DNA of 64,000 bases from Cryptosporangium aurantiacum (GTDB lineage: Bacteria > Actinomycetota > Actinomycetes > Mycobacteriales > Cryptosporangiaceae), in contig NZ_FRCS01000003.1 of assembly GCF_900143005.1 (NCBI RefSeq), positions 434,001 through 498,000 of the forward strand, written 5' to 3'. Below are positions 1 to 64,000 of the stretch, piece by piece. How positions within the stretch are numbered: the first letter of the stretch is position 1; each line of letters starts with the position of its first letter. The position numbers and the translations under genes are program-made. The notes beneath the pieces are model-generated. The model was not told where the DNA came from, did no database searches, and was given only the letters and a program-made list of their open reading frames with translations.

Positions 1-803
1 GCATCGCCTCGGGCACGCTCATCACCGCGGTCGCCATGACCGAGCCCGGGATCGGATCCGACCTGGCCGGGATGAGCACCACCGCGGTACGGGACGGCGA
101 CCACTACGTGGTCAACGGCGCGAAGACGTTCATCACCAACGGCATCAACTCCGATCTGGTGATCACCGCCGTCAAGACGGACCCGTCCAAGCGGCACGAC
201 GGCATCAGTCTGCTGGTGATCGAACGGGGTATGCCCGGCTTCGAACGCGGCCGCAACCTCGACAAGCTCGGCCTGCACGGCCAGGACACCGCCGAACTCT
301 CGTTCATCGACGTCCGGGTCCCGGTGGCGAACCTCCTCGGCGAGGAGGGCACGGGCTTCAGCCAGCTGGTGACCAACCTGCCGCAGGAGCGCCTGGGTAT
401 CGCTACCGCGGCCCTCGCGGGCGCGACCGCGGCGTTTGATCTCACGCTCGAGTACGTCAAGGAACGCAAGGCCTTCGGCAAGCCGATCGGCTCGTTCCAG
501 AACAGCAAGTTCGTGCTCGCCGAGCTGGCGACCGAGATCGCGATCGGCCAGCAGTACCTCGACAACTGCGTCACCGCGCACAACGCGGGCGAGCTGTCGG
601 CCGCCGAAGCGTCGATGGCCAAGTGGTGGTGCACCGAGTTGCAGGGACGCGCGGTCGACAAGGGCGTCCAGCTGCACGGCGGCTACGGCTACATGTCCGA
701 GTACCCGATCACGCGGGCCTACGCCGACGCCCGGATCACCCGGATCTACGGCGGCACCACCGAAATCATGAAAGAGGTCGTCGGCCGTTCGCTCGGTCTC
801 TGA
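1..803 (+). CDS. Acyl-CoA dehydrogenase, C-terminal part (5' end outside window)
   Basis: The frame is open from base 3 to the TGA at 801-803, so the gene starts before the window. The visible ~266 residues cover the middle beta-domain (MTEPGIGSDLAG, the substrate and FAD contact loop; then NGAKTFITNG) and the C-terminal helical domain (RKAFGKPIGSFQNSKF, then QLHGGYGYMSEYPITRAYADARI). The end, IYGGTTEIMKEVVGRSL, is the usual FAD-binding tail. Family role: alpha,beta-dehydrogenation of an acyl-CoA with electrons passed to ETF. Chain length of the substrate cannot be read. The permease gene begins 23 bases downstream and may share the transcript. Confidence 0.93.
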   Translation, partial: IASGTLITAVAMTEPGIGSDLAGMSTTAVRDGDHYVVNGAKTFITNGINSDLVITAVKTDPSKRHDGISLLVIERGMPGFERGRNLDKLGLHGQDTAELSFIDVRVPVANLLGEEGTGFSQLVTNLPQERLGIATAALAGATAAFDLTLEYVKERKAFGKPIGSFQNSKFVLAELATEIAIGQQYLDNCVTAHNAGELSAAEASMAKWWCTELQGRAVDKGVQLHGGYGYMSEYPITRAYADARITRIYGGTTEIMKEVVGRSLGL

Positions 804-826
804 CCCCCGACCGGGAGATCGCTGTC

Positions 827-2329
827 ATGCGCAACGACGCACTCACGCAACTCGGAAGACCACCGGCGCCGCCGCTCGTCGAGCGTCGCAGTCCCGGGCT
901 GACCACGCGAGGGCTGGTGGTCCTGCTGGTCATGACCCACGCACCGCTGATCCTGGTCTGGGGCGCGATCCCGAGCGCCTACCAGTTCGGGGGCGTCGTG
1001 GCGACGCCGCTCGTGCTCGGGTTCGGCGGCCTGGTGCTGGTCGCCTACGCGATCGGCTTCGGCGGGATGGCCCGCCGGATAGTGCATCGCGGTGGCCACT
1101 ACGCGTTCGTCACGCACGGCCTGGGCGCCACCGCCGGTCTGGGCACCGCGGTCCTCGCCGCACTGTCCTACCTCGCCCTGCTCGCCTCCTTGCTGGTGCT
1201 GCTCGCCGGGAGCATCAAAGGGCTGACGGTCGGGGTGCTCGGCGTCGATGTTCCGGTCGGTCTTTGCGTGGTGCTCGCGGTCGCTGGGCTGGTCGTCTTG
1301 GAGCGGCTGCGCCTGGCGACGATGATCCGGGTCCTCGTCGCGATCTCCGTCACCCAGGCGGTCGTGCTGCTCTGGTTCGACGGGGCCGCGCTGACGAAGC
1401 CGGCCGGCGGTGACCTCACCTTTTCCGCGCTGGATCCGGCCTGGCTGCTGACCGGCTCGTTCGGGTTGGCCCTCTGCCTGGCCATCACCTCGTTCGTCGG
1501 GTCGGAGATGGGCGCGATGTACGCGGACGAGGTCGCCGATCCCCGCCGCACGATTCCCCGGTCCACTCTCGTCTCCTACCTGATCACCACCGTCGTCCTG
1601 GTGATCACCGGCTTCGCGGTGTCGGTCGCCGTCGGGCCGGAGGACGTCGTCGCCGCGGCCCAGGGCCAGCTGGAGTCGCAGACCGCCGGCGCCGGCCAGC
1701 CCTTCGTGGTCACGGTGGTGGCCCGGCTGATCGGCGCAGCGCACGTGGAGGTCGTCGTCGAGCTGATCACCGCGGCCCTGATCCTGGGTGCGCTGGCCAG
1801 CTGCGCGATGAGTTGCCACAGCCTCGCCCGGCAGGTCTCGGGGCTGGCGCGCGACGGCGTGCTTCCGCGCGTCCTGGCCCCGCGCAGAGATGCCAGGGCG
1901 CCGCTGGCGGCCGGGGTGCTCGCTCCGATCGCCGCCGGACTGATCGCGCTCGTCGCGGTCGCGGCGGACGCCTCGACCGTGACCCTGTACCTGGCGACGG
2001 GTGGCGGTCTGGGCATCGCGGGGGTCATCACGCTGGTCTCACTGGCCACGATCGTCTGGTTCCTGCGCCGCGACGAGGACGAGGCCGGGTTCTTCGGCTG
2101 GGAAGGCCAGGTCGTCGCAGCCGGCTTCGCGATGGTGACGACCGGATTCGTGTTCGTGTACGCGCTCATCCGGATGCCGGACGTGCTGCCGGATGGCGCG
2201 ACCTACGGTTGGTCACTCACCGCTGCCATCCTCGGGGCGTTCCTCGGTGGCATGGTGTGGGCTTTCGCTGTCCGGGCCGCCCGCCCCGAAGCGCTGGCCC
2301 GCCTCGGTCGCTCACGCCCCGGCGACTAG
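827..2329 (+). CDS. APC-superfamily amino acid/polyamine-type permease
   Basis: A 500-residue hydrophobic protein with about 12 membrane segments. The N-terminal stretch SPGLTTRGLVVLLVMTHAPL and the GSEMGAMYADEVADPRRTIPRS segment (the E-x-x-x-P-R-R-x-I-P loop after TM6) are typical of amino acid-polyamine-organocation permeases. ATG at 827 is preferred over the longer open frame from 623 because that extension overlaps the dehydrogenase gene and is not permease-like. Substrate is unknown; the acyl-CoA gene upstream would suit uptake of an organic acid or amine. A decayed second copy of this kind of permease tail is present at 21211-21639. Confidence 0.85.
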   Translation: MRNDALTQLGRPPAPPLVERRSPGLTTRGLVVLLVMTHAPLILVWGAIPSAYQFGGVVATPLVLGFGGLVLVAYAIGFGGMARRIVHRGGHYAFVTHGLGATAGLGTAVLAALSYLALLASLLVLLAGSIKGLTVGVLGVDVPVGLCVVLAVAGLVVLERLRLATMIRVLVAISVTQAVVLLWFDGAALTKPAGGDLTFSALDPAWLLTGSFGLALCLAITSFVGSEMGAMYADEVADPRRTIPRSTLVSYLITTVVLVITGFAVSVAVGPEDVVAAAQGQLESQTAGAGQPFVVTVVARLIGAAHVEVVVELITAALILGALASCAMSCHSLARQVSGLARDGVLPRVLAPRRDARAPLAAGVLAPIAAGLIALVAVAADASTVTLYLATGGGLGIAGVITLVSLATIVWFLRRDEDEAGFFGWEGQVVAAGFAMVTTGFVFVYALIRMPDVLPDGATYGWSLTAAILGAFLGGMVWAFAVRAARPEALARLGRSRPGD

Positions 2330-2355
2330 TACTGCAGCCAGATCCACGAATTGGG

Positions 2356-2988
2356 TTAGTCGCCTCCGCCTGCGCGGAGGATCCAGCCGACCAGCCGCTC
2401 CTCGTCCGCGGTGGACGGCGGCTGTTCCCGCCAGAGATGGTGCTCCATCAGACTGATCGCCGCGCATGCGGCCAGGAGGGAGTCCCGCTCGACGTCCGTG
2501 CTTCCCAACGCGGCGAGCGGTCCGGCCAGAACGTCCGCGAGGCCCTCCTGGACGTCGTATCCTCCGGCCGCGCGAAACTGGGGACTGCGGAAGGCCAGGC
2601 GCAGGACCGCCCGCGCGGTCGTCGCCGCCTCCTGGTCACGGGCTTGGTGGAGCACGGCCCGAACCGCCAGCCGCACCTGCTCACCCGGATCGGCCGACTT
2701 GTCCCTCTGGTGGCGGACGTAACTCACCATCCGACGCGCTCCGTCGTCGGCGACCGCCGCCATCAGTTCGTCCTTGCCGCCGAACGACCGGTAGAACGCC
2801 TTATTCGAGACGCCTGCCGCCCGGACGATCGTCGCGACCCGGAGGTCGCCGGTCGGATGCTCGCGCATCATCGACAGCCCGACGTCGAGCAGGCGGCGAA
2901 CCTCGTCCTCGGCGTCGGCCCGTCGGACCGATAGCCGCCGTTCGACCGCCGAAGCGCGCAGTGACGTCTCGACCTCTGGACCTGTCAT
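2356..2988 (-). CDS. TetR/AcrR family transcriptional regulator
   Basis: A 210-residue regulator. The helix-turn-helix covers roughly residues 30-75: the ATIVRAAGVSNKAFYRSFGGKDELMAAV core is the classic TetR pattern ending in FYRSFxxKDEL. The C-terminal ligand domain is poorly conserved, as usual. It is transcribed away from the phosphotransferase/acyl-CoA dehydrogenase operon starting at 3083. The 94-base gap between them holds a 15-base palindrome (3020-3034) suited to a TetR dimer, so it is probably the local repressor of that operon and of itself. Its 3' end converges on the permease gene. Confidence 0.9.
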   Translation of the reverse strand: MTGPEVETSLRASAVERRLSVRRADAEDEVRRLLDVGLSMMREHPTGDLRVATIVRAAGVSNKAFYRSFGGKDELMAAVADDGARRMVSYVRHQRDKSADPGEQVRLAVRAVLHQARDQEAATTARAVLRLAFRSPQFRAAGGYDVQEGLADVLAGPLAALGSTDVERDSLLAACAAISLMEHHLWREQPPSTADEERLVGWILRAGGGD

Positions 2989-3019
2989 GTGCCGGAGTGT
3001 ACTGTCCGTTCACGGCACA

Positions 3020-3055
3020 GAGAACGCTGTTCTCCGTAGTGCACTTCACGTTCTC
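3020..3055. promoter_or_regulatory. Candidate TetR operator (GAGAAC palindrome)
   Basis: GAGAAC-GCT-GTTCTC at 3020-3034 is a perfect 6-3-6 inverted repeat. A further half site, GTTCTC, lies at 3050-3055. The position, midway between divergent TetR and phosphotransferase genes, suggests repression of both promoters. Binding is inferred, not shown. Confidence 0.6.
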
Positions 3056-3082
3056 TAGATCGCGACGGACGAAGGGTTCCTG

Positions 3083-4102
3083 ATGGCCGACCAGATACCA
3101 ATCCCCGCTCGTCCGCGCGTCGGGGTCGCCGACCCGGAGGACATCCGGCGGCGCGCATCCGCCGCGTTCGGCCGGCCGCTGCGCGAGCTGAGCCGGCTAC
3201 CCGGCGGGCTGTCCAGCCTCACGTACCGAGCCACGGACGAGCGCGGCGCCGCGGTGGTGATCAAGGTGGCGCCCCCCGGGCTGGCTCCCGTTCGCAACCG
3301 GGACGTGTTGCGGCAGGCGAGGGTGTTAGCGGCACTGGAGAAGGTGCCGGGGGTCGCGGTTCCGGCCGTCCTGGGGACGGATGCCGGTACCCCTCCGGAG
3401 ATCCCGCCGCTCTTCGTCATGGAGTTCGTCCCCGGCGAGAGCTACGAACCGCGTCACGTCGCGACCGGTTCCCGGCCATCGGCCGAGCACGTCCGAGGAC
3501 GTGGCCGAGCCGGTGTCCGGATGCTGGCGGCCCTGCACGCCGTGGCCCCGGCCGACCTCGGCCTGGACGAGGCCCCGCTCACCGGGGAGACCGAGGTCGA
3601 GCGCTGGCGGGCGGCGTTCACCAGCGTCGACCTGGCTCCCGAGCTGAGCGAGAGGGCCGGCGAGGTCCACCGCGGGCTCGTCGCCGCTCTTCCCGCGCCG
3701 ACTGGTCCGGCCGTCCTGCACGGCGACTGGCGCCTCGGCAACATGCAGGCCGACGAGGACACCATCCGCGCGGTGATCGACTGGGAGATCTGGTCGGTCG
3801 GCGACCCCCGTGCCGATCTCGCCTGGATGCGACTGATGCACGATCCGGCTCATCCCAGCGCGGCCGCGCCGGAGGCGCCGAGTCTCGAACCGGACGAGGT
3901 GCTCGCCGAGTACGAGGAAGCGGCGGGCATCCCGGTCGCCGCGCTCCCCTGGTTCGACGCGTTCGTCCGCTACAAGCAGGCCGCTGCTTCCGCGCTGCTG
4001 GTCAAGAACGCCGAGCGGCGAGGTGACGTCGACGAGGCCACCGAGCGGATGCGCGTCGGCATCGGCCTGCTACTCGACGACGCCTTCCGCCGTCTGTCCT
4101 GA
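3083..4102 (+). CDS. Phosphotransferase family protein (APH-like; LvaA / ACAD10-11 kinase-type)
   Basis: 339 residues with the aminoglycoside-phosphotransferase fold. Visible motifs are the N-lobe lysine in AAVVIKVAP (about residue 61), the catalytic loop HGDWRLGN (213-220) and the metal-binding aspartate in VIDWEIWSVGDPRADLAW (D233). In this context such kinases are not drug-resistance enzymes. Beside ACAD10/11-type dehydrogenases they phosphorylate the 4-hydroxyl of a 4-hydroxyacyl-CoA, as LvaA does in Pseudomonas putida levulinate degradation. The dehydrogenase gene follows after 10 bases. Specific substrate is inferred from neighbours. Confidence 0.82.
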   Translation: MADQIPIPARPRVGVADPEDIRRRASAAFGRPLRELSRLPGGLSSLTYRATDERGAAVVIKVAPPGLAPVRNRDVLRQARVLAALEKVPGVAVPAVLGTDAGTPPEIPPLFVMEFVPGESYEPRHVATGSRPSAEHVRGRGRAGVRMLAALHAVAPADLGLDEAPLTGETEVERWRAAFTSVDLAPELSERAGEVHRGLVAALPAPTGPAVLHGDWRLGNMQADEDTIRAVIDWEIWSVGDPRADLAWMRLMHDPAHPSAAAPEAPSLEPDEVLAEYEEAAGIPVAALPWFDAFVRYKQAAASALLVKNAERRGDVDEATERMRVGIGLLLDDAFRRLS

Positions 4103-4112
4103 AAGGAACGCC

Positions 4113-5411
4113 ATGCTGGACTTCACCGTCGAATCGGAGTTCCAGGCCAAGCTCGACTGGATGGCCGACTTCGTCCGGACCGAGGTCGAGCCACTCGATC
4201 TCCTCTTTCCCCACGGCGGCGACCCGTACGACACCACGAACACGAAGGCTCGGCGGATCCTGCGTCCGCTGCAGGAGCAGGTGCGCGCGCAGGGTCTCTG
4301 GGCTTGCCATCTGGGGCCCGACCTCGGCGGTCAGGGCTACGGCCAGATCAAGCTCGCCTACATGAACGAGATCCTCGGCCGCTCGTACTGGGCGCCCACC
4401 GTCTTCGGCACTGCGGCGCCGGATACCGGGAACGCCGAGATCCTGGCGATGTTCGGGACCGCCGAGCAGAAGAAGCGGTATCTGCAGCCCTTACTCGACG
4501 GCGAGATCGTCTCCGCGTTCTCGATGACCGAGCCGCAGGCGGGTGCCGACCCGACGGAGTTCGTCTGCCGGGCCTGGCGGGACGGTGACGAGTGGGTGAT
4601 CGACGGCGAGAAGTGGTTCACGTCCAACGCCCGGCACGCCGCCTTCTTCATCGTCATGGCCGTGACCGACCCGGAGGCGGCGCCCCACCGGCGGATGTCG
4701 ATGTTCGTCGTCCCCGCGGGCACGCCCGGCGTCGAGATCCAGCGGAACGTGTCCACGATGGGCGAGCGCGACGATCTGGACGAGGGTATCCACGGCTACC
4801 TGCGCTACCGCGAGGTGCGCGTGCCGGGCGACGCCATCCTCGGTGGCCCCGGCGAGGGGTTCGCGGTCGCGCAGGCCCGCCTCGGCGGCGGCCGCGTGCA
4901 CCACGCGATGCGGACGGTCGGACTGTGCTCGCGGGCCTTCGACATGATGTGCGAGCGTGCGCTGAGCCGTCGCACCAAGGGCGCCCTGCTGGCCGAGAAA
5001 CAGGCCGTCCAGGCGTTCATCGCCGACTCCTGGATCCAGCTCCAGCAATTCCGGCTGCTGGTGCTGCACACGGCCTGGGTGATCGACACCCAGCCGCACG
5101 GCGCCGCCCGGACCCTGATCGCCGCCTGCAAGGTTGCGATGGCGCAGGTGATGCACGACATCGTCCAGCGGGCCGTGCACCTCCACGGGTCGCTGGGCAC
5201 GACGCTGGAGCTACCACTCGCCCAGTGGTGGATGTCGGTGCCTTCGCTCGCGCTCGCCGACGGGCCGACCGAGGTGCACAAGGTCAGCATCGCCAAGCAG
5301 GTCCTGCGCGGCTACCAACCGGTCGACACGTTGTTCCCCAGCGAGCACCTCCCGCCGAAGCGCGCGGCCGCCGCGGAGCGCTATGCCGACGCGCTGAGCG
5401 CGCATGAGTGA
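4113..5411 (+). CDS. Acyl-CoA dehydrogenase, ACAD10/11-like
   Basis: 432 residues; ATG at 4113 follows a GAAAGGA ribosome site (4101-4107), so the upstream open frame is ignored. The sequence runs WACHLGPDLGGQGYGQ, SMTEPQAGADPTEF (FAD and substrate loop), EKWFTSNARHAAF, then the C-terminal PSLALADGPTEVHKVSIAKQ. Where ordinary acyl-CoA dehydrogenases carry the E-G-T-x-E-I-Q tail motif, this one has A-D-G-P-T-E-V-H, the form typical of ACAD10/11 and LvaC-like enzymes that act on phosphorylated 4-hydroxyacyl-CoAs. With the adjacent kinase it probably converts a 4-hydroxyacyl-CoA towards a 3-hydroxyacyl-CoA. The last codons overlap the next gene. Confidence 0.88.
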   Translation: MLDFTVESEFQAKLDWMADFVRTEVEPLDLLFPHGGDPYDTTNTKARRILRPLQEQVRAQGLWACHLGPDLGGQGYGQIKLAYMNEILGRSYWAPTVFGTAAPDTGNAEILAMFGTAEQKKRYLQPLLDGEIVSAFSMTEPQAGADPTEFVCRAWRDGDEWVIDGEKWFTSNARHAAFFIVMAVTDPEAAPHRRMSMFVVPAGTPGVEIQRNVSTMGERDDLDEGIHGYLRYREVRVPGDAILGGPGEGFAVAQARLGGGRVHHAMRTVGLCSRAFDMMCERALSRRTKGALLAEKQAVQAFIADSWIQLQQFRLLVLHTAWVIDTQPHGAARTLIAACKVAMAQVMHDIVQRAVHLHGSLGTTLELPLAQWWMSVPSLALADGPTEVHKVSIAKQVLRGYQPVDTLFPSEHLPPKRAAAAERYADALSAHE

Positions 5412-6147
5412 CCTCTTCGATCTCACCGGGAAGGTCGCACTGGTCACCGGTGGCTCCCGTGGACTGGGCCGGGAGATGGTGCTGGCCTTCGCTGCGGCCG
5501 GTGCGGACGTCGTGATCGCCAGCCGGAAGCTCGACGCCTGCGAGAAGACCGCGGCCGAGGTCGAGGCCATGGGACGCCGAGCGCTGCCGGTCGCCGCCCA
5601 CGTCGGCCGCTGGGACGACGTCGACCGGCTGGTCGACGTGGCCTACGCGGAGTTCGGGAGGGTCGACATCCTCGTCAACAACGCGGGCATGTCGCCACTC
5701 GCTCCCTCGTCGGACGAGACCTCGGAAGAGCTCTTCGACAAGGTCGTCGGGGTCAACTTCAAGGGCCCGTTCCGGCTCGGGTCCCTGGTCGGCCGCCGGA
5801 TGGCCGACGCCGGAGGTGGCTCCATCATCAACGTCTCGTCCTCCGGTGCGCTGATGCCGCAGCCGTCGTTCGGGCCGTACTCCGGGGCGAAGGCGGCGCT
5901 CAACGCGCTGACCACGGTGTTCGCGCTCGAATAAGGGCCGGCCGTGCGGGTCAACACGATCTCGGCCGGGCCGTTCCTCACCGACATCTCCCTGGCCTGG
6001 CCCGAGGAGAACCGGCACCGGACGCGGAGCGCGGTCGGTCGGCCCGGCCGTCCGGAGGAGATCGTCACCACCGCGCTCTACCTGGCCAGCGACGCCTCCA
6101 GTTACACCACAGGCGCGCTGATCCGCGTCGACGGCGGCTTGTTCTGA
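5404..6147 (+). pseudogene. SDR family oxidoreductase interrupted by in-frame TAA
   Basis: The reading frame encodes a normal short-chain dehydrogenase: TGGSRGLGRE (NAD(P) glycine motif), NNAG, the catalytic serine region INVSSSG, and YSGAKAA (Tyr and Lys). It stops at TAA (5932-5934) after FALE. The same frame continues directly with GPAVRVNTISAGPF and ends in IRVDGGLF at 6147, the normal C-terminus. The family has Tyr at this point (E-Y-G-P-x-V-R-V-N), so one base change (TAC or TAT to TAA) explains it. The intact enzyme would be 247 residues. It is either a real nonsense mutation or a sequence error; the rest looks undecayed. Confidence 0.85.
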
Positions 6148-7308
6148 TCAGAACGTGATCGCGCCGCGGAGGTTCTTGCCGGCTCGCATGTCGGCGAATG
6201 CGTCGTTGATGTCGTCGAGCCGGTAAGTGGTGGTGATCAGGTCGTCGAGGCGAAGCTTTCCGCTCCGATACATCGCGAGCAATGCCGGCATCGAGGCCCG
6301 CGGGTTGAGGTTCCCGTACAGGGTTCCCCGGATCTCCTTCACCGAGCCGACCAGGTCGGCCATCGAGATCGGCACCGACGTCTCCGCCAGTGGCGTGATG
6401 GCCACCGGGACACAGATCCCGCCCTTGCGGATCATCGCCATCGCCGTGGTCATGAGTTCGACGTGGAGGACACCGGGAGCGAGGATCACCGAGTCGGCCA
6501 TGACGCCGTGGGTCAGGTCACGAACCAGCCGCAGTGCTTTCTGAGCCGACTCAGCCGTGTGCGTGGCGCCGAATCGCTCGGCGCTCTCCCGCTTGAAGGC
6601 GGCTGGATCGACGGCCACGACGTGCTGCGCACCGGCAAGAGCGGCGCCTTGCACAGCGTTGATGCCCACCCCGCCGACGCCGATGACGACGACTGTGTCA
6701 CCGGGACCCACCGAGGCTCGGTTCACCGCTGCCCCGTACCCCGTGGTGACACCGCACGACACCAGGGACGCGGCGGTCAACGGCAGATCGGCGTCGATCT
6801 TGATGACCGAATCCGCTGCCACGACGACGTGCTCGCTGAAGGTGCCGACCTGCATCATCGCGATCACGGGTTCACGGTCCAGGTACCGGCGCGGTGTGCC
6901 GTCGGTGACCATATTCGTGCTGAACAGCTGGGCGCCGCGATCGCAGATGTAGGACTGTCCGGTGGCGCACCAGCGGCAGCGCCCGCACGAGGGGATGAAG
7001 GAAACCGCGACGTGGTCGCCGACCGTTAGGTCACGGACGCCAGGCCCGATTTCCTCGACGATGCCGGCCCCCTCGTGACCGCCGATCATCGGGAAGTACC
7101 GGGGCTCGGGCAGGCCTGCCCGCACCATCTGCGCCGCTATCTCGGCCGACGGGATCTGGTCGCCCGAGGCGTAGTGATCGTCGGAGTGGCAGATCCCGGC
7201 GATCGACATCTTCACCCGCACCTCACCGGCTCTCGGTGGATCGAGCTCGACGTCGGTCACCTCCCAGTCCTTGCCGACCCCGGTGATGACAGCCGCACGT
7301 GTTCTCAC
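6148..7308 (-). CDS. Zn-dependent alcohol dehydrogenase, NDMA/mycofactocin-type
   Basis: 386 residues of the medium-chain zinc dehydrogenase family. It shows GICHSDDHYASGD (catalytic zinc Cys and the HSDDH signature), GGHEGAGIVEEIG, the structural-zinc cysteines in SCGRCRWCATGQSYICDRG, and the Rossmann motif VIGVGGVGINAVQGA. The HSDDH signature and overall pattern match the NDMA-dependent alcohol dehydrogenases that keep NAD(H) bound and rely on mycofactocin for re-oxidation. Its 3' end abuts that of the interrupted SDR gene. It probably oxidises an alcohol intermediate to an aldehyde. It is a paralog of the gene at 55594. Confidence 0.87.
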   Translation of the reverse strand: MRTRAAVITGVGKDWEVTDVELDPPRAGEVRVKMSIAGICHSDDHYASGDQIPSAEIAAQMVRAGLPEPRYFPMIGGHEGAGIVEEIGPGVRDLTVGDHVAVSFIPSCGRCRWCATGQSYICDRGAQLFSTNMVTDGTPRRYLDREPVIAMMQVGTFSEHVVVAADSVIKIDADLPLTAASLVSCGVTTGYGAAVNRASVGPGDTVVVIGVGGVGINAVQGAALAGAQHVVAVDPAAFKRESAERFGATHTAESAQKALRLVRDLTHGVMADSVILAPGVLHVELMTTAMAMIRKGGICVPVAITPLAETSVPISMADLVGSVKEIRGTLYGNLNPRASMPALLAMYRSGKLRLDDLITTTYRLDDINDAFADMRAGKNLRGAITF

Positions 7309-7318
7309 AGCGAACTCC

Positions 7319-9637
7319 TCACGCCTGCAGGACGCCGGCGGTCAGTAAGGTGTCGATCTCGGCGTCGGTGAGGCCGAGACGTTCGGCCGCGATCTGCCTG
7401 GTGTGCTCGCCCAGCAGCGGCGCGGGCCGTTCGTCCGGGTCGGGAAGACGCTCCGACCGTACGGGCGCGTTCTCGAGGTGGAACGGCTGGCGGACGGCCG
7501 GGTGGCCGGTCGTCCGGAAGAAGTTCCGTTCGATGTAGTACGGGAACGAAGGCAGCTCGGAGACCCGCAACATCGCGGCGGCCGGAACGCCGGCGTTCTG
7601 CAGCGTCTCCATCGCGTCGGCGGCAGTGCGGGCGGCGAGCCACTCGGTGAGAGCGGCGACGAGGCCCTGGTCCGCCGCGGAATCGTCGTGCCCGATCACA
7701 CGGCACAGGGCGCGCCGGTCGCCGTCGCTGCGGACAGTGACCACGCACCATTCGTCGTCGCCCGCGGCCGGGAAGACTCCCCACGGCGCGTCCGGCGTCT
7801 CCGGACCGTCGAGGACATGGCCGGCGCGCGTGAGGCTGTCCTCGGCGATCTTCGACGCCATGTGGCCGAGCATCACTTCGGTCTGGCTGATGCTGATCGT
7901 GCCTCCGGCGCCGGTGCGGCGGCGCCGGACGAGCAGTGCGAGCACGCCCGCGACGCCGATCCGGGCGGCGACGTGGTCGGGGTAGACGGTGATCGCGTCG
8001 GAGTAGCCCGCCTCGTCGTCGGGGTACCGCCATTGGCGGGTCAGGCCGGCCGAGGCGCGGACCAGCGGTCCGTATCCGAGGCGACGGCTCGCCGGGCCGG
8101 TCGAACCGAAGGCCGAGCTGTCGACGACGATGACGCCGGGATTCGCGGCCTTCAGCACGTCGTAACCGAGACCCAGGGATTCCAGTGTGCCCGGCCGGAA
8201 GTTCGTCAGGACCACGTCGGTCTCGGCCGCCAGGCGCAGGAACAACTCCCGGCCCGCCTCCGACCGCAGATCGAGGCCGAGGCTCCTCTTGTTGCGGTGC
8301 CCGGCGGCGAACGTCACGGACATCACGCTGCCGTCCCGCGTCTGCCTGCTCCCGTCGCGGAACGCGTCGTTCTCGACCTTGATGACGTCGGCGCCCTGGT
8401 CGGCCAGGAGCCTGCTCTGCTCCGCGCCGACGACGATGACGCCGAGGTCGAGAACCCGCAGGCCGGCCAAGGGCCGGCCGGACGGATCACCCGACGGATC
8501 GTCGGCCGGAACCGGCGGCCTGGATCCGGGCAGCCGGTGATCGGGTAAGGGCGCCGGACCCCGGATTCCGGCCCGGTATCCGTCGAACTCGAGGACACCG
8601 TCCGGGAACGGGGCCGCGATTCCCGGCGCGAGGTCCACGGTCGTGAAGGCACGGCGAGCCTGGATCTGCTCGGATTCGAGGGCTTCGCGCAAGTCGAGCA
8701 CGGCGGTGGTGGGGACGCCGTGCCGCTGCCCGGCCTCTTCCAGGTCGGCGCGCTTCTGATCGGCGAAGAAGCGGGTGATCGCCGGAATCAGCGTCGGGGA
8801 CTTGAACCGGATGTCGAGCCGATCGAAGGAAGGGTCGGCGAACTCCTCCGGGCTGCCCATCCAAGCGAACATCCCGCGCCACTGCCGAGGAGACAGGATG
8901 CACAGCCGCACGAAGCCGTCTGCGCACGGGATGATCGGGTACTGGTGCCGGGCATCGGGGCGGCCGCGTGGCAGCTTGCTCGCCGGCACGCCCGCAGTGG
9001 CGCTGCCTGCGATGCCGTAGCCGGGATCCAACGCGTGGACCGCGCCGTCGAGTACGGCGAAGTCGAGATGATCGCCGACGCCGGTGCGCAGCCGCTCCAG
9101 GTACGCGAGCAGCGTCACGTACACCGCTTGGGGCACCGCGCAGTCGTACGGCAGATTGCCGGGGGGCAGCAGCGGAGGCCGACCGGGGATCCCCGAGCGG
9201 GACAGCTCACCGGAGAGCGCGTGGAACACCGGGCCGGTCGCCTGCCAGTTCGAATAGGAGCCACTACGCCCGAACGGGCTGACGGAGAGGATGACCAGAC
9301 CGGGATGGCGCCGGTGGAGCGCGTCGACGTCGAGCGGGGCGGAGCTTTCCAGCAGGATGTCCGTGCCGGCTAGCAGCTCCTCGAACGCATCCCAGTCGCC
9401 GGCGTCGCCGCCGAGATCGAGTTCGATCGCCTTTTTGCCGAGGTTCGCCGCGACGAAGTCCAGCGAGACACCCTCGATCGATCGTCCGGAGCGGCGGTCG
9501 TCCGCGCCTCCGGGCTTCTCGACGCGAATCACCTCGGCACCCCACTCGACCAGGTGCCGCCCGATCGCCGCGAGCGGCCCGATGGTGAGGTCGACGACCC
9601 GCACACCGTCCAGGGGCAGATCCAGGTCGCCGCTCAA
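7319..9637 (-). CDS. Tandem-fused CaiB/BaiF family CoA-transferase
   Basis: 772 residues containing two complete family III CoA-transferase modules. Module 1 (about 1-360) starts LPLDGVRVVDLTIGPLAAIGRHLVEWGAEVIRVEKPG; module 2 (about 390-770) starts LAGLRVLDLGVIVVGAEQSRLLADQGADVIKVEN. Family members are normally about 400 residues and act as interlocked dimers, so the fusion may form an intramolecular dimer. It transfers CoA between carboxylic acids or isomerises acyl-CoAs. The TTG start (9635-9637) overlaps the stop of the upstream acyl-CoA dehydrogenase in TTGA, indicating translational coupling. Module 2 has TNFRPGTLESLGLGYD, a typical mid-domain motif. Confidence 0.88.
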   Translation of the reverse strand: MSGDLDLPLDGVRVVDLTIGPLAAIGRHLVEWGAEVIRVEKPGGADDRRSGRSIEGVSLDFVAANLGKKAIELDLGGDAGDWDAFEELLAGTDILLESSAPLDVDALHRRHPGLVILSVSPFGRSGSYSNWQATGPVFHALSGELSRSGIPGRPPLLPPGNLPYDCAVPQAVYVTLLAYLERLRTGVGDHLDFAVLDGAVHALDPGYGIAGSATAGVPASKLPRGRPDARHQYPIIPCADGFVRLCILSPRQWRGMFAWMGSPEEFADPSFDRLDIRFKSPTLIPAITRFFADQKRADLEEAGQRHGVPTTAVLDLREALESEQIQARRAFTTVDLAPGIAAPFPDGVLEFDGYRAGIRGPAPLPDHRLPGSRPPVPADDPSGDPSGRPLAGLRVLDLGVIVVGAEQSRLLADQGADVIKVENDAFRDGSRQTRDGSVMSVTFAAGHRNKRSLGLDLRSEAGRELFLRLAAETDVVLTNFRPGTLESLGLGYDVLKAANPGVIVVDSSAFGSTGPASRRLGYGPLVRASAGLTRQWRYPDDEAGYSDAITVYPDHVAARIGVAGVLALLVRRRRTGAGGTISISQTEVMLGHMASKIAEDSLTRAGHVLDGPETPDAPWGVFPAAGDDEWCVVTVRSDGDRRALCRVIGHDDSAADQGLVAALTEWLAARTAADAMETLQNAGVPAAAMLRVSELPSFPYYIERNFFRTTGHPAVRQPFHLENAPVRSERLPDPDERPAPLLGEHTRQIAAERLGLTDAEIDTLLTAGVLQA

Positions 9638-10872
9638 CTGAAGCTCCGGGTGCCCTGCGCCTTCCGGACCTCGCGGAACGGCACGTTCTTGTCGACCTCG
9701 GGTTCCTTGGGGAGCCCGAGCACCCGCTCCCCGATGATGTTGCGCTGGATCTGGTCGGTACCGCCGCCGATGGAGGTGACGAACGCGGCGAACGACGACC
9801 GGTTGATCTCACCGGCCACCGGAGAGGTGTCCCCGTCGAGAACGGACTCGCTCTCGATCAGGTTCGTCGTGACCCGGACGCCGGTGTGCTGGATCCGCGA
9901 CATCGCCAGCTTGCCGATCGACGCCAGCGGCGAGCTTCCGCCTGCGTTCGCGCGCGCCCGCAGCGAATTCCAGGCGTTGACCTTCTCCAAGGTGTATAGA
10001 CGGGCGATTTCCTGCCGGGTCACCGGGTCGTCGGCCTTGCCGACCTTCTTGGCCAGCTCGACGTAGTCCGCGCCGCCGGTCTGCCGGGTCCACGGTGACT
10101 GCCGGGCCGCAAGCACCGGGTCGACGCCGTCCTTCGGCTTGAATCCCTTGGGAGCCTCGCCGGACGCGCCGCCCATGATCAGGCGCTCGAAGCCGAGTGC
10201 GGTCTGCAGCACGCGCCATCCGTTGTTGACGTCCCCGAGCCGGTTGGCGTCGGACACGACCGCGTCGGTGAGGAAGACCTCGTTGAACTCCGATCCCCCG
10301 GTGACCTGGTGGATGGGGCGGATGTCGATGCCGGGCTGATCCATCGGGATCAGGAAGAACGTCAGGCCGCGGTGCTTGGGCACGTCCCAGTCGGTGCGGG
10401 CGATCAGCAGGCCGTGGGTGGCGTTCCTGGCCCCGGAGGTCCAGACTTTCTGGCCGTTGACGATCCACCGGCCGCCGTCCGCTACGGCTCGGGTCTGTAA
10501 GGCGGCCAGGTCGGAGCCCGCGCCCGGCTCGCTGTAAAGCAGGCATCCCTGGAACTCGCCGAGCGCCAGTGGGCGCACGAATGCCCGCTTCTGCTCGTCG
10601 GTGCCGTGTACCAAGACGGTGTTCGCGAACAACTGGGTGATGTCCAGCGCCGGTGCTTTGACCCCGGCGCGAGCGAACTCCTCCCGGACGACCGCCCGCA
10701 TCTCCCGCGGCAGGCCGCGTCCGTACCACTCGACCGGCCAGGTGGGTGCGGCCCACCCGGAGTCGATCAGCGCGGCCCGCCACTCGTCGCTCCCGCCTTC
10801 CGGCCGCGGGTGTTCGGCCAGCCACGCACGGATCTGCGTACGGACCTCGTCCTCGGGCTGAATGCTGCTCAT
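9634..10872 (-). CDS. Acyl-CoA dehydrogenase (one of an adjacent pair)
   Basis: 412 residues. ATG at 10872 has a GAGGAGG site just upstream, so the longer frame to 11079 is ignored. Motifs: YSEPGAGSDLAALQTRA (flavin and substrate loop), NGQKVWTSGARNA, and the tail SIGGGTDQIQRNIIGERVLG. The usual tail glutamate (E-G-T) is replaced by G-G-T. It sits 32 bases after another acyl-CoA dehydrogenase (10905-12017). Adjacent pairs of this kind in actinobacteria form alpha2-beta2 enzymes for bulky steroid-like acyl-CoAs (FadE28/FadE29 style). That assembly is inferred here. Confidence 0.9.
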   Translation of the reverse strand: MSSIQPEDEVRTQIRAWLAEHPRPEGGSDEWRAALIDSGWAAPTWPVEWYGRGLPREMRAVVREEFARAGVKAPALDITQLFANTVLVHGTDEQKRAFVRPLALGEFQGCLLYSEPGAGSDLAALQTRAVADGGRWIVNGQKVWTSGARNATHGLLIARTDWDVPKHRGLTFFLIPMDQPGIDIRPIHQVTGGSEFNEVFLTDAVVSDANRLGDVNNGWRVLQTALGFERLIMGGASGEAPKGFKPKDGVDPVLAARQSPWTRQTGGADYVELAKKVGKADDPVTRQEIARLYTLEKVNAWNSLRARANAGGSSPLASIGKLAMSRIQHTGVRVTTNLIESESVLDGDTSPVAGEINRSSFAAFVTSIGGGTDQIQRNIIGERVLGLPKEPEVDKNVPFREVRKAQGTRSFS

Positions 10873-10904
10873 CGGTCCTCCTCGACGCGATTGGGGGGTG
10901 ACGG

Positions 10905-12017
10905 TCACAGACCTATGCGGGACGCGAGCAGGTCGCGCTGGGTGCGCGGGCTGCCCCAGAGCTGCGCACCGGACTTCGCCCGCCGGAAGTAGAGGTGGGC
11001 CGGGTACTCGTCGGTGAACGAGATGCCGCCGGCCACCTGCATGTTGGTGGCCGCGGTCTCGAAGAAGGTGTCGGAGCAAAAGGCCTTGGCCAGCGGCGCG
11101 ACGGTGGCGGCCTCGGGATTGCCGTCCGCGATCGCCCAGGCGGCGTAGTAGGCAGCCGACCGGGCCGATTCAACGTCGACGTAGGCGTCGGCACACATGT
11201 GCTTGATCGCCTGGAAGCTCCCGATCGCGCGGCCGAACTGCACTCGCTCCTTGGCGTAGCCCACGGCCATGTCGAGAGCGAAACTCGCGCCGCCGACCTG
11301 TTCCGCGGCGACCGCCGCACGAGCGGAGTCCAGGAACCGCTCGAAGGCCTCCCCCGCATCGCTCCGGGTGGTCAGGGGAATCGCGGATACGGCCCCCAAC
11401 TCGATGCGCGCCAGCCGGCGAGTGCGATCGAAGACCTCGAGGTCCGCGCGGGTCAGGCCCGCGGCGTCGCCGTCGACCAGGAACAGCCCGACGCCTGCCG
11501 GGCCGCGTGCGGCCACCACGAACAGATCGGCGATGGCGCCGTCGGCGACATAGGACTTGGCGCCGGTGAGGCGCCACTCGCCGGCCGTCTGCTCGGCCAC
11601 GCACCGGACCCCGGTGGCGTCCCAGCGGCCGTCATCCTCGGCCAGTCCGACGGCCGCGACCGCCTGTCCGTCAGCGATGCGCGAGAGATACTCTCCCGTG
11701 ACCGACGGGTCGCCGTCGAGCAGAGCGAGGGTCGCCAGCGCGGTGGAGAGGAACGGCGCGGGCACCAGCCGGCGGCCGAACTCCTCGAGCACGATCGCCA
11801 GTTCGACCGCGCCCGCTCCGGCACCGCCGTGCTCCTCCGGGACGATCAGGCCCTGGAGCCCGAGCTGCCTGGCCATACGTTCCCAGACGGGCCGTTCCAG
11901 CGGAGAGTCGGCGGCGAGCAACCGCCGTACTTCCGACTCGGAAAACACCTCGGCGGCGAATCCGCGCACCACGTCGCGGAGGGCGTCGTGATCGTCGGTG
12001 AACTCGAACGTACCCAT
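10905..12017 (-). CDS. Acyl-CoA dehydrogenase (partner subunit)
   Basis: 370 residues, shorter and more divergent than its neighbour. It has MGTFEFTDDHDALRDVVRGF at the N-terminus, VPEEHGGAGAGAVELAIVLEE, then YAKERVQFGRAIGSFQAIKH, and a C-terminus VAGGISFTDEYPAHLYFRRAK without the standard E-G-T-x-E-I-Q motif. That fits the weakly conserved subunit of a heterotetrameric acyl-CoA dehydrogenase. AGGAGG lies 7 bases before the ATG. Two palindromic operators lie within 90 bases upstream, so it is the first gene of a regulated operon (this gene, dehydrogenase partner, fused CoA-transferase, alcohol dehydrogenase). Confidence 0.88.
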   Translation of the reverse strand: MGTFEFTDDHDALRDVVRGFAAEVFSESEVRRLLAADSPLERPVWERMARQLGLQGLIVPEEHGGAGAGAVELAIVLEEFGRRLVPAPFLSTALATLALLDGDPSVTGEYLSRIADGQAVAAVGLAEDDGRWDATGVRCVAEQTAGEWRLTGAKSYVADGAIADLFVVAARGPAGVGLFLVDGDAAGLTRADLEVFDRTRRLARIELGAVSAIPLTTRSDAGEAFERFLDSARAAVAAEQVGGASFALDMAVGYAKERVQFGRAIGSFQAIKHMCADAYVDVESARSAAYYAAWAIADGNPEAATVAPLAKAFCSDTFFETAATNMQVAGGISFTDEYPAHLYFRRAKSGAQLWGSPRTQRDLLASRIGL

Positions 12018-12044
12018 TTCTTGCCTCCTGGCGACACCGTTCGA

Positions 12045-12104
12045 GCGTTACTGACTTTTGGTCAGTAACGCATACGCGAGGACACTACTGACCGAAGGTC
12101 AGTA
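12045..12104. promoter_or_regulatory. Two palindromic TetR operators between divergent genes
   Basis: Site 1 (12045-12071) is an 11-5-11 perfect inverted repeat built on TTACTGAC-N5-GTCAGTAA. Site 2 (12086-12104) is an 8-3-8 perfect repeat, TACTGACC-GAA-GGTCAGTA. Both share TACTGAC-N5-GTCAGTA and their centres are 37 bases apart. They lie between the acyl-CoA dehydrogenase start (12017) and the stop of the TetR gene (12108), so they most likely control the dehydrogenase operon. Confidence 0.75.
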
Positions 12105-12107
12105 TGT

Positions 12108-12809
12108 CTAGAGAGGCGTCGGCTCCAGCCAGGCGCGCAGGCCTTGGACGATGATCGCCAGCCCGTTGGTGTAGTCGGCGTCGGTGGCGAAGGTGTACGA
12201 CCAGCTGTGGGCCACGACCTTGCTCAGATTCGGGTACTGCCCGAGGTCGCCGGGAAGGGTCTTCGCGGACGCCTCGAGCGGCTCGCCCGGCGCGGTCGCC
12301 CCGAGCGACCCGGCGAATTGGTACTCGCTGACCAGGCAGCCGCGGGTGTAGGTCGACAGCAAGTGGTAGGCGTATCCGGCCTGTTCCGGGGAGAAGCCGG
12401 CCCGGAGCAGGACCCCGAGTTGCGCGTCGATCCGCAAGTAGCTGGAGTCCAGCGCCTGCTGGGATCGCCCCATCCGCGCCCACTGGCCGACGACCAGCTC
12501 GAACAGGGCCGGGTCCGCGCGGAGGACCGCCCGGAAGCCTTCCCAGTAGTGGCGCAGGTGGTCTTCCCAGTCGTCGGATTCGACGACCGGCAACGCCTCG
12601 TTGAACCGCTCCACGGCCCGCGCCAGCAACGCGTCGACCAGATCGTCGCGCCGGGCGAAGTGGTAGTGCACCGCCGGGTGCTGTACGCCGAGCGCCGCGG
12701 CTACCCGCCGGATGGTCACCTCGCCCAGCCCTGCCTCCGCCGCCAACCGCTCCGCCGCGGCGAGAATCAGGTCGCGGTCCAAGGACCCCCGGGGCAGCCT
12801 GCCCGTCAC
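12108..12809 (-). CDS. TetR/AcrR family transcriptional regulator
   Basis: 233 residues from the GTG at 12809, which has GGAGGAG nine bases upstream; a longer frame from GTG 12848 lacks a good ribosome site. The helix-turn-helix is VTIRRVAAALGVQHPAVHYHFARRDDLVDALL, with the unusual recognition helix QHPAVHYHF. The C-terminal domain is helical and Tyr/Leu-rich. The gene ends 4 bases from a strong palindromic operator and is immediately upstream, in the same direction, of the acyl-CoA dehydrogenase operon. It is the obvious candidate to bind the TACTGAC sites. Confidence 0.88.
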   Translation of the reverse strand: MTGRLPRGSLDRDLILAAAERLAAEAGLGEVTIRRVAAALGVQHPAVHYHFARRDDLVDALLARAVERFNEALPVVESDDWEDHLRHYWEGFRAVLRADPALFELVVGQWARMGRSQQALDSSYLRIDAQLGVLLRAGFSPEQAGYAYHLLSTYTRGCLVSEYQFAGSLGATAPGEPLEASAKTLPGDLGQYPNLSKVVAHSWSYTFATDADYTNGLAIIVQGLRAWLEPTPL

Positions 12810-12855
12810 GTGTGCGTTCTCCTCCGCGATCGGCCGACCCACCGCCACGAAGTAT

Positions 12856-12886
12856 CACCCACCGGCCGGAGAGCGGCCGGTGGGTG
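12856..12886 (-). terminator. Perfect 13-bp hairpin after SDR gene
   Basis: A 13-base stem (12856-12868 pairing with 12874-12886) with loop GAGAG lies 12 bases past the stop of the minus-strand SDR gene and before the TetR gene. There is no T-run, as is common in high-GC actinobacteria, so termination strength is uncertain. Confidence 0.6.
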
Positions 12887-12897
12887 GGTGCCTGCCG

Positions 12898-13731
12898 TCA
12901 GCGGACGGTGAAGCCCGCGTCGACCGGCAACGAGACGCCGGTGATGTACTTCGCCTGGTCGGAGACCAGGAAGGCGATCGCGTCGGAGATGTCCTCTGGC
13001 TGAAGGATGTCGACGGGCAGCGCGTTCTGCATGGCGCTGATGGTGTTTTCTCCACCGGCGGCTGCTTCGGCCATCATGGTGGCCATCGCTTCGTTCATCG
13101 TCATTCCGGAAGCGACGCCGGTGGGGTGGACGATGTTGACTCGGATGGAGTGCTGGGCGAGGGAAGCGGCGAGTTGTTTGGTGATTCCCAGCAGCCCGAA
13201 CTTGGACGCGGTGTAGGCCAGCGCGCCGCTGGTGTCGGCCGGGGACGGGCGGGTGGCGGCGGTGGATCCGGTGAAGACGATGACGCCGCCGCGTCCGCCG
13301 GCGATCAGGTGTGGGATCGCGGCGTGGACGACGTGGAAGCCGCCGGTGAGGTTGACCTCCAGGGTGTCTTTCCAGATCTGGGCCGGGTCGGCGCCCTCGT
13401 CGCCGAAGAGCCGGACGATGCCGGCGTTGGACAGCACGATGTCCAGGCGGCCGAACTGGGCGACGCCGGCGTCGATCGCGGTGGTCACCGCGGCGGCGTC
13501 GCGGATGTCGGTTTCGGTGGCGATGATGCGGCGGTCGAGTGCCTCGACCAGTTTCACGGTCTCCTGCAGGTCGGCGGGCGACGCGTTCGGGTAGACCATC
13601 GTGTCGATGTCGCGGCAGATGTCGACCGCGATGATGTCGGCGCCTTCACGGGCCAGCCGCAGTGCGTGCGACCGGCCTTGGCCGCGCGCAGCGCCGGAGA
13701 TGAAGGCGACCTTGCCCTCGAGTGAACCCAT
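12898..13731 (-). CDS. SDR family oxidoreductase, mycofactocin-coupled type
   Basis: 277 residues from ATG 13731, preceded by GGAG; a TTG-initiated extension to 13752 is ignored. The N-terminus KVAFISGAARGQGRSHALRLAREGADIIAVDIC, with its G-A-A-R-G-Q-G-R-S-H signature and the D-I-C after strand beta-2, is typical of SDRs linked to mycofactocin. Catalytic residues are in TGSTAA (Ser) and YTASK (Tyr, Lys). It probably oxidises a secondary alcohol with tightly held nicotinamide. It lies downstream of the aldehyde dehydrogenase and P450 genes, 17 bases after the former. Confidence 0.87.
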   Translation of the reverse strand: MGSLEGKVAFISGAARGQGRSHALRLAREGADIIAVDICRDIDTMVYPNASPADLQETVKLVEALDRRIIATETDIRDAAAVTTAIDAGVAQFGRLDIVLSNAGIVRLFGDEGADPAQIWKDTLEVNLTGGFHVVHAAIPHLIAGGRGGVIVFTGSTAATRPSPADTSGALAYTASKFGLLGITKQLAASLAQHSIRVNIVHPTGVASGMTMNEAMATMMAEAAAGGENTISAMQNALPVDILQPEDISDAIAFLVSDQAKYITGVSLPVDAGFTVR

Positions 13732-13748
13732 GGAACTCTCCTTCGTGA

Positions 13749-15209
13749 TCAAGCGATTCCGACGGCCTTGGTACGGAGGAACTCCTCGATGCCGGCACGG
13801 CCGCCTTCCTTACCGACGCCGCTGATGCCGACGCCGCCGAACGGGCGGTGAACCGCGAGGTTGGCGGCGCCGTTGACGAGAACCTCGCCGGCCTCCAGCT
13901 CCTCCGCGAGCCGGTGCGCGCGCTTGAGGTCGTTGGTCTGCACGTAGGCGGACAGCCCGTACGGCGTCGCGTTGGCGATCGCGACCGCCTCCTCCTCGGT
14001 GTCGAACGGGGTGATCGCCAGCACCGGGCCGAAGACCTCGGTCTGCGCCAGTTCCGACTGCGGGTCGACGTCGGCGAACACGGTCGGCTCGAGGTAGTAG
14101 CCGTCCGCCAGCGGGCCCTCCAACCGGGCACCACCGGTGACCAGCCGGGCGCCGTCGAGCTTCGCGCGCTCGATCATCCCGAGAATCCGCTCCAGCGCGG
14201 CCTCGTTCACCACCGGACCGGAGATGATCGTGGGGTCGAACGGGTCCCCGATCGGAATGTTCTTGGCGACCTCCGCGACCGTGGCCACGACCTGGTCGTA
14301 AACCGCCCGGGCGACGAGCATCCGGGTCGGCAGTGCGCAGCCCTGGCCGGAGAGCGTTCCCAGCGACATGAACGTCGCGTGCTGGCAGGCCGCGGTGAGA
14401 TCGGCGTCCTCGAAGACCAGGTTCGCCGATTTGCCGCCCAGTTCGAGCACCACCGGCTTCATCTGCTCCGCGCACGCGTGCAGGATCTTGCGGGCGGTCG
14501 CCGGACCACCGGTGAACGTCACTTTCTGCACGAGCGGGTGCTCGACGAGCGCGGCACCGGCCTCGGGCGCCCCGGGTAGGAGGTTGACCACCCCGGCCGG
14601 GAAGCCCGCCTGCTCGACCAGATCAGCGAACAACTCTCCGCTGAACGGCGTGAGCTCCGAAGGCTTGACGACGACGGTGTTCCCGGCGGCGAGCGCCGCC
14701 GGAACCTTCATCGCCAGCGAGATCAGCGGACCGTTCCAGGTGATGATGATGCCGATGACGCCGTAGGGCTGCGGCAACGTGTAACCGAGTTCGCCGCCGT
14801 TGCCGAAGGACGCGGTGAGGTCACCGGAGGTCTTGTCGGCCCAGCCGGCGTAGTACCGCGTCCACTCCGCGGACAGCGGCACGAAGCCTCCGGACACCGA
14901 GATCGGCGTGCCGTTGTCGAGCGTGCCCCGGCGCGCGAACTCGGCCGCGTTCTCGTCCAACAGGTCGGCCAACCGCATCAGGAGACGCCGGCGCTCGGCC
15001 GGCGGCGTCTTCCGCCAGCCGTCGAACGCCGCGTGTGCGGTTTGCACCGCCTGGTCAACCTCACTCGCACCGGCCAGCGGGATGTCGGCGTCCACCTGGC
15101 CGGTTGCCGGGTTGACGTGCCCGTGCGTGCCGCCGGAACCGCTGGTGAGCTTCTCCCCTCCGATGCGGAGGGTGACGGCGGGTGGGGTGCGGTCGATGGA
15201 CGTGGTCAT
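13749..15209 (-). CDS. Aldehyde dehydrogenase (NAD(P)+)
   Basis: 486 residues with all hallmarks of the ALDH superfamily: TWNGPLISLAMKVPAALAAGN, the catalytic Glu region LELGGKSANL, the nucleophile in SGQGCALPTR (Cys), and EVFGPVLAITPF near the C-terminus. It oxidises an aldehyde to the carboxylic acid. The ATG overlaps the stop of the upstream P450 gene as ATGA, so the two are co-translated. A P450-generated alcohol, the SDR and this enzyme would form an alcohol, aldehyde, acid sequence. Confidence 0.92.
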   Translation of the reverse strand: MTTSIDRTPPAVTLRIGGEKLTSGSGGTHGHVNPATGQVDADIPLAGASEVDQAVQTAHAAFDGWRKTPPAERRRLLMRLADLLDENAAEFARRGTLDNGTPISVSGGFVPLSAEWTRYYAGWADKTSGDLTASFGNGGELGYTLPQPYGVIGIIITWNGPLISLAMKVPAALAAGNTVVVKPSELTPFSGELFADLVEQAGFPAGVVNLLPGAPEAGAALVEHPLVQKVTFTGGPATARKILHACAEQMKPVVLELGGKSANLVFEDADLTAACQHATFMSLGTLSGQGCALPTRMLVARAVYDQVVATVAEVAKNIPIGDPFDPTIISGPVVNEAALERILGMIERAKLDGARLVTGGARLEGPLADGYYLEPTVFADVDPQSELAQTEVFGPVLAITPFDTEEEAVAIANATPYGLSAYVQTNDLKRAHRLAEELEAGEVLVNGAANLAVHRPFGGVGISGVGKEGGRAGIEEFLRTKAVGIA

Positions 15210-16450
15210 CGGTGATCACTGGTCCTCTCGGAGGAAAAATCGGAGCCCTGTGGCGCGGCGGGGGTGAACGTGGCCGGGAGCGAAACCCATCCGTTGACGA
15301 CCCCGATCGAGCTGTACGGAGTCGCCGCCTCGACGTCGATGACGTAGTCGGGCAGTCGGCGGAGGACCTCCTCCAGGACGACCCGGAACTCCAGCCGGGC
15401 GACGTTAGAGCCCAGACAGCGGTGGATGCCGAGCCCGAACGATTGGTGCCGGTTCGGGGTGCGGTCGAGCCGAACCTCGCCCGGGGCGTCGAAAGCGTCC
15501 TCGTCGTGGTTGGCCGACGACCACGAGAGGAAGAGCCGGTCGCCGGCGGCGATCGTTTGGCCGCCGATCACGCAGTCGGTCGTGGCCGTCCGGGCGAGGC
15601 CCGGTACGGGCGAGAAGAAGCGGAGGAATTCCTCGGTCGCGGCGGGGAGGAGCGACGGGTCGACGCGGAGCCGTTCTCGCTGTTCAGGATGGTGTTGTAA
15701 CCAGTGCAGAGCGTTGCCGATCAACGATCCGGTGGTGTCGACCCCGCCCAGGATCACCAGTGTGATGACCTCCATCAGGCGTTCGTCGGTGAGCGGTCGC
15801 CCGTCGATCTCGCTCCGGACGAGGTGGGAGATCAGGTCGTCGGCGGGGGCGGCCCGTCGCTCGACGATGGTCTGGGTGATCTGACCGATCAACGCGAACA
15901 TGCCTGCCAGGGCCGTGTCGTTCTCCGGCGTCCCCGGAACGGTGTGCACCAGATCGTGGGTGGTGTCGGAGAACACCTGCCAGTCCTCGGTCGGTAATCC
16001 CAGCACTCGCAGCGTGAGGATCGCCGGTACCGGCGAGGCGATGTCCCGGATGAGGTCGGTCGTACCGGCCGCGATGACCCGGTCGAGGCAGAACGTCGTG
16101 ACGTCACGAACGAACGGTTCCCAAGCCTTGACCGACGCCGGGGAGAACGACGGGTTGAGCAGCTTGCGGTACGCGAAGAACTCCGGTGGGTCCATCTCGA
16201 TCGGAACCTGGCGGAGCGGAGCGACCGGGATCGTCGCGCCGGTCCGCGAGCCGTCCGGGAGCTCCTGATAGGACGAGAAAGTCGCGTCGTCGCGAGCCAC
16301 CGCGGCGACGTCGTCGTACTTGCTGATCACCCAGAAGCCGCCGTGCGCGTCAGTACGGGCGACCGGGCAGCGTCCGCGCAGGTCGGCGTTGATCTCGCGC
16401 CAGCCGTGCGCGTACTCGGGCGAATGATGGTCGAACGAGACAGTGGTCAT
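15206..16450 (-). CDS. Cytochrome P450
   Basis: 414 residues from ATG 16450, with GGAGG upstream; a longer frame to 16516 is not P450-like. Motifs are the I-helix LGGVDTTGSLIGN (acid/Thr pair for oxygen activation), the K-helix EEFLRF (E-x-x-R), and the heme loop FGLGIHRCLGSN with the Cys ligand. It is a soluble bacterial class I P450 needing a ferredoxin and reductase; no ferredoxin gene is adjacent, though ferredoxins lie at 23176 and 43817. It leads an operon with aldehyde dehydrogenase and SDR genes. Confidence 0.93.
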   Translation of the reverse strand: MTTVSFDHHSPEYAHGWREINADLRGRCPVARTDAHGGFWVISKYDDVAAVARDDATFSSYQELPDGSRTGATIPVAPLRQVPIEMDPPEFFAYRKLLNPSFSPASVKAWEPFVRDVTTFCLDRVIAAGTTDLIRDIASPVPAILTLRVLGLPTEDWQVFSDTTHDLVHTVPGTPENDTALAGMFALIGQITQTIVERRAAPADDLISHLVRSEIDGRPLTDERLMEVITLVILGGVDTTGSLIGNALHWLQHHPEQRERLRVDPSLLPAATEEFLRFFSPVPGLARTATTDCVIGGQTIAAGDRLFLSWSSANHDEDAFDAPGEVRLDRTPNRHQSFGLGIHRCLGSNVARLEFRVVLEEVLRRLPDYVIDVEAATPYSSIGVVNGWVSLPATFTPAAPQGSDFSSERTSDHR

Positions 16451-16616
16451 GGGACGACCTCCGGACTGACGACGAGCGGCACAGCACACCGTATTCGGGA
16501 CGAAGATTGTCCTCAAGTCTCCTCGGTTAAAAAGTTTACTTAGTTACTTCGACCCGGGCGCTCCGTCGAGCCGGACACTCGCCCGGCAGAATGCAGGGAG
16601 ACCCCGAGGAGCACTC
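16451..16616. promoter_or_regulatory. Divergent intergenic region, P450 operon / TetR gene
   Basis: 166 bases between two diverging starts. An AT-rich island at about 16527-16549 (TTAAAAAGTTTACTTAGTTA) stands out in high-GC surroundings and contains AAGT-TT-ACTT, a small inverted repeat. It probably holds both promoters and the operator of the TetR gene at 16617. No GTCAGA element is present. Confidence 0.4.
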
Positions 16617-17237
16617 ATGCCGACCGCGCACGTCCCGACCGGCCGCGGACGACCGCGCGACCCGGCACTCGACGGCCGAGTCCTCTCGGCCGCGCTGGAG
16701 GAGTACGCCCACACCGGCTGGGCCGCCTTCACGATGGACGGCGTCGCGCGCCGCGCCGGCGTGGGCAAATCCACGCTGTACCGGCGCTGGCCCACCAAGG
16801 AGCAGCTGTTGCTCGATGCGATCGAGATGCAGACCGCACCGATCATCCCGCCCGACACCGGCTCCTTTCGCGCGGACGCCGAGGCCCTGGCGACCCTGCT
16901 GCTGGAGCACTTCTTGAACCCGGACGGCTGGGCAACGCTGCGCATCACCGTCGACGCGATCATCAGCACGAGCGACCCGACCGGCTTCCATCAACAGCTC
17001 TACGAGCGGATCGTCCGGATGCATCGCGAGCCGGCCGGACGGATGGTCCAGCGAGCGATCGACCGCGGCGACCTGGTCGCCGATACCCCGATCGCGCCGG
17101 TAGTCGAATCACTGTTCGGCGGCGTGTTCATGCACGCGCTCGGCATGGCGCCGGGCGACCGGCCCCGAGCCAAGGCGAACTCGGGATCCGAGGTCGGCCC
17201 CGCTGTCGACCTGCTGCTGCGCGCCTACGGCTCCTGA
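16617..17237 (+). CDS. TetR/AcrR family transcriptional regulator
   Basis: 206 residues. The N-terminus GRGRPRDPALDGRVLSAALE and the HTH FTMDGVARRAGVGKSTLYRRWPTKEQLLLDAI are typical of the R-W-P-T-K-E/Q-x-L TetR subgroup with a TetR_C-type ligand domain. CGAGGAG precedes the ATG. It diverges from the P450/aldehyde dehydrogenase/SDR operon and is its likely regulator. Confidence 0.9.
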   Translation: MPTAHVPTGRGRPRDPALDGRVLSAALEEYAHTGWAAFTMDGVARRAGVGKSTLYRRWPTKEQLLLDAIEMQTAPIIPPDTGSFRADAEALATLLLEHFLNPDGWATLRITVDAIISTSDPTGFHQQLYERIVRMHREPAGRMVQRAIDRGDLVADTPIAPVVESLFGGVFMHALGMAPGDRPRAKANSGSEVGPAVDLLLRAYGS

Positions 17238-17284
17238 TCAGCGCGGCAGCCTCCACCGGTGCAGCTGCCAGGCGTCGTCCGGCG

Positions 17285-17431
17285 TGGGAGACGTTCCGCC
17301 TGGAGGAGCTCTATCGGGACGCCAAGATCCTGGAGATCTTCGAAGGCGCCAACGAGGTACTCCAGTGGGTCATCGAACGCCGGCTGGCCGTGACATCACC
17401 GGCTAGAGCGTCGCGACGACCGCGCGGATGA
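17285..17431 (+). pseudogene. Remnant of an acyl-CoA dehydrogenase C-terminus
   Basis: In the gap after the TetR gene, one frame encodes WETFRLEELYRDAKILEIF and then EGANEVLQWVIERRL, clearly the C-terminal helix and tail (R-D-A-K-I-x-E-I-x-E-G-x-x-x-x-x) of an acyl-CoA dehydrogenase. There is no start, no N-terminal part and no ribosome site; the frame runs on to a TGA at 17429-17431 inside the next gene. Only about 35 codons survive. It marks a deletion or rearrangement between the two TetR genes. Confidence 0.75.
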
Positions 17432-17954
17432 GCTGCCACACCCGCTCCGCGAACGCCGCGATCTCGGCCGAGTCGGCGACATCCGGGCTGGACAGCCAGG
17501 CCGAGAGCAGGCTCATCGTGCCGCCTGCGAGGAACCGGGCAGCGTCGCCGCGCCGCTCTTCCGACAGGTCAGGCGCCCGCGCGCTGATCAGTTCTTCGAA
17601 GCGTTCGGCGAGGTAGCCGACGAATTCCCCGCGACTGCGCCCGAAGGTGCTCGCCTGCCCGACCAGCCGGCCGTAGAGCCAACGGAGCCGGTTGACCTCG
17701 TTCAGCAGTGCCAGCATCACCGGAGGCAACCCGTCGTCCAGCCGGGCGGACGGGGGTGCGGCGCCGAGCAGCGCGTACAAGTCCTCTCGGACGGTGTCGG
17801 CGATCAGATCGTCGGGACTGCTGTAGTGCAGGTAGAACGTCGGCCGGCTGATCTTGGCCGCAGTGGTGATGTCGGTGATCGAGACGGCACCGGGCTCGCG
17901 TTCGCGCAGCAAGCGGCGCACGGCGTCGCGCAGCAACTCCCGTGTACGAGACAC
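17403..17954 (-). CDS. TetR/AcrR family transcriptional regulator
   Basis: 183 residues from GTG 17954. The HTH is VSITDITTAAKISRPTFYLHYSSPDDLIADTV, the F-Y-x-H-Y subgroup that often controls efflux or membrane-protein genes. Coding character continues upstream of the GTG (SSERIDPRVSRTRELL), and the only good ribosome site (AAAGGA, 18015-18020 on the minus strand) is followed six bases later by an ATC codon at 18008-18006. The true start may therefore be upstream and non-standard. It diverges from the large duplicated membrane protein at 18086 and is its probable repressor. Confidence 0.85.
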   Translation of the reverse strand: MSRTRELLRDAVRRLLREREPGAVSITDITTAAKISRPTFYLHYSSPDDLIADTVREDLYALLGAAPPSARLDDGLPPVMLALLNEVNRLRWLYGRLVGQASTFGRSRGEFVGYLAERFEELISARAPDLSEERRGDAARFLAGGTMSLLSAWLSSPDVADSAEIAAFAERVWQLIRAVVATL

Positions 17955-18035
17955 CCGCGGGTCGATGCGCTCCGACGAGGCGACCAGGTCGTTCCGGTTG
18001 CCGGCGATGGGATTTCCTTTCTCGTTACAGCTCCG

Positions 18036-18063
18036 TTAGACGACAGGTGTAGCTTAGACGACA
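18036..18063. promoter_or_regulatory. Direct repeat TTAGACGACA upstream of membrane protein gene
   Basis: TTAGACGACA occurs at 18036-18045 and exactly again at 18054-18063, an 18-base period. It lies between the divergent TetR gene and the 701-residue membrane protein. It may be a regulator site or a promoter-overlapping element; an AAGGAG ribosome site follows at 18073-18078. Confidence 0.5.
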
Positions 18064-18085
18064 TCCGTAAATAAGGAGCCCTGAC

Positions 18086-20191
18086 GTGTCCGTTCTTGCC
18101 TCGCCGCCGACCGCCTCCGGGTCGGCGGCCGCTCCCGAAGCCTCTTCCGGGGGCGACCGACCTGCCCGGTGGAAGGCGCTCGTCGGCGTCCTCATCCTGC
18201 CGTTGTTCTTTCTCGTCGCGCTTCCGGCGGTCTACCTCGGCGCGCTGCACCAGCCCGCCCCGCACGACATGCGGGTGGCGGTGATCGGCAGCGGAACCCA
18301 GGTCGAGACCCTCACGAGCGCCCTGACCGCGCAGGCCCGGGATTCGTTCGACGTCGAGACGGTAGCCACGGTGGCGGAAGCCCGGGCCGCGCTGCGGCAC
18401 CTGGAGATCCGCGCCGCCTACGATCCGTCCACCGCCACCGTGTACGTCGCCGGAGCCGGCAGCGCGGCCGCGGCGAACACCGCCGAACAGCTCTTCACGA
18501 CGGTGGCCGCACAGTCCGACCGGACCCTCACGGTCAGCGACGTCGTGCCGCTGCCGGCCAGTGACCGGCTCGGCGTCAGCCTGATCTTCCTGGGGCTGGC
18601 CGCGGTCGTCGCCGGTTTCCTTACCGCGACCGTGCTGAACGTGGCACTCCCGGGCCTCTCGATCCGCCGTGAGCTCGGGTACCTCGCCGGGGCCGCCGTC
18701 GCGGCGGCGGTCATTCCGATGTTCACGGCATACTGCGTCTACGGCGTATTCAACGGGGCGATCCTCGGCACCGGCGCGTTTCTCGCGGCCGTCGCCTTCG
18801 TCACCGGCGTCTTCCATGCCGGCGGGCTCCGCCTGATCGGGCCGGCCATGGTGATGGTGACGGTGTTCTTCACGGTCATCCTCGGCGTGCCCGCCTCGGG
18901 CGCCGCGGTCCCGCAGGACATGCTCCCGGCGTTCTTCGACTGGTTGCATCCACTGCTGTCCACACCGGCGGCTCTCGACGGCCTGCGCCGTGTCCTGTAC
19001 TTCGACGGCGCCGGGATCGGCCGGGACGTCGTCACGCTGGCGATGTGGGCGCTGATCGGCTTCGGTTTGCTCGCGTTGAGCACGCTCAAGGCCCCCAAGC
19101 CCGACGGAGCGGCGAACCCGTTCGCCGGCGTCCTCGACGCCGATTCGGCACCGAGCGACCCGGCCGCGGCGAAGCTCCGGCAGCGACGAACGACTGCCGG
19201 CGTCCTGGTCATGCCGTTGTTCTTCCTGATCGTGCTACCGCTCTCGTTCCTCGGCGCGCTGCACTCCCCCACGCCGTACCACCTGAAGGTCGCCGTCATC
19301 GGGACCGGAACACCGGTGGACTCGGTGATCGAGGCCATCGAGGCACAAGCCGGCGACGCGCTGGACGTCAGCCGGGTAGACACCGCCGCGGAGGCACAGC
19401 GCAAGATCGCGGACCTGGACCTGCGCGGCGCCTACGACCCGATGACCGGTGACCTTTACGTCGCCTCGGCCGGTGGCACCCAGGCCTCCGCCACCGTCAC
19501 CACGGTGTTCACGACCGTCGCCGAGGCCTCCGGAACCGCGGTGACCACGCATGACGTCGTCTCGCTGCCGGACACCGACCCGCTGGGTACGAGCCTGCTC
19601 TACGTCGGCATCGGCGCGATCCTGGCCGGCTTCATCACCGCGATCGTCGTCTCGATCGGCGTACCGGGCCTGGGCACCGGCGGAAAGATCGCCACGGTCG
19701 TGGTGATGAGTGCGGTGGCCGCCGGCGTCGAAACGCTCTACGGCTGGGCCCTGTTCGACGCCTTCGACGGGCAAGCCGGTCCCGCGGCACTGATGCTGTT
19801 CGGACTCGCGCTGGTGAGCGGTCTCCTGACCGTGGGCGGCATGCGCGTGATCGGGCCCGCGATGGTCCTGGTGTCGATTCTCGTCCTGATCCTGCTGGGC
19901 GTGCCCGCCTCCGGCCTGGTCGTCCCGCTCGATCTGACCTCGCCGTTCTACGGTGTCGTCCACAACGTTCTGCCCACCGCCTCCGGCCTGGACGGACTCC
20001 GGCGCATCGTCTACTTCGACGGCCACGGCCTCGGCGGCGACGTGCTCACGATGGCGCTCTGGGCGCTCGGTGGTCTGGCACTACTCGCTCTCGGGCACTG
20101 GCGTCACGCCCGGAAGGCCCCTGACCCGATGCACGACCCGGAACTCCTCGACGACACGGCGGCGGCCGCCGCGGCCGCAGCCGCCGTGTAG
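18086..20191 (+). CDS. Internally duplicated membrane protein (YhgE/ABC-2-like halves)
   Basis: 701 residues starting at GTG 18086 behind AAGGAG. Two homologous halves (about 29-345 and 370-680) each contain an N-terminal membrane helix (LILPLFFLVALPAVYLGALH and LVMPLFFLIVLPLSFLGALH), an extracytoplasmic domain starting with AVIGSGTQV or AVIGTGTPV and containing AAYDP or GAYDP, and about five further helices ending near LDGLRRVLYFDG or LDGLRRIVYFDG. This topology resembles YhgE/Pip- or DUF3533-type relatives of ABC-2 permeases, normally one module per chain. The tail is acidic then poly-Ala. The function is unknown; export or cell-envelope work is a guess from fold and TetR neighbour. Confidence 0.75.
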   Translation: MSVLASPPTASGSAAAPEASSGGDRPARWKALVGVLILPLFFLVALPAVYLGALHQPAPHDMRVAVIGSGTQVETLTSALTAQARDSFDVETVATVAEARAALRHLEIRAAYDPSTATVYVAGAGSAAAANTAEQLFTTVAAQSDRTLTVSDVVPLPASDRLGVSLIFLGLAAVVAGFLTATVLNVALPGLSIRRELGYLAGAAVAAAVIPMFTAYCVYGVFNGAILGTGAFLAAVAFVTGVFHAGGLRLIGPAMVMVTVFFTVILGVPASGAAVPQDMLPAFFDWLHPLLSTPAALDGLRRVLYFDGAGIGRDVVTLAMWALIGFGLLALSTLKAPKPDGAANPFAGVLDADSAPSDPAAAKLRQRRTTAGVLVMPLFFLIVLPLSFLGALHSPTPYHLKVAVIGTGTPVDSVIEAIEAQAGDALDVSRVDTAAEAQRKIADLDLRGAYDPMTGDLYVASAGGTQASATVTTVFTTVAEASGTAVTTHDVVSLPDTDPLGTSLLYVGIGAILAGFITAIVVSIGVPGLGTGGKIATVVVMSAVAAGVETLYGWALFDAFDGQAGPAALMLFGLALVSGLLTVGGMRVIGPAMVLVSILVLILLGVPASGLVVPLDLTSPFYGVVHNVLPTASGLDGLRRIVYFDGHGLGGDVLTMALWALGGLALLALGHWRHARKAPDPMHDPELLDDTAAAAAAAAAV

Positions 20192-20196
20192 TCAGG

Positions 20197-20227
20197 CCCG
20201 GGCTCCACGGACGACGGGGAGCCCGGG
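20197..20227 (+). terminator. Hairpin after membrane protein gene
   Basis: CCCGGGCTCC (20197-20206) pairs perfectly with GGAGCCCGGG (20218-20227) across an 11-base loop, 6 bases past the membrane-protein stop codon. No T-run follows. Confidence 0.6.
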
Positions 20228-20445
20228 TCACCCCGACGCACCGGTGCCCAGACCGTCGATCAGCGCCCGCACCGCCAGGTCCCATCGTCGGCGAAGGGCA
20301 GTCTCATCGCGCCCGAGACGCCCCGTCATCTCCGCGGTGGCGAGCCCGTGCACCAGCGCGACCAGCACCTGCGCCAGATCGACCTCGTCACCGCGCAGCG
20401 CACCGGCGTCAACGCACCGGCGCACCTGCCGGAGGATGAACGTCC
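20228..20445 (-). pseudogene. Remnant of a TetR regulator C-terminus
   Basis: About 70 codons: FILRQVRRCVDAGAL, then VDLAQVLVALVHGLATAEMT and ALRRRWDLAVRALIDGLG. This is the last two helices of a TetR ligand-binding domain (the W-x-x-A-V-R-A-L-I-x-G-L end is characteristic). No DNA-binding half exists; upstream the homology stops at about 20445, where a LacI fragment on the other strand begins. It is a truncated gene. Confidence 0.7.
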
Positions 20446-20694
20446 GATCTCTCGATCGTCGCGTGGGACGACTCGATGCTCTGCCGCATCGGCCACCCGC
20501 CGCTGACCGCTCTGTCCCGGAACGTCGCAGCGTACGGCGCCAAGGCCGCCCGCCATCTGCTCGAACTGGTCACGACCGGCGCCACCGTGAGCGAGCAGGA
20601 CACCGCGACCCTCCTCGTCCCCCGCGGCAGTACCGCGACGCTCCGCACCGGCCCCGCATCGAGCACCGGATCTCACCGGGAGCCGCGCCAGTAG
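20440..20694 (+). pseudogene. Remnant of a LacI-family regulator C-terminus
   Basis: The frame reads LSIVAWDDSMLCRIGHPPLT, then ALSRNVAAYGAKAARHLLEL and TATLLVPRGSTA. This is the end of a periplasmic-binding-protein-like domain of a LacI/GalR repressor: the S-I-V-A-W-D-D-S strand, the P-P-L-T-A-L-S turn and the terminal L-V-x-R-x-S-T strand. The DNA-binding domain and most of the sensor domain are missing. A stop codon (437-439 of this kilobase) closes the frame just before it. Its start touches the TetR remnant, fixing a recombination point near 20440-20450. Confidence 0.75.
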
Positions 20695-20765
20695 TTCCGA
20701 GGTGGGAACCACAACGTCGAAATTGGCCGTCGACCGGTGTCGGCCAGCCACCTACGGTCCCGCTC

Positions 20766-21180
20766 GTGCGGATCCGGATCATCGACGCCTTCACCGACCG
20801 GCCCTTCGCCGGCAATCCGGCCGGCGTATGCCTCCTCGGATCCGGCGACTGGCCCAGCGAGCTGTGGATGCAGGAGGTCGCGGCGGAGTTGAACCTGTCG
20901 GAGACCGCGTTCGCGCGCCCACTCGGTGGCGGTGAGGAGCGCTGGGCGCTGCGCTGGTTCACCCCTGCGGTGGAGGTCAACCTGTGCGGACACGCGACGC
21001 TGGCCGCCGCGCAGCGCTCTACGCCGATCTGGGGACACCCGGCACGATCCGGTTCGATACCCGGAGTGGCGTCCTCATCGCCCGCGCCGCTGAGGACGGC
21101 CGGGTCACCCTCGACTTTCCCGCGGCACAGCCGGTGCAGGAGCCCGCACCGGACGGTTTCCTCGCGGTCCCATCGACGCA
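20766..21180 (+). pseudogene. PhzF-family protein, frameshifted and truncated
   Basis: From GTG 20766 the product begins IRIIDAFTDRPFAGNPAGVC and contains LNLSETAFARP (with the family's catalytic Glu) and WFTPAVEVNLCGHATLAAA, a normal PhzF N-terminal domain. At about 21012 the frame is lost. The continuation (ALYADLGTPGTIRFDTRSG, then GRVTLDFPAAQP) is in another frame, consistent with loss of one base in CAC-GCG. Homology ends near 21170, leaving under half of the protein, without the C-terminal domain. PhzF relatives are isomerases of diverse small-molecule pathways. Confidence 0.75.
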
Positions 21181-21210
21181 CCGGAGCACCCAGCACGGGT
21201 TCAGCTGTCC

Positions 21211-21639
21211 AGACCGGGGTGACACTCGCGCTGATCCTGACGCTGGGACTCAGCGGGCTGCCGAGCACGGACCGCACAGCATTCAACTGGCTGTCGAACG
21301 TCGGGAGCATGGGCATTTGCTTCTCGCTCGTCCTCGGATCGGTGGCGATCGTCGTATTTTCCTCCGTACCGATTCCGAGGAGAGTGGCTTCGTCGGGTGG
21401 GAAGGCCCGATGGTCGGCGCGATCTTCGCCGCCCTGACACTCACGATCCTGGTGCTGTTGGCCCTCGTTCGGTTCGACATCCGGCTGGGCGTACCTACGA
21501 TTCGCCTCTCGGCTACCTCACGCCGATACTGCTGCTTCTGGTATTCCTCGCCGGCGTCACCTGGGCAACACTGCTGCGCCATCGACGACGGAGCGTCTTC
21601 GCACGGATCGGCCGCCCGGCGGACAGAGCATTCATGTGA
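21211..21639 (+). pseudogene. APC permease C-terminal remnant with two frameshifts
   Basis: Three successive frames together give a permease tail: TGVTLALILTLGLSGL and NWLSNVGSMGICFSLVLGSV; then RTDSEESGFVGWEGPMVGAI and LTLTILVLLALVRFDI; then DSPLGYLTPILLLLVFLAGV. The second part matches the end of the intact permease at 827-2329 (RRDEDEAGFFGWEGQVVAAG). The first shift is in the T-run at 21357-21360 (one T too few) and the second lies near 21490. The N-terminal 60% is absent. It is decayed, not a recent single error. Confidence 0.75.
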
Positions 21640-21669
21640 CGGTGGTCGTCCAGCTCGAGCCAGCCGCCC

Positions 21670-22173
21670 TCACGCGGCGGAACCCGACGCGGGCCGCCAG
21701 GCCACGGCCAGCAGAAGCGCCGCGCCGCCGACGCCCCCGACCGTCGCGATCGCGAACCCCAGTGGTCCACGGATCACGATGTCGAGAACGTCGTCAGCAG
21801 AGGCCTGTCCAGGACCGATCAGTGCCACCGCGGCGGAAACCACCGCGAGCACCAGGACGTACTCCCAGCCGTCTCGGAACACGAAGAACCCGTTCCGGCG
21901 GTGGGCCGCGATCCCGGCGACGACCATCGGCCCGATCGCCGCCGCACACGCGAGGGAGGTCAGCAATCCGAGGATCAGTCCGAGACCCGCCGCGATCTCG
22001 GCAGCGACGCTGGCCCACGCGTGCACCCGGCCCGGACGCAGTCCGAGGCTCTCGAACCAGCCGGCGGTCCCGGCGATCCGGCCGCCGCCGAACCAGTGGT
22101 TCCACGCATGCATGAGCATGGTCGTACCGACCACCAGCCGGATCAGCAGCACGCCGGTATCCACTGCGGTCAT
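21670..22173 (-). CDS. DoxX family membrane protein
   Basis: 167 residues with four membrane helices: GVLLIRLVVGTTMLMHAWNH (the DoxX-type R-x-x-x-G-x-x-x-x-x-H helix), VAAEIAAGLGLILGLLTSLA, AIGPMVVAGIAAH, and WEYVLVLAVVSAAVALIGPG. ATG 22173 has GAGGAG upstream, so the 14-codon extension to 22215 is dropped. DoxX proteins are small quinone- or thiosulfate-linked or redox-associated membrane proteins of uncertain role. Its upstream region is shared with the enoyl-CoA hydratase gene and holds two GTCAGA elements, so it appears to be in the regulon. Confidence 0.85.
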   Translation of the reverse strand: MTAVDTGVLLIRLVVGTTMLMHAWNHWFGGGRIAGTAGWFESLGLRPGRVHAWASVAAEIAAGLGLILGLLTSLACAAAIGPMVVAGIAAHRRNGFFVFRDGWEYVLVLAVVSAAVALIGPGQASADDVLDIVIRGPLGFAIATVGGVGGAALLLAVAWRPASGSAA

Positions 22174-22209
22174 GAGCGCTCCTCGTGCGACAGAACTCCC
22201 GCGAGAATA

Positions 22210-22281
22210 GAACACTCGCCGTCAGATAGGTACGCCGAGAACCCTAGTTGCAGTCGCAAGAAGGTAGACGCAGACGTCAGA
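22210..22281. promoter_or_regulatory. Two regulon elements (GTCAGA) between DoxX and hydratase genes
   Basis: Element 1 is GAACAC-TCGCC-GTCAGA (22210-22226). Element 2 is GTAGAC-GCAGAC-GTCAGA (22264-22281), the one copy with a six-base spacer. They mark the left border of the 40-kb regulon: no GTCAGA element is seen in upstream regions to the left. Confidence 0.7.
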
Positions 22282-22346
22282 TTCACCTAACGTGGCGATG
22301 CTGGCGCGTCTCCTGGTCGGCGCGCTGGGCACCGGCGAAAGGTGAG

Positions 22347-23114
22347 ATGGTGAGCGACGAAGTACAGGTGGAGCACGCCGACGGGGTAGCGGTGATCACG
22401 ATCAACCGCCCGCAGGCTCGCAACGCGGTGAACCAGGCCGTCTCCCGCGCGATAGCCGATGCCCTCGACGAACTGGACGCCCGCGACGACCTCACGGTGG
22501 GCGTCATCACCGGTGCCGGGGGCACGTTCTGCTCCGGCATGGACCTCAAGGCATTCCTCGCCGGTGAGGACGTCACGGTTCCCGGCAAGGGGTTGGCGGG
22601 CCTCACCGAAGCGCCGCCGCGCAAGCCGCTGATCGCCGCGGTCGAGGGCTGGGCACTAGCCGGCGGCTGCGAGATCGCGCTGTCCTGCGACCTCATCGTC
22701 GCCTCCGACCAGGCGAAATTCGGCATCCCCGAGGTCAAGCGGGGGCTCGTGGCCGGGGCCGGCGGGCTGATCCGTCTCCCCCGCCGCGTCCCGGAGGCGA
22801 TCGCGCTGGAACTGGCACTCACCGGCGACCCCCTCACCGCCGTCGACGCCCACCGGCTCGGCCTGGTCAACACACTCACCCCGGCCGGGGGCGCGCTGGA
22901 CGGCGCCAAGGCACTCGCCGCCCGGATCGCGGCGAACGGCCCGCTCGCCGTGGCGGTGACGAAGCAGATCATCGTCCAGTCGCCGGACTGGACCTCCGAC
23001 GACCAGTGGCGCCGCCAGGCCCTCCTCATGGAGCCGGTGTTCTCCTCCGCGGACGCGAAGGAAGGCGCGCTCGCGTTCACCGAGAAGCGTCCACCGGTCT
23101 GGACCGGACGCTAA
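22347..23114 (+). CDS. Enoyl-CoA hydratase/isomerase (crotonase fold)
   Basis: 255 residues from ATG 22347, preceded by AAAGGTGAG. Typical crotonase pattern: VAVITINRPQARNAVNQAVS, the oxyanion-hole strand GAGGTFCSGMDLKAFL, IAAVEGWALAGGCEIALSCD, and the second acid position region FGIPEVKRGLVAGAGG. The tail EGALAFTEKRPPVWTGR matches the crotonase C-terminus. It hydrates a 2-enoyl-CoA or isomerises it. It is a single-gene unit ending at a strong bidirectional hairpin. Confidence 0.92.
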   Translation: MVSDEVQVEHADGVAVITINRPQARNAVNQAVSRAIADALDELDARDDLTVGVITGAGGTFCSGMDLKAFLAGEDVTVPGKGLAGLTEAPPRKPLIAAVEGWALAGGCEIALSCDLIVASDQAKFGIPEVKRGLVAGAGGLIRLPRRVPEAIALELALTGDPLTAVDAHRLGLVNTLTPAGGALDGAKALAARIAANGPLAVAVTKQIIVQSPDWTSDDQWRRQALLMEPVFSSADAKEGALAFTEKRPPVWTGR

Positions 23115-23136
23115 CGACCTCACCGCCCCGTCAGCC

Positions 23137-23172
23137 CATCGCCCCGCCGTCGACCCGGACGGCGGGGCGATG
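23137..23172. terminator. Bidirectional hairpin terminator
   Basis: A perfect 15-bp stem (23137-23151 with 23158-23172) and a 6-base loop lie between the convergent hydratase and ferredoxin genes. There is no long T-run; shared use by both strands is likely from its position. Confidence 0.75.
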
Positions 23173-23175
23173 TCG

Positions 23176-23367
23176 TCAGGGCTCCAGCCGGAGCGCCTCG
23201 TTCGGGCAGCACACGACCGCCTGCTGGAGCTCCCCGCCGCGCTCGTCCGGCACCGCCGACAGGAGCGTGACGAGATCACCGTCCGCGCCGACCTCGAACA
23301 CGTCCGGGACGACCGACGCACAGATCCCTAGCCCCGTGCAGCGGCCACGATCGACTACTACCTTCAT
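23176..23367 (-). CDS. Small [3Fe-4S]/[4Fe-4S] ferredoxin
   Basis: 63 residues from ATG 23367 (MKVVVDRGRCTGLGICAS), which has GAGGAG upstream. Cysteines lie in C-T-G-L-G-I-C and in the C-terminal CCPNEALRL, the spacing of the single-cluster ferredoxins that feed actinobacterial P450s. The position usually occupied by the second Cys, or by Ala or His, is Gly (C-x-x-G-x-x-C), so a 3Fe-4S cluster is expected. Likely electron carrier for a regulon P450. It diverges from the double-TetR gene with two operator-like elements between them. Confidence 0.88.
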   Translation of the reverse strand: MKVVVDRGRCTGLGICASVVPDVFEVGADGDLVTLLSAVPDERGGELQQAVVCCPNEALRLEP

Positions 23368-23392
23368 CACCGACTCCTCTCGTCGGCAGAAT

Positions 23393-23497
23393 TCTGACAT
23401 CTGCGTCACGGTCTCTCCACCAGAACAGTGCGGCTCGTCCTACGATCATCGCCACACATCCGAGACCGGAGTCGAGCTTTTCTGACGCTGATGCATG
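23393..23497. promoter_or_regulatory. Two regulon elements between ferredoxin and double-TetR genes
   Basis: Read on the minus strand, element 1 (23393-23409) is GTGACG-CAGAT-GTCAGA. Element 2 (23481-23497) is CATGCA-TCAGC-GTCAGA. Both keep the GTCAGA half exactly but have weak partner halves. The second lies 40 bases before the regulator's start, which suggests autoregulation. Confidence 0.6.
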
Positions 23498-23525
23498 CAC
23501 CGATCGACCGGCGGAAGGGTGCGCC

Positions 23526-24893
23526 ATGACGGGGTCTCCAGGCAAGGAGGGCGTCCGCCGCGACGGTTACGGCCCGACGAGCCCGATCGTCGGCGAACGC
23601 GGCGCCCGCACCCGCCGACGCATCGTGGCCGAAACCCTGACGCTGTTCGAGACGCAGGGTTTCCACGGGACGTCGGTGGAGGGCATCGCGAAGGCGGCCG
23701 GGACGTCGAGAGCGACGCTCTACCAGTACTTCGCCAGCAAAGAAGAGATCTTCGTCGAGCTACTCGACGAGTGCGGGTCCGCGCTGATGCGGGTCGTCCG
23801 CCGGATCGGCCCGCTGGGACCCACCCGCCTCGGTTTCGACAACCTGCACTGGTGGCTCGGCGAGTGGACGTACGTCCACGACAAGTACGCCACCATGTTC
23901 GCGCAGTGGGCCGGCATCGAATCGACCGGACAAACGATTCGGCCGCTGGTCCTTGGCTTCTCCCAGGCGTACGACGCGCGTATCGCCCGGCGGCTGGAGA
24001 CGTGCGAACTCCACGGGCTGGCACCCACGGACGCCGCGATCGCGCTGACCAGCATCATGCACCGGTTCAACTACTTCCGGCACCTCGGCCTGATTTCGAC
24101 GCCCGGACCGGACACCCTCCTCGACGGGCTGGCCGTGACCGTCCAACTCGTCCTCTTCCCCGAGACCCCACCGGACGTCTTCCCCGTCCGGCCGAGCGCG
24201 TTTCCCTTGGTGGAACCACACCCGGCGCCCCCGCCGGGCCGCACCACCCCGCACCCCGACACTCCGCGGATCGTCGACCGCACCAGCGACCTCCGTCCCC
24301 GCGCCGCCCGGACCGCGCGCCGACTGATCGACGCAGGCGCTGTCCTGTTCGCCGAACGGGGGTACCACGCGACCGCTGTCGACGACATCGCCGCCGCGAG
24401 TGGCCACGCCCGGGGGACCTTCTACAAGTACTTCGACGAGAAGCTCGACCTGCTGCTGCAACTGACCCTCGAGTGCGGCGCCGCGATGGGCCCGCTCGCG
24501 GCGTCGTTCGCCGCACTGGATCCAGCTGACCCCGACCGGCGGCCGTTGCGGGACTGGCTGACCGACTACCTCGCGTTCCGCGCGCGCTACGTCGGAGTGC
24601 TCCGCGCCTGGCTCGAAGGCACCTCGCGCGACCCGCGTCTGCTCGACGCCGTCGGCGAGGTGGCCGCCGAGCTGCGCGACGCGGCCCTGGCCGTGTTCGC
24701 CCGCGCCGATCGCCCGTATCCGATCGAACCCCCGATCGCCGCCGCCGTGCTGGGCGCGCTGCTGGAACGGATGCCCGAGGCGATCGCGGAACGGGCGGCC
24801 GACCGGCCGGACGCCCAGATCGTGGAGGTGATGGCCGCGGTGATCGAACGGGGTCTGCTCGGAGCATCAGCGTTGGGCATCGCTGCGCTCTAG
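23526..24893 (+). CDS. Double-TetR fusion regulator (paralog 1)
   Basis: 455 residues holding two complete TetR proteins in tandem. Domain 1: HTH at about 30-80 (GTSVEGIAKAAGTSRATLYQ, then YFASKEEIFVELL) followed by a helical ligand domain (LHWWLGEWTYVHDKYATMFA, RFNYFRH) to about 212. A Pro-rich linker spans about 213-250. Domain 2: HTH at about 262-312 (TAVDDIAAASGHARGTFYKY, then FDEKLDLLL) and a second ligand domain to the C-terminus. Ordinary TetR proteins are about 200 residues and dimerise; this chain can form both halves of a dimer with non-identical HTHs. GGAAGG precedes the ATG. It is the best candidate to read the asymmetric GTnnAC-N5-GTCAGA elements around it. Confidence 0.9.
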   Translation: MTGSPGKEGVRRDGYGPTSPIVGERGARTRRRIVAETLTLFETQGFHGTSVEGIAKAAGTSRATLYQYFASKEEIFVELLDECGSALMRVVRRIGPLGPTRLGFDNLHWWLGEWTYVHDKYATMFAQWAGIESTGQTIRPLVLGFSQAYDARIARRLETCELHGLAPTDAAIALTSIMHRFNYFRHLGLISTPGPDTLLDGLAVTVQLVLFPETPPDVFPVRPSAFPLVEPHPAPPPGRTTPHPDTPRIVDRTSDLRPRAARTARRLIDAGAVLFAERGYHATAVDDIAAASGHARGTFYKYFDEKLDLLLQLTLECGAAMGPLAASFAALDPADPDRRPLRDWLTDYLAFRARYVGVLRAWLEGTSRDPRLLDAVGEVAAELRDAALAVFARADRPYPIEPPIAAAVLGALLERMPEAIAERAADRPDAQIVEVMAAVIERGLLGASALGIAAL

Positions 24894-24901
24894 CTGAGCT
24901 T

Positions 24902-24919
24902 TCTGACAGCCTGTACACT
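24902..24919 (+). promoter_or_regulatory. Regulon element upstream of KshB-like reductase
   Basis: TCTGAC-AGCCT-GTACAC (24902-24918), one of the two best copies; the other is at 51617. TACACT at 24914-24919 could also serve as a -10 box, so a bound repressor would cover the promoter. Confidence 0.7.
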
Positions 24920-24991
24920 TGAGTCGATTCGATGCCCGCGCGACGTTCGCGGCGCGACCACTGGTTACCCCGAGCGGAGTGGACGCCAGAG

Positions 24992-26107
24992 ATGACCGAG
25001 TCGGCACGCAATGGGCGCACACGCAGGCTGCGCGTCGTCCGCACCATTCAGGAAACCGCGGACGCAGCCTCCGTCGTGTTCGCCGTCCCAGACGCCGACC
25101 GCGACAGGTTCACCTACCGGCCGGGCCAGTTTCTGACGCTTCGCATCCCCAGCGACCGGACCGGCTCGGTGGCTCGCTGCTACTCTTTGGCCAGCTCGCC
25201 GGACCACGATCCGAGCACCGAGCTGACCGTCACCGTCAAGCGCACCACCGATGGGTACGGCTCGAACTGGTTGTGCGACAACGCCACCCAGGACCTCGAG
25301 ATCGAGGTGCTACCCCCGAGCGGGGCGTTCACGCCGAAGAACCTCGACGCCGACTTCCTGCTCTTCGCCGGCGGCAGCGGCATCACGCCGATCCTCTCGA
25401 TCCTCAAGTCGGCGCTGGCTCGCGGCTCCGGGCAGATTCTGCTGGTCTACGCCAACCGGAGCGCCGACGCCGTCATCTTCCGGGAGCAACTGGCGGCACT
25501 GGCGACGCGTCACCCCGATCGGCTGGCCGTGGTCCACTGGCTGGAGTCGGTGCAGGGCCTCCCGGCCCGGGCGCAGCTGCGGACGCTGGTGGCGCCGTAC
25601 GCCGACCGCGAGAGCTTCGTCTGCGGGCCGCAGCCGTTCATGGCAGCGGTCACGGAGGCACTCCAGGACGCCGGCGTGCCGAAGGCACGCATTCGCACGG
25701 AGGCCTACAAGTCGCTCTCCGGCAACCCGTTCGAGCTCCCGGCCCCGACGACGGTTCCGACAACAGCCGCCCCCGTCTCGGCGGCCACCGCACCCGCGCC
25801 GGATTCCGCGGCGGGGCCGGTGGTGGGCGTCGCACTCGAGGTGGAGATCGGCGCGGCCACCCACGCCCTCACCTGGCCACCCGGTTCCCCGATGATCGAC
25901 ATCCTGCTCGGCCAGGGACTCGACGTGCCCTACTCCTGCCGCGACGGCGAGTGCGGTTCGTGCCAGGCGACGTTGCTCAAGGGCAAGGTCACGATGCTCC
26001 GCAACGAGGTACTCGGCGAGGACGACGTGGCCGAGGGCTACATCCTCACCTGCCAGGCCGTCCCGGCCGACGATCACGACGGCGGTCCGATCGCCGTCGA
26101 GTTCTAA
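24992..26107 (+). CDS. kshB: KshB-like ferredoxin reductase (FAD, NAD(P)H, C-terminal 2Fe-2S)
   Basis: 371 residues from ATG 24992; an in-frame ATG at 24932 would add 20 atypical residues. It has FAD-binding RCYSL (62-66) in SDRTGSVARCYSLASSP, TVKRTTDGYGSNWLC, the nucleotide site FAGGSGITPILSILKSALA, and VCGPQPFM. A Pro/Ala linker leads to a plant-type ferredoxin domain with Cys 316, 321, 324 and 354 (CRDGECGSC and LTCQA). The pattern is very close to the reductase of 3-ketosteroid 9alpha-hydroxylase. It would pass NADH electrons to the Rieske oxygenase encoded just downstream. A regulon element lies 74 bases upstream. Confidence 0.88.
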   Translation: MTESARNGRTRRLRVVRTIQETADAASVVFAVPDADRDRFTYRPGQFLTLRIPSDRTGSVARCYSLASSPDHDPSTELTVTVKRTTDGYGSNWLCDNATQDLEIEVLPPSGAFTPKNLDADFLLFAGGSGITPILSILKSALARGSGQILLVYANRSADAVIFREQLAALATRHPDRLAVVHWLESVQGLPARAQLRTLVAPYADRESFVCGPQPFMAAVTEALQDAGVPKARIRTEAYKSLSGNPFELPAPTTVPTTAAPVSAATAPAPDSAAGPVVGVALEVEIGAATHALTWPPGSPMIDILLGQGLDVPYSCRDGECGSCQATLLKGKVTMLRNEVLGEDDVAEGYILTCQAVPADDHDGGPIAVEF

Positions 26108-26122
26108 CCCCCGACCGTTGTT

Positions 26123-26146
26123 TCTGACACTGAGTTCACGTATAAC
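26123..26146 (+). promoter_or_regulatory. Regulon element and -10 box of the Rieske operon
   Basis: TCTGAC-ACTGA-GTTCAC (26123-26139) is followed at once by TATAAC (26141-26146), a good -10 box; TTGTTT at 26118-26123 is a possible -35 with a 17-base spacer. The element lies between the two boxes, a repressor position. The GTG start at 26153 is only 7 bases past the -10, implying a leaderless transcript. Confidence 0.65.
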
Positions 26147-26152
26147 GAGGAC

Positions 26153-26428
26153 GTGGTCACCGTCGACAGTCACCTCCTGACGCCCGGGGAGGCCGCGCGC
26201 GCGGGCGGACGTGCGCGCGAACTCGCCGAGCTCCGCAACGAGTTCGGCTGGGTCCGGATTTCGCTCGACGAACGCGGAAACAGCCCTCGCCTGCAGATCA
26301 CCGACGTCGAGACCGGCGCGACCATCCTGGTGTCCCCGTTGGAACTCGCCAGCCTCTGCCTCGCGACGGACGACGATCGGCTCGATTGGCTGCGGGTCGG
26401 CCACTACCGGGACGAGCGGCACCGATGA
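26153..26428 (+). CDS. Small conserved-looking protein of unknown function, first gene of Rieske operon
   Basis: 91 residues, mixed alpha/beta by eye: LTPGEAARAGGRARELAELR (helix), FGWVRISLDERGNSPRLQIT (strands), DVETGATILVSPLELASLCL, and WLRVGHYRDE. No cysteines for metal binding and no membrane segment. I do not recognise the family. The GTG start lacks a properly spaced ribosome site and lies about one promoter length from a TATAAC box, so it is probably translated from a leaderless mRNA. The stop overlaps the next start (ATGA). Its conserved position ahead of the thiolase-like/DUF35/Rieske genes suggests an accessory role in that system. Confidence 0.7.
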   Translation: MVTVDSHLLTPGEAARAGGRARELAELRNEFGWVRISLDERGNSPRLQITDVETGATILVSPLELASLCLATDDDRLDWLRVGHYRDERHR

Positions 26429-27588
26429 CAGCCCGACGCTCCGCGCACCCGGCGATCATCGGCCTCGGTCTGACAGAGATGTCATTACGGCCCGGCGCAT
26501 CGGCCGCAGAGCTGGCCGCCCAGGCTCTGCACTCCGCGATCACCGACGCCGACCTGGCACCCGCCCAGATCGACGGCCTGCTGGTCGGCTCGAGCCAGGG
26601 CGTCCGACCTGATCGTGTCGGCGTCACGCTCGCGGCGCAGGCCGGGCTGGGCGATCTGCGCCTGCTCGAACACGTCGAGATCAAAGGGGCCACGACCGTC
26701 GCCATGGTTCAGCGCGCGACCGACGCCGTCCGCGAAGGCCGCGCACGCTCGGTCGCGTGTGTGTTCGCCGATGCCCCGCTGCGGCCGACCGGAACTGCCG
26801 GCTCCACGTACGCGCACAGCGGTGGCACCAGCGGCGTCCGCGGTCTGGAGCGCGCCTCGGGCGTGCTCGGCTCGGTCCCGACCTACGCCCTGCTCGCCGC
26901 GCGCTGGCTATCGGTCACCGGCGGCTCCGCCGCCGACCTCTGTGCCGTCGCGGTCTCCGCACGCCAGTGGGCGGTGGGCAACCCGGCGGCTGTTCAGCGC
27001 CGGCCCCTGGGTGCCGACGCCTACTACGCCAGCCCGATGGTCTCCACACCACTCCGGCGGCTGGACTGCGCGCGCCCGGTGAACGGAGCGGCGGCGGTCG
27101 TGATCAGCGCCGAGCCCGCGGCCGCCGGCACCCCCGCGGTCCGCGTCCTGGGCACCGGCCGCGCCCACCCGATCCGCCGGCGCCGGGCCGGCGCCGAGTC
27201 CTGGTTCGGTGGTGGCCGAACCGCCGTCGACGACGCGCTGGCCGAGGCCGGACTGGAGCGCGGGGATCTCGACCTCCTGGAGCTCTACGACCCGTTCAGC
27301 GTCGTGACGCTCTGTCTGCTGGAGGAGTACGGGTTCTGCCCGCCGGGCCGCGCGGGCGCGATGGCGCGGGAGGGCGCACTCGCCCCCGGCGGTTCGCTCC
27401 CCACGAACACCGGCGGCGGTCAGCTCTCCGGCTTCTACCTGCAGGGCATGACGCCGCTGGTGGAGGCCGTCGTCCAACTCCGCGGCACCGGCGGCGCCCG
27501 CCAGGTGCCGGATGCCGGCACGGCGTTCGTCGGCGGGCTGGGCGGCCGCTCGGACCACCACGCCGCACTGATCCTGGAGGCGGCATGA
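26425..27588 (+). CDS. Thiolase-fold lipid-transfer-type enzyme (Ltp2-like aldolase candidate)
   Basis: 387 residues with the thiolase fold of the SCP-x/Ltp group. At the position of the nucleophilic Cys in true thiolases (N-R-x-C-x-S-G) this protein has EHVEIKGATTVAMVQ and no Cys. It keeps the LLELYDPFSVVTLCLLEEYG segment and the GGSLPTNTGGGQLSGFYLQG loop typical of Ltp2-like proteins. Ltp2 with a DUF35 partner is a retro-aldolase in steroid side-chain removal; the directly coupled DUF35 gene (ATGA overlap at 27585) supports the same kind of complex. Retro-aldol rather than thiolytic cleavage is inferred. Confidence 0.85.
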   Translation: MTARRSAHPAIIGLGLTEMSLRPGASAAELAAQALHSAITDADLAPAQIDGLLVGSSQGVRPDRVGVTLAAQAGLGDLRLLEHVEIKGATTVAMVQRATDAVREGRARSVACVFADAPLRPTGTAGSTYAHSGGTSGVRGLERASGVLGSVPTYALLAARWLSVTGGSAADLCAVAVSARQWAVGNPAAVQRRPLGADAYYASPMVSTPLRRLDCARPVNGAAAVVISAEPAAAGTPAVRVLGTGRAHPIRRRRAGAESWFGGGRTAVDDALAEAGLERGDLDLLELYDPFSVVTLCLLEEYGFCPPGRAGAMAREGALAPGGSLPTNTGGGQLSGFYLQGMTPLVEAVVQLRGTGGARQVPDAGTAFVGGLGGRSDHHAALILEAA

Positions 27589-28037
27589 CCGCCACCTACC
27601 TGGACGAGGACTGGCTGCTCGTTCCCAAGCTGGCGCCGTCCACCACCGACGATCCACTGACCCCGCTCTACGCGGGCGCCGCCGCCGGCGCGCTGGTCCT
27701 GCCGTTCTGCCTCGCCTGCGACCTGCCGCTGGAGCTGGAGCAACGGGTCTGCGACGGCTGCGCCACCGCCGGCCCGGTCTGGAGGCAGGTCGAGCCCCGC
27801 GGCAGCGTCCACTCGGTCACGGTGGTCCACCGTCTGGAGCCCGGCCTGATCCGGACGACCGAGCCCTACCCGGTAGCCGACGTCGAGCTGCACAGCGGAC
27901 ACCGCCTGGTACTCGGCCCGCTGCACCCCACGAAGACAGCCCCGGCCATCGGTGACCCCGTGACGATCGGCTTCCGCCGACTCGGCGCGGTGGCCCTTCC
28001 GGCGTTCGCCCCCTCGGAGACGGAGGACTCCCCATGA
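27585..28037 (+). CDS. DUF35 OB-fold/zinc-ribbon partner protein
   Basis: 150 residues. The N-terminal rubredoxin-like zinc ribbon has C-L-A-C (CLACDLPLELEQRVCDGC), followed by an OB-fold (GSVHSVTVVHRLEPG, then VADVELHSGHRLVLGPLH). DUF35 proteins bind acyl-CoA and pair with thiolase-fold enzymes or with MaoC domains (as in ChsH2). Overlapping starts and stops tie it to the Ltp2-like gene upstream and the Rieske alpha gene downstream. Confidence 0.87.
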   Translation: MTATYLDEDWLLVPKLAPSTTDDPLTPLYAGAAAGALVLPFCLACDLPLELEQRVCDGCATAGPVWRQVEPRGSVHSVTVVHRLEPGLIRTTEPYPVADVELHSGHRLVLGPLHPTKTAPAIGDPVTIGFRRLGAVALPAFAPSETEDSP

Positions 28038-29338
28038 CCGAACTCCAGACGCGCCCCGCGCCACGGACGGGAGTGCGGGATCTCGTGCGACCCGACCGCG
28101 TGCACGGATCCGTGTACACGGATCCGGAGGTCTTCGAACTCGAACTCCAGCGGATCTACGGACAGGGCTGGGTCTTCGTCGCCCACGACAGCGAGGTCCC
28201 GGAGCCCGGCGACTACGTCACCCGCCGGATCGGCCGCGATCCGGTGATCGTCACCCGCAGCAAGGACGGGGACGTGCACGTGCTGGCCAACCGGTGCACA
28301 CACCGCGGCAACCGGCTCTGCAACGCCGAGCGCGGCAACAGCACGACGTTCCGCTGCCCGTACCACGGCTGGACGTTCAAGAACGACGGCGCGCTGATCG
28401 GTATCCCGATGCGCAACGGCTACTCCGAGGAGTTCCTCGCCAAGCGGTCGGAGCTCGGCCTCGTGCCGCTCCCCCGCGTCGAGAGCTACCGGGGTTTCGT
28501 GTTCGCCTCGCTGGCCGGCGACGGCATCTCGCTGCGCGAGCACCTCGGCGCCGCCACCGGCGCCATCGACCGGCTGCTCGCGCTGTCCCCGAGCGGCACG
28601 CTCGACCTGCGGGCCGGCTGGATGAAGCATCGGCACTTCAGCAACTGGAAGATGGTCATCGAGAACAACGTCGACGGCTACCACGCGCTCTTCACCCACC
28701 AGTCGGTCTACGAGGCGGTCCGCGAGGCGAAGGTCTCGCACGTGCCGAGCAAGGTCGAGGTGTACGTCCGCGACCTGGGCGACGGCCACTCCGAGATCGA
28801 CTACCTGCCCGAGTACTCCCGGCTCGACGAGGAGTTCGTCTGGTTCGGACGCGCGCCCCGTGCGAAGCTCCCCGGCTACGTCGCCGCGATGGAGGAGGCC
28901 TACGGCAGCGAGGCCACCCACCGGGCGTTCGTCGTCGGACCGCCGCACACGATGATCTTCCCGAACCTCTTCCTCGCCGAGATGAACATCATGTACGTCG
29001 AGCCGATCGGTCCCGGCGAGACCATCGCGTACACCACCCCCGCGCTGATCCCCGGCATACCGGAGATGAACAGCCGGATGCTGCGCCGGACCGAGGGCGC
29101 GATGGGCCCGGCCGGCTTCCTCATCGCCGACGACGGGGAGATCGGCGCCCGCAACCAGCTCGGCCTGGCCTCCCGCAACCCGGAGTGGATCCAGCTCGCG
29201 CGCGGCTTCACCACCGACGAGCGGGACGAGACCGGAACCGTCAACCACGACAAGAGCTCGGAGACGCCGCAGCGCGGGCTCTGGCACCACTGGGCGTCCG
29301 TGCTGGACGCCCCCGACGCGCAGACGGCAGGTGCGTAA
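28034..29338 (+). CDS. Rieske non-heme iron oxygenase, alpha subunit
   Basis: 434 residues. The Rieske cluster ligands are C88, H90 (CTHRGNRLC) and C108, H111 (CPYHGW). The mononuclear iron site is ENNVDGYHALFTHQ with H217 and H222. It starts with the usual helix DPEVFELELQRIYGQGWVFV. With a separate beta subunit directly behind, it is an alpha3-beta3-type ring-hydroxylating oxygenase rather than a KshA-type alpha-only enzyme. It would insert oxygen into a ring or activated C-H of the pathway substrate using the KshB-like reductase. The substrate is unknown. Confidence 0.92.
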   Translation: MTELQTRPAPRTGVRDLVRPDRVHGSVYTDPEVFELELQRIYGQGWVFVAHDSEVPEPGDYVTRRIGRDPVIVTRSKDGDVHVLANRCTHRGNRLCNAERGNSTTFRCPYHGWTFKNDGALIGIPMRNGYSEEFLAKRSELGLVPLPRVESYRGFVFASLAGDGISLREHLGAATGAIDRLLALSPSGTLDLRAGWMKHRHFSNWKMVIENNVDGYHALFTHQSVYEAVREAKVSHVPSKVEVYVRDLGDGHSEIDYLPEYSRLDEEFVWFGRAPRAKLPGYVAAMEEAYGSEATHRAFVVGPPHTMIFPNLFLAEMNIMYVEPIGPGETIAYTTPALIPGIPEMNSRMLRRTEGAMGPAGFLIADDGEIGARNQLGLASRNPEWIQLARGFTTDERDETGTVNHDKSSETPQRGLWHHWASVLDAPDAQTAGA

Positions 29339-29847
29339 TGACCACACCGACCACGGCCGCCACCGGCGTCGACCCGGTCGTCCCCGTCGATCCGGTCGTT
29401 TTGGCGTTTCTCCACCGCGAGGCCCGCCTCGCCGACGAGGCCCGCTACTCCGAGTGGGAGCAGCTCTGGGACGACGAGGCCCGCTACTGGGTGCCGATGT
29501 CCGAGAACGCCGACCCCGAGCGAGACCTGTCCTACATCTACGACAACCGGCGACGGCTCCGCAGCCGCGTCGCCCAGCTCAACACCGGTTCCCGGCACTC
29601 CCAGACACCGCCGTCGAAGATGCGCCGGCTGCTCACGAACACCGAGCTGCTCGACCGGGACAGCGACACGGTCACCGTGGGCTCGAACTTCGTGCTCTAC
29701 GAGTACCGGTACGGGATGACGACCTGGGCGGGCCGCGTGATCCACCGGATCGTCCTGGACCCGGAGCGCGGACCGCGGCTGCGGGAGAAGACCGTGCACC
29801 TCGTCAACGCCGGCGATCCGCTTCCCACGCTGGCGTTCCTGCTATGA
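29338..29847 (+). CDS. Ring-hydroxylating oxygenase, beta subunit
   Basis: 169 residues of the SnoaL-like small-subunit family: FLHREARLADEARYSEWEQL, WDDEARYWVPM, then NRRRLRSRVAQLNTGSRHSQ and the C-terminal KTVHLVNAGDPLPTLAFLL. It is structural, forming the beta3 ring of alpha3-beta3 oxygenases. The ATG overlaps the alpha-subunit stop (TAATG). Confidence 0.92.
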   Translation: MTTPTTAATGVDPVVPVDPVVLAFLHREARLADEARYSEWEQLWDDEARYWVPMSENADPERDLSYIYDNRRRLRSRVAQLNTGSRHSQTPPSKMRRLLTNTELLDRDSDTVTVGSNFVLYEYRYGMTTWAGRVIHRIVLDPERGPRLREKTVHLVNAGDPLPTLAFLL

Positions 29848-31376
29848 GCCGGGCGCTGTGGCAGCTGGTCGAGGAGAGGGCGGACGCGACACCGGATGCC
29901 CGCGTCGCCGTCGACGAGCACCGCCGGACACTGACGTTCGAGCAGCTGCGCGACGAGGCCGAACGCACCGCCGCCGGGCTGCTCGCCCATGGCGTGCGCC
30001 CCAGTGACCTGGTCTCGTGGCAGCTGCCCACCGCGCTCGACACGATCGTCTTCACGCTCGCGCTCGCCCGGCTCGGCGCGGTACAGAATCCGCTGGTCAT
30101 GATGCTCCGCGAGCGCGATCTCGGGTTCATCTGCCGGCAGGCCCGGACGCGCTGGCTGGCGGTGCCGGGCGAGTTCCGCGGCACCGATCACGAGGCGATG
30201 GCGAAGGCGGTCGTCACCGGCGTACCCGGCGCGGAGGTCCTGCCGCTGGCCGACGGCCTGCCGACGGGTGATCCGGCGACGCTCCCGCCGCCCCCGTCGG
30301 ACGGATCCGACGTGCGGTGGATCTTCTACACCTCGGGGACGACGGCCGACCCCAAAGGCGCCAAGCACACCGACGCCGGACTGACCGCGGCCTCCCGGAC
30401 ATTCTGCGATCATCTCGCGCTGCGCCCGGAGGACGTGACCGCGACGCTCTTACCGCTGGCGCACGTCGGCGGCGTCGCACACCTCCTCAGCGCCCTCCAG
30501 GCCGGGAGCAGCCTGATCACCAGCGCGGTGTTCGACCCGGAGTCCACCCCGGACCTCCTCGCCGAGCAGGGCGTGACGCTCGTCGGCTCGGGCCTTCCGT
30601 TCATCCAGGTCTACCTCGCCCGGCAGCGCCTGCACCCGGATCGCCCGCTGTTCCCCCTCGCCCGGGTGACGCTCTGCGGCGGATCGCCGCGCCCGGCGTC
30701 GCTACACGAGACGGTCCGACGTGAACTCGGTGGCGTCGGTGTGGTCTCCGGCTACGGGATGACCGAGTGTCCGTACCTGACCTGGGGGCACTGGGACGAC
30801 TCCGATGCCGCTCACGCCACCTCCGAGGGCAACGCGGGCGCGGGAGGCGAGGTCGTCGTCGTCCGGCCCGACGGAACTCACGCGGGCCCCGGTGAGATCG
30901 GCGAGCTCCGCGTTCGGGGGCCCCAGCTGATGCGCGGGTACGTCGACTCCGCACTGGACGCCGACGCGTTCGACGAGAACGGCTACTTCCGCTCCGGCGA
31001 CCTCGGATTCCGCGACGAACGCGGCTACGTGACCGTGACCGGCCGACTCAAAGACATCATCATCCGCAAGATGGAGAACATCTCCGCGCGGGAGCTCGAA
31101 GAGCTCCTGATCGGCCACCCGCGGGTGGCCGACGTGGCGGTGATCGGCCTGCCTGATCCGGAGACCGGCGAACGGGTCTGCGCGGTCGTGGTGCCGGTCT
31201 CCGCTGAGGATCCGCCGGATCTCACCGGCCTCTGCGATCACCTGCTCGACCACGGCCTGAGCACCCGCAAGCTGCCCGAGCAGCTCGAGCTCGTCGGTGC
31301 GCTGCCCCGCAACGCCATGGGCAAGGTCGTCAAGCGCGACCTGACCGCACGCTACCGGATCCAGGAGACCCGATGA
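29844..31376 (+). CDS. Acyl-CoA synthetase (AMP-forming)
   Basis: 510 residues of the ANL superfamily: P-loop YTSGTTADPKGAKHT, VVSGYGMTECPYLTW, the hinge FRSGDLGFRDERGYVTVTGR and the catalytic lysine near PRNAMGKVVKRDLT. It activates a carboxylic acid to its CoA ester via the adenylate. It is coupled (ATGA) to the Rieske beta gene and to the hydratase gene downstream, so it probably activates the acid produced by the oxygenase branch. Specificity cannot be read by eye. Confidence 0.92.
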   Translation: MSRALWQLVEERADATPDARVAVDEHRRTLTFEQLRDEAERTAAGLLAHGVRPSDLVSWQLPTALDTIVFTLALARLGAVQNPLVMMLRERDLGFICRQARTRWLAVPGEFRGTDHEAMAKAVVTGVPGAEVLPLADGLPTGDPATLPPPPSDGSDVRWIFYTSGTTADPKGAKHTDAGLTAASRTFCDHLALRPEDVTATLLPLAHVGGVAHLLSALQAGSSLITSAVFDPESTPDLLAEQGVTLVGSGLPFIQVYLARQRLHPDRPLFPLARVTLCGGSPRPASLHETVRRELGGVGVVSGYGMTECPYLTWGHWDDSDAAHATSEGNAGAGGEVVVVRPDGTHAGPGEIGELRVRGPQLMRGYVDSALDADAFDENGYFRSGDLGFRDERGYVTVTGRLKDIIIRKMENISARELEELLIGHPRVADVAVIGLPDPETGERVCAVVVPVSAEDPPDLTGLCDHLLDHGLSTRKLPEQLELVGALPRNAMGKVVKRDLTARYRIQETR

Positions 31377-32161
31377 CCAGTAGTGAACCCACGACGATCG
31401 ACGTCGAGGTCGCCAAGCACATCGCCACCGTGACGCTGAACCGGCCCGACCGGATGAACGCGTTCAACCGGCTGATGACCGAGGAGATCGCGGAGTTCTG
31501 GCAGCGAGCCCGCGACGACGACGACATCCACGTCGTCGTGCTGCGCGCCGCCGGCGACCGCGCGTTCTGCACCGGCCTCGACATGGTCGACGGTCCGTGG
31601 TGGCACGACCAGAACGTGTGGAACCAGCAGGACCCGGGCGTCCTGCTCGGCCCCAAGCAGCACAAGGTCTGGAAGCCGGTCATCGCCGCGGTCCAGGGCA
31701 TGGCGGCCGGCGGCGGCATGTACTTCCTCAACGAGGCCGACATCATCGTCTGCTCGGAGGACGCCACGTTCTTCGACCCGCACGCCAACGGCGGCATGGT
31801 CTCGGCCCTGGAACCGGTCGGCCTGCTCCGTCGGGGGGTGCCGTTGGGTGACGTCTTGCGCTGGGCCCTGCTCGGCAACGAGGAGCGCATCACCGCCGAC
31901 ACCGCGCTCCGCCTGGGCCTGGTCACCGAGGTCGTGGCCCGGGACCAGCTCTGGCCCACCGCCCAGCAGCTCGCCGAAGAGATCGCCGGACGGCGGCCCG
32001 AAGCCATCCAGGGCACCGTGCGGGCGATCTGGGAGGCGCTCGACGAGCCGCTGTCGCTCTCCCAGCGGCACGGCCTGTCGTACGCGACGATCGGCAACCG
32101 CGGCCGCGAGACCATGCCCCCGCGCGACAAGTCGACCCGCCCGGACAGGCGCTTCCGGTGA
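31373..32161 (+). CDS. Enoyl-CoA hydratase/isomerase (crotonase fold)
   Basis: 262 residues: HIATVTLNRPDRMNAFNRLM, oxyanion hole AAGDRAFCTGLDMVDGPWWH, VIAAVQGMAAGGGMYFLNEA and FDPHANGGMVSALEPVG. The Trp-rich insert after the oxyanion loop (PWWHDQNVWNQQDPG) is unusual and may shape a pocket for a large or ring substrate. ATGA overlap upstream and GTGA overlap downstream place it inside the Rieske operon. Confidence 0.9.
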   Translation: MTSSEPTTIDVEVAKHIATVTLNRPDRMNAFNRLMTEEIAEFWQRARDDDDIHVVVLRAAGDRAFCTGLDMVDGPWWHDQNVWNQQDPGVLLGPKQHKVWKPVIAAVQGMAAGGGMYFLNEADIIVCSEDATFFDPHANGGMVSALEPVGLLRRGVPLGDVLRWALLGNEERITADTALRLGLVTEVVARDQLWPTAQQLAEEIAGRRPEAIQGTVRAIWEALDEPLSLSQRHGLSYATIGNRGRETMPPRDKSTRPDRRFR

Positions 32162-33342
32162 GCGGCCGGCCGCTCGACGGCGTCACGGTCGTGAGCCTCG
32201 AGCAGGCCGTCGCGGCCCCGTTCGCGACACGTCAGCTGGCCGATCTGGGCGCCCGCGTGATCAAGGTCGAGCGGCCCGGCGCGGGCGACTTCGCCCGCGC
32301 CTACGACGAAACCGTCCACGGGCTGTCCAGCTACTTCGTCTGGCTCAACCGGTCCAAGGAATCGCTGACGCTGGACCTGAAGGCTCCGGCGGGCCGGGAG
32401 ATCCTCACCGAATTGCTCAGCGGCGCCGACGTCTTCGTGCAGAACCTCGCGCCGGGGGCGACCGCCCGGCTGGGCCTGGCCGCCGACGACCTCACCGAGC
32501 GGTTTCCCCGGCTGGTGGTCTGCGAGATCAGCGGGTTCGGCGCCGACGGGCCGTGGGCCGACCGCAAGGCGTACGACCTGCTCGTGCAGGCGGAGACCGG
32601 CCTGATGTCGCTCACCGGTACGCCCGACACGATGGCCAAGGTCGGGATCTCGGTCGCCGACATCGCCGCCGGGATGTACGCCTACTCCGGCGTGCTCGCC
32701 GCCCTGTTGCAGCGGACGACGTCCGGCCGCGCGCCAGTCGTCCGGGTCTCGCTGTTCGAGGCGCTCGCCGAGTGGATGGGCGCGCCGATGTACTACACGG
32801 AGCACAGTGGCCGGTCACCCCGGCGGGTCGGCAGCGAGCACGCGACGATCTCCCCGTACGGGCCGTACGCCACGGCCGGCGGCGATCAGCTCGTGGTCGC
32901 GGTCCAGAACGACCGGGAGTGGGCGCGGTTCTGCGTCAACGTGCTGGCCGACCCCTCAGTGGCCGACGACCCGCGGTTCGCGCGGAACTCCGCGCGGGTC
33001 GCGCACCGGGCCGAGCTCAACGCGCTGCTCGCGGCCCGACTGGCGGTGCTCGCGGCGGACGAGGCTGCCGACCTCCTCGACGCCGCCGGGATCGCCAACG
33101 CGCGATTGCGCAGCACAGCGGAGTTCCTGGACCATCCCGTCCTGGCCGGACGCAATCGGTGGCGGGACGTCGGCACACCCGGCGGCAACGTGCGGGCGCT
33201 GCTGCCGCCGGCCGATCTCACCGGTATCGCGCCCCGGATGGACGCCGTCCCGGCCGTCGGCGAGCACACCGACACCATCCTCCGCCTGCTGGGCAGGGAC
33301 CCCGGCGACATCGAGAAGCTGCGCGCCGACGGCGTCGTGTGA
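32158..33342 (+). CDS. CaiB/BaiF family CoA-transferase
   Basis: 394 residues, GTG start overlapping the previous stop. Family III pattern: LDGVTVVSLEQAVAAPFATR, LGARVIKVERPGAGDFAR, LNRSKESLTLDLKAPAGRE, ISGFGADGPWADRKAYDLLV with the catalytic Asp expected shortly after (QAETGLMSLTG), and a C-terminal REWARFC domain. It moves CoA between acids or acts as an isomerase. Placement between a crotonase and an acyl-CoA dehydrogenase suggests it processes a beta-oxidation intermediate. Confidence 0.9.
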   Translation: MSGRPLDGVTVVSLEQAVAAPFATRQLADLGARVIKVERPGAGDFARAYDETVHGLSSYFVWLNRSKESLTLDLKAPAGREILTELLSGADVFVQNLAPGATARLGLAADDLTERFPRLVVCEISGFGADGPWADRKAYDLLVQAETGLMSLTGTPDTMAKVGISVADIAAGMYAYSGVLAALLQRTTSGRAPVVRVSLFEALAEWMGAPMYYTEHSGRSPRRVGSEHATISPYGPYATAGGDQLVVAVQNDREWARFCVNVLADPSVADDPRFARNSARVAHRAELNALLAARLAVLAADEAADLLDAAGIANARLRSTAEFLDHPVLAGRNRWRDVGTPGGNVRALLPPADLTGIAPRMDAVPAVGEHTDTILRLLGRDPGDIEKLRADGVV

Positions 33343-33352
33343 ACGGAGAAGC

Positions 33353-34507
33353 ATGACCGAGTTGAGCATCGAGGAGCAGGCCGTCGTCGAGACGGTTCGC
33401 GACTTCGTCGAGCGTGACGTCCGGCCGGTCGTGGCGCAGCTGGAACACGCGAACGAGTACCCGGAGAAGCTCATCGAGCAGATGAAGCAGCTCGGGGTCT
33501 ACGGGCTCGCGATCCCCGAGCCGTGGGGCGAGGCAGCGGTCTCCACGCCCTGCTACGTCGGCGTCACCGAGGAACTGGCGCGCGGGTGGATGAGCCTGGC
33601 CGGTGCGATGGGCGGGCACACCGTCGTCGCCAAGCTGCTCCTGGCGTTCGGCACTCGTGAGCAGCAAGACCGGTACCTACCGGGCATGGCCACCGGCGCG
33701 ATCCGCGCCACGATGGCGCTGACCGAGCCGGGCGGCGGTTCGGACCTACAGGCGCTGACCACGGTCGCCCGGCGCGACGGCGACGAGTACGTCGTCGACG
33801 GGGCGAAGACCTGGATCAGCAACGCCCGTCGCTCGCAGCTGATCGCCCTGCTGTGCAAGACCGACCCGGCCGCGGAACCGCGTCACCGCGGTGTCTCTAT
33901 CCTGCTGATCGAGCCCGGACCGGGTCTGGAGATCTCCCGGGACCTGCCGAAACTCGGCTACAAGGGCGTCGAGTCCTGCGAGCTGTCGTTCAGCGGCTAC
34001 CGCGCTCCGGTCACCTCACTGCTGGGCACCGAGGAGGGCCGCGGCTTCGCCCAGATGATGAAGGGCCTGGAGATCGGTCGCATCCAGGTGGCCTCCCGGG
34101 CGCTGGGTGTCGGCCGCGCCGCGTTCGACGACGCGCTGCGCTACGCCCAGGAGCGGGAGACGTTCGGCAAGCCGATCTGGCAGCACCAATCGATCGGCAA
34201 CTACCTCGCCGACATGGCCACCAAGCTGACGGCCGCCCGCCAGCTCACGTTGCACGCCGCCCGCCGGTACGACGCCGGTGAACGCGCGGACATGGAAGCC
34301 GGGATGGCCAAGCTGTTCGCGTCCGAGACCGCGATGGAGATCGCACTGAACGCCGTCCGCATCCACGGCGGCTACGGCTACTCCACCGAGTTCGACGTCG
34401 AGCGCTACTTCCGCGACGCCCCGCTGATGATCGTCGGCGAGGGCACGAACGAGATCCAGCGCAACGTCATCGCGTCCCAGCTGGTCAAACGCGGCGGGCT
34501 CGACTGA
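33353..34507 (+). CDS. Acyl-CoA dehydrogenase
   Basis: 384 residues, typical medium/short-chain form: LTEPGGGSDLQALTTVARRD, YVVDGAKTWISNAR, RETFGKPIWQHQSIGNYLAD, HGGYGYSTEFDVERYFRDAP, and the catalytic-base tail IVGEGTNEIQRNVIASQL with Glu in place. ATG behind GGAGAA, 10 bases after the CoA-transferase. It introduces a 2,3-double bond; the classical active site distinguishes it from the ACAD10/11 type at 4113. Confidence 0.93.
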   Translation: MTELSIEEQAVVETVRDFVERDVRPVVAQLEHANEYPEKLIEQMKQLGVYGLAIPEPWGEAAVSTPCYVGVTEELARGWMSLAGAMGGHTVVAKLLLAFGTREQQDRYLPGMATGAIRATMALTEPGGGSDLQALTTVARRDGDEYVVDGAKTWISNARRSQLIALLCKTDPAAEPRHRGVSILLIEPGPGLEISRDLPKLGYKGVESCELSFSGYRAPVTSLLGTEEGRGFAQMMKGLEIGRIQVASRALGVGRAAFDDALRYAQERETFGKPIWQHQSIGNYLADMATKLTAARQLTLHAARRYDAGERADMEAGMAKLFASETAMEIALNAVRIHGGYGYSTEFDVERYFRDAPLMIVGEGTNEIQRNVIASQLVKRGGLD

Positions 34508-34534
34508 CCACCCGCACGAGAGAGGCCGGATCGC

Positions 34535-36001
34535 ATGGAACAGTTCTCGCTCTACATCGACGGCAAGGCGCGGGCCTCGGACTCCGGCCGGACGTACGAG
34601 ACGCTCGACCCGTACACCGGGAAGCCCTGGGCCGAGGTCGCGGACGGCACCGCGCAGGACGTCGACCGCGCGGTGGCCGCGGCCCGCGCCGCGCTCACCG
34701 GACCCTGGGGTGAACTGACGCCACCCGAGCGCGGCGCACTGCTGCACCGGCTGGCCGGTCTGATCACCCGGGACGCCGACCGACTCGCCGAGATCGAGGT
34801 CCGCGACGGCGGCAAGCTCCTGCGGGAGATGTCCGGCCAGGCCAAGGGCCTCGCGTCCTGGTACACGTACTACGCCGGCATGGCCGACAAGCTCCAGGGC
34901 GACGTTATCCCGACCGGCAAATCGAACTACCTCGTCTACACCCGGCACGAGCCGGTCGGGGTCGTCGCGGCGATTACGCCGTGGAACTCGCCCCTGCTGC
35001 TGCTGACGTGGAAGCTGGCGCCCGCGCTCGCGGCCGGCTGCACGGTCGTCGTCAAACCGAGCGACTACACGCCGGCCTCGACGGTCGCACTGGCCGAGTT
35101 GCTCACCGAGGCAGGCTTCCCGCCCGGCGTCTTCAACGTCGTCACCGGCTGGGGACCGGCCACCGGCAAGGCGCTCTCCGCGCACCCGGGCGTCGACAAG
35201 ATCGCGTTCACCGGTTCGACCGAGACCGGTAAGGCCATCGCGCACGCCGCGGCCGACCACATCACCCGGGTGTCGCTGGAGCTGGGCGGCAAGTCCGCGC
35301 AGGTGGTCTTCGCCGACGCCGACCTCGACGCGGCCGCGAGCGGTCTGATCGCCGGCGTGTTCGCCGCCACCGGGCAGACCTGCCTGGCCGGCTCCCGGCT
35401 GCTGGTCGAGGCGTCGGTTGCCGACGCCCTGGTCGCCCGGATCGTGGACCGCGCCAACCGGATCGTGATCGGCGATCCGCGCGCGCCGGAGACCGAGATG
35501 GGGCCGCTGGCCAACGACCGGCAGCTCGCGGTGGTGCTCGACCACTTCCGTGCGGCCCGTGAGGAAGGCGCCACGATCGCCTGCGGCGGCGAGCCGGTCG
35601 AGGAGCTCGGCGGCTACTTCGTCCGCCCGACCGTCCTGACCGACCTACGGCCGGACGCGCGGGCGATCACCGAGGAGATCTTCGGGCCGGTGCTCGCGGT
35701 CAGCACGTTCGAGACCGAGGACGAGGCAGTGCGGCTCGCGAACGGCACGCCGTTCGGGCTGGCCGGTTCGGTGTGGACGAAGGACGTGCACCGGGCGCAC
35801 CGGGTAGCCGCTCGGCTGCGCGCCGGCACGGTCTGGGTCAACGCGTACCGGGCGGTGGCGCCACAGGTCCCGTTCGGCGGGATGGGACTGTCCGGCATCG
35901 GGCGCGAGAGCGGCATCGACGCGGTGCGCGACTACACCGAGACGAAAGCGGTCTGGGTGGAGCTGTCCGGCGAGTCCCGGGACCCGTTCACGCTCGGCTG
36001 A
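34535..36001 (+). CDS. Aldehyde dehydrogenase (NAD(P)+)
   Basis: 488 residues: TPWNSPLLLLTWKLAPALAA, TGSTETGKAIAHAAA, LELGGKSAQVVF (Glu), catalytic Cys in GQTCLAGSRLL, and EEIFGPVLAVSTF. It closes the operon that begins at 26153. Likely converts an aldehyde, for example from retro-aldol cleavage or side-chain alcohol oxidation, to the acid. Confidence 0.92.
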   Translation: MEQFSLYIDGKARASDSGRTYETLDPYTGKPWAEVADGTAQDVDRAVAAARAALTGPWGELTPPERGALLHRLAGLITRDADRLAEIEVRDGGKLLREMSGQAKGLASWYTYYAGMADKLQGDVIPTGKSNYLVYTRHEPVGVVAAITPWNSPLLLLTWKLAPALAAGCTVVVKPSDYTPASTVALAELLTEAGFPPGVFNVVTGWGPATGKALSAHPGVDKIAFTGSTETGKAIAHAAADHITRVSLELGGKSAQVVFADADLDAAASGLIAGVFAATGQTCLAGSRLLVEASVADALVARIVDRANRIVIGDPRAPETEMGPLANDRQLAVVLDHFRAAREEGATIACGGEPVEELGGYFVRPTVLTDLRPDARAITEEIFGPVLAVSTFETEDEAVRLANGTPFGLAGSVWTKDVHRAHRVAARLRAGTVWVNAYRAVAPQVPFGGMGLSGIGRESGIDAVRDYTETKAVWVELSGESRDPFTLG

Positions 36002-36022
36002 CGTCTCGGCACCGGCGACGTC

Positions 36023-36901
36023 TCAGCGGTACGTGACCTCGCCGGTGACCGCGTCCGGCGCCCGACCGGCCCCGGCTCGTAGCACCGCGCGGTCGTTCTC
36101 CGGTTCGCCGCGGACCTCGACGAGGTCGGTCTCGAACAGCGGTCGGCGGGCACGCCAGCGGAACGTCTCCACCGCGCGGTCCGGCGCGAACCGGCGAGGC
36201 GGCTCCAGGAGCAGCAGAGCCAGGAGCGGACCGTGGACGACCAGTCCGGCGTGGCCCTCGACACCGGTCGCGTACGGCCGGTCATAGTGGATGCGGTGCG
36301 CGTTCGAGGTGAGCGCGCTGAACCGGAATAGCAGGACGGGGTCGGGCGTCAGGGTGAACTGCCAGGGCGCCGCCGGAACGGCTCCACCCGGCTGCGGCGG
36401 CACAGCCGGGTTCACCACGTCCTCGGGCCGCCGATAGACGAGATCCTGCTCCTCGACGAGCCGGACGTCGTCGGCCACTGCGAACTCGTGGCGGACGGTC
36501 ACCAGCAGGAGCCAGCCCGATCCGCCCTCCCGAGTGCGCACCGAGGCCAGGGACGAGCGCCTGGTCACGGTCTCGCCGCACCGGAGTGGGGCGGTGACGG
36601 ACAGGCGACCACCGCCGAACATGCGGCGGCGTTCCGGCAGGGGTGGGGTGAAGGCCGCGTCGGCCGGGTGGCCGTCGGCACCGAGCGCGGACTGCGGATA
36701 GACCGACGGGAACAGGAACCAGTGCCACAGCGGCGGGAGCGGATCGCCCGCCGCGGTCACCGGGCTCGGCTCGTCGAGGAGCGCGGCGAACGTCGAGGCC
36801 GGCAACGCCGTGACCGTATCCGTCGTCTCCACCGGCCCCGGACGCCACTCCTCGGCTGCCACCCGGAACGCTTCCGGCGCGGCCTGGGCGTCAGAGCTCA
36901 C
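36023..36901 (-). CDS. MaoC-type acyl-CoA hydratase (mesaconyl/HTD2-like hot-dog protein)
   Basis: 292 residues; GTG start overlaps the previous stop (GTGA). N-terminal hot-dog domain of the FAS1-like type (LPPLWHWFLFPSVYPQSALG, RRMFGGGRLS) and C-terminal hot-dog with FRFSALTSNAHRIHYDRPYA, where the N-A-H-R-I-H-Y-D hydratase motif supplies the Asp/His pair. This arrangement is found in mesaconyl-C4-CoA or 3-methylfumaryl-CoA hydratases. It should hydrate a branched or dicarboxylic enoyl-CoA. It is the last gene of a three-gene minus-strand operon. Confidence 0.85.
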   Translation of the reverse strand: MSSDAQAAPEAFRVAAEEWRPGPVETTDTVTALPASTFAALLDEPSPVTAAGDPLPPLWHWFLFPSVYPQSALGADGHPADAAFTPPLPERRRMFGGGRLSVTAPLRCGETVTRRSSLASVRTREGGSGWLLLVTVRHEFAVADDVRLVEEQDLVYRRPEDVVNPAVPPQPGGAVPAAPWQFTLTPDPVLLFRFSALTSNAHRIHYDRPYATGVEGHAGLVVHGPLLALLLLEPPRRFAPDRAVETFRWRARRPLFETDLVEVRGEPENDRAVLRAGAGRAPDAVTGEVTYR

Positions 36902-37827
36902 GCCGTGCTCCCGCGCGCGGGGTCGAGGAGCAGCTCGCTGACGACGCCGAGGTCACGGCGGAAGTCTTCCAGACTGCGGCTGGTCGGCTCGACCGTGATC
37001 CAGGTGACCCCGGCCTCGGCGTAGGCGTCCAGCCGCCGCCGAACCGACTCGGCATAGTCGGTCATCGTTCCGCGCACCAGCCCGGCCTGCTCGAACGGCG
37101 CGAACCCGACGTCCATCGGCTCCCGCCCGAGGGCCGCCCGGCGTTTCTGCGCGTCGGCGATCTGGACGCCGAGCTTCGCCACGTCCTCCAACGGCGGCGT
37201 GCCGGTGATCTCGGCGACCTCGCGTGACTGACCCATCGGGATCCAGCCGTCGGCCAGCTCCACCGCCCGTCGCCGCGCGGCCGCACTGTTGCCGCCGATC
37301 CAGATCGGCGGCCCGCCCTGCTGGACGGCCGCCGGCAGCATCTCGTGCCCGGTCGCGGCGAACCGCGGACCGGGGTGGTCGGTACCGGTCCACGCCGCGC
37401 GCATGGCCGGGATGGCCGCCTCCAGCGTGGGCCCGCGCCCGGCGAAGTCGGCGCCGAGCACGTCGAACTCCGACTCCAGGTATCCGGCGCCCATTCCGAC
37501 GATCGTCCGGCCCCGGGAGAGCGTGTCGAGGCTGGCGATCGCCTTCGCCGCCAGGTACGGGTTCCGGTATCCGCCGACCAGGACGTAGGTCATCACGCGG
37601 AGACGCGTGGTCACGGCCGCCATGTAGCTGAGCGAGACGAACGGGTCGAACGAGTGGTGCCCGCCGCCCGCGAGCCAGGTCTTGTCCGGGTATGGGTGGT
37701 CGCTCATCGCGATCGCGTCGAATCCGGCGTCCTCCACCAGACGGGCGACGGTGCTGAGGTCGGCGTCGCCGCGCCAGCGCTCGTAGTGCTTCACCGCGCG
37801 CATCGGGAACATCAACGTGAAGTGCAT
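36898..37827 (-). CDS. LLM-class (F420-dependent type) oxidoreductase
   Basis: 309 residues from ATG 37827; the longer frame to 38034 is a shadow of the ligase gene. TIM-barrel luciferase-like pattern: FTLMFPMRAVKHYERW, DAGFDAIAMSDHPYPDKTW, TTRLRVMTYVLVGGYRNP, GRTIVGMGAGYLESEFDVLG and the GGPPIWIGGNSAAARRRAVE phosphate-binding loop. F420 rather than FMN is expected from family and lineage. Start and stop overlap both neighbours (ATGA). The role in the pathway is probably reduction or oxidation of a CoA-linked alicyclic intermediate. Confidence 0.87.
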   Translation of the reverse strand: MHFTLMFPMRAVKHYERWRGDADLSTVARLVEDAGFDAIAMSDHPYPDKTWLAGGGHHSFDPFVSLSYMAAVTTRLRVMTYVLVGGYRNPYLAAKAIASLDTLSRGRTIVGMGAGYLESEFDVLGADFAGRGPTLEAAIPAMRAAWTGTDHPGPRFAATGHEMLPAAVQQGGPPIWIGGNSAAARRRAVELADGWIPMGQSREVAEITGTPPLEDVAKLGVQIADAQKRRAALGREPMDVGFAPFEQAGLVRGTMTDYAESVRRRLDAYAEAGVTWITVEPTSRSLEDFRRDLGVVSELLLDPARGSTA

Positions 37828-39365
37828 CAGGAGGCTCCCAGCTCGGCCCGGAGTTCGCGCTTGAGTACCTTGCCTGCCGGGCCGAGCGGCAGCCGGTCGC
37901 GGAACACGTATCGGCGGGGCTGCTTGTACCCGCCGAGCTGATCGCGGCACTGGGTGCGGAGCTCCTGCTCGAAGCGCGCCCGGTCGCTGACCGCCGCGGT
38001 CGGCACGATCACCGCGACCGGCGTCTCGCCCCACTCCGGGTCGGGAACGCCGACGACCGCCACCAGGTCGACGCCTGCGTTCTTGCCGAGCACCCGCTCG
38101 ATCTCGGCCGGGTACACGTTGAACCCGCCGGAGATGATCATGTCGGTGCGGCGCCCGGCGATGTGCAGATAACCGTCCTCGTCCAGGCGGCCGAGGTCAC
38201 CGGACCACAGCCCGTCCGGCCGGAACGTCTTCGCGGTCTGCCCCGGGTTGTTCCAGTAGCCGCGCGCGACCGAGTCGGCCCGGATGACGATCTCCCCCAC
38301 CTCGCCGACCGGCAGCTCCTGGCCGTCGTCGCCGACGATGCGGATCTCGGCGTGCGGGGTCTCCCGTCCGCAGGAGGTGAGCAGCGACGGGTGTCCTGCG
38401 ACCGCCCGCCGGTGGTCGGCCGGCGTCAGAATCGTCACCTGTCCCCCGGCCTCGGTGAGTCCGTACCGCTGTTGCAGGTCGCAGCCGAGCAGCTCCATCG
38501 CGCGCTCGGCCATGCCGACCGGTACCGGCGCCGAGCCGTAGCTGATCCGGCGCAGGCTGGAGACGTCCCGGGGCGGACCCTCCTCCAGCAGGCGCAGCGC
38601 CCGGTGCAGCATCGTCGGGATGAACGTGGTGAACGTGACGCGACTGCGCTCGATCTCGGCCAGCACGGCCTCGGCGTCGAACCGGGGATGGATGACCATC
38701 GACTGCCCCAGGTAGAGCCAGGACAACGTGCGCACCATGCCACCCGCCGTGAAGAACGGCGTGGTGGCGAGCATGACGTCGGAGTGGCGCGCCTCGGTGG
38801 AGATCGTGGTGTCGAAGACCTGGGCGAGCATGCCGCGGTGCTCGTTCACCACACCCTTGGAGCGCCCGGTGGTCCCGCTCGTATAGAGGATGAACTGCAC
38901 GTCCGAGGGCGTCAGCGTGGACGGCGTCGGGTCGGTGGCACGCCCCTTCGCCAGGGCGTCCTCGTAGTCCTCGCCGGCCTCGCGCCCGGAGATCTCGAGC
39001 AGGAAGTCCAGCCCGGACAGCGTCGCACCGTGGTTCTCGACCTGATCGGTGTGCACGATCGCGGCCCGCGCGCCGGAATCACCGAGGACGTGGGACACCT
39101 CGTCGGCGGACTGCCGGACGTTGAGCGGGACCAGCACGAGACCCGCCTTCGCGAGACCGAACACCATCTCCGGCCATTCCAGGCAGTTGCGGGCGGACAC
39201 CGCCACCCGGTCGCCCGGTGCCAGGCCCCGGTCGAGCAGGTGGCTGGCGAGCCGGTTGGCGCGGTCGTCGAGCGCACCCCAGGTGAGGCTCGTGTCCCCG
39301 GACACCAGGGCGGTCTTCGTGGGATAACGCCGGGCGTTCCGGCGGGGGATGTCACCGACCAGCAT
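37827..39365 (-). CDS. Acyl-CoA synthetase (AMP-forming)
   Basis: 512 residues with P-loop YTSGTTGRSKGVVNEHRG, LTWGALDDRANRLASHLLDR, YGLTEAGGQVTILTPADHR, hinge GLWSGDLGRLDEDGYLHIAG and catalytic Lys in LPLGPAGKVLKRELR. It resembles FadD3-like and other ring-acid ligases in general pattern, but specificity is not decidable by eye. First gene of the minus-strand operon that continues with the LLM oxidoreductase and MaoC hydratase. Its upstream region shares several regulon elements with the divergent acyl-CoA dehydrogenase. Confidence 0.92.
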   Translation of the reverse strand: MLVGDIPRRNARRYPTKTALVSGDTSLTWGALDDRANRLASHLLDRGLAPGDRVAVSARNCLEWPEMVFGLAKAGLVLVPLNVRQSADEVSHVLGDSGARAAIVHTDQVENHGATLSGLDFLLEISGREAGEDYEDALAKGRATDPTPSTLTPSDVQFILYTSGTTGRSKGVVNEHRGMLAQVFDTTISTEARHSDVMLATTPFFTAGGMVRTLSWLYLGQSMVIHPRFDAEAVLAEIERSRVTFTTFIPTMLHRALRLLEEGPPRDVSSLRRISYGSAPVPVGMAERAMELLGCDLQQRYGLTEAGGQVTILTPADHRRAVAGHPSLLTSCGRETPHAEIRIVGDDGQELPVGEVGEIVIRADSVARGYWNNPGQTAKTFRPDGLWSGDLGRLDEDGYLHIAGRRTDMIISGGFNVYPAEIERVLGKNAGVDLVAVVGVPDPEWGETPVAVIVPTAAVSDRARFEQELRTQCRDQLGGYKQPRRYVFRDRLPLGPAGKVLKRELRAELGAS

Positions 39366-39423
39366 GAGACCTCGAAGGCGTCGGGGAGCGTTCTCCAGTG
39401 AACAGATGCGCGTTCTTCCTATC

Positions 39424-39496
39424 GTAGACGCACCGTCAGAACTAGTCTGACAGTTAGAGGGTATCGGCAGTCGAAACGGAGGAACCCGGTGTCAGA
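39424..39496. promoter_or_regulatory. Cluster of regulon elements in divergent promoter region
   Basis: GTAGAC-GCACC-GTCAGA (39424-39440) overlaps an exact palindrome GTCAGA-ACTAG-TCTGAC (39435-39451). This is the only place where two GTCAGA halves face each other with the same 5-base spacer. A further core, AGGAAC-CCGGT-GTCAGA (39480-39496), overlaps the GTG start of the acyl-CoA dehydrogenase. The densest operator region in the window. Confidence 0.7.
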
Positions 39497-40664
39497 CGAA
39501 GCCATGCCGACCGGGGCCTGGGAACTACCCGAGGAGTTCCGGGACCTCCAGGACACCGTCCGCCGGTTCGTCACCGCCGACGTGCGTCCGCTGGAGGAGA
39601 AGCTCGACCACGACGCGGCGGGTCTGCCGCCGGACCTGCTCGCGCCGCTCCAGGCGAAGGCGCGGGAGATGGGGCTGTGGGCGCTCCAGACGCCGGTCGA
39701 GTACGGCGGTGCGGGGCTGAGCGTCCTCGGCCAGGTCGTGGTGGCCGAGGAGGCCGCTAAGTGCCGGATGGGCGCGTTCTTCCCGGCCGGCGGCGCGTTC
39801 GGCGGCAACCCGCCGAGCGTGCTGTTCCGGGCGTCGCCCGAGCAGTTCGACCGCTGGGGCCGGCCGATCGTCGAGGGCCGGGCGGGCAAGGCGTACACCG
39901 CGATCAGCGAGGCGTCCGGCGGTTCGGATCCGGCGCGGGCGATCCGGTGCCGGGCCGAGCGCCGCGGCGACCACTACGTCCTCAACGGCACGAAGGTGTG
40001 GACCAGCCACGCCGCAACCGCCGACTGGGGCGTCGTCTACGCGCGTACCGGCGCTCCGGACGACCGGGGCGGGATCAGCTGTTTCGTCGTCGAGCGCGAT
40101 ACCCCAGGGCTGACGATCACACCGATCGGCGTGATGAACTCCTTCTCCCCCTCCGAGCTGCATTTTCAGGATGCGTCGATTCCGGTGGGAAACCGGATCG
40201 GCGCGGAGGGATCCGGCTTCGGCATGGCGTCGGACTTCCTGGTCCACGGCCGGATCCTCTACGGGGCAGGCCCGGTCGGGATCGCCCAGTACGCGCTGGA
40301 GATGACGATCGAGTGGGCGAAGGAGCGTGCCGTGTTCGGCGGCCGGCTCGCCGACAAGCAGGGCATCCAGTGGATGCTCGCCGACAGCGAGATCGAGCTG
40401 CGCGCCGCGCGCCTGCTGATCTACCAGGCGGCCTGGAACGCCGACCTCGGCCAGGACGTCCGGGTCGACGCCTCGGTCGCGAAGCTCTACAGCACCGAGG
40501 CCGCGTTCCGAGTGGTCGACCGCTGCGTACAGATCTTCGGTGCGCTCGGGCTCTCCCAGGAGATGCCGCTGGAGCGGTGGCTACGCGACCTGCGCGTCAA
40601 GCGACTGGGCGAGGGCGCCACCGAGGTGCAGCGCCACGTCGTCGCGCGCGCCCTGCTGCGATAG
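39489..40664 (+). CDS. Acyl-CoA dehydrogenase
   Basis: 391 residues from GTG 39489. Motifs: ISEASGGSDPARAIRCRAER (flavin loop), NGTKVWTSHAATADWGVVYA, KERAVFGGRLADKQGIQWML, and the tail RVKRLGEGATEVQRHVVARA with the catalytic Glu in G-E-G-A-T-E. The K-Q-G-I-Q-W-M-L form is common in dehydrogenases of branched or ring acyl-CoAs. A GTCAGA core overlaps its first codons, so a repressor would block both transcription and initiation. The frameshifted DUF2889 gene follows at once. Confidence 0.92.
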   Translation: MSDEAMPTGAWELPEEFRDLQDTVRRFVTADVRPLEEKLDHDAAGLPPDLLAPLQAKAREMGLWALQTPVEYGGAGLSVLGQVVVAEEAAKCRMGAFFPAGGAFGGNPPSVLFRASPEQFDRWGRPIVEGRAGKAYTAISEASGGSDPARAIRCRAERRGDHYVLNGTKVWTSHAATADWGVVYARTGAPDDRGGISCFVVERDTPGLTITPIGVMNSFSPSELHFQDASIPVGNRIGAEGSGFGMASDFLVHGRILYGAGPVGIAQYALEMTIEWAKERAVFGGRLADKQGIQWMLADSEIELRAARLLIYQAAWNADLGQDVRVDASVAKLYSTEAAFRVVDRCVQIFGALGLSQEMPLERWLRDLRVKRLGEGATEVQRHVVARALLR

Positions 40665-40675
40665 TGGTGGTCACG

Positions 40676-41550
40676 ATGGCGGCAGGCGCGGTTCGGCGGA
40701 TCAGCACGGTCGACATGCTCCGCCCCGGCGGACTGGGCGATCCCCGACTGGTGATCACGGCCCAGGCGCAGGACCTCGGCGCTGACAGCGGTGTGGTGGA
40801 CAGTGCCCGCCTCACCGCCGAGGTGCGCTACGACGCCGGCCGGGAGCTGACCGCGCTGCGGACCGAGCCCCCAGTCCCGGACGCGCTGGTGGGCCTGGCC
40901 GTGGCGAGCGGGTTCCGGGCGGCGGCGGCCCCGCTGGCAGATCCGGGTAGCGTCCTCGGCCTCCTGCTCGACGAGTTGCCGGTCGCGCTCGTCATCGCTG
41001 GGTACGCCCATGCGCTCACCCGTGAGCTGCCCCCGGGCGCCGGTCGCTACCGCCCTCCGCTGGGCCTGTGCTCGGGTTGGCGGGAGGACGGCACGATGGC
41101 GGCCGCGGTGTCCGGTGGCGAGCCGGTCCCGCTCCGGCCCGGCCCACCTGCGCCGCCCGCCGACGGCGTACCGCTGTCCCCCTCGGGATGCGACGCCGGC
41201 GCCGGATCGACGTCCGCCGAGACGACGATCGGGTGGACGGCCGCGCGATGTTCCGGGACACCTACGCCGACCCGGACGGCCTGGAGACCGTGCTGCACGA
41301 GTACGAACTGTCCGCGACTCTGGACGCCGCCACGCTGACCGTGCAACAGATCGAGGCCGTTCCCCGGGTGCTACCCGCGCCCGAGTGTCCGTGGGCCGCG
41401 GCGAGCGCGAGCCGACTCGTCGGCGTTCCGGTGATCGAGTTGCGCCAGAGGGTGGGCCGGGAACTCCGGGGCACCGCCACCTGCACCCACCTCAACGACC
41501 TGCTCCGTTCGCTGGCCGGTATCCCGGCCCTGCTCGCCCACCTCGGCTGA
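40676..41550 (+). pseudogene. DUF2889 protein with a frameshift
   Basis: Two frames together encode one DUF2889-type protein. Frame A (from ATG 40676, or GTG 40664 overlapping the previous TAG) gives VRRISTVDMLRPGGLGDPRL to about VSGGEPVPLRPGPPAPP. Frame B takes over between about 41165 and 41190 and gives MRRRRRIDVRRDDD, MFRDTYADPDGLETVLHEYE, VLPAPECPWAAASASRLVG and TCTHLNDLLRSLAGIPALL, the conserved C-terminal domain. One base missing near 41170-41187 explains the change. It could be an error or a true mutation. Alternatively the second part is a separate 120-residue gene from ATG 41188. DUF2889 genes recur in actinobacterial steroid/acyl-CoA clusters; the function is unknown. Confidence 0.72.
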
Positions 41551-41553
41551 CGC

Positions 41554-42390
41554 TCAGCTGTTCCAGCCGGGCGGGCGCCTGCCGAAGCGGAACAGGGCCT
41601 CCTGGGCGATCGTGACCGCGAGGGCCCCGTCGGCGGTCCGGATGCCGCCGTCGTACCAGCCCCGGCCGCCCGCGATCGTTCGCGGCACGAGGTCGACCAG
41701 TACCCACTCGTCCATCCGGGCCGGCCGGTGGAACCAGAGCGCGTGGTCGAGGCTCGGCCCGGTCGCGGCCTCGTCGTCGTCCCACGCCAGCAGCCCGCTG
41801 GAGATGTCGGAGAGGTAGGTGAGCGCGCACGCCTGCACCAGCGGCGTCGCCGGCAGTGGAATCGTGCAGCGCGCCCAGAATCGGGTGGGCCAGACCGCGC
41901 CCGGGAACGGCTGCGGTGGCACCCTGCTCTCCACCGAGAACAGCCGCGGCAGCCGCCCCACGGGGAGGTCTTCGGCGGGCGGCACGAGCGGGCCGTCCGT
42001 GTCGACGCGGTCCTGACCGGGCTCCTGCCGGTGGAACGAGGCGGTCAGCGTGAAGATCACCGCGTCGTCCTGAGTCGCCACGACCCGGCGTACCGAGAAC
42101 GACCGGCCGTCCCGGTCGCGCTCGACGTGGAAGTCCGTCGGCCGCGCGGCGGATCCGCCTCGGAGGTAGTAGCCGTGCAGCGAGTGCGGTTGGCGGTCGG
42201 GAGCGACCGCCGACCCGGCGGCCAGCAGCGCTTGAGCGGCGACCTGGCCCCCGTAGAGGGCTTCCGGCTCGTCGAACACGGCCGTCGCACGGTAGCGGTC
42301 CGGCCCGACGTCGGTCAGCGCCAGCAGGTCGAGGAGCGTGAGCTGCCCCGCCACGACCGAACTCACCGCGGCGTTCTCGATCGATGTCAC
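41554..42390 (-). CDS. Acyl-CoA thioesterase II (TesB-like)
   Basis: 278 residues forming a double hot-dog: GGQVAAQALLAAGSAV, HSLHGYYLRGGSAARPTDFH and VVATQDDAVIFTLTASFHRQ in the first half; LTYLSDISSGLLAWDDDE, SLDHALWFHRPARMDEWVLV and GRGWYDGGIRTADGALAVTI in the second. The Asp of LSD, the Gln and the S-L-D-H-A-x-x-F-H motif match TesB. It hydrolyses acyl-CoA and may free CoA trapped on dead-end intermediates. GTG start. Its promoter region is shared with the CoA-transferase at 42592. Confidence 0.92.
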   Translation of the reverse strand: MTSIENAAVSSVVAGQLTLLDLLALTDVGPDRYRATAVFDEPEALYGGQVAAQALLAAGSAVAPDRQPHSLHGYYLRGGSAARPTDFHVERDRDGRSFSVRRVVATQDDAVIFTLTASFHRQEPGQDRVDTDGPLVPPAEDLPVGRLPRLFSVESRVPPQPFPGAVWPTRFWARCTIPLPATPLVQACALTYLSDISSGLLAWDDDEAATGPSLDHALWFHRPARMDEWVLVDLVPRTIAGGRGWYDGGIRTADGALAVTIAQEALFRFGRRPPGWNS

Positions 42391-42397
42391 GCGCTAA

Positions 42398-42414
42398 GCG
42401 TACATGGAGTCAGA
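42398..42414. promoter_or_regulatory. Regulon element between thioesterase and CoA-transferase genes
   Basis: GCGTAC-ATGGA-GTCAGA, 8 bases upstream of the thioesterase start. The remaining 180 bases to the CoA-transferase start hold CGACT-GTTAG-AGTCG, a small hairpin near 42495, and otherwise no recognised feature. Confidence 0.65.
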
Positions 42415-42591
42415 TTCGGGTGGCTCATGAACCGAACATGCGAGCGGAATTCCCGGCTAGAGCCCTAGTTGGCCGATGACATCAAGGTGACACGACTGTT
42501 AGAGTCGCCACAGTTCAGGCCGGTTCGGAGTGGTGAGGCCCGCTGTCTCCCCCCGTTCCCATCGACTCTCATCAACGACGAGGAGCTGGCC

Positions 42592-43806
42592 GTGGTCGCC
42601 ATTCTGAACGGAATTCGAGTACTCGAAGTCGCCTCGTGGACGTACGTGCCGATCGCCGGCGGCGTCCTCACCGAGTGGGGCGCCGAGGTGATCAAGGTCG
42701 AGCACCCGGAGACGGGTGACCCGCAGAGGGGCCTGGTGACGTCCGGCCTCGTGCCGGCGGGCGGTGTCGCGCACATGGTCGAGCTGCCCAACAGGGGGAA
42801 GCGCAGCGTCGGTCTCGACCTCAAGTCACCCGACGGCCACGACGTGCTGTTACAGCTCGCGGCCCGCTGCGACGTGTTCCTCACGAACTTCCTGCCCGCC
42901 CAGCGCGAAAAGATGGGCTTCGACTATGCGGACATCCGCGCCGTCAACCCGACCGTGGTCTACGCCTGCGGATCCGCGCACGGCCCCCGCGGTCCGGAGG
43001 CGAATCGGGGCGGCTACGACCAGTCGACGTTCTGGGGGCGCACCGGCGCCGCGGACACCGTGACCCCGCACGAGATCGACTTCCCGGTCAACCAGCCCGG
43101 CGCGGCCTTCGGCGACGTGATGGGCGGGTTGACGCTCGCCGGCGGGATCGCGGCCGCGCTACTGCACCGGGAGCGGACCGGCGAGAGCATCACGGTCGAC
43201 AGCTCGCTGCTCGCGATGGGGGTCTGGGCGATGGGGGCCAACCTCGCGGCGTCCGCGGCGTTCGGCGTCGAGCGGATGCCCCGCTACAGCCCGCAGACCG
43301 CACCGAACGCGCTGGTCAACAGCTACCGCACGAAGGACGACCGGTGGGTCAGCCTGGTGATGCTCGAGTCCGACCGCTTCTGGCCGGAGCTGACGGCCGC
43401 ACTCGGTGGGCCGGAGCTCGCCGCCGACCCGCGGTTCATCGACCACGCCGCGCGGATGACGAACAGCCAGGAGGCGATCGCCGCGATCCAGGAACTGTTC
43501 AACCGATACACGTTCGACGAGGTGAAGCAGGTGCTGGCCACGGTCCGTGGGGCGTGGGCGCCGGTACAGCGTCCGATCGAGGTCCTCACCGACCCGCAGG
43601 TGGTCGCCAACGGGTACCTGCAGCACCTCACCGACGCCAACGGCACCCCGTTCCAGCTCGTGCCCGCGCCGCTGCAGTTCAACGGGGAACACGGAGTCGT
43701 CCGGCACGCGCCGGCTCACGGTGAGCACACCGACGAGGTCCTCTCCGAGCTCGGTCTGGACATGGAGCGCATCCTCGAGCTGAAGCTCTCCGGCGCAGTC
43801 CTCTGA
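42592..43806 (+). CDS. CaiB/BaiF family CoA-transferase
   Basis: 404 residues from GTG 42592, six bases after GAGGAG; the open frame upstream to 42469 is not homologous. Pattern: LNGIRVLEVASWTYVPIAGG, WGAEVIKVEHPETGDPQRGL, NRGKRSVGLDLKSPDGHDVL, GRTGAADTVTPHEID and FGDVMGGLTLAGGIAAALLH with the family's Asp. It resembles the bile-acid/steroid-type family III transferases in the long W-T-Y-V-P-I-A-G-G N-terminus, but that is only suggestive. Transfers CoA or isomerises an acyl-CoA. Confidence 0.9.
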   Translation: MVAILNGIRVLEVASWTYVPIAGGVLTEWGAEVIKVEHPETGDPQRGLVTSGLVPAGGVAHMVELPNRGKRSVGLDLKSPDGHDVLLQLAARCDVFLTNFLPAQREKMGFDYADIRAVNPTVVYACGSAHGPRGPEANRGGYDQSTFWGRTGAADTVTPHEIDFPVNQPGAAFGDVMGGLTLAGGIAAALLHRERTGESITVDSSLLAMGVWAMGANLAASAAFGVERMPRYSPQTAPNALVNSYRTKDDRWVSLVMLESDRFWPELTAALGGPELAADPRFIDHAARMTNSQEAIAAIQELFNRYTFDEVKQVLATVRGAWAPVQRPIEVLTDPQVVANGYLQHLTDANGTPFQLVPAPLQFNGEHGVVRHAPAHGEHTDEVLSELGLDMERILELKLSGAVL

Positions 43807-43816
43807 GGTCGTGGGC

Positions 43817-44008
43817 TCAGGTGACCTGGAGCGCCCGCTCAGGGCAGGCGGCCGCGCCGAGTCGCGCCGCCGGCTCCTGGGCGGCCGGCACCGGAGTATC
43901 GCTGGGAATGCCGACGAAACCGTCCGAGTCGAGCGGGTAGATCTCCGGAGCCTGCGCGTTGCACTGCGCATGCCCCTGGCAGAGGTCGGTCCTCACCAGA
44001 ATCCTCAT
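43817..44008 (-). CDS. Small ferredoxin partner of the adjacent P450
   Basis: 63 residues: MRILVRTDLCQGHAQCNAQA with C-x-G-H-x-x-C, and ACPERALQVT with the distal Cys-Pro. His at the second cluster position indicates a 3Fe-4S cluster, usual for P450 redox partners. It overlaps the P450 stop by 4 bases (ATGA) and is certainly co-expressed with it. Confidence 0.92.
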   Translation of the reverse strand: MRILVRTDLCQGHAQCNAQAPEIYPLDSDGFVGIPSDTPVPAAQEPAARLGAAACPERALQVT

Positions 44009-45264
44009 TTCCGGCCCTTCGCTGCGCTGGAGTCGGGCGACGAGTAAGCCGGCACCACCGGGTTCTCGACGGAACCCGGTGTGAACCGGACCGGCAGATG
44101 CTTGACGGCGTAGACGTCACCGGCGTCGGGCAGGCGCTCGACCGCACCGGAAACCTGGACGTCCGGCATTCGCCGGAGCGTCTCGCTGAGCATCGTCTTG
44201 AACATCAGCCGTGCGAAGTTCGAGCCGAGACACCGGTGAACACCGAGCGCGAAGGCCATGTGGCGGTTGGAGGGCCGGTCCAGGACGATCTCGTCGGGGC
44301 GCTCGAAGACCGCCGGATCGCGGTTGGCCGCCGCGAACATCAGCATCACGCGGTCGCCCTTCCGAAGCTGCCTGCCGTGGAACGCGGCGTCCCTGGTCAC
44401 GAGCCGGGTGAGTCCCTGAGCGGGGGTGTCGTGACGGAGAAACTCCTCGGTGGCGGCGTCGAGGACGGAAGGATCGTCGATGAGGCGGCGGCGCAGCGCC
44501 GGATCGGCGTCGATCCGCAGCAGCGCGTTCCCGGTCAGGCCGGCCGTGGTGTCCATCCCGCCGAGCAGGAGCAGAACCACGATGCCGCCGAGTTCTTCGT
44601 CGTTCAGCGGGACGCCGTCGATCTCCGCGTCCATCAGGTCGCTGAGCAACCCGGGGGGCCGTGCGCCGCGGCGCACCTCGACCTCGCGGGCGATCGTCCC
44701 ATAGAGGTGCCCGGCGGCCTCGATGGTCTTGTCCATGTCCGTGGCGCGGTCGTGGACCAGCGTGTGGAGCCACGAGATCCACTCCGGCCACCGATCCTCG
44801 TCGAAGCCGAGCAGCCGCAGGATCCAGCGAGCGGGTAGCGGCGTGAAGAGCTCCTCAGCCAGGTCCGCCGCACCGCTGACGATAAACGCGTCGATGAGGC
44901 TGTTGGTGATCGCGGTGAGCTCTGCACGCTGGCTCTCGGCCGCGGTCGGCGACATCGCGGGAAGAAGGAGCTTGCGGTACTTCTGCAGCCGCGGCGGGTC
45001 GATATCGATCGGAATGAACGGGGTCTCGTTCGCGCCCCTGGGGACCGCCTTCGACATGTGGCTGCTGAACAGGTCGTGGTCGCGGCACGCGTCAAAGACG
45101 GCGTCATAGGAAGTGAAGAACCAGAAACCGCCCCAGGACGATGACTTGGCGACCGGGCAGCGCTCGCGCAGCTCCGCCATCCGGGCGTAGTTGTACTCCC
45201 GGAAATCGTCGCTGTGGTGGTCCAAGTCGGTGTCGATGGAATCGGTTTCCTCGACTGCAGTCAT
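44005..45264 (-). CDS. Cytochrome P450
   Basis: 419 residues: I-helix LLGGMDTTAGLTGNALL, K-helix EEFLRH (E-x-x-R), heme loop FALGVHRCLGSNFARLMF. N-terminal FREYNYARMAELRERCPVAK is the usual class I start. The gene is followed by its ferredoxin, forming a compact monooxygenase unit needing only a reductase. GGGGAG precedes the ATG. It is related in pattern to, but distinct from, the P450 at 15206. Two regulon elements lie upstream. Confidence 0.93.
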   Translation of the reverse strand: MTAVEETDSIDTDLDHHSDDFREYNYARMAELRERCPVAKSSSWGGFWFFTSYDAVFDACRDHDLFSSHMSKAVPRGANETPFIPIDIDPPRLQKYRKLLLPAMSPTAAESQRAELTAITNSLIDAFIVSGAADLAEELFTPLPARWILRLLGFDEDRWPEWISWLHTLVHDRATDMDKTIEAAGHLYGTIAREVEVRRGARPPGLLSDLMDAEIDGVPLNDEELGGIVVLLLLGGMDTTAGLTGNALLRIDADPALRRRLIDDPSVLDAATEEFLRHDTPAQGLTRLVTRDAAFHGRQLRKGDRVMLMFAAANRDPAVFERPDEIVLDRPSNRHMAFALGVHRCLGSNFARLMFKTMLSETLRRMPDVQVSGAVERLPDAGDVYAVKHLPVRFTPGSVENPVVPAYSSPDSSAAKGRK

Positions 45265-45286
45265 CGTCGACTCCCCACCTTGCTGG

Positions 45287-45368
45287 GTGATGGCGATGTC
45301 AGACGCTACCGGACCTGGAACAAAAAAGGCCAGTACAACTCCCTTAATTGCGAAGACTTGGTGTCAGA
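45287..45368. promoter_or_regulatory. Two regulon elements upstream of the P450-ferredoxin operon
   Basis: GTGATG-GCGAT-GTCAGA (45287-45303, weak left half) and GAAGAC-TTGGT-GTCAGA (45352-45368). Between them an AT-rich stretch (CAAAAAAGG, CTTAATTG) probably holds the P450 promoter. Confidence 0.65.
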
Positions 45369-45378
45369 AGAAGTGGCC

Positions 45379-46563
45379 TCAGTCCTCGCGGCGCAGCAGC
45401 AGGCAGCCCGCCTCGGGACCGCCGCCGATGCCCACCGCCGCGATCTCCACCGGCTTGCGGATCTGCCGCGCCCCGGCCTCGCCCCACAGCTGGAGGCAGG
45501 CCTCGTGCAGGAAGCCGTAGCCGTGCAGCCGACCGGCCGAGAGCTGACCACCGTGGCTGTTGATCGGCAGTTCGCCGTCGAGCGCGAACCGCTCCGGCTC
45601 GGCCAGGAACGGACCCGCCTCACCGTGCTTGCAGAAGCCGAACGCCTCGATCCACTGCAGCGTGAGGTAGCTGAAGCCGTCGTAGAGCTCGGCGAAGTCC
45701 ACGTCGGCCGGCGTCAGGTTCGTCTGGTCCCACAGGTGATGGGCGGCGTCGTGCGCGGCCATCGTCGTGAGGTCGACGCGTTGATCCCAGGTGTGCCGCT
45801 CGTAGAGGCCGCTTCCGGCCGCCTCGATCGCGATCGGCGACCGCCCTCCGCCCGCGCTCGTCCCGCGCCGGGACAGGATCACCGCGGTCGCACCGTCGCA
45901 CGGCACGTCACAGTCGTAGAGCCCGAACGGATAGGAGATGAGTCGCGCGGACAGGTAGTCCTCGAGCGTCATCGGGTCCCGGTAGATCGCCTTGGGGTTG
46001 AGTGCGGCATTGCGGCGGGCGTTCAGCGGGATCTGCCCGAGCTGCTCGCGGGTCAGGCCGAACTCGTACATGTAGCGCTGCGCGTACAGCGCGATCCAGT
46101 TGGCCGGCGATGCCGCTCCGAACGGCATCCGGAACTCGGTGTGCCCCGCCGCCCGACCGGGCGTGCTGGTCAGCGCCTTGGCCCGGCCGGCGGCCTGCGC
46201 CGTGGACTCGAACACACTGCGGAAGCAGAGCACGTGGGTGGCGCGGCCGGTTGCGATCGCCGCGGCGGCGTCCATCAGCGTTCCGGCCTGGCCCGGGGTT
46301 TCCAGACCGCTCAGCGCCCAGGTGGTGCGGAGACCGAGCGCGTCCCGGACGTCGTGCGTGGTCGCGCCGACGAATCCGCCTTCGGCCATCGCCGGTCCGG
46401 GGTAGCTGGCCACGCCGTCGATGTCGTCGGGCTCCAGGCCCGCGTGAGCGATCGCTTCGAGCGCCGCGTCCAGGGCGAGGTCGATACCGCCGCGCCCGAG
46501 CTTGCGGCCGACGTCGGACTGGCCGATGCCGGTGATGACCACTTTGTCGTCGACGAACGTCAT
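45379..46563 (-). CDS. Thiolase-fold lipid-transfer-type enzyme (Ltp2/Ltp4-like)
   Basis: 394 residues from ATG 46563; the frame to 46605 overlaps the DUF35 gene and is not used. Pattern: VVITGIGQSDVGRKLGRGGI, GLEPDDIDGVASYPG, ALSGLETPGQAGTLMDAAAA where a thiolase would have its nucleophilic Cys (none here), FAELYDGFSYLTLQWIEAFG, and NSHGGQLSAGRLHGYGFLHE. Loss of that Cys and the E-L-Y-D-G-F motif point to an Ltp2-type retro-aldolase. It overlaps the DUF35 partner gene (ATGA). Probably cleaves a beta-hydroxyacyl-CoA to release a ketone or aldehyde. Confidence 0.88.
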   Translation of the reverse strand: MTFVDDKVVITGIGQSDVGRKLGRGGIDLALDAALEAIAHAGLEPDDIDGVASYPGPAMAEGGFVGATTHDVRDALGLRTTWALSGLETPGQAGTLMDAAAAIATGRATHVLCFRSVFESTAQAAGRAKALTSTPGRAAGHTEFRMPFGAASPANWIALYAQRYMYEFGLTREQLGQIPLNARRNAALNPKAIYRDPMTLEDYLSARLISYPFGLYDCDVPCDGATAVILSRRGTSAGGGRSPIAIEAAGSGLYERHTWDQRVDLTTMAAHDAAHHLWDQTNLTPADVDFAELYDGFSYLTLQWIEAFGFCKHGEAGPFLAEPERFALDGELPINSHGGQLSAGRLHGYGFLHEACLQLWGEAGARQIRKPVEIAAVGIGGGPEAGCLLLRRED

Positions 46564-46988
46564 CGGGGCGCGCCCCCTTCGGTCGGACGGAACACCGGAA
46601 TCCACACGTCCTCGTGCTGCTCGAAAACGACCTCCACCGCCATGCCGATCGACACGGCCTCCGGCTCGCAGTCGACGATCTGGGTGGTGAGCCGGACGTC
46701 CGGCTCCTCCACCAGCTCCACCAGGCCGATCACGTACGGGGTGGGGTACATCGGGCCGAACCAGGGATGGTGGTTCACGGTGAAGGATGCGACGACCGCG
46801 CGTCCGGACACCGCTTCCGGTGCGACGTCCCGGCTGCGGCAGCGGAAGCAGGCGCCGACCGGCGGGTGGAAGAGCCGGCGACAGTTCCGGCAGCGATGGA
46901 TCCGGAGCTCACCGTCGGCGCCGCCGGACCAGAACGCCGCCGAGTCCGCCGTCACCTCCGGCAGCAGACGGGAAGTGGGTCGCGTCAT
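46560..46988 (-). CDS. DUF35 OB-fold/zinc-ribbon partner protein
   Basis: 142 residues: helix ADSAAFWSGGADGELRIHRC, zinc ribbon C-R-N-C and C-F-R-C, then the OB domain (GRAVVASFTVNHHPWFGPMY, YVIGLVELVEEPDVRLTTQI). All four zinc cysteines are present. Acyl-CoA-binding partner of the thiolase-fold protein encoded immediately downstream. First gene of its operon; the divergent FadA5-like thiolase gene is 169 bases away with two regulon elements between. Confidence 0.9.
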   Translation of the reverse strand: MTRPTSRLLPEVTADSAAFWSGGADGELRIHRCRNCRRLFHPPVGACFRCRSRDVAPEAVSGRAVVASFTVNHHPWFGPMYPTPYVIGLVELVEEPDVRLTTQIVDCEPEAVSIGMAVEVVFEQHEDVWIPVFRPTEGGAPR

Positions 46989-47007
46989 TGCTCATCCTCT
47001 TCGCTAG

Positions 47008-47091
47008 TACAACATCCCGTCAGAAACTAAGGTCCCCGAGGACGGCATGGCAAGGCTGACTCCTGGTCGAAAGCGTAGACGAGTAGTCAGA
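47008..47091. promoter_or_regulatory. Two regulon elements between DUF35/Ltp and thiolase operons
   Basis: TACAAC-ATCCC-GTCAGA (47008-47024), nearer the DUF35 gene, and GTAGAC-GAGTA-GTCAGA (47075-47091), nearer the thiolase gene; one per divergent promoter. Confidence 0.7.
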
Positions 47092-47157
47092 ATCTACCTA
47101 GACTCCGGGCCGAGAGGGTGGCCGGGCCACCCTGGCGTCCCCCGCGAGGAGCTCACC

Positions 47158-48345
47158 ATGCCCGACGCAGTACTCGTCTCGGCCTGCCGCACGGCCATCG
47201 GTACGTTCCGCAAAGGCACGCTGGCCGACACCAGCGCCTTCGACCTCGCCTCCGCGATCGTCGAGGCCGCGGTGAAGCGCAGCGGGCTGGCCGCCGGAGA
47301 CGTGGACGACCTGATCCTCGGTGAGGTGATGTACGGCGGCGGCGACGTGGCCCGCCACGCGGCGGTCACCACCGGGATGACCGAGGTCCCCGGCTTCGCG
47401 CTCAACCGGCACTGCGCATCCGGTCTGACCGCGGTCGCGACCGCCGCCGCCAGCATCCGTGCCGGCATGGACGACGTCGTCGTGGCCGGCGGTGTCGAGT
47501 CCCGCTCCACCGCACCGCGGCTGTCGTTCCGGGTGCCGGGGACCACCGACGTGGTCGAGGACTGGATGTCCCCCAGCCACCCCGACCGGCCCGATGCCCC
47601 GAACAAGGACATGTCGATCACCGTCGGCTGGACCGCCGCGCAAGCGGCCGGCGTCACCCGCGAGGAGATGGACGCCTGGGCGCTGCGCTCGCACCAGCGC
47701 GCGATCCGGGCCGTCGACGAGGGACGCTTCGCCGACGAGATCGTCCCGCTCCAGGTCCGCCGGCTCGACGGCACCACGACGGTCTTCGAGGTCGACGAGC
47801 ACCCCCGGCGTACGACAACGGCCGAGAAGCTGGCCGCGCTCGCGCCGCTGCACCCGGAGATCCCGGGGTTCAGCATCACAGCCGGCAACAGCTCCGGTAT
47901 CAACGACGCCGCGGCCGCGGTCACGGTTGTCTCCGACCGGGTTGCCACCGAGCGAGGGCTGACCCCGCTGGCGATCGTCCGTTCCTGGGCCTCGGTCGGC
48001 GTGGACCCGGCAGAGACCGGGTTGGCCCCGGTGAAGGCCATCCCCAAGGCGCTGCGCCGGGCCGGGCTGACCCTCGGCGACGTCGACCTCTTCGAAATCA
48101 ACGAGGCATTCGCCTCGATGTGCGTGGCTACCACCCGGATGCTCGACATCGACGAGGAGATCGTGAACGTCAGCGGCAGCGGATGCAGCCTCGGCCACCC
48201 AGTGGCGGCCACCGGCGCCCGGATGGTCACCACGCTCGTCCACGAGCTGGGGCGGCGTGGTGGCGGCATCGCGGTCGCCGCGATGTGCGCCGGGGGCGGC
48301 ATGGGATCGGCGATGGTGCTCGAGGTGCCGGGAGCAGCGCGATGA
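47158..48345 (+). CDS. Acetyl-CoA acyltransferase (thiolase, FadA5-like)
   Basis: 395 residues with a complete thiolase active site: nucleophile C86 in NRHCASGLTAV, FEINEAFASM (His/Asn region), GCSLGHPVAATGARMV (catalytic His) and the second Cys in AMCAGGGMGSAM. ATG at 47158 follows GAGGAG; upstream in-frame residues are non-homologous. It performs the thiolytic step of beta-oxidation, releasing acetyl- or propionyl-CoA. The pattern resembles steroid side-chain thiolase FadA5, but most fatty-acid thiolases look similar. Leads an operon with a ligase and a racemase. Confidence 0.93.
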   Translation: MPDAVLVSACRTAIGTFRKGTLADTSAFDLASAIVEAAVKRSGLAAGDVDDLILGEVMYGGGDVARHAAVTTGMTEVPGFALNRHCASGLTAVATAAASIRAGMDDVVVAGGVESRSTAPRLSFRVPGTTDVVEDWMSPSHPDRPDAPNKDMSITVGWTAAQAAGVTREEMDAWALRSHQRAIRAVDEGRFADEIVPLQVRRLDGTTTVFEVDEHPRRTTTAEKLAALAPLHPEIPGFSITAGNSSGINDAAAAVTVVSDRVATERGLTPLAIVRSWASVGVDPAETGLAPVKAIPKALRRAGLTLGDVDLFEINEAFASMCVATTRMLDIDEEIVNVSGSGCSLGHPVAATGARMVTTLVHELGRRGGGIAVAAMCAGGGMGSAMVLEVPGAAR

Positions 48346-49877
48346 ACCTCGGCATGCTGCTGGAGATGGCCGCCGATGGCGTGGCCGACCGGGTCGCGCT
48401 CGGACGGTCGGCCGATGCCGTGACGTTCGCCGAGTTCGGTCTCCGTGCCCGGCGGGTGGGCGCGCTGCTCGCCGCCGCCGGGGGCGAACGGGTCGGCCTG
48501 GTCGACCTGAACTCCCCCGCCGTCCCGATCGCACTCTTCGGCGCCGCGCTGGCCGGGAAGCCGTTCGTGCCGTTGAACTACCGCCTGGCCGACGACCAGC
48601 TGCTCGCGATCGCGCGGCGGATCGCCCCGGCCACGGTCGTGGTGGGACCCGGTGTCGCCGAACGCCTGCGCGGCGTCGACGGCCTGACGTTGATCGAGCG
48701 GGACGAGGTGCTCCGGTTCGCAGCGGACCCGACAGCCGCCCTAGCCGACGGGCCCGGCGGAGAGCCGGACGACATCGCCGTCCTGCTGTTCACCAGCGGC
48801 ACCACCGGCGAGCCCAAAGCGGCCGTGCTCCGGCACCGCAATCTCGCCTCGTACATCCTGTCCACGGTGGAGTTCGCCGGTGCGGAGGAGTCCGAGGCCG
48901 CCCTGATCAGCGTTCCGCCGTACCACATCGCGGCCGTCTCCGCGGCGCTGTCGAACACCTACGCCGGGCGCCGTGTGCTGCACCTGGAGTCCTTCGACCC
49001 CGCCCGCTGGGTCGCGCTCGCGCGGGCCGAGTCGGTGACTCACGCGATGGTCGTGCCGACGATGCTCAACCGCATCCTCGACGCGCTGGAGAACGGAGCG
49101 GTCGACGGGCTTCCCGCGCTGCGCTCGCTCTCCTACGGCGGCGGGCCGATGCCTTCCACGGTGATCGAGCGGGCGATGCGGCTGCTCCCGTCGGTCGGAT
49201 TCGTCAACGCGTACGGCCTGACCGAGACGTCCAGCACGGTCGCCGTGCTCGGCCCCGACGACCACCGCGAAGCGTTCGCGAGCAGCGATCCCGCGGTGCG
49301 GGCCCGCCTCGGTTCGGTCGGTAGGCCGCTGCCCGGCCTGGACGTCAGCGTCCGTGACCCGTTGGGTGAGCCGCTGCCGGCCGGGGAGCGTGGCGAGATC
49401 TGGGTCCGTGGCGAACAGGTCTCCGGCGAGTACCTCGCCGGCACCGCGACCGACGCCGACGGATGGTTCCCCACGCGGGACGCCGGGATGCTCGACGACG
49501 ACGGATTCCTCTACGTGTACGGCCGCCTGGACGACGTGATCGTGCGCGGCGGCGAGAACCTCTCCCCCGGCGAGATCGAGGCGGCGCTGCTCTCCCACCC
49601 CGACGTGGCCGAAGCCGCGGTGTTCGGGGTCCCCGACACCGACTGGGGTGAGAAGGTCGTGGCCGCCGTCGTGCTGGCGGAGGGAGCGTCGGTCACCGAC
49701 CGCGCCGACGTCGAGCGGGACTTGCGCGAGCACGTCCGCGCCAGGTTGCGGTCCACCTGCACGCCGGAACACGTCCAGGTCCGTCCGCAGTTGCCCTACA
49801 CCGAGACCGGCAAGCTGCTGCGGCGGGTACTCCGGGCCGAGGTCGCCGCCACGCTGTCCCCGACGGTGGGGGTCTGA
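48342..49877 (+). CDS. Acyl-CoA synthetase (AMP-forming)
   Basis: 511 residues: P-loop FTSGTTGEPKAAVLRHRN, NAYGLTETSSTVAVLGPDDH, RDAGMLDDDGFLYVYGRLDD and the terminal catalytic Lys in PYTETGKLLRRVLR. ATGA overlap with the thiolase. The third acyl-CoA ligase of the regulon. Each heads or sits in a different operon, suggesting successive acid intermediates. Confidence 0.92.
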   Translation: MNLGMLLEMAADGVADRVALGRSADAVTFAEFGLRARRVGALLAAAGGERVGLVDLNSPAVPIALFGAALAGKPFVPLNYRLADDQLLAIARRIAPATVVVGPGVAERLRGVDGLTLIERDEVLRFAADPTAALADGPGGEPDDIAVLLFTSGTTGEPKAAVLRHRNLASYILSTVEFAGAEESEAALISVPPYHIAAVSAALSNTYAGRRVLHLESFDPARWVALARAESVTHAMVVPTMLNRILDALENGAVDGLPALRSLSYGGGPMPSTVIERAMRLLPSVGFVNAYGLTETSSTVAVLGPDDHREAFASSDPAVRARLGSVGRPLPGLDVSVRDPLGEPLPAGERGEIWVRGEQVSGEYLAGTATDADGWFPTRDAGMLDDDGFLYVYGRLDDVIVRGGENLSPGEIEAALLSHPDVAEAAVFGVPDTDWGEKVVAAVVLAEGASVTDRADVERDLREHVRARLRSTCTPEHVQVRPQLPYTETGKLLRRVLRAEVAATLSPTVGV

Positions 49878-49880
49878 CGG

Positions 49881-50984
49881 GTGGGTCCCCTCACCGGAAT
49901 CCGCGTCGTGGAGCTGGCCGGGATGGGGCCGGGGCCGCACGCCGCCCTGCTGCTGGGCGATCTGGGTGCGGACGTCCTCCGCGTCGAGCGCCCCGGCACG
50001 GGCGAGCGTCGTTCCGGACCGCCGCCCCGCAGTCGCGCCGTGTGTGAACTCGACCTCGGGCACGCCGCCGGCCGCGGGACGGTCCTCGATCTGGTGGCCC
50101 ACGCCGACGTCCTGGTGGAGGGATTCCGGCCCGGCGTCACCGAACGGCTGGGCGTCGGACCGGCGCACTGTCTGGCCCGCAACCCGGGATTGATCTACGC
50201 CCGGATGACCGGGTGGGGTCAGTACGGGCCGCTGGCCCACCGGGCCGGGCACGACATCAACTACGTCGGCCTCACCGGCGTGCTCGACGCGATCGGCCGG
50301 GACGGTGCCCCGCCGACGGTCCCGCTCAACCTCGTCGGCGACTTCGGCGGCGGCTCCACCTACCTGGTGATCGGCATCCTCGCTGCGCTGGTCGAGCGGG
50401 CACGTTCGGGTCGGGGACAGGTGATCGACGCCGCCATCGTCGACGGGGTGTCGAGCCTCGCGCAGGCGATCTGGTCCCTGCGAGGCACGGGTTGCTGGCA
50501 GGACGGCCGGGGCACCAACCGGCTCGACGGCGGCGCGCCGTTCTACGACGTCTACCCGACCGCGGACGGTGGTCACATGGCCGTCGGCGCCCTCGAGCCG
50601 CAGTTCTATGCCGCGCTGCTCGCCGGACTGGGGCTGGACCCGGCCGAGCTGCCCGCTCAGGACGACCGGTCGGGGTGGCCGGCGCTACGGGCGGCGTTCG
50701 CGGACGCGTTCCGTAGCCGCACCCGGGACGAGTGGACTGCGGTGTTCGCGAACGTGGACGCGTGTGTCACCCCGGTGCTGACGTTCGCCGAGGCGGCCGC
50801 CGATCCGCACCTGACCGCACGCCGGACGCTGGTCGACCGGGACGGTGTCGTGCAGCCGGCCCCGGCGCCGCGGTTCTCCCGGACGCCACCGGCGCCACCC
50901 CATCCACATCCAGGTCCGGCCGACCCGGCCGCCGTACTGGCGGCCTGGGCCGGCTCAGCGCCTCAGTCGGCTAGCCCTCGATAG
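49881..50984 (+). CDS. mcr: Alpha-methylacyl-CoA racemase (CaiB family)
   Basis: 367 residues from GTG 49881. The racemase signature is clear: [35 protein letters not shown], and [20 protein letters not shown], giving H124 and D154 at the positions of the catalytic His126/Asp156 pair of mycobacterial MCR. It inverts the 2-methyl centre of (R)-2-methylacyl-CoAs so that S-specific acyl-CoA dehydrogenases can act. Its presence implies a methyl-branched (isoprenoid or sterol-type) side chain. Its last 22 bases overlap the convergent flavin reductase gene. Confidence 0.9.
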
Positions 50985-51547
50985 CGGCGGGCGCTGGCCA
51001 GCTGCGGGACGTGGTTGGTCTCGTACTGCTCGATCCACTCCGGCGGCAGGCTCTTCCACGCCTCGCCGACCCGCAGCCGTCCTCCGCTGCCGAGCCGCTC
51101 GGCACCCACCACGTCGCCGACGAACAGCGTGCTCTCGTCCATGTCCAGCGTGTGCACCACGCGGGCCTCCACGTAGGACAGCGCGTCGAGCAGGATCGGC
51201 GCGCCGGTCACTCCCTGCTTGGTGCGGAATCGGCCGATCTTGTCGCCGTCCCGACCGGAGCTGCCGCCCAGGCCCATCAGGATCGCGAGCGAGTCCTGGA
51301 GCGCGGGCTCCGGGTCGGCCGCGAGCAGGTGCGTCACGAACACCCCGGACCGCAGCACCATGTCGTGGGTCTTGTTGTACTTCGTCAGGCTGATCGTCAC
51401 CCGCGGCGCTTCCGGGACGATGCTGGCTGCGCCCGCCGAGAGGGAGATCAGACCGTTCACCTCGCCCTCGTCGATGGTCGTCACCGCGACCGGGAAGGGC
51501 CGGAGCCCTGACAGCGTGTACTCCGCAGCCTTCAGATCAACCGTCAT
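50963..51547 (-). CDS. Flavin reductase domain protein
   Basis: 194 residues from ATG 51547 (GGAG upstream; a GTG two codons earlier is possible). Split-barrel flavin-binding pattern: [51 protein letters not shown] and [20 protein letters not shown]. Members reduce FMN or FAD with NAD(P)H for a partner monooxygenase, or bind F420. No two-component flavin oxygenase gene is adjacent, so the partner may be one of the LLM proteins (36898, 61796). Confidence 0.85.
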
Positions 51548-51616
51548 GTCCACTCCAGATCAGAGCGGCCCCGGTGAGCACACCAACCCCACCACAGCCT
51601 CGACGTCGAGAACCTT

Positions 51617-51633
51617 TCTGACTCCTTGTACAC
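51617..51633. promoter_or_regulatory. Regulon element upstream of flavin reductase gene
   Basis: TCTGAC-TCCTT-GTACAC; on the minus strand GTGTAC-AAGGA-GTCAGA. With the 24902 copy it defines the best consensus. It lies 70 bases upstream of the flavin reductase start. Confidence 0.7.
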
Positions 51634-51674
51634 GATATCGAGAAAGCGGGTCAATGAGGTGAGGAAGGATGCGA

Positions 51675-53018
51675 TCAGCGGGGGGCGACAGCGCCGTTGA
51701 GCAGGCCGCGCCGCAGCACCGCCAGCATCAATGCGACGACGTCGGCATCCGAGGCCGGCTCGCCCCGCTCGTCCACCGCTTCCGGCAACCGGTCGAGCGC
51801 CGCCAGGAACACGGCGGCGGCGACGTCGAGGTCGAGCGGGTAGGGACGCTCGACCTGCCGGAGCAGCCGGAGGCAAGCATCCCGCATCGCCGCGTTGGAC
51901 CGGACGGCGGCGTCCAGCAGGTCCGGATCGGTCAGGTTCCCCTCGGCCCAGACCCGGAAGACCCCGAGGTAGCGGCGGTGGAACGGCACGAACTCCTCGA
52001 GCCAAGCCCGCAGCGCGTCGTCGGACCCGTCTTCCAGGTTCAGCGAGGCAAGTCGCTCGATGAGCACCGTGGCGGCAGCCCCGGCGTCCGCCGAGAGGCG
52101 GCGCAGCAGATCCAGCTTGTCGTCGAAGTACTTGTAGAACGTCGCGCGCGCGAATCCGGCCGCGGCAACGAGGTCGTCGACGCCGGTGGCGTGGTATCCG
52201 CGCTCGGCGAGCAGCCGGGTACCGGCGGCGAGGATCTGATCCACGGTGGCCGCGGCCCGGCGACTGAGCTCCGCCACCGGCGGGGCCGCGCGCGGTGGGG
52301 CCGGAGCCGGCACCACGGAGATCGTGGCGCGTCGGCGCCGGGCTCCGCCGTCGAGCTGCGGCAGAGTGCCGAACGCGTCCGGCGGGGTGTCCGGGAACAA
52401 CATCAGCTGCATCAGCACCGCGAGCCCGTCGATCGCCTCCTCGACGTCCGGCATCGGGTCGTGCTGGCGGTGCCGGAAGAAGTTGAAGCGGTGGACCAGG
52501 CTGGTCAGCGCGAGCGCGGCGTCGTCCGGCGACATACCCTCCACGCCACTGGAGGTCAGCCGCTCGGCGATCCGGGCGTTGTAGTTGCTGACGAAGCCCA
52601 TGACCAGCGGGCGCGTGCTCGTGCCGGGGGCGTCGACGTTCGTCCACTGCACGAACATCGTGGCGTATTTGTCGTAGACCCACGCCCACTCGCCGAGCCA
52701 CCAGTGCAGGTTGTCGAAGCCCTCGGCAGTGGGGCCGAGCGGCCCGAGCCGCCGCACCACCCGGGACAACGCCGCACCGCACTCCTCGAGCAGCTCGACG
52801 AAGATCTGCTCCTTGCTCTCGAAGTACTGGTAGACGGTCGCGCGGGAGGTGGCGGCACCCTTGGCGATACTGTCCACCGAGGTGCCGTGGAAGCCCTCGG
52901 CCTCGAACTGCCGCAGCGCCGCCTCGACAATGCGCCCGCGGGTCTGGGCACCCCGCTGGCCGACCACCGGGCTCGAAGGCCAGTAGCCGTCTCGGCGCAA
53001 AATCTCTCCGTCTGACAT
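51675..53018 (-). CDS. Double-TetR fusion regulator (paralog 2)
   Basis: 447 residues with the same two-TetR layout as the protein at 23526. HTH 1 at about 26-76 (GTSVDSIAKGAATSRATVYQ, then YFESKEQIF), ligand domain with LHWWLGEWAWVYDKYATMFV, RFNFFRH and LMLFPDTPPDAF to about 215, linker rich in Ala/Pro/Arg, HTH 2 at about 255-305 (TGVDDLVAAAGFARATFYKY, then FDDKLDLL). Recognition helices match paralog 1 nearly exactly within each position but differ between positions 1 and 2. The ATG overlaps a GTCAGA core, and a TATCCT box lies 8 bases before it, so the mRNA is probably leaderless and autoregulated. Confidence 0.9.
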   Translation of the reverse strand: MSDGEILRRDGYWPSSPVVGQRGAQTRGRIVEAALRQFEAEGFHGTSVDSIAKGAATSRATVYQYFESKEQIFVELLEECGAALSRVVRRLGPLGPTAEGFDNLHWWLGEWAWVYDKYATMFVQWTNVDAPGTSTRPLVMGFVSNYNARIAERLTSSGVEGMSPDDAALALTSLVHRFNFFRHRQHDPMPDVEEAIDGLAVLMQLMLFPDTPPDAFGTLPQLDGGARRRRATISVVPAPAPPRAAPPVAELSRRAAATVDQILAAGTRLLAERGYHATGVDDLVAAAGFARATFYKYFDDKLDLLRRLSADAGAAATVLIERLASLNLEDGSDDALRAWLEEFVPFHRRYLGVFRVWAEGNLTDPDLLDAAVRSNAAMRDACLRLLRQVERPYPLDLDVAAAVFLAALDRLPEAVDERGEPASDADVVALMLAVLRRGLLNGAVAPR

Positions 53019-53032
53019 CCTGTCCAGGATAG
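53011..53032 (-). promoter_or_regulatory. Promoter and regulon element overlapping the start of double-TetR paralog 2
   Basis: On the minus strand: TATCCT (53032-53027), then CTGGAC-AGGAT-GTCAGA (53027-53011), with the start codon ATG at 53018-53016 inside the element. Transcription would begin at or within about two bases of the ATG. A bound regulator would block its own gene. Confidence 0.65.
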
Positions 53033-53060
53033 CCCTGACCGGGTTCCCGGCCGCGCGCGA

Positions 53061-53468
53061 CTACCCGGCGAGCAGAAATTGCGCGGTCGCCGTCAGCGCG
53101 ACCCGATCTGATCCGACGCTGGCGCGCAGGTCGACGGTCACCAGCGTTCCGTCCGCTCGCTGTTCGACGGCGGTGATCGCGCCACCGCAGGTCAGGACGT
53201 CGCCGGGGTAGACTTGATCGCGGAAACGCACCGCGAACCGCCGCACGTTGTGAGCGCCGAGCCACTCCACCGCGTAACCGGCCAGCAGCGCCGCGATGTG
53301 CATCCCTTGCGAGAAGACGCCGGGGTATCCGGCCGACCGCGCCATAGCGTCGTCGTAGTGCATCGGGTTCAGGTCGCCGGATGCGCCCGAGTACCGAACG
53401 AACATCCGGGTCGTCATCGGGCCGTACTGCTTCTCCGCGGCGATGCTGCCCACCTCGGGCGCGGTCAT
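53061..53468 (-). CDS. MaoC-like hydratase subunit (hot-dog with catalytic motif)
   Basis: 135 residues: YSGASGDLNPMHYDDAMARS contains the D-x-N-P-x-H-x-D hydratase motif with the catalytic Asp/His; FSQGMHIAALLAGYAVEWLG and VRFRDQVYPGDVLTCGGAI follow, as in R-specific enoyl-CoA hydratases. It overlaps (ATGA) the non-catalytic partner gene upstream, so the active enzyme is likely a heterodimer, the ChsH1/ChsH2 or HsaH style used for bulky enoyl-CoAs. Confidence 0.9.
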   Translation of the reverse strand: MTAPEVGSIAAEKQYGPMTTRMFVRYSGASGDLNPMHYDDAMARSAGYPGVFSQGMHIAALLAGYAVEWLGAHNVRRFAVRFRDQVYPGDVLTCGGAITAVEQRADGTLVTVDLRASVGSDRVALTATAQFLLAG

Positions 53469-53884
53469 GCGGCAGCCCTCTCGATGTAGGTGGCTCGCGC
53501 CTCGGCGACCAACTCGCCACTCTCGTCGCGATACTCGGTCACCACCACGGCGAAGCGCATCTGACCACCGCGTCGCCCCGGCTTCTCGTACCGGTCGACG
53601 ATCCGCTCCACCGCACGGAGCACCTGCCCGGCGTGCGGCGGCGGCCCGTGGAACACGTACTCCTGCTCGCCGTGGAGCAGCCGACGCCGCTCGAAGCCCA
53701 CCTCTACCCGGGCCTCCGATGGCGCCCACAACACCGCGCTGGCCAGGAACGTCGGCGGAACGATCGCGTCCGCCCCGTGGTACGCCGGATCCTCGCACTG
53801 CATCGCGGCGGCGAACTCACGGATCTTCCCGCGCTCCACGACCAGTTCGAACCCCGCGCCTTCGGTACCTACCGGCGCACCCAT
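53465..53884 (-). CDS. MaoC N-terminal-type (FAS1-like) hydratase subunit
   Basis: 139 residues: FELVVERGKIREFAAAMQCE, DPAYHGADAIVPPTFLASAV, LLHGEQEYVFHGPPPHAGQV. This hot-dog domain lacks the D-x-N-P-x-H motif and normally forms the substrate-binding half beside a catalytic MaoC subunit, here the gene overlapping its 3' end. ATG 53884. Confidence 0.88.
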   Translation of the reverse strand: MGAPVGTEGAGFELVVERGKIREFAAAMQCEDPAYHGADAIVPPTFLASAVLWAPSEARVEVGFERRRLLHGEQEYVFHGPPPHAGQVLRAVERIVDRYEKPGRRGGQMRFAVVVTEYRDESGELVAEARATYIERAAA

Positions 53885-53934
53885 GCGACCTCCCGCCTGT
53901 TCCGCGCCACCGGGCCGACCAGGTCGACAGTTAG

Positions 53935-53951
53935 CGCTACGCGATGTCAGA
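53935..53951. promoter_or_regulatory. Regulon element upstream of the MaoC pair
   Basis: CGCTAC-GCGAT-GTCAGA, 50 bases upstream of the minus-strand MaoC genes. Confidence 0.65.
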
Positions 53952-54037
53952 AAGCGACGACGCCCAGGGTAGCGCCAGCAAGCATCCGTTGCGGCCTTAC
54001 TTCGGTAGTCGACCCTCGTCGAAGCTCTTGCGCTGAC

Positions 54038-54054
54038 GTAGACATGGCGTCAGA
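54038..54054. promoter_or_regulatory. Regulon element upstream of the long plus-strand operon
   Basis: GTAGAC-ATGGC-GTCAGA, 75 bases before the aldehyde dehydrogenase start. It is the only element upstream of the 54129-60240 gene set. Confidence 0.7.
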
Positions 54055-54128
54055 CTCCCCTCCAGGGAGCGGCCGTTCCGTCTCCCGGACGCGGACCCGA
54101 CGCCGGGCACCACGGGAGGACGAGTCAC

Positions 54129-55589
54129 GTGCGGACCTACGACGAGCTCTACCTCGGCGAACGGTGGCGACCGTCGGTCGGCGACCACACCGTCGAGGTC
54201 CGGTCCCCGGCGACCGAGGCGCTCGTCGGCCGGGTGCGCGAAGCCGCTCACGGCGACGTCGACGCCGCCGTGAGCGAAGCCCGCCGCGCCCTGGACGACG
54301 GCCGATGGTCGAGCCTTCCGGCCGCCGAGCGCGGCGAGGTGCTCGGCCGGATCGCCAAGATCGTGCAGGGGCGCGCCACCGAGCTGGCCGCGCTGATCTC
54401 CGACGAGGTCGGCTCACCGCGTCGCTGGGCCATCGGCGGTCAGGTCGGCACCGCGGTCGGCACCCTCCGTGTCCACCGGGCGCTGGCGTCCACGTACCCG
54501 TGGGAGGAGACCCGCCCCGGGCTCCTCGGCGGGGAGGTACGGATCCATCGGCCGCCGGTCGGTGTCGTCGGCGCGATCGTGCCGTGGAACGCGCCGCTGT
54601 TCACCGCCGCGCTCAAGGTCGCTCCCGCGCTGCTGGCCGGCTGTTCGGTCCTGCTCAAGCCCTCCCCCGAGGCGCCACTGTCGGCGTTCGCGCTGGCCGA
54701 GGCCGCCGCCGAGGCCGGTCTGCCGGAGGGTGTCCTGAGCGTACTGCCGGCCGGACCAGCGGCCAGCGAATACCTCGTCCGGCACCCAGGGGTGAACAAG
54801 ATCAGCTTCACCGGATCCACGGCGGTGGGGCGACGCATCGGCGAGCTGTGCGGACGCGACGTGCGGCGCTGCACGCTGGAGCTGGGCGGGAAGTCCGCCG
54901 CGATCCTGCTCGACGACGTCGTGCTGGACACGACGACGGTCGCCGCGCTGGTCGACGGCGCGATGGCGAACAGTGGGCAGATCTGCATCGCCCAGACCCG
55001 GATCCTGGCCCCCCGGTCGCGGTACACCGAGGCCGTCGACGCCCTCGCGGACGCGGTGACCGCGCTGCGCGTCGGTGACCCCACCGATCCGGAGACCGAC
55101 CTCGGACCGGTCATCTCCGCGGCGGCCCGCGATCGCATCGAGGTCCTCGTCGAAAGCGCGCGAAACACTGCCCGGCTGGTCGCCGGTGGCGGACGCCCGG
55201 ATGGGTTCGACCGCGGCTACTACGTGCGCCCGACCCTGCTGGCCGACGTCGACCCGGCGGCACCGATCGCGCAGCAGGAGATCTTCGGTCCGGTCGCCGT
55301 CGTCATCCCCTACGACGACGAGGCGGACGCGGTACGGCTCGCCAACGGCACCCCCTACGCGCTGGCCGGCAGCGTCTGGTCCGCCGACGCCGAGCGGGCA
55401 GCCGCGGTCGCCGCGCGCCTGGAGGCCGGTTCGGTAGCGGTCAACTCGTCCGCCGCGATGGACCTGGGCAGCCCGTTCGGCGGAATGCGCCAGTCGGGGT
55501 TGGGCCGGGAAGGCGGCCCCGAAGGAATCAGCGAGTACGTCGAGCAGCAGTCGGTCATCGTTCCGGCCGCGGATGAACGCAGGAGGTAG
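54129..55589 (+). CDS. Aldehyde dehydrogenase (NAD(P)+)
   Basis: 486 residues from GTG 54129: VPWNAPLFTAALKVAPALLA, TGSTAVGRRIGELCG, LELGGKSAAILL (Glu), SGQICIAQTRIL (catalytic Cys), EIFGPVAVVIPY. First gene of a seven-gene plus-strand set (this, alcohol dehydrogenase, P450, hydratase, DUF35, SDR). With the next two genes it forms a terminal oxidation module: P450 hydroxylates, alcohol dehydrogenase gives the aldehyde, this enzyme gives the acid. Confidence 0.92.
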   Translation: MRTYDELYLGERWRPSVGDHTVEVRSPATEALVGRVREAAHGDVDAAVSEARRALDDGRWSSLPAAERGEVLGRIAKIVQGRATELAALISDEVGSPRRWAIGGQVGTAVGTLRVHRALASTYPWEETRPGLLGGEVRIHRPPVGVVGAIVPWNAPLFTAALKVAPALLAGCSVLLKPSPEAPLSAFALAEAAAEAGLPEGVLSVLPAGPAASEYLVRHPGVNKISFTGSTAVGRRIGELCGRDVRRCTLELGGKSAAILLDDVVLDTTTVAALVDGAMANSGQICIAQTRILAPRSRYTEAVDALADAVTALRVGDPTDPETDLGPVISAAARDRIEVLVESARNTARLVAGGGRPDGFDRGYYVRPTLLADVDPAAPIAQQEIFGPVAVVIPYDDEADAVRLANGTPYALAGSVWSADAERAAAVAARLEAGSVAVNSSAAMDLGSPFGGMRQSGLGREGGPEGISEYVEQQSVIVPAADERRR

Positions 55590-55593
55590 CCGC

Positions 55594-56715
55594 GTGGAGA
55601 CGCTGGCAGCGGTGCTCTGGGACCGCAACGTCCCCTGGTCGATCGAGACCATCGAGCTCGACCCACCCGGCCCGGAGGAGGTCCAGGTCGAGTTGCACGC
55701 CTCCGGGATGTGCCACTCCGACGACCACATCGTCACCGGCGACATGCCGTTCCACCTGCCGTGCATCGGCGGCCACGAGGGCGCCGGGGTGGTGACCCAC
55801 GTCGGGGAGAAGGTTACGTCGGTGGCGCCGGGCGATCACGTCGTCTTCAGTTTCATGCCGTCCTGCGGCCGCTGCCCGTCGTGTTCGACCGGCCACCAGA
55901 GCCTCTGCGACCTGGGCGAGCGGCTCTACACCGGACGCCAGATCGCCGACGGGACCGCCCGGCACCACGCCCGTGGCCAGGACGTCGCAACCGCCTGTCT
56001 GATCGGCTCGTTCGCGCACCACACCGTGGTCCACGAGTCCAGCTGCGTGAAGATCCACCCCGACGTGCCGCTCGACCGGGCCTGCCTGCTCGGCTGCGGA
56101 TTCATCACCGGCTGGGGCTCCGCGGTCTACGCCGCCGACGTCGCGCCCGGCGACACGGTCGCGGTCGCCGGGATCGGCGGCATCGGCGCGGCCGCGATCC
56201 AGGGCGCCCGCCTCGCCGGTGCCCGGGTGATCGTGGCGATCGACCCGTCGGCGGCCAAGAAGGACGTGGCCCTGTCGATGGGCGCGACACACGTCGCCGG
56301 TTCGTGGGACGAGGCGCCCGCGGTCGTCCAGGAGGCCACGTACGGCCGCGGCGTGGACCGCTTCATCAGCACGATGGGGCGCGGCGAGGGGCGGCTGATC
56401 TCCAAGTCGCTCGCGATGACGGCCAAGCGCGGGCGGCTCGTCGTCACCAACATCCACCCGGCCGCCGAGCGATCGATCTCGGTCAGCCTGATGGACCTGA
56501 CGCTCAACGAGAAGCAGATCGTCGGCACGCTCTACGGCTCGGCCAACCCGCGCGCCGACATCCCGAAGGTCATCGACCTGTGGGTGGCCGGTCAGGTCGA
56601 CCTGGACGCAGTGGTGTCGAAGACGTACTCCCTGGACGAGATCAACGAGGGCTACGCCGACATGCGCACCGGTAACTATCTGCGCGGCGTCCTGCGCTAT
56701 CCGGCAGCCGGTTGA
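55594..56715 (+). CDS. Zn-dependent alcohol dehydrogenase, NDMA/mycofactocin-type
   Basis: 373 residues; GTG 55594 lies seven bases after AGGAGG. Motifs: GMCHSDDHIVTGDMPFHLPC, GGHEGAGVVTHVGEKV, structural zinc SCGRCPSCSTGHQSLCDLG, Rossmann VAGIGGIGAAAIQGARLAGA. HSDDH marks the NDMA-dependent group whose bound nicotinamide is recycled by mycofactocin. It should oxidise the alcohol made by the downstream P450. Paralog of the protein at 6148, which lies outside the regulon. Confidence 0.9.
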   Translation: METLAAVLWDRNVPWSIETIELDPPGPEEVQVELHASGMCHSDDHIVTGDMPFHLPCIGGHEGAGVVTHVGEKVTSVAPGDHVVFSFMPSCGRCPSCSTGHQSLCDLGERLYTGRQIADGTARHHARGQDVATACLIGSFAHHTVVHESSCVKIHPDVPLDRACLLGCGFITGWGSAVYAADVAPGDTVAVAGIGGIGAAAIQGARLAGARVIVAIDPSAAKKDVALSMGATHVAGSWDEAPAVVQEATYGRGVDRFISTMGRGEGRLISKSLAMTAKRGRLVVTNIHPAAERSISVSLMDLTLNEKQIVGTLYGSANPRADIPKVIDLWVAGQVDLDAVVSKTYSLDEINEGYADMRTGNYLRGVLRYPAAG

Positions 56716-56727
56716 GAGGCGGAACCG

Positions 56728-58002
56728 ATGACGAGTACCCATGTGAGCCCCGGCGCGGAGCTGGACGACCTGTCCTGGTGGACGCGGCCGGTGGCCGAGC
56801 GGGACGCGCTGTTCGCCGCGCTACGCGCGAACAACCCACGTCCGTACGTCCCGGAGCGCGACCTCTCCGGTGACCTGCGGGGCGGCGGGTTCTGGGCGCT
56901 GACCCGCTACGCCGACGTCCAGGAGGTCAGCCGCCGCCCGGACGAGTTCTGCTCCGGACTGGGCACGACGATCTTCGACCAGCCCCCCTCACTGCGGGAG
57001 TACCGCGGCTCGATCATCGACATGGACAACCCGCAGCACGCCCGGATGCGCCGGATCGTCTCGCGGGGTTTCACCGCCAAGTCGCTGGAGCGGCTGCGCG
57101 AGGACGTCGCCGCCTCGGCCCGGCAGATCATCGGGGACGTCGCCGAACGAGGGGAGTGCGACTTCGTCACCGAGGTCGCCGCGCTGCTGCCGCTACGGAT
57201 CGTCAACAACATGATGGGGATCCCGCGCGAGTACGAGCAATTCATCTTCGACCAGACCAACATCATCCTGGGCGCCAGCGACCCGGAGTACGTGCCCGAC
57301 CAGACCCCCCGCGCGGTCGCCCGCTCCGTCTTCGCCGCCGGTGAGGCGCTCGCCGAGCTTCTGCAGCGGCTGGCCGCCGAGCGGATCGCCGACCCGCGGG
57401 ACGACCTGATCACGACGCTGGTCGCCGCGCAGGACGAGAACCTGTCGCCGGAGGAGCTGGCGCGGTTCTTCATCCTGCTGGTCGGCGCCGGCAACGAGAC
57501 CACCCGCAACGCGATCTCGCACGGACTCGTCGCGCTCACGCAGTTCCCCGAGCAGCGGGCGCTCTGGCAGGCCGACCCGGACACGCACAGCGCCGCGGCG
57601 GTCGAGGAGATCGTCCGGTGGGCCTCCCCCGTGCTCTACATGCGCCGAACCGTGACGGCCGACGGCGTCCGGCTGGGTGACCAGGTGTTCAACGAGGGCG
57701 ACAAGGTCGTGCTCTGGTATCGCTCGGCGAACCAGGACGAGGATTACTTCCCCGACGCCACCCGTTTCGACCTCCGGCGGCCGAAGAATCCTCACGTCTC
57801 CTACGGCGCGCCGGGCCCGCACCACTGCCTGGGCGCCAATCTCGCCCGGCTGGAGCTCCGGGTGGCGTTCCGGACTCTCTTCGAGCTGCTGCCCGACATC
57901 CACGCGGTCGGGGAGCCGGACCCGCTGCGCTCGAACTTCCTGCACGGCATCAAACACCTGCGTGCCGAGTTCACGCCGACCACGGTGGAGGTTCCCCGAT
58001 GA
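56728..58002 (+). CDS. Cytochrome P450, CYP125/CYP124-like
   Basis: 424 residues. N-terminal LDDLSWWTRPVAERDALFAA, SIIDMDNPQHARMRRIVSRG, I-helix LVGAGNETTRNAISHGLVAL, K-helix EEIVRWASPVLYMRRT, and heme loop YGAPGPHHCLGANLARLELR. The G-N-E-T-T-R-N I-helix, S-P-V-x-x-x-R-R and a heme loop one residue longer than the common FGxGxHxC form match CYP125/CYP124 P450s, which hydroxylate the terminal methyl of sterol or methyl-branched chains. Tyr replaces the usual Phe at the start of the loop. It fits with alcohol and aldehyde dehydrogenase genes upstream. Confidence 0.9.
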   Translation: MTSTHVSPGAELDDLSWWTRPVAERDALFAALRANNPRPYVPERDLSGDLRGGGFWALTRYADVQEVSRRPDEFCSGLGTTIFDQPPSLREYRGSIIDMDNPQHARMRRIVSRGFTAKSLERLREDVAASARQIIGDVAERGECDFVTEVAALLPLRIVNNMMGIPREYEQFIFDQTNIILGASDPEYVPDQTPRAVARSVFAAGEALAELLQRLAAERIADPRDDLITTLVAAQDENLSPEELARFFILLVGAGNETTRNAISHGLVALTQFPEQRALWQADPDTHSAAAVEEIVRWASPVLYMRRTVTADGVRLGDQVFNEGDKVVLWYRSANQDEDYFPDATRFDLRRPKNPHVSYGAPGPHHCLGANLARLELRVAFRTLFELLPDIHAVGEPDPLRSNFLHGIKHLRAEFTPTTVEVPR

Positions 58003-58898
58003 GCTCCGACACCCCCGGCGCCACCGTTGAGGCCGCCGCGGCGAGCGACGCCGGTACCGCGATCGCCGCGGCCGCGGTCGGAGCGGTCTCCGAGACTCCC
58101 GAGGCCGCGGTGCTGGTGACGGACGACGACGGGATCCGCCGGATCACGCTCAACCGGCCGTCCGCGGCCAACGCGCTGCGCCCGGCCGACCGAGACGCGG
58201 TGATCGCGGCGTTGAGCGACGCCGACGCCGACCCCTCGGTCCGAGTAGTCGTGCTCGCCGCGAACGGCAGGCACTTCTGCTCCGGGGCCGACGTCAAGGC
58301 GCTGGCCGGCGACCGCGCGGCAGGCGGTGAGAAGCACGTCGGCGACGCGACGCGACGGATCCAGAACGGCGCCCAGCGGCTGGTCAGCGCGGTGCTCGAC
58401 TGCGGGAAGCCGGTCGTAGCCGTCGTCGGCGGCCCGGCCGCGGGCATCGGCGCCCACCTCGCCTTCGCGGCTGATCTGGTGGTCGCGAGCGAGGAGGCGA
58501 CGTTCCTCGAATCGTTCGTCCGACGCGGACTGGTCGTGGACGGCGGCGGCGCCTACCTGCTCCCCCGCCGGATCGGCCTGCAGAAGGCCAAGGAACTGGC
58601 GTTCTTCGGCGACGCGCTGCCGGCCCGGGAGGCACTGGCGCTGGGACTGGTCAACCGGGTCGTTCCGGCCGCCGAGCTCGCGAAGACCGCGGACGAGCTC
58701 GCCACCCGCCTGGCAGATGCACCGACGAGCGCGATAGCGCTCACCAAACGGCTGTTCAACACCTCGCTGGACGGCGATCGCGCGGCGGCGTTCGCGGCCG
58801 AGGCGATGGCGCAGGAGCTGCAGTCCCACGCACACGACTCCGCCGAGGGCGTCCGCTCGTTCGTGGAGCGGCGCGCGCCCCAGTTCCGAGGGCACTGA
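57999..58898 (+). CDS. Enoyl-CoA hydratase/isomerase (crotonase fold)
   Basis: 299 residues, with an Ala-rich N-terminal extension of about 40 residues before the fold (GIRRITLNRPSAANALRPAD). Oxyanion hole ANGRHFCSGADVKAL, VVAVVGGPAAGIGAHLAFAA, and FLESFVRRGLVVDGGGAYLL. ATGA overlap with the P450 and TGATG overlap with the DUF35 gene. The extension is unlike the other two crotonases and may be an unstructured tail or a wrong start; an internal start is not obvious. Confidence 0.9.
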   Translation: MSSDTPGATVEAAAASDAGTAIAAAAVGAVSETPEAAVLVTDDDGIRRITLNRPSAANALRPADRDAVIAALSDADADPSVRVVVLAANGRHFCSGADVKALAGDRAAGGEKHVGDATRRIQNGAQRLVSAVLDCGKPVVAVVGGPAAGIGAHLAFAADLVVASEEATFLESFVRRGLVVDGGGAYLLPRRIGLQKAKELAFFGDALPAREALALGLVNRVVPAAELAKTADELATRLADAPTSAIALTKRLFNTSLDGDRAAAFAAEAMAQELQSHAHDSAEGVRSFVERRAPQFRGH

Positions 58899-59317
58899 TG
58901 ACCCGCGCCGATCTCCCCACCCCCGACGACGAGAGCCGTCCGTACTGGGACGCCGCTCGTGAAGGCCGGCTGCTCGTCGCCCGCTGCGGCGCGTGCGGAC
59001 GGGCACACCACTATCCCCGCCCGTTCTGCCCGTTCTGCTGGAGCACCGAGGTCGCGCCGGAGCGGGCCAGCGGACACGCCACGCTCTACACCCACTCCAC
59101 GGTGTACATGAACGACCTCGCGCCGTTCGCCGAGCGGCTGCCGTATGTGGCCGCCCTGGTCGAACTCGAGGAGGGGCCCCGGCTGATGACGAACATCGTC
59201 GGCTGTGACCCCGCGGACCTCCGGATCGGCATGCCGCTGGAGGCGGACTTCATCCCACTCGACGACGAGCTGACGGCCACCGTGTTCCGGCCGGCGACAG
59301 GAGGACCGACCCGATGA
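58898..59317 (+). CDS. DUF35 OB-fold/zinc-ribbon protein
   Basis: 139 residues: YWDAAREGRLLVARCGACGR (C-G-A-C), FCPFCWS (C-P-F-C), then the OB domain ASGHATLYTHSTVYMNDLAP, YVAALVELEEGPRLMTNIVG. Unlike the two other DUF35 genes here, it has no thiolase-fold gene beside it; neighbours are a crotonase and an SDR. It may serve the Ltp-like protein encoded elsewhere, or a MaoC protein. Confidence 0.9.
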   Translation: MTRADLPTPDDESRPYWDAAREGRLLVARCGACGRAHHYPRPFCPFCWSTEVAPERASGHATLYTHSTVYMNDLAPFAERLPYVAALVELEEGPRLMTNIVGCDPADLRIGMPLEADFIPLDDELTATVFRPATGGPTR

Positions 59318-60240
59318 CAGGCCTGCTGGAAGGCAAGATCGCCCTGGTGACCGGTGCCGGGCATGGCATCGGTCGGGGGCACGCGCTCGAACTCGCGCGG
59401 CACGGCGCGACCGTCGTGGTCAACGACCTGGGGACGTCGGTCTCCGGTGAGGGCTCGGGCCGCGACGCCGACCAGGTCGTCGACGTGATCGGCGGGCGCG
59501 GCGGCAAGGCGGTGGCCGACTACAGCGATGTCGGCGACGAGGGCCAGGTCGAGACGATGATCGAGCGGGCGTTCGCCGACTTCGGCCGCCTAGACATCCT
59601 CGTCAACAATGCCGGCATCGTCCGCGACCGGGCGATCTGGAACATGACTGCCGACGACTTCGACCTGGTGATGCGGGTCCACGTCCGGGGCAGCTGGCTC
59701 ACCAGCCGAGCGGTGGCCCGGCGGTGGCGAGCCGCGGCGAAGGAGAGCGGCGGCACCGTCTACGGCCGGATCATCAACACGACGTCCGGCGCCGGGCTGC
59801 ACGGCAACTTCGGACAGTCCAACTACGGGCCGGCCAAGGCAGCGATCGTCGGGCTCACGCAGACGCTCAGCCTGGAGCTGGCTCGGATCGGCGTGACCGT
59901 GAACGCGATCAGCCCGGGGGGCATCACCCGGCTGTCGGCGACCATCGGCGGCGAAGGACCGACGCCGCTGGAGCCGGACGAGCGTCCGGACGGCGAATTC
60001 GACCCGAAGGACCCGACGCTCGCCAGCCCGGTCGTCGCCTGGCTCGCGAGCCCGGAGGCCGGCTACGTCAGCGGCCAGGTCGTCCGAGCCATCGGCGAGA
60101 CGATCGAGTTGATGGGGGGCTGGACGAAGGGGCCCGCGATCACCAACGGCGGCAGTCGCTGGGACGCCGCGAAGCTGGGCTCCGTGTTCGCGACCGACGT
60201 CTTCCGTACCCGTGCGCCCGGCCTTCGTCTCGGCAGCTAA
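59314..60240 (+). CDS. SDR family hydroxyacyl-CoA dehydrogenase (HSD17B4/MFE-type)
   Basis: 308 residues: GKIALVTGAGHGIGRGHALE, ATVVVNDLGTSVSGEGSGRD (the V-V-V-N-D-L-G signature of peroxisomal multifunctional-type dehydrogenases), VNNAGIVRD, NTTSGAG (Ser region), SNYGPAKAAI (Tyr, Lys). It is likely to oxidise a 3-hydroxyacyl-CoA to the 3-ketoacyl-CoA. Last gene of the operon; overlaps the DUF35 stop (ATGA). Confidence 0.9.
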   Translation: MTGLLEGKIALVTGAGHGIGRGHALELARHGATVVVNDLGTSVSGEGSGRDADQVVDVIGGRGGKAVADYSDVGDEGQVETMIERAFADFGRLDILVNNAGIVRDRAIWNMTADDFDLVMRVHVRGSWLTSRAVARRWRAAAKESGGTVYGRIINTTSGAGLHGNFGQSNYGPAKAAIVGLTQTLSLELARIGVTVNAISPGGITRLSATIGGEGPTPLEPDERPDGEFDPKDPTLASPVVAWLASPEAGYVSGQVVRAIGETIELMGGWTKGPAITNGGSRWDAAKLGSVFATDVFRTRAPGLRLGS

Positions 60241-60252
60241 CAATCCGTCAGA
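60236..60252. promoter_or_regulatory. Regulon element before small unknown gene
   Basis: GCTAAC-AATCC-GTCAGA, overlapping the SDR stop codon and 15 bases upstream of the ATG at 60267. It gives the small gene its own regulated promoter. Confidence 0.65.
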
Positions 60253-60266
60253 AACGGAGTACTGAC

Positions 60267-60578
60267 ATGAGCGTTCTGACGAAGCCGGGAACCCGGCTCC
60301 GGTCCACCGCGTGCACCACCGAGGTGGTTGTCGTCGCCGGAGCGGCCGACGTCGACCTGCGGTGCGGTGGCACCTCGATGGCCGACGCCAAGGCCGATTC
60401 GCCGGCGGCCGGAGAGCCCACCGCTCCTTTCGACGGCGGCACCCAGATCGGCAAGCGGTATGTGCACGAGGGCACCGGCCTCGAGGTGCTCTGCGTCCGG
60501 GCGGGCGCCGGCTCACTGGCCGTCGGCGCCGAACCGCTGGCCTTGAAGGCGGCCAAGCCGCTCCCCGCGTCGGACTGA
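60267..60578 (+). CDS. Small protein of unknown function
   Basis: 103 residues: MSVLTKPGTRLRSTACTTEV, VVVAGAADVDLRCGGTSM, IGKRYVHEGTGLEVLCVRAG, PLALKAAKPLPASD. It looks beta-rich, with three Cys (T-A-C-T-T-E-V, L-R-C-G-G, V-L-C-V-R) that could bind metal. I do not recognise the family. It has a ribosome site (CGGAG) and its own regulon element, and it ends in a strong hairpin, so it is a real gene of the regulon rather than a shadow. Confidence 0.75.
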   Translation: MSVLTKPGTRLRSTACTTEVVVVAGAADVDLRCGGTSMADAKADSPAAGEPTAPFDGGTQIGKRYVHEGTGLEVLCVRAGAGSLAVGAEPLALKAAKPLPASD

Positions 60579-60586
60579 CCTCACCG

Positions 60587-60626
60587 CGCACGAATGGCCC
60601 GCCTCACGAGGCGGGCCATTCGTGCG
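60587..60626. terminator. Perfect 19-bp bidirectional hairpin
   Basis: 60587-60605 pairs fully with 60608-60626 (two-base gap; in practice a loop of 4-6). It lies between the convergent small gene and the phosphotransferase gene, 2 bases before the latter's stop codon. Confidence 0.8.
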
Positions 60627-60627
60627 T

Positions 60628-61701
60628 TCAGGCGCCGACCCGGGCCAGCTTCCCGGCCAGCATGCCGGTGACCCGGGTCGTGTACTCGACGGCGATCCGC
60701 TCGGCCAGCCCGTCCTCGATGAGCAGGCGGGTCAGCCTGCTCGTGATCAGCGAAAGCTCCAGCGCGGCGAGCACCTCGTAGTAGCCGACGTCCGGGATCT
60801 CGCGACCGGTGAGCTCCTGGTAGCGCGCGATCGTCGCCTCGCGGCCGGGCACACCCTCCAGCCGCGACAGCCCCTGCGCCTCGCACAGGTACTCCTCGAA
60901 CACCACCCACCAGCCCAGGTCGACGCCGGGAGGGCCGAGCGTGGACGTCTCCCAGTCCAGCAGCGCCGCTACCGAGAGATCGTCGGCGAAGATGATGTTG
61001 CCGGGCCGCGCGTCGCGCCAGACCACGACCTCCTCCGGGCGGTACGGGCGCGCCGCGTCCACGTACGCGACGGCGGCCTTCACGACGTCGGCGTCGTAGC
61101 GGACGTCGGGCTCGGCCCAGGAGTGCCAGGCACGCAGACCGTCGAGGTAGGCGTCGAACGAGGGCTGGCCGTCCGCCGGTTCGAGAAAGCCGAAGTAGCG
61201 GTGCGCGTCGACGGCGTGCAACTGGGCCAGGGCCCGGAGTCCGTTGTCGTACATCCGGGCCCGCTGGGCGGCATCCAGGCCGGTCACCCAGCCCTTGCGG
61301 TGCCAGCTGGGCACGTCCGGTGGGATCCGGCCGGCTACCCGCTCCATGACGTAGAACGGCGCGCCGAACACGTCAGCGTCGGTCTCGACGAACAGAACCT
61401 CGGGCACCGACACCGTCGTCGCACGGGCCAGCGTGGTCATCATCCGGGCCTGGAAGACCGCGTCCGGCCGGGCGAAGAGCTGGTGCCCGGTGGGTTCGAT
61501 CCGCAGCACCAGGGATCGCTGTACCCGGCGGCCCTTCCAGTCGGTCCAGGACACCTCGCAGAACGCGGTCTCGTTCGAGTAGCCGGCTTCCGGGATCACC
61601 AACTCGGAGACCGCGACGTCGGCGGCACGCAGTTTCTCGGCCAGCCAGCTAGTGAGCCGGGTGCGGGTCGACTCCACGTCCCGGCGCGTGGCAACGGTCA
61701 C
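60628..61701 (-). CDS. Phosphotransferase family protein (APH-like, ACAD11-kinase type)
   Basis: 357 residues from GTG 61701 (GGGAGGG upstream). Motifs: GYSNETAFCEVSW (nucleotide-binding loop), RSLVLRIEP, catalytic loop VVWRDARPGNIIF with W-R-D in place of H-G-D, and the metal-binding LLDWETSTLGPPGVDLGW. This is the form found beside acyl-CoA dehydrogenases and in the kinase domain of ACAD10/11, not drug-resistance kinases. Substrate likely a hydroxyacyl-CoA. A divergent LLM gene shares its promoter region and regulon element. Confidence 0.85.
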   Translation of the reverse strand: MTVATRRDVESTRTRLTSWLAEKLRAADVAVSELVIPEAGYSNETAFCEVSWTDWKGRRVQRSLVLRIEPTGHQLFARPDAVFQARMMTTLARATTVSVPEVLFVETDADVFGAPFYVMERVAGRIPPDVPSWHRKGWVTGLDAAQRARMYDNGLRALAQLHAVDAHRYFGFLEPADGQPSFDAYLDGLRAWHSWAEPDVRYDADVVKAAVAYVDAARPYRPEEVVVWRDARPGNIIFADDLSVAALLDWETSTLGPPGVDLGWWVVFEEYLCEAQGLSRLEGVPGREATIARYQELTGREIPDVGYYEVLAALELSLITSRLTRLLIEDGLAERIAVEYTTRVTGMLAGKLARVGA

Positions 61702-61776
61702 GACACTGCCCTCCCTTCGCCGCCCCGCGACGTCGCGGGTAACGGTTCGGTCGGCCCCTCAACTACTGGCCCGAAC

Positions 61777-61793
61777 GGATACATGATGTCAGA
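61777..61793. promoter_or_regulatory. Regulon element in front of LLM and phosphotransferase genes
   Basis: GGATAC-ATGAT-GTCAGA, ending 2 bases before the ATG at 61796. TACATG (61780-61785) resembles a -10 box, so the LLM mRNA has at most a few leader bases. Confidence 0.65.
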
Positions 61794-61795
61794 AT

Positions 61796-62854
61796 ATGGT
61801 GGTGACGGCTCCAGGAACAGACCTCGAACGGCTCGGCGCGTACGTACTTCCCGGCCGGGTTCCCGATCCCCGCCTCGCCGTCGGCCAGGCCCGCACGGCC
61901 GAGCATCTGGGGCTCGGCACCGTCTGGCTCAGCGAACGCTGGGGCACCAAGGATCTCGGGGTGCTGACCGGCGCGATCGGTGCCACCAGCGAGCGGGTAC
62001 GGATCGCGTCCGGCATCACCCACTTCGGCGTCCGGCACCCGCTGACGCTGGCGTCGATGGCGATGACCGCGCAGGCGATGACCGGCGGGCGGTTCGTGCT
62101 CGGCGTCGGCCGGTCGGTGGCGGCGACCTGGAAGGCCGTCGGCCTTCCCGTGGTGACCAACGCCGTCCTGGTGGACGCCGCCGACATCGTCCGCCGGCTG
62201 TGCCGCGGTGAACGGGTCTCCTATGAAGGCCCGGCCGGGAACTACCCGAGAATGCGGTTGGGCGATCTGCCGGACGCTCCGGTCCCCCCGCTGGTCCTGG
62301 CCGCGATCGGACCCAAGAGCCTGGCGCTGGCCGGCGCACACTTCGACGGCGTGCTGCTGCACCCCTTCCTGACGCCGGACGCGGTCAAGCGGTCGGCCGA
62401 GTCGGTGCGCCGGGCCGCCGAGGAAGCCGGGCGCGATCCGGCCGCCGTGCGCGTCTACGCCACGGTTGTCGTCGCGCCCGATCTTCCGCCGCGCGAGGAG
62501 GCCGCGGTGGTCACCGCACGGGCGCTCACGTACTTCCAGATCCCCGGCTTCGGGGAGAACCTCGCGACGATCAACGGCTGGGATCCGGCCCCGCTCGCCA
62601 CGCTCCGCGCCCATCCGATGTTCGCCGGCATCCGTGGGGCCGCCGATCATCACTACACGCGCGACCAACTGGTCGACGTCGCCCGCGAGCTGATTCCGGC
62701 CGACTGGCTGGAGTCGTCCGCGGCAGCCGGTCCCGCGGCGCTCTGCGCTGAGCGGGTGCGCACCTACCTGACCGCCGGCGCCGACGAGATCGCCCTGCAC
62801 GGTTCGACGCCCGAACTGCTCGGGCCGCTCGTCCAGCATTTCCGCGCGTCCTGA
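61796..62854 (+). CDS. LLM-class F420-dependent oxidoreductase
   Basis: 352 residues: LGAYVLPGRVPDPRLAVGQA, HLGLGTVWLSERWGTKDLGV, ERVRIASGITHFGVRHPLTL, GRFVLGVGRSVAATWKAVGL and PPLVLAAIGPKSLALAGAHF. It belongs to the mycobacterial F420 group of luciferase-like oxidoreductases. No ribosome site is visible between the operator-like element and the ATG, so leaderless translation is likely. Right-most gene of the regulon seen here; ends at a long perfect hairpin. Confidence 0.87.
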   Translation: MVVTAPGTDLERLGAYVLPGRVPDPRLAVGQARTAEHLGLGTVWLSERWGTKDLGVLTGAIGATSERVRIASGITHFGVRHPLTLASMAMTAQAMTGGRFVLGVGRSVAATWKAVGLPVVTNAVLVDAADIVRRLCRGERVSYEGPAGNYPRMRLGDLPDAPVPPLVLAAIGPKSLALAGAHFDGVLLHPFLTPDAVKRSAESVRRAAEEAGRDPAAVRVYATVVVAPDLPPREEAAVVTARALTYFQIPGFGENLATINGWDPAPLATLRAHPMFAGIRGAADHHYTRDQLVDVARELIPADWLESSAAAGPAALCAERVRTYLTAGADEIALHGSTPELLGPLVQHFRAS

Positions 62855-62859
62855 CCAGA

Positions 62860-62902
62860 CATCCGAGGGCCCGCGTCCGGATCGGACGCGGGCCCTCGGA
62901 TG
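62860..62902. terminator. Perfect 20-bp bidirectional hairpin
   Basis: 62860-62879 pairs exactly with 62883-62902 over a 3-base loop. It separates the convergent LLM and substrate-binding-protein genes and serves both. Confidence 0.82.
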
Positions 62903-62907
62903 GACAC

Positions 62908-64000
62908 TCAGCCCAGCTGGTAGATGCCGGTGGAGTCCGGAACCGTGAAGTTTGACAGCGCGCCGTCCTGGGCCGCGTCGGCGATCACACCGACCGTCGA
63001 GCACAGGTTCGGCGACACCGCGGGCAGCGCCTTACCGTCGCACTTCAACGTGGCGCCGCCCCCGAGGGGGTAATTGGTGGCGGGTGCCGCCGCGATCGCC
63101 TTCCGCACACCCTCCGGGCTCAGGTCCTTCGAGCCGGACGCGTTGACCGTACGGACCAGGCTCAGCAGGCCCTGGTATCCACTGATCGCCTGGGAGCTGA
63201 CCGCTGTGCCGTCGCCGTACGCCGAGAGCACGGCCTGGAAGAGCTTGTACTCCGCGTCGCCGGGCTCGGTGACCGCCTGCGTAACGATCTTGATGTCGGT
63301 GAAGCCGCCGGGAATCGACGCGCCCTTGTCGTTGCCGATGCACCGGTCGAGTGCGAGCACGGGCTGGGTGATGCCGAGCGTCTTGATCGCCTTGATCGCG
63401 CTACCGCAGAACGTCGGGTCGCCCAGGACGAAGTACATCTCGGGCTTCTTGTTCTGCGCGGCCTGGATCTGCGGGGTCATGTCCGCTGTGCCCGGTGCGA
63501 TCGCCACCACGTCCGCGGTGGCCCCGGCGTTCTTGAACAGCGCCGGCCCCAGCGTCTTGGCGGGGCCGCTGGCTGCGGGAACGTCGATGACGATGATCGC
63601 CGCGCTGGACAGCTTCTCCTGCTTGGCATAGGCCGCCGGAGTCCCGTAGGCGGCCACCGGGTTGGCCCAGATGAAGACGCCAGGAGTACTGAGGACCACC
63701 TGGGTGGACGCGAAGTTGATCCCGACCGGGATCCCGGCCGCGTTGACGATCTTCACCCACGGGTCGACCTGCGACGACGTGCCGGCGGTCACGGCCGACA
63801 CCTTCTCGGTGACGAACTTGTTCCCGCAGACCTGGGCGTCCGCGGGGCTCTCCTTGGCCTCGCAGGTCACCAGCTCGATCGGGCGTCCGCCGAGGCCGCC
63901 GAGGTGCTTGTTGGCGTACTCGGCCGCGGCCTCCGCCGCCTTCTGCTCGTCGGTGGTGTCGACGGTCTGCGTCCGGCCGGTGCCGACCCAGCCGATCTTC
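62908..64000 (-). CDS. ABC transporter substrate-binding protein, branched-chain type (5' end outside window)
   Basis: At least 364 residues; the frame is open to the window edge (GWVGTGRTQTVDTTDEQKAA, then EYANKHLGGLGGRPIELVTC), so the apparent Met at 63870 is an internal GTG. Periplasmic-binding-protein type 6 pattern: CEAKESPADAQVCGNKFV, VVAIAPGTADMTPQIQAAQN, MYFVLGDPTFCGSAIKAIKT, AISGYQGLLSLVRTV. A secreted lipoprotein is expected, but its signal lies outside. It would bind the growth substrate or an amino acid for an ABC importer encoded further right. Confidence 0.88.
   Translation of the reverse strand, partial: KIGWVGTGRTQTVDTTDEQKAAEAAAEYANKHLGGLGGRPIELVTCEAKESPADAQVCGNKFVTEKVSAVTAGTSSQVDPWVKIVNAAGIPVGINFASTQVVLSTPGVFIWANPVAAYGTPAAYAKQEKLSSAAIIVIDVPAASGPAKTLGPALFKNAGATADVVAIAPGTADMTPQIQAAQNKKPEMYFVLGDPTFCGSAIKAIKTLGITQPVLALDRCIGNDKGASIPGGFTDIKIVTQAVTEPGDAEYKLFQAVLSAYGDGTAVSSQAISGYQGLLSLVRTVNASGSKDLSPEGVRKAIAAAPATNYPLGGGATLKCDGKALPAVSPNLCSTVGVIADAAQDGALSNFTVPDSTGIYQLG

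Follow-up and report, generated by a model that had tools for sequence, protein, structure and literature searches.

Ordinary TetR regulators usually have palindromic operators (PMC4482099). The first double TetR with a solved structure is Mce3R (PDB 9b7y), the Rv1963c protein of Mycobacterium tuberculosis, which is reported from cryo-EM and EMSA to form a one-chain asymmetric TetR on a non-palindromic operator, the structure being solved with one promoter (PMC11667970). The same report describes loss of high-affinity binding in the R53A mutant, no binding of M1 alone to its operator, homodimerisation of chains that use two 25-bp sites located 53 bp apart, and a single ligand-binding domain to which both halves contribute, with a cavity that could, according to its authors, accommodate two ligands (PMC11667970). 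The matches listed in the open PMC literature included no natural double TetR of known structure other than Mce3R, and an operator of the TTCTGAC type was named in none of their titles or abstract openings. The idea of a single-chain asymmetric TetR is not new, because it has already been shown for Mce3R (PMC11667970). What is new here is the predicted operator of a double-TetR family.

Double-TetR regulators and their predicted fold

The window, that is the whole stretch of 64,000 nucleotides analysed here, encodes two double-TetR regulators, P0001 (455 aa; 23526..24893, plus strand) and P0002 (447 aa; 51675..53018, minus strand), which share 53% identity across 441 aligned positions. Both open reading frames proposed by the sequence-only reading are present, and each product has two stretches matching PF00440 (TetR_N), with whole-protein E-values of 3.5e-30 and 4e-32 and scores of 104 and 110 bits against a curated family cut-off of 24. 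The recognition helices had been quoted exactly, TSRATLYQYF and ARGTFYKYF in P0001, TSRATVYQYF and ARATFYKYF in P0002. In P0001, HTH domain 1 (23622..23762, plus strand) carries SRATLYQYF with Gln67, and HTH domain 2 (24324..24461, plus strand) carries ARGTFYKYF with Lys301. The corresponding domains of P0002 are found at 52791..52931 (SRATVYQYF, Gln64) and 52098..52235 (ARATFYKYF, Lys296), both on the minus strand. For the regulators, no NCBIfam model was above its cut-off among the matches listed, and no pathway name was obtained from NCBIfam.

Each half of these proteins is a TetR unit like those of the homodimeric TetR/AcrR regulators EthR, FasR and DesT, which in contrast use two chains and usually palindromes. 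The window holds a natural example of this difference, since the single TetR at 12108-12848 adjoins palindromes at 12046-12070 and 12086-12104. Engineered single-chain TetR transactivators are also reported to contain two linked TetR units; unlike P0001 and P0002, they are man-made (PMC1797012).

The AlphaFold2 models of the monomers are confident overall (pLDDT 83.3 and pTM 0.82 for P0001, 87.3 and 0.86 for P0002) and follow the Mce3R-DNA structure (9b7y) along the whole chain, with Z 24.9, 354 aligned residues and rmsd 4.2 for P0001, and Z 24.4, 360 residues and rmsd 4.7 for P0002. The next-best structure match is the single TetR EthR (Z 16.7 and 14.7, respectively). Foldseek also matched Mce3R (E 5.7e-8, next match 8e-4; Foldseek rmsd 10.0). 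In these predictions the two halves together form one asymmetric TetR of omega shape, and each chain has two helical C-terminal domains. Sequence identity between the family and Mce3R is only 16-18%. The family profile (A1) detects Mce3R with E 1.1e-19; both aligned stretches pair the second half of the profile with either half of Mce3R, and none is chain-long. The Mce3R residues R53 and R257 both align with the Lys of the family HTH 2, and the Gln of HTH 1 occupies the same place in YxYF; the matching residues are thus Gln and Lys here and Arg and Arg in Mce3R. Further similarities to Mce3R are two sites, genes of lipid-type catabolism, and a non-palindromic operator and autoregulation, the last two being predicted for our proteins.

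Candidate operators in the window and the genome

The sites that had been proposed at 24902 and 51617 are real: in the whole window, the pattern CTTTCTGAC-NN-C-N-TGTACAC has exactly two occurrences, both on the plus strand (24899-24918 and 51614-51633), and shuffles with up to 3 mismatches gave a mean of 0.03 for this pattern, which was written after both sites had been seen. The suggested distance of 11 bp between half sites was close, but the starts of the two elements are 12 bp apart.

With a matrix of the form nTTCTGAC-N5-GTmTAc, 46 sites reach at least 16 bits in a catabolic island of 288 kb, compared with 4 in 790 kb from the rest of the genome; the count is in-sample, because the matrix itself was developed on the island, and from left-right sites. 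Sixteen island sites lie between divergent genes, 12 are near no start, and 11 of the 46 are inside called genes, the gene calls being rough. The sequence-only reading had understated its case, since the window contains 15 sites of at least 16 bits and the same contig encodes a third close paralogue (C3:325124-326440).

Predicted operators near the regulators are found between P0001 and the oxidoreductase gene at 24932 (24898..24923, plus strand, 26.5 bits) and between P0002 and the flavin reductase gene 50963 (51613..51638, plus strand, 30.5 bits). A putative autoregulatory operator (53007..53032, plus strand, 19.8 bits) overlaps the start codon of P0002, and the start codon of the third paralogue is overlapped in the same arrangement. 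Further candidates on the plus strand are one before 26153, which has no Pfam match, and the thiolase-like 26386 (26119..26144, 29.4 bits), and a match within the oxidoreductase gene whose right half has no GT and which is perhaps due to chance (25128..25153, 17.0 bits).

The remaining candidate sites are on the minus strand. They precede the enoyl-CoA hydratase gene 22248 (22205..22230, 22.9 bits) and the cytochrome P450 gene 44005 (45347..45372, 25.6 bits), or lie between acyl-CoA ligase 37827 and acyl-CoA dehydrogenase 39489 (39419..39444, 25.9 bits), between thioesterase 41554 and CoA-transferase 42469 (42393..42418, 23.6 bits), and between 60628 and the luciferase-like oxidoreductase 61796 (61772..61797, 29.2 bits). 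Two predicted operators form a same-strand pair 67 bp apart, one between the ChsH2-like 46560 and thiolase 47047 (47003..47028, 20.4 bits) and the other overlapping the called start of this thiolase (47070..47095, 26.3 bits). Another pair, 103 bp apart, is predicted between 53465 and aldehyde dehydrogenase 54129 (53930..53955, 20.6 bits, and 54033..54058, 22.8 bits). The last match (60231..60256, 16.3 bits) overlaps the end of 59314-60240.

The 9.58-Mb genome contains 14 copies of the shorter pattern TTTCTGAC-N5-GT, of which 12 fall within the island at C3:319-520 kb, and 0 copies of its backward reading, which exceeds chance. We rejected its use for tracing the regulator from genome to genome: it was found in 167 of 298 genomes of the same order, with at most 8 copies per genome outside the own genome, and therefore single sites alone mean little.

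Conservation of the motif near relatives

Relatives were found with the peptides RAT[VLF]YQYF (HTH 1) and L[HN][WR]WL[GI]EW; the conservation of HTH 1 is partly built in, because its peptide was a search query, and 14 family members without RAT still have YQYF. The best 80 of 125 relative-encoding stretches correspond to 77 distinct foreign loci. The matrix gave 174 matches at 69 of these 77 loci, compared with 11 matches at 9 loci for the reversed control, and 8 of the 77 had no site of 15 bits.

We do not claim orthology with Mce3R, and the half site TTCTGAC was not found at the Mce3R-type loci. A first search for Mce3R, made without a positive control, found none at 1e-20 in 12 genomes. The repeat search covered 201 genomes from the family of Mycobacterium europaeum, whose genome carries one of the relatives (L123), and 5 matched at 1e-30, four with 76-85% and one with 42% identity to the query segment. 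Within about 1.5 kb on each side of these genes, on both strands, TTCTGAC occurred at 0 of 5 loci, and no matrix match of at least 12 bits was found.

Asymmetry, spacers and neighbouring sites

At spacer 5, 35 foreign loci contain 45 left-right, 1 left-left and 1 right-right pairs (2, 1 and 3 in the reversed control), and the island contains 31, 3 and 0 (background 3, 0 and 0). Left-right pairs also exceed the control at spacers 4 (19 vs 3) and 8 (7 vs 2) in the foreign loci and at spacer 3 in the island (10 vs 0), a consequence of the loose definition of the right half. Left-left pairs limit the claim of asymmetry: the 35 loci have 24 at spacer 6 and 12 at spacer 7 (reversed 2 and 1), and part of the operator set is therefore nearly symmetric at its core (TGAC...GTCA). 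Among 248 TTCTGAC occurrences in the 77 loci and the island, perfect TTCTGAC/GTCAGAA palindromes number 0 at spacers 0-13; in the same set and spacer range, the hexamer form TCTGAC/GTCAGA occurs 8 times. In one clade (L156, L160, L163) the regulator gene is preceded by TCTGAC-N6-GTCAGA palindromes. Palindromes are found at 3 of 4 loci with Arg and 4 of 72 with Lys (Fisher 0.0019, with loci treated as independent); this link stems from one clade (100/100) and represents one event. The asymmetric, palindrome-poor operator of the sequence-only reading fits the spacer-5 sites, whereas the spacer-6 and spacer-7 sites and the palindromes of one clade are more symmetric.

Pairs of sites within 250 bp are on the same strand in 42 cases and on opposite strands in 6. 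The pair spacings were inspected before the jitter test, which gave 0/5000 when all 32 spacings were taken together, 0.0004 when restricted to the foreign loci and 0.077 for the island alone. The best spacing period was 11.3, and at 10.5 bp the p values were 0.0026 (all spacings) and 0.107 (island). The spacings suggest helical phasing, significant across relatives and not in the island alone. Looping by the lac repressor in cells has a period of about 11 bp. DNA loops of 65-86 bp are reported to form (PMC5081198). Same-strand neighbouring sites would fit chain homodimers on two sites in the style of Mce3R.

Proposed mechanism and alternatives

P0001 and P0002 are likely single-chain double-TetR repressors with two different recognition helices, predicted asymmetric operators and catabolic targets. 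The two halves of one chain would pack like the subunits of an ordinary TetR dimer into an omega-shaped repressor. The constant half site, TTCTGAC, is probably recognised by HTH 1, whose key contact residue is Gln, and the variable one, GTmTAc, probably by HTH 2, which has Lys there. The matching site near the family genes is mostly non-palindromic, and therefore one chain probably does the job of the usual two; the genomic distribution supports this predicted use of non-palindromic operators by P0001 and P0002. Each chain would repress acyl-CoA and oxygenase genes from their promoter regions, P0002 also its own gene, until an inducer, probably an acyl-CoA of the pathway, binds a composite pocket and ends repression. 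Chains on two adjacent sites probably interact with each other, in keeping with the dimerisation of Mce3R. The covalent pseudo-heterodimer originally suggested thus gains from the Mce3R-like predicted fold and the asymmetric spacer-5 motif, but chains also homodimerise in Mce3R.

The motif might instead be a chance repeat or a promoter element, and a promoter could be asymmetric too. Chance is excluded by the 69 against 9 loci. The 5-bp spacer does not fit the -35 and -10 elements of a promoter, and, unlike promoters, island sites whose nearby gene starts all lie on a single strand face either way (8 in the same direction, 10 opposite), making this explanation very improbable. The motif could also belong to another regulator of the same clusters, with the double TetRs binding something else: its association with the family is one of neighbourhood, and the window has further TetRs at 12108-12848, 16617-17237 and 17403-17954. 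Yet sites are present at 22 of the 25 loci, among 35 non-redundant ones, where a screen for TetR-like ORFs found no other, and they overlap the start codons of P0002 and the third paralogue, so that we give this possibility little credence.

Two other alternatives are both rather improbable. In a domain-swapped dimer of chains, HTH 1 would pair with HTH 1 and HTH 2 with HTH 2, each pair on its own palindrome. The left-left enrichment at spacers 6 and 7, the three loci with N6 palindromes and the homodimerisation reported for Mce3R (PMC11667970) agree with such a swap; the left-right spacer-5 sites, the absence of perfect heptamer palindromes, the confident one-chain models that track the whole chain of Mce3R, and the reported failure of Mce3R M1 alone to bind the operator (PMC11667970) do not. 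A two-signal sensor, already suggested by the sequence-only reading, would have a separate ligand pocket in each TetR half and integrate two inducers. The two helical C-terminal domains of the models and the Mce3R cavity that may hold two ligands are compatible with it, but Mce3R, the closest structure, is reported to have one composite ligand-binding domain (PMC11667970), which speaks against two pockets per chain.

Returning to single-chain repression from asymmetric sites, we tentatively suggest, as a possible but doubtful extension, a modular operator in a widespread actinobacterial family combined with short-loop bridging and one clade's shift to palindromes. An invariant Gln helix would recognise the constant TTCTGAC, and the second helix a changeable half located at a spacer of 5-7 from it; where sites face the same way in helical phase, at distances of about 44 to 116 bp, the chains on them would bridge them into very short DNA loops; and the clade with Lys replaced by Arg in the second helix would have moved to a palindromic operator.

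The family would represent a second, distant subfamily of double TetRs; one genome alone provides dozens of aligned sites, and 69 of 77 relatives have sites nearby. This set should be sufficient to learn how two different half sites are read by a single-chain TetR, how the spacer may vary and whether chains bridge neighbouring sites. For synthetic biology, a one-chain repressor whose two specificities can be altered independently would be a useful part.

Double-TetR regulators of C. aurantiacum

The sequence-only reading proposed two regulators with two TetR units per chain, and both open reading frames were found at the coordinates given beforehand: P0001 at 23526-24893 on the plus strand (455 residues) and P0002 at 51675-53018 on the minus strand (447 residues). 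Each has two TetR_N domains in a domain search, the recognition-helix sequences cited match exactly, and the proteins are 53% identical. Two further full-length relatives, both with two TetR_N stretches, were found in the 9.58-Mb genome (44 contigs), in which the window corresponds to C3:434001-498000. The third paralogue (C3:325124-326440) shows 51% identity; a distant fourth double TetR on the same contig (C3:321681-322961) shows 28%, and TCTGAC-N5-GT is absent among the matches listed for its 4.3-kb locus. Open frames of 461 and 410 aa with two TetR_N matches each, at C1:1259540-1260352 and C9:150627-151370, are probably additional double TetRs of other subfamilies. At 1e-60, relatives are encoded in 3 of 298 same-order genomes, own genome counted; close relatives are absent from the three genus-mates in this sample.

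AlphaFold2 models of P0001 (pLDDT 83.3, pTM 0.82; 6 sequences) and P0002 (pLDDT 87.3, pTM 0.86; 34 sequences) align whole-chain with DNA-bound Mce3R of Mycobacterium tuberculosis, far above single TetRs. In PMC11667970, which cites 204 double TetRs predicted in actinomycetes, Mce3R is the first double TetR with a solved structure; its M1-M2 fold is asymmetric, and it has a single ligand-binding domain. The Mce3R motifs are not classical palindromes, according to PMC4482099. Since this structure and these motifs are published, the central idea of the sequence-only reading, a single chain on an asymmetric operator, has already been demonstrated for a distant relative.

Predicted operator

Of the 14 genomic occurrences of the pattern TTTCTGAC-N5-GT, 12 fall within C3:319-520 kb; the backward pattern is absent from the genome. 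A weight matrix was grown from sites of the 288-kb island C3:290001-578000, and the island counts are therefore in-sample: at 16 bits or more, 46 sites vs 4 in a 790-kb background (C1, C2 and the remainder of C3), and at 18 bits 37 vs 1. The consensus is nTTCTGAC[AG]-N4-GT[AC][TC]Ac. Called genes cover about 73% of the island, and 35 of the 46 sites lie outside them. The island combines about 46 predicted operators with three close double-TetR paralogues.

The window holds 15 of these sites. Neighboring genes with Pfam matches encode enoyl-CoA hydratase, a ferredoxin-reductase type oxidoreductase, thiolases, acyl-CoA ligase and dehydrogenase, thioesterase, CoA-transferase, P450, a ChsH2-like protein, flavin reductase, aldehyde dehydrogenase, a phosphotransferase and a luciferase-like oxidoreductase. 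Relative to the only nearby gene starts, 8 island sites are oriented with and 10 against the gene, 16 sit between two divergent genes, and 12 have no called start nearby; such mixed orientation is expected of a blocking repressor. The start codons of P0002 and of the third paralogue are each spanned by a site. A similar placement was observed at three Frankia loci (L103, L106, L107), where TCTGAC-N6-GTCC just before the regulator frame overlaps the apparent start codon.

Conservation in other taxa

The motif accompanies the protein family. Scanning the species collection of GTDB yielded 125 stretches that encode a relative; the 80 best were retained and represent 77 distinct loci, from Pseudonocardia, Frankia, Mycobacterium, Rhodococcus, Nocardia, Nocardioides, Streptomyces and other genera. 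With the island-trained matrix at 15 bits or more, sites were found in 69 of these 77 loci (174 matches), vs 9 loci (11 matches) in the reversed-sequence control. In a non-redundant set of 35 loci (below 75% identity), 25 lack any other TetR-like ORF of at least 120 residues, and 22 of the 25 carry sites. A 38%-identical relative from another family of the order (L093) is preceded by two sites 20 bp apart. Within about 1.5 kb, five loci of Mce3R relatives, four sharing 76-85% identity with the query segment (L181-L184) and one sharing 42% (L185), show neither TTCTGAC nor a 12-bit matrix match, and the predicted operator thus seems to belong to a subfamily distinct from the Mce3R type.

We compared the residue following the conserved Tyr of each recognition helix (YxYF). 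In HTH 1, of the first TetR unit, it is Gln in all 77 loci, a conservation partly built in by the search for relatives; in HTH 2, of the second, it is Lys in 72, Arg in 4 and Leu in 1. The HTH 2 position aligns with both R53 and R257 of Mce3R; the R53-to-Ala change abolishes high-affinity binding (PMC11667970). We infer that Gln contacts TTCTGAC and Lys the right half.

Symmetry of the site

The spacer-5 site has a weak inner dyad, AC-N5-GT, and unlike outer arms. At this spacer, left (TTCTGAC) and right (GTmTAc) halves form 31 left-right, 3 left-left and no right-right pairs in the island (threshold 16; background 3, 0 and 0), and 45, 1 and 1 in the 35 foreign loci (threshold 15; reversed control 2, 1 and 3). 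Left-right pairs in the foreign loci also number 41 at spacer 6 and 18 at spacer 7. Left-left pairs, however, reach 24 and 12 at these spacers (reversed 2 and 1), and logos of both classes (n = 23 and 11) show a GTCA right side with a TGAC...GTCA core; this counts against a simple asymmetry. Left-right counts are also raised at spacers 4 (19 vs 3) and 8 (7 vs 2), owing to the weak definition of the right half and because a single left half may enter the count repeatedly. A perfect TTCTGAC...GTCAGAA is absent at spacers 0-13 from the 77 loci and the island. Two island left-left sites, by pattern, are the near-identical palindromes TACTGAC-N5-GTCAGTA at 12046-12070 and 12086-12104, between a single TetR gene (12108-12848, minus strand) and an ORF at 10905-12017 (minus strand); they are likely the operator of an ordinary TetR, and their half site is close to that of the double TetRs. 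In a clade of three loci (L156, L160, L163; support 100/100), Arg replaces Lys in HTH 2, and the matched part of the regulator is preceded, at a distance of about 90 to 220 bp, by a TCTGAC-N6-GTCAGA palindrome. This combination of Arg with a predicted palindromic operator offers a natural experiment on operator symmetry.

Neighboring sites

Pairs of TCTGAC-N5-7-GT sites at most 250 bp apart in the island and the 35 loci are on the same strand in 42 cases vs 6 on opposite strands (p 1e-7; island 19 vs 4, foreign 23 vs 2). Same-strand spacings of at most 130 bp (n = 32) fall into clusters at 44, 53-59, 65-68, 77-81, 93-103 and 109-116 bp, with a periodicity of about 11 bp (jitter test 0/5000 overall, 0.0004 in foreign loci, 0.077 in the island). 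Mce3R chains dimerize, and the dimer binds two DNA duplexes; the two 25-bp sites of Mce3R are separated by 53 bp, with about 78 bp between their starts (PMC11667970). A fair hypothesis, rather than a result, is therefore that chains may bridge neighboring sites.

The constant-plus-variable half-site code and the phased neighboring sites are the newest, as yet unproven, parts of this picture. Overall, these predicted single-chain TetR regulators form a subfamily that is widespread and has a predicted operator of its own.
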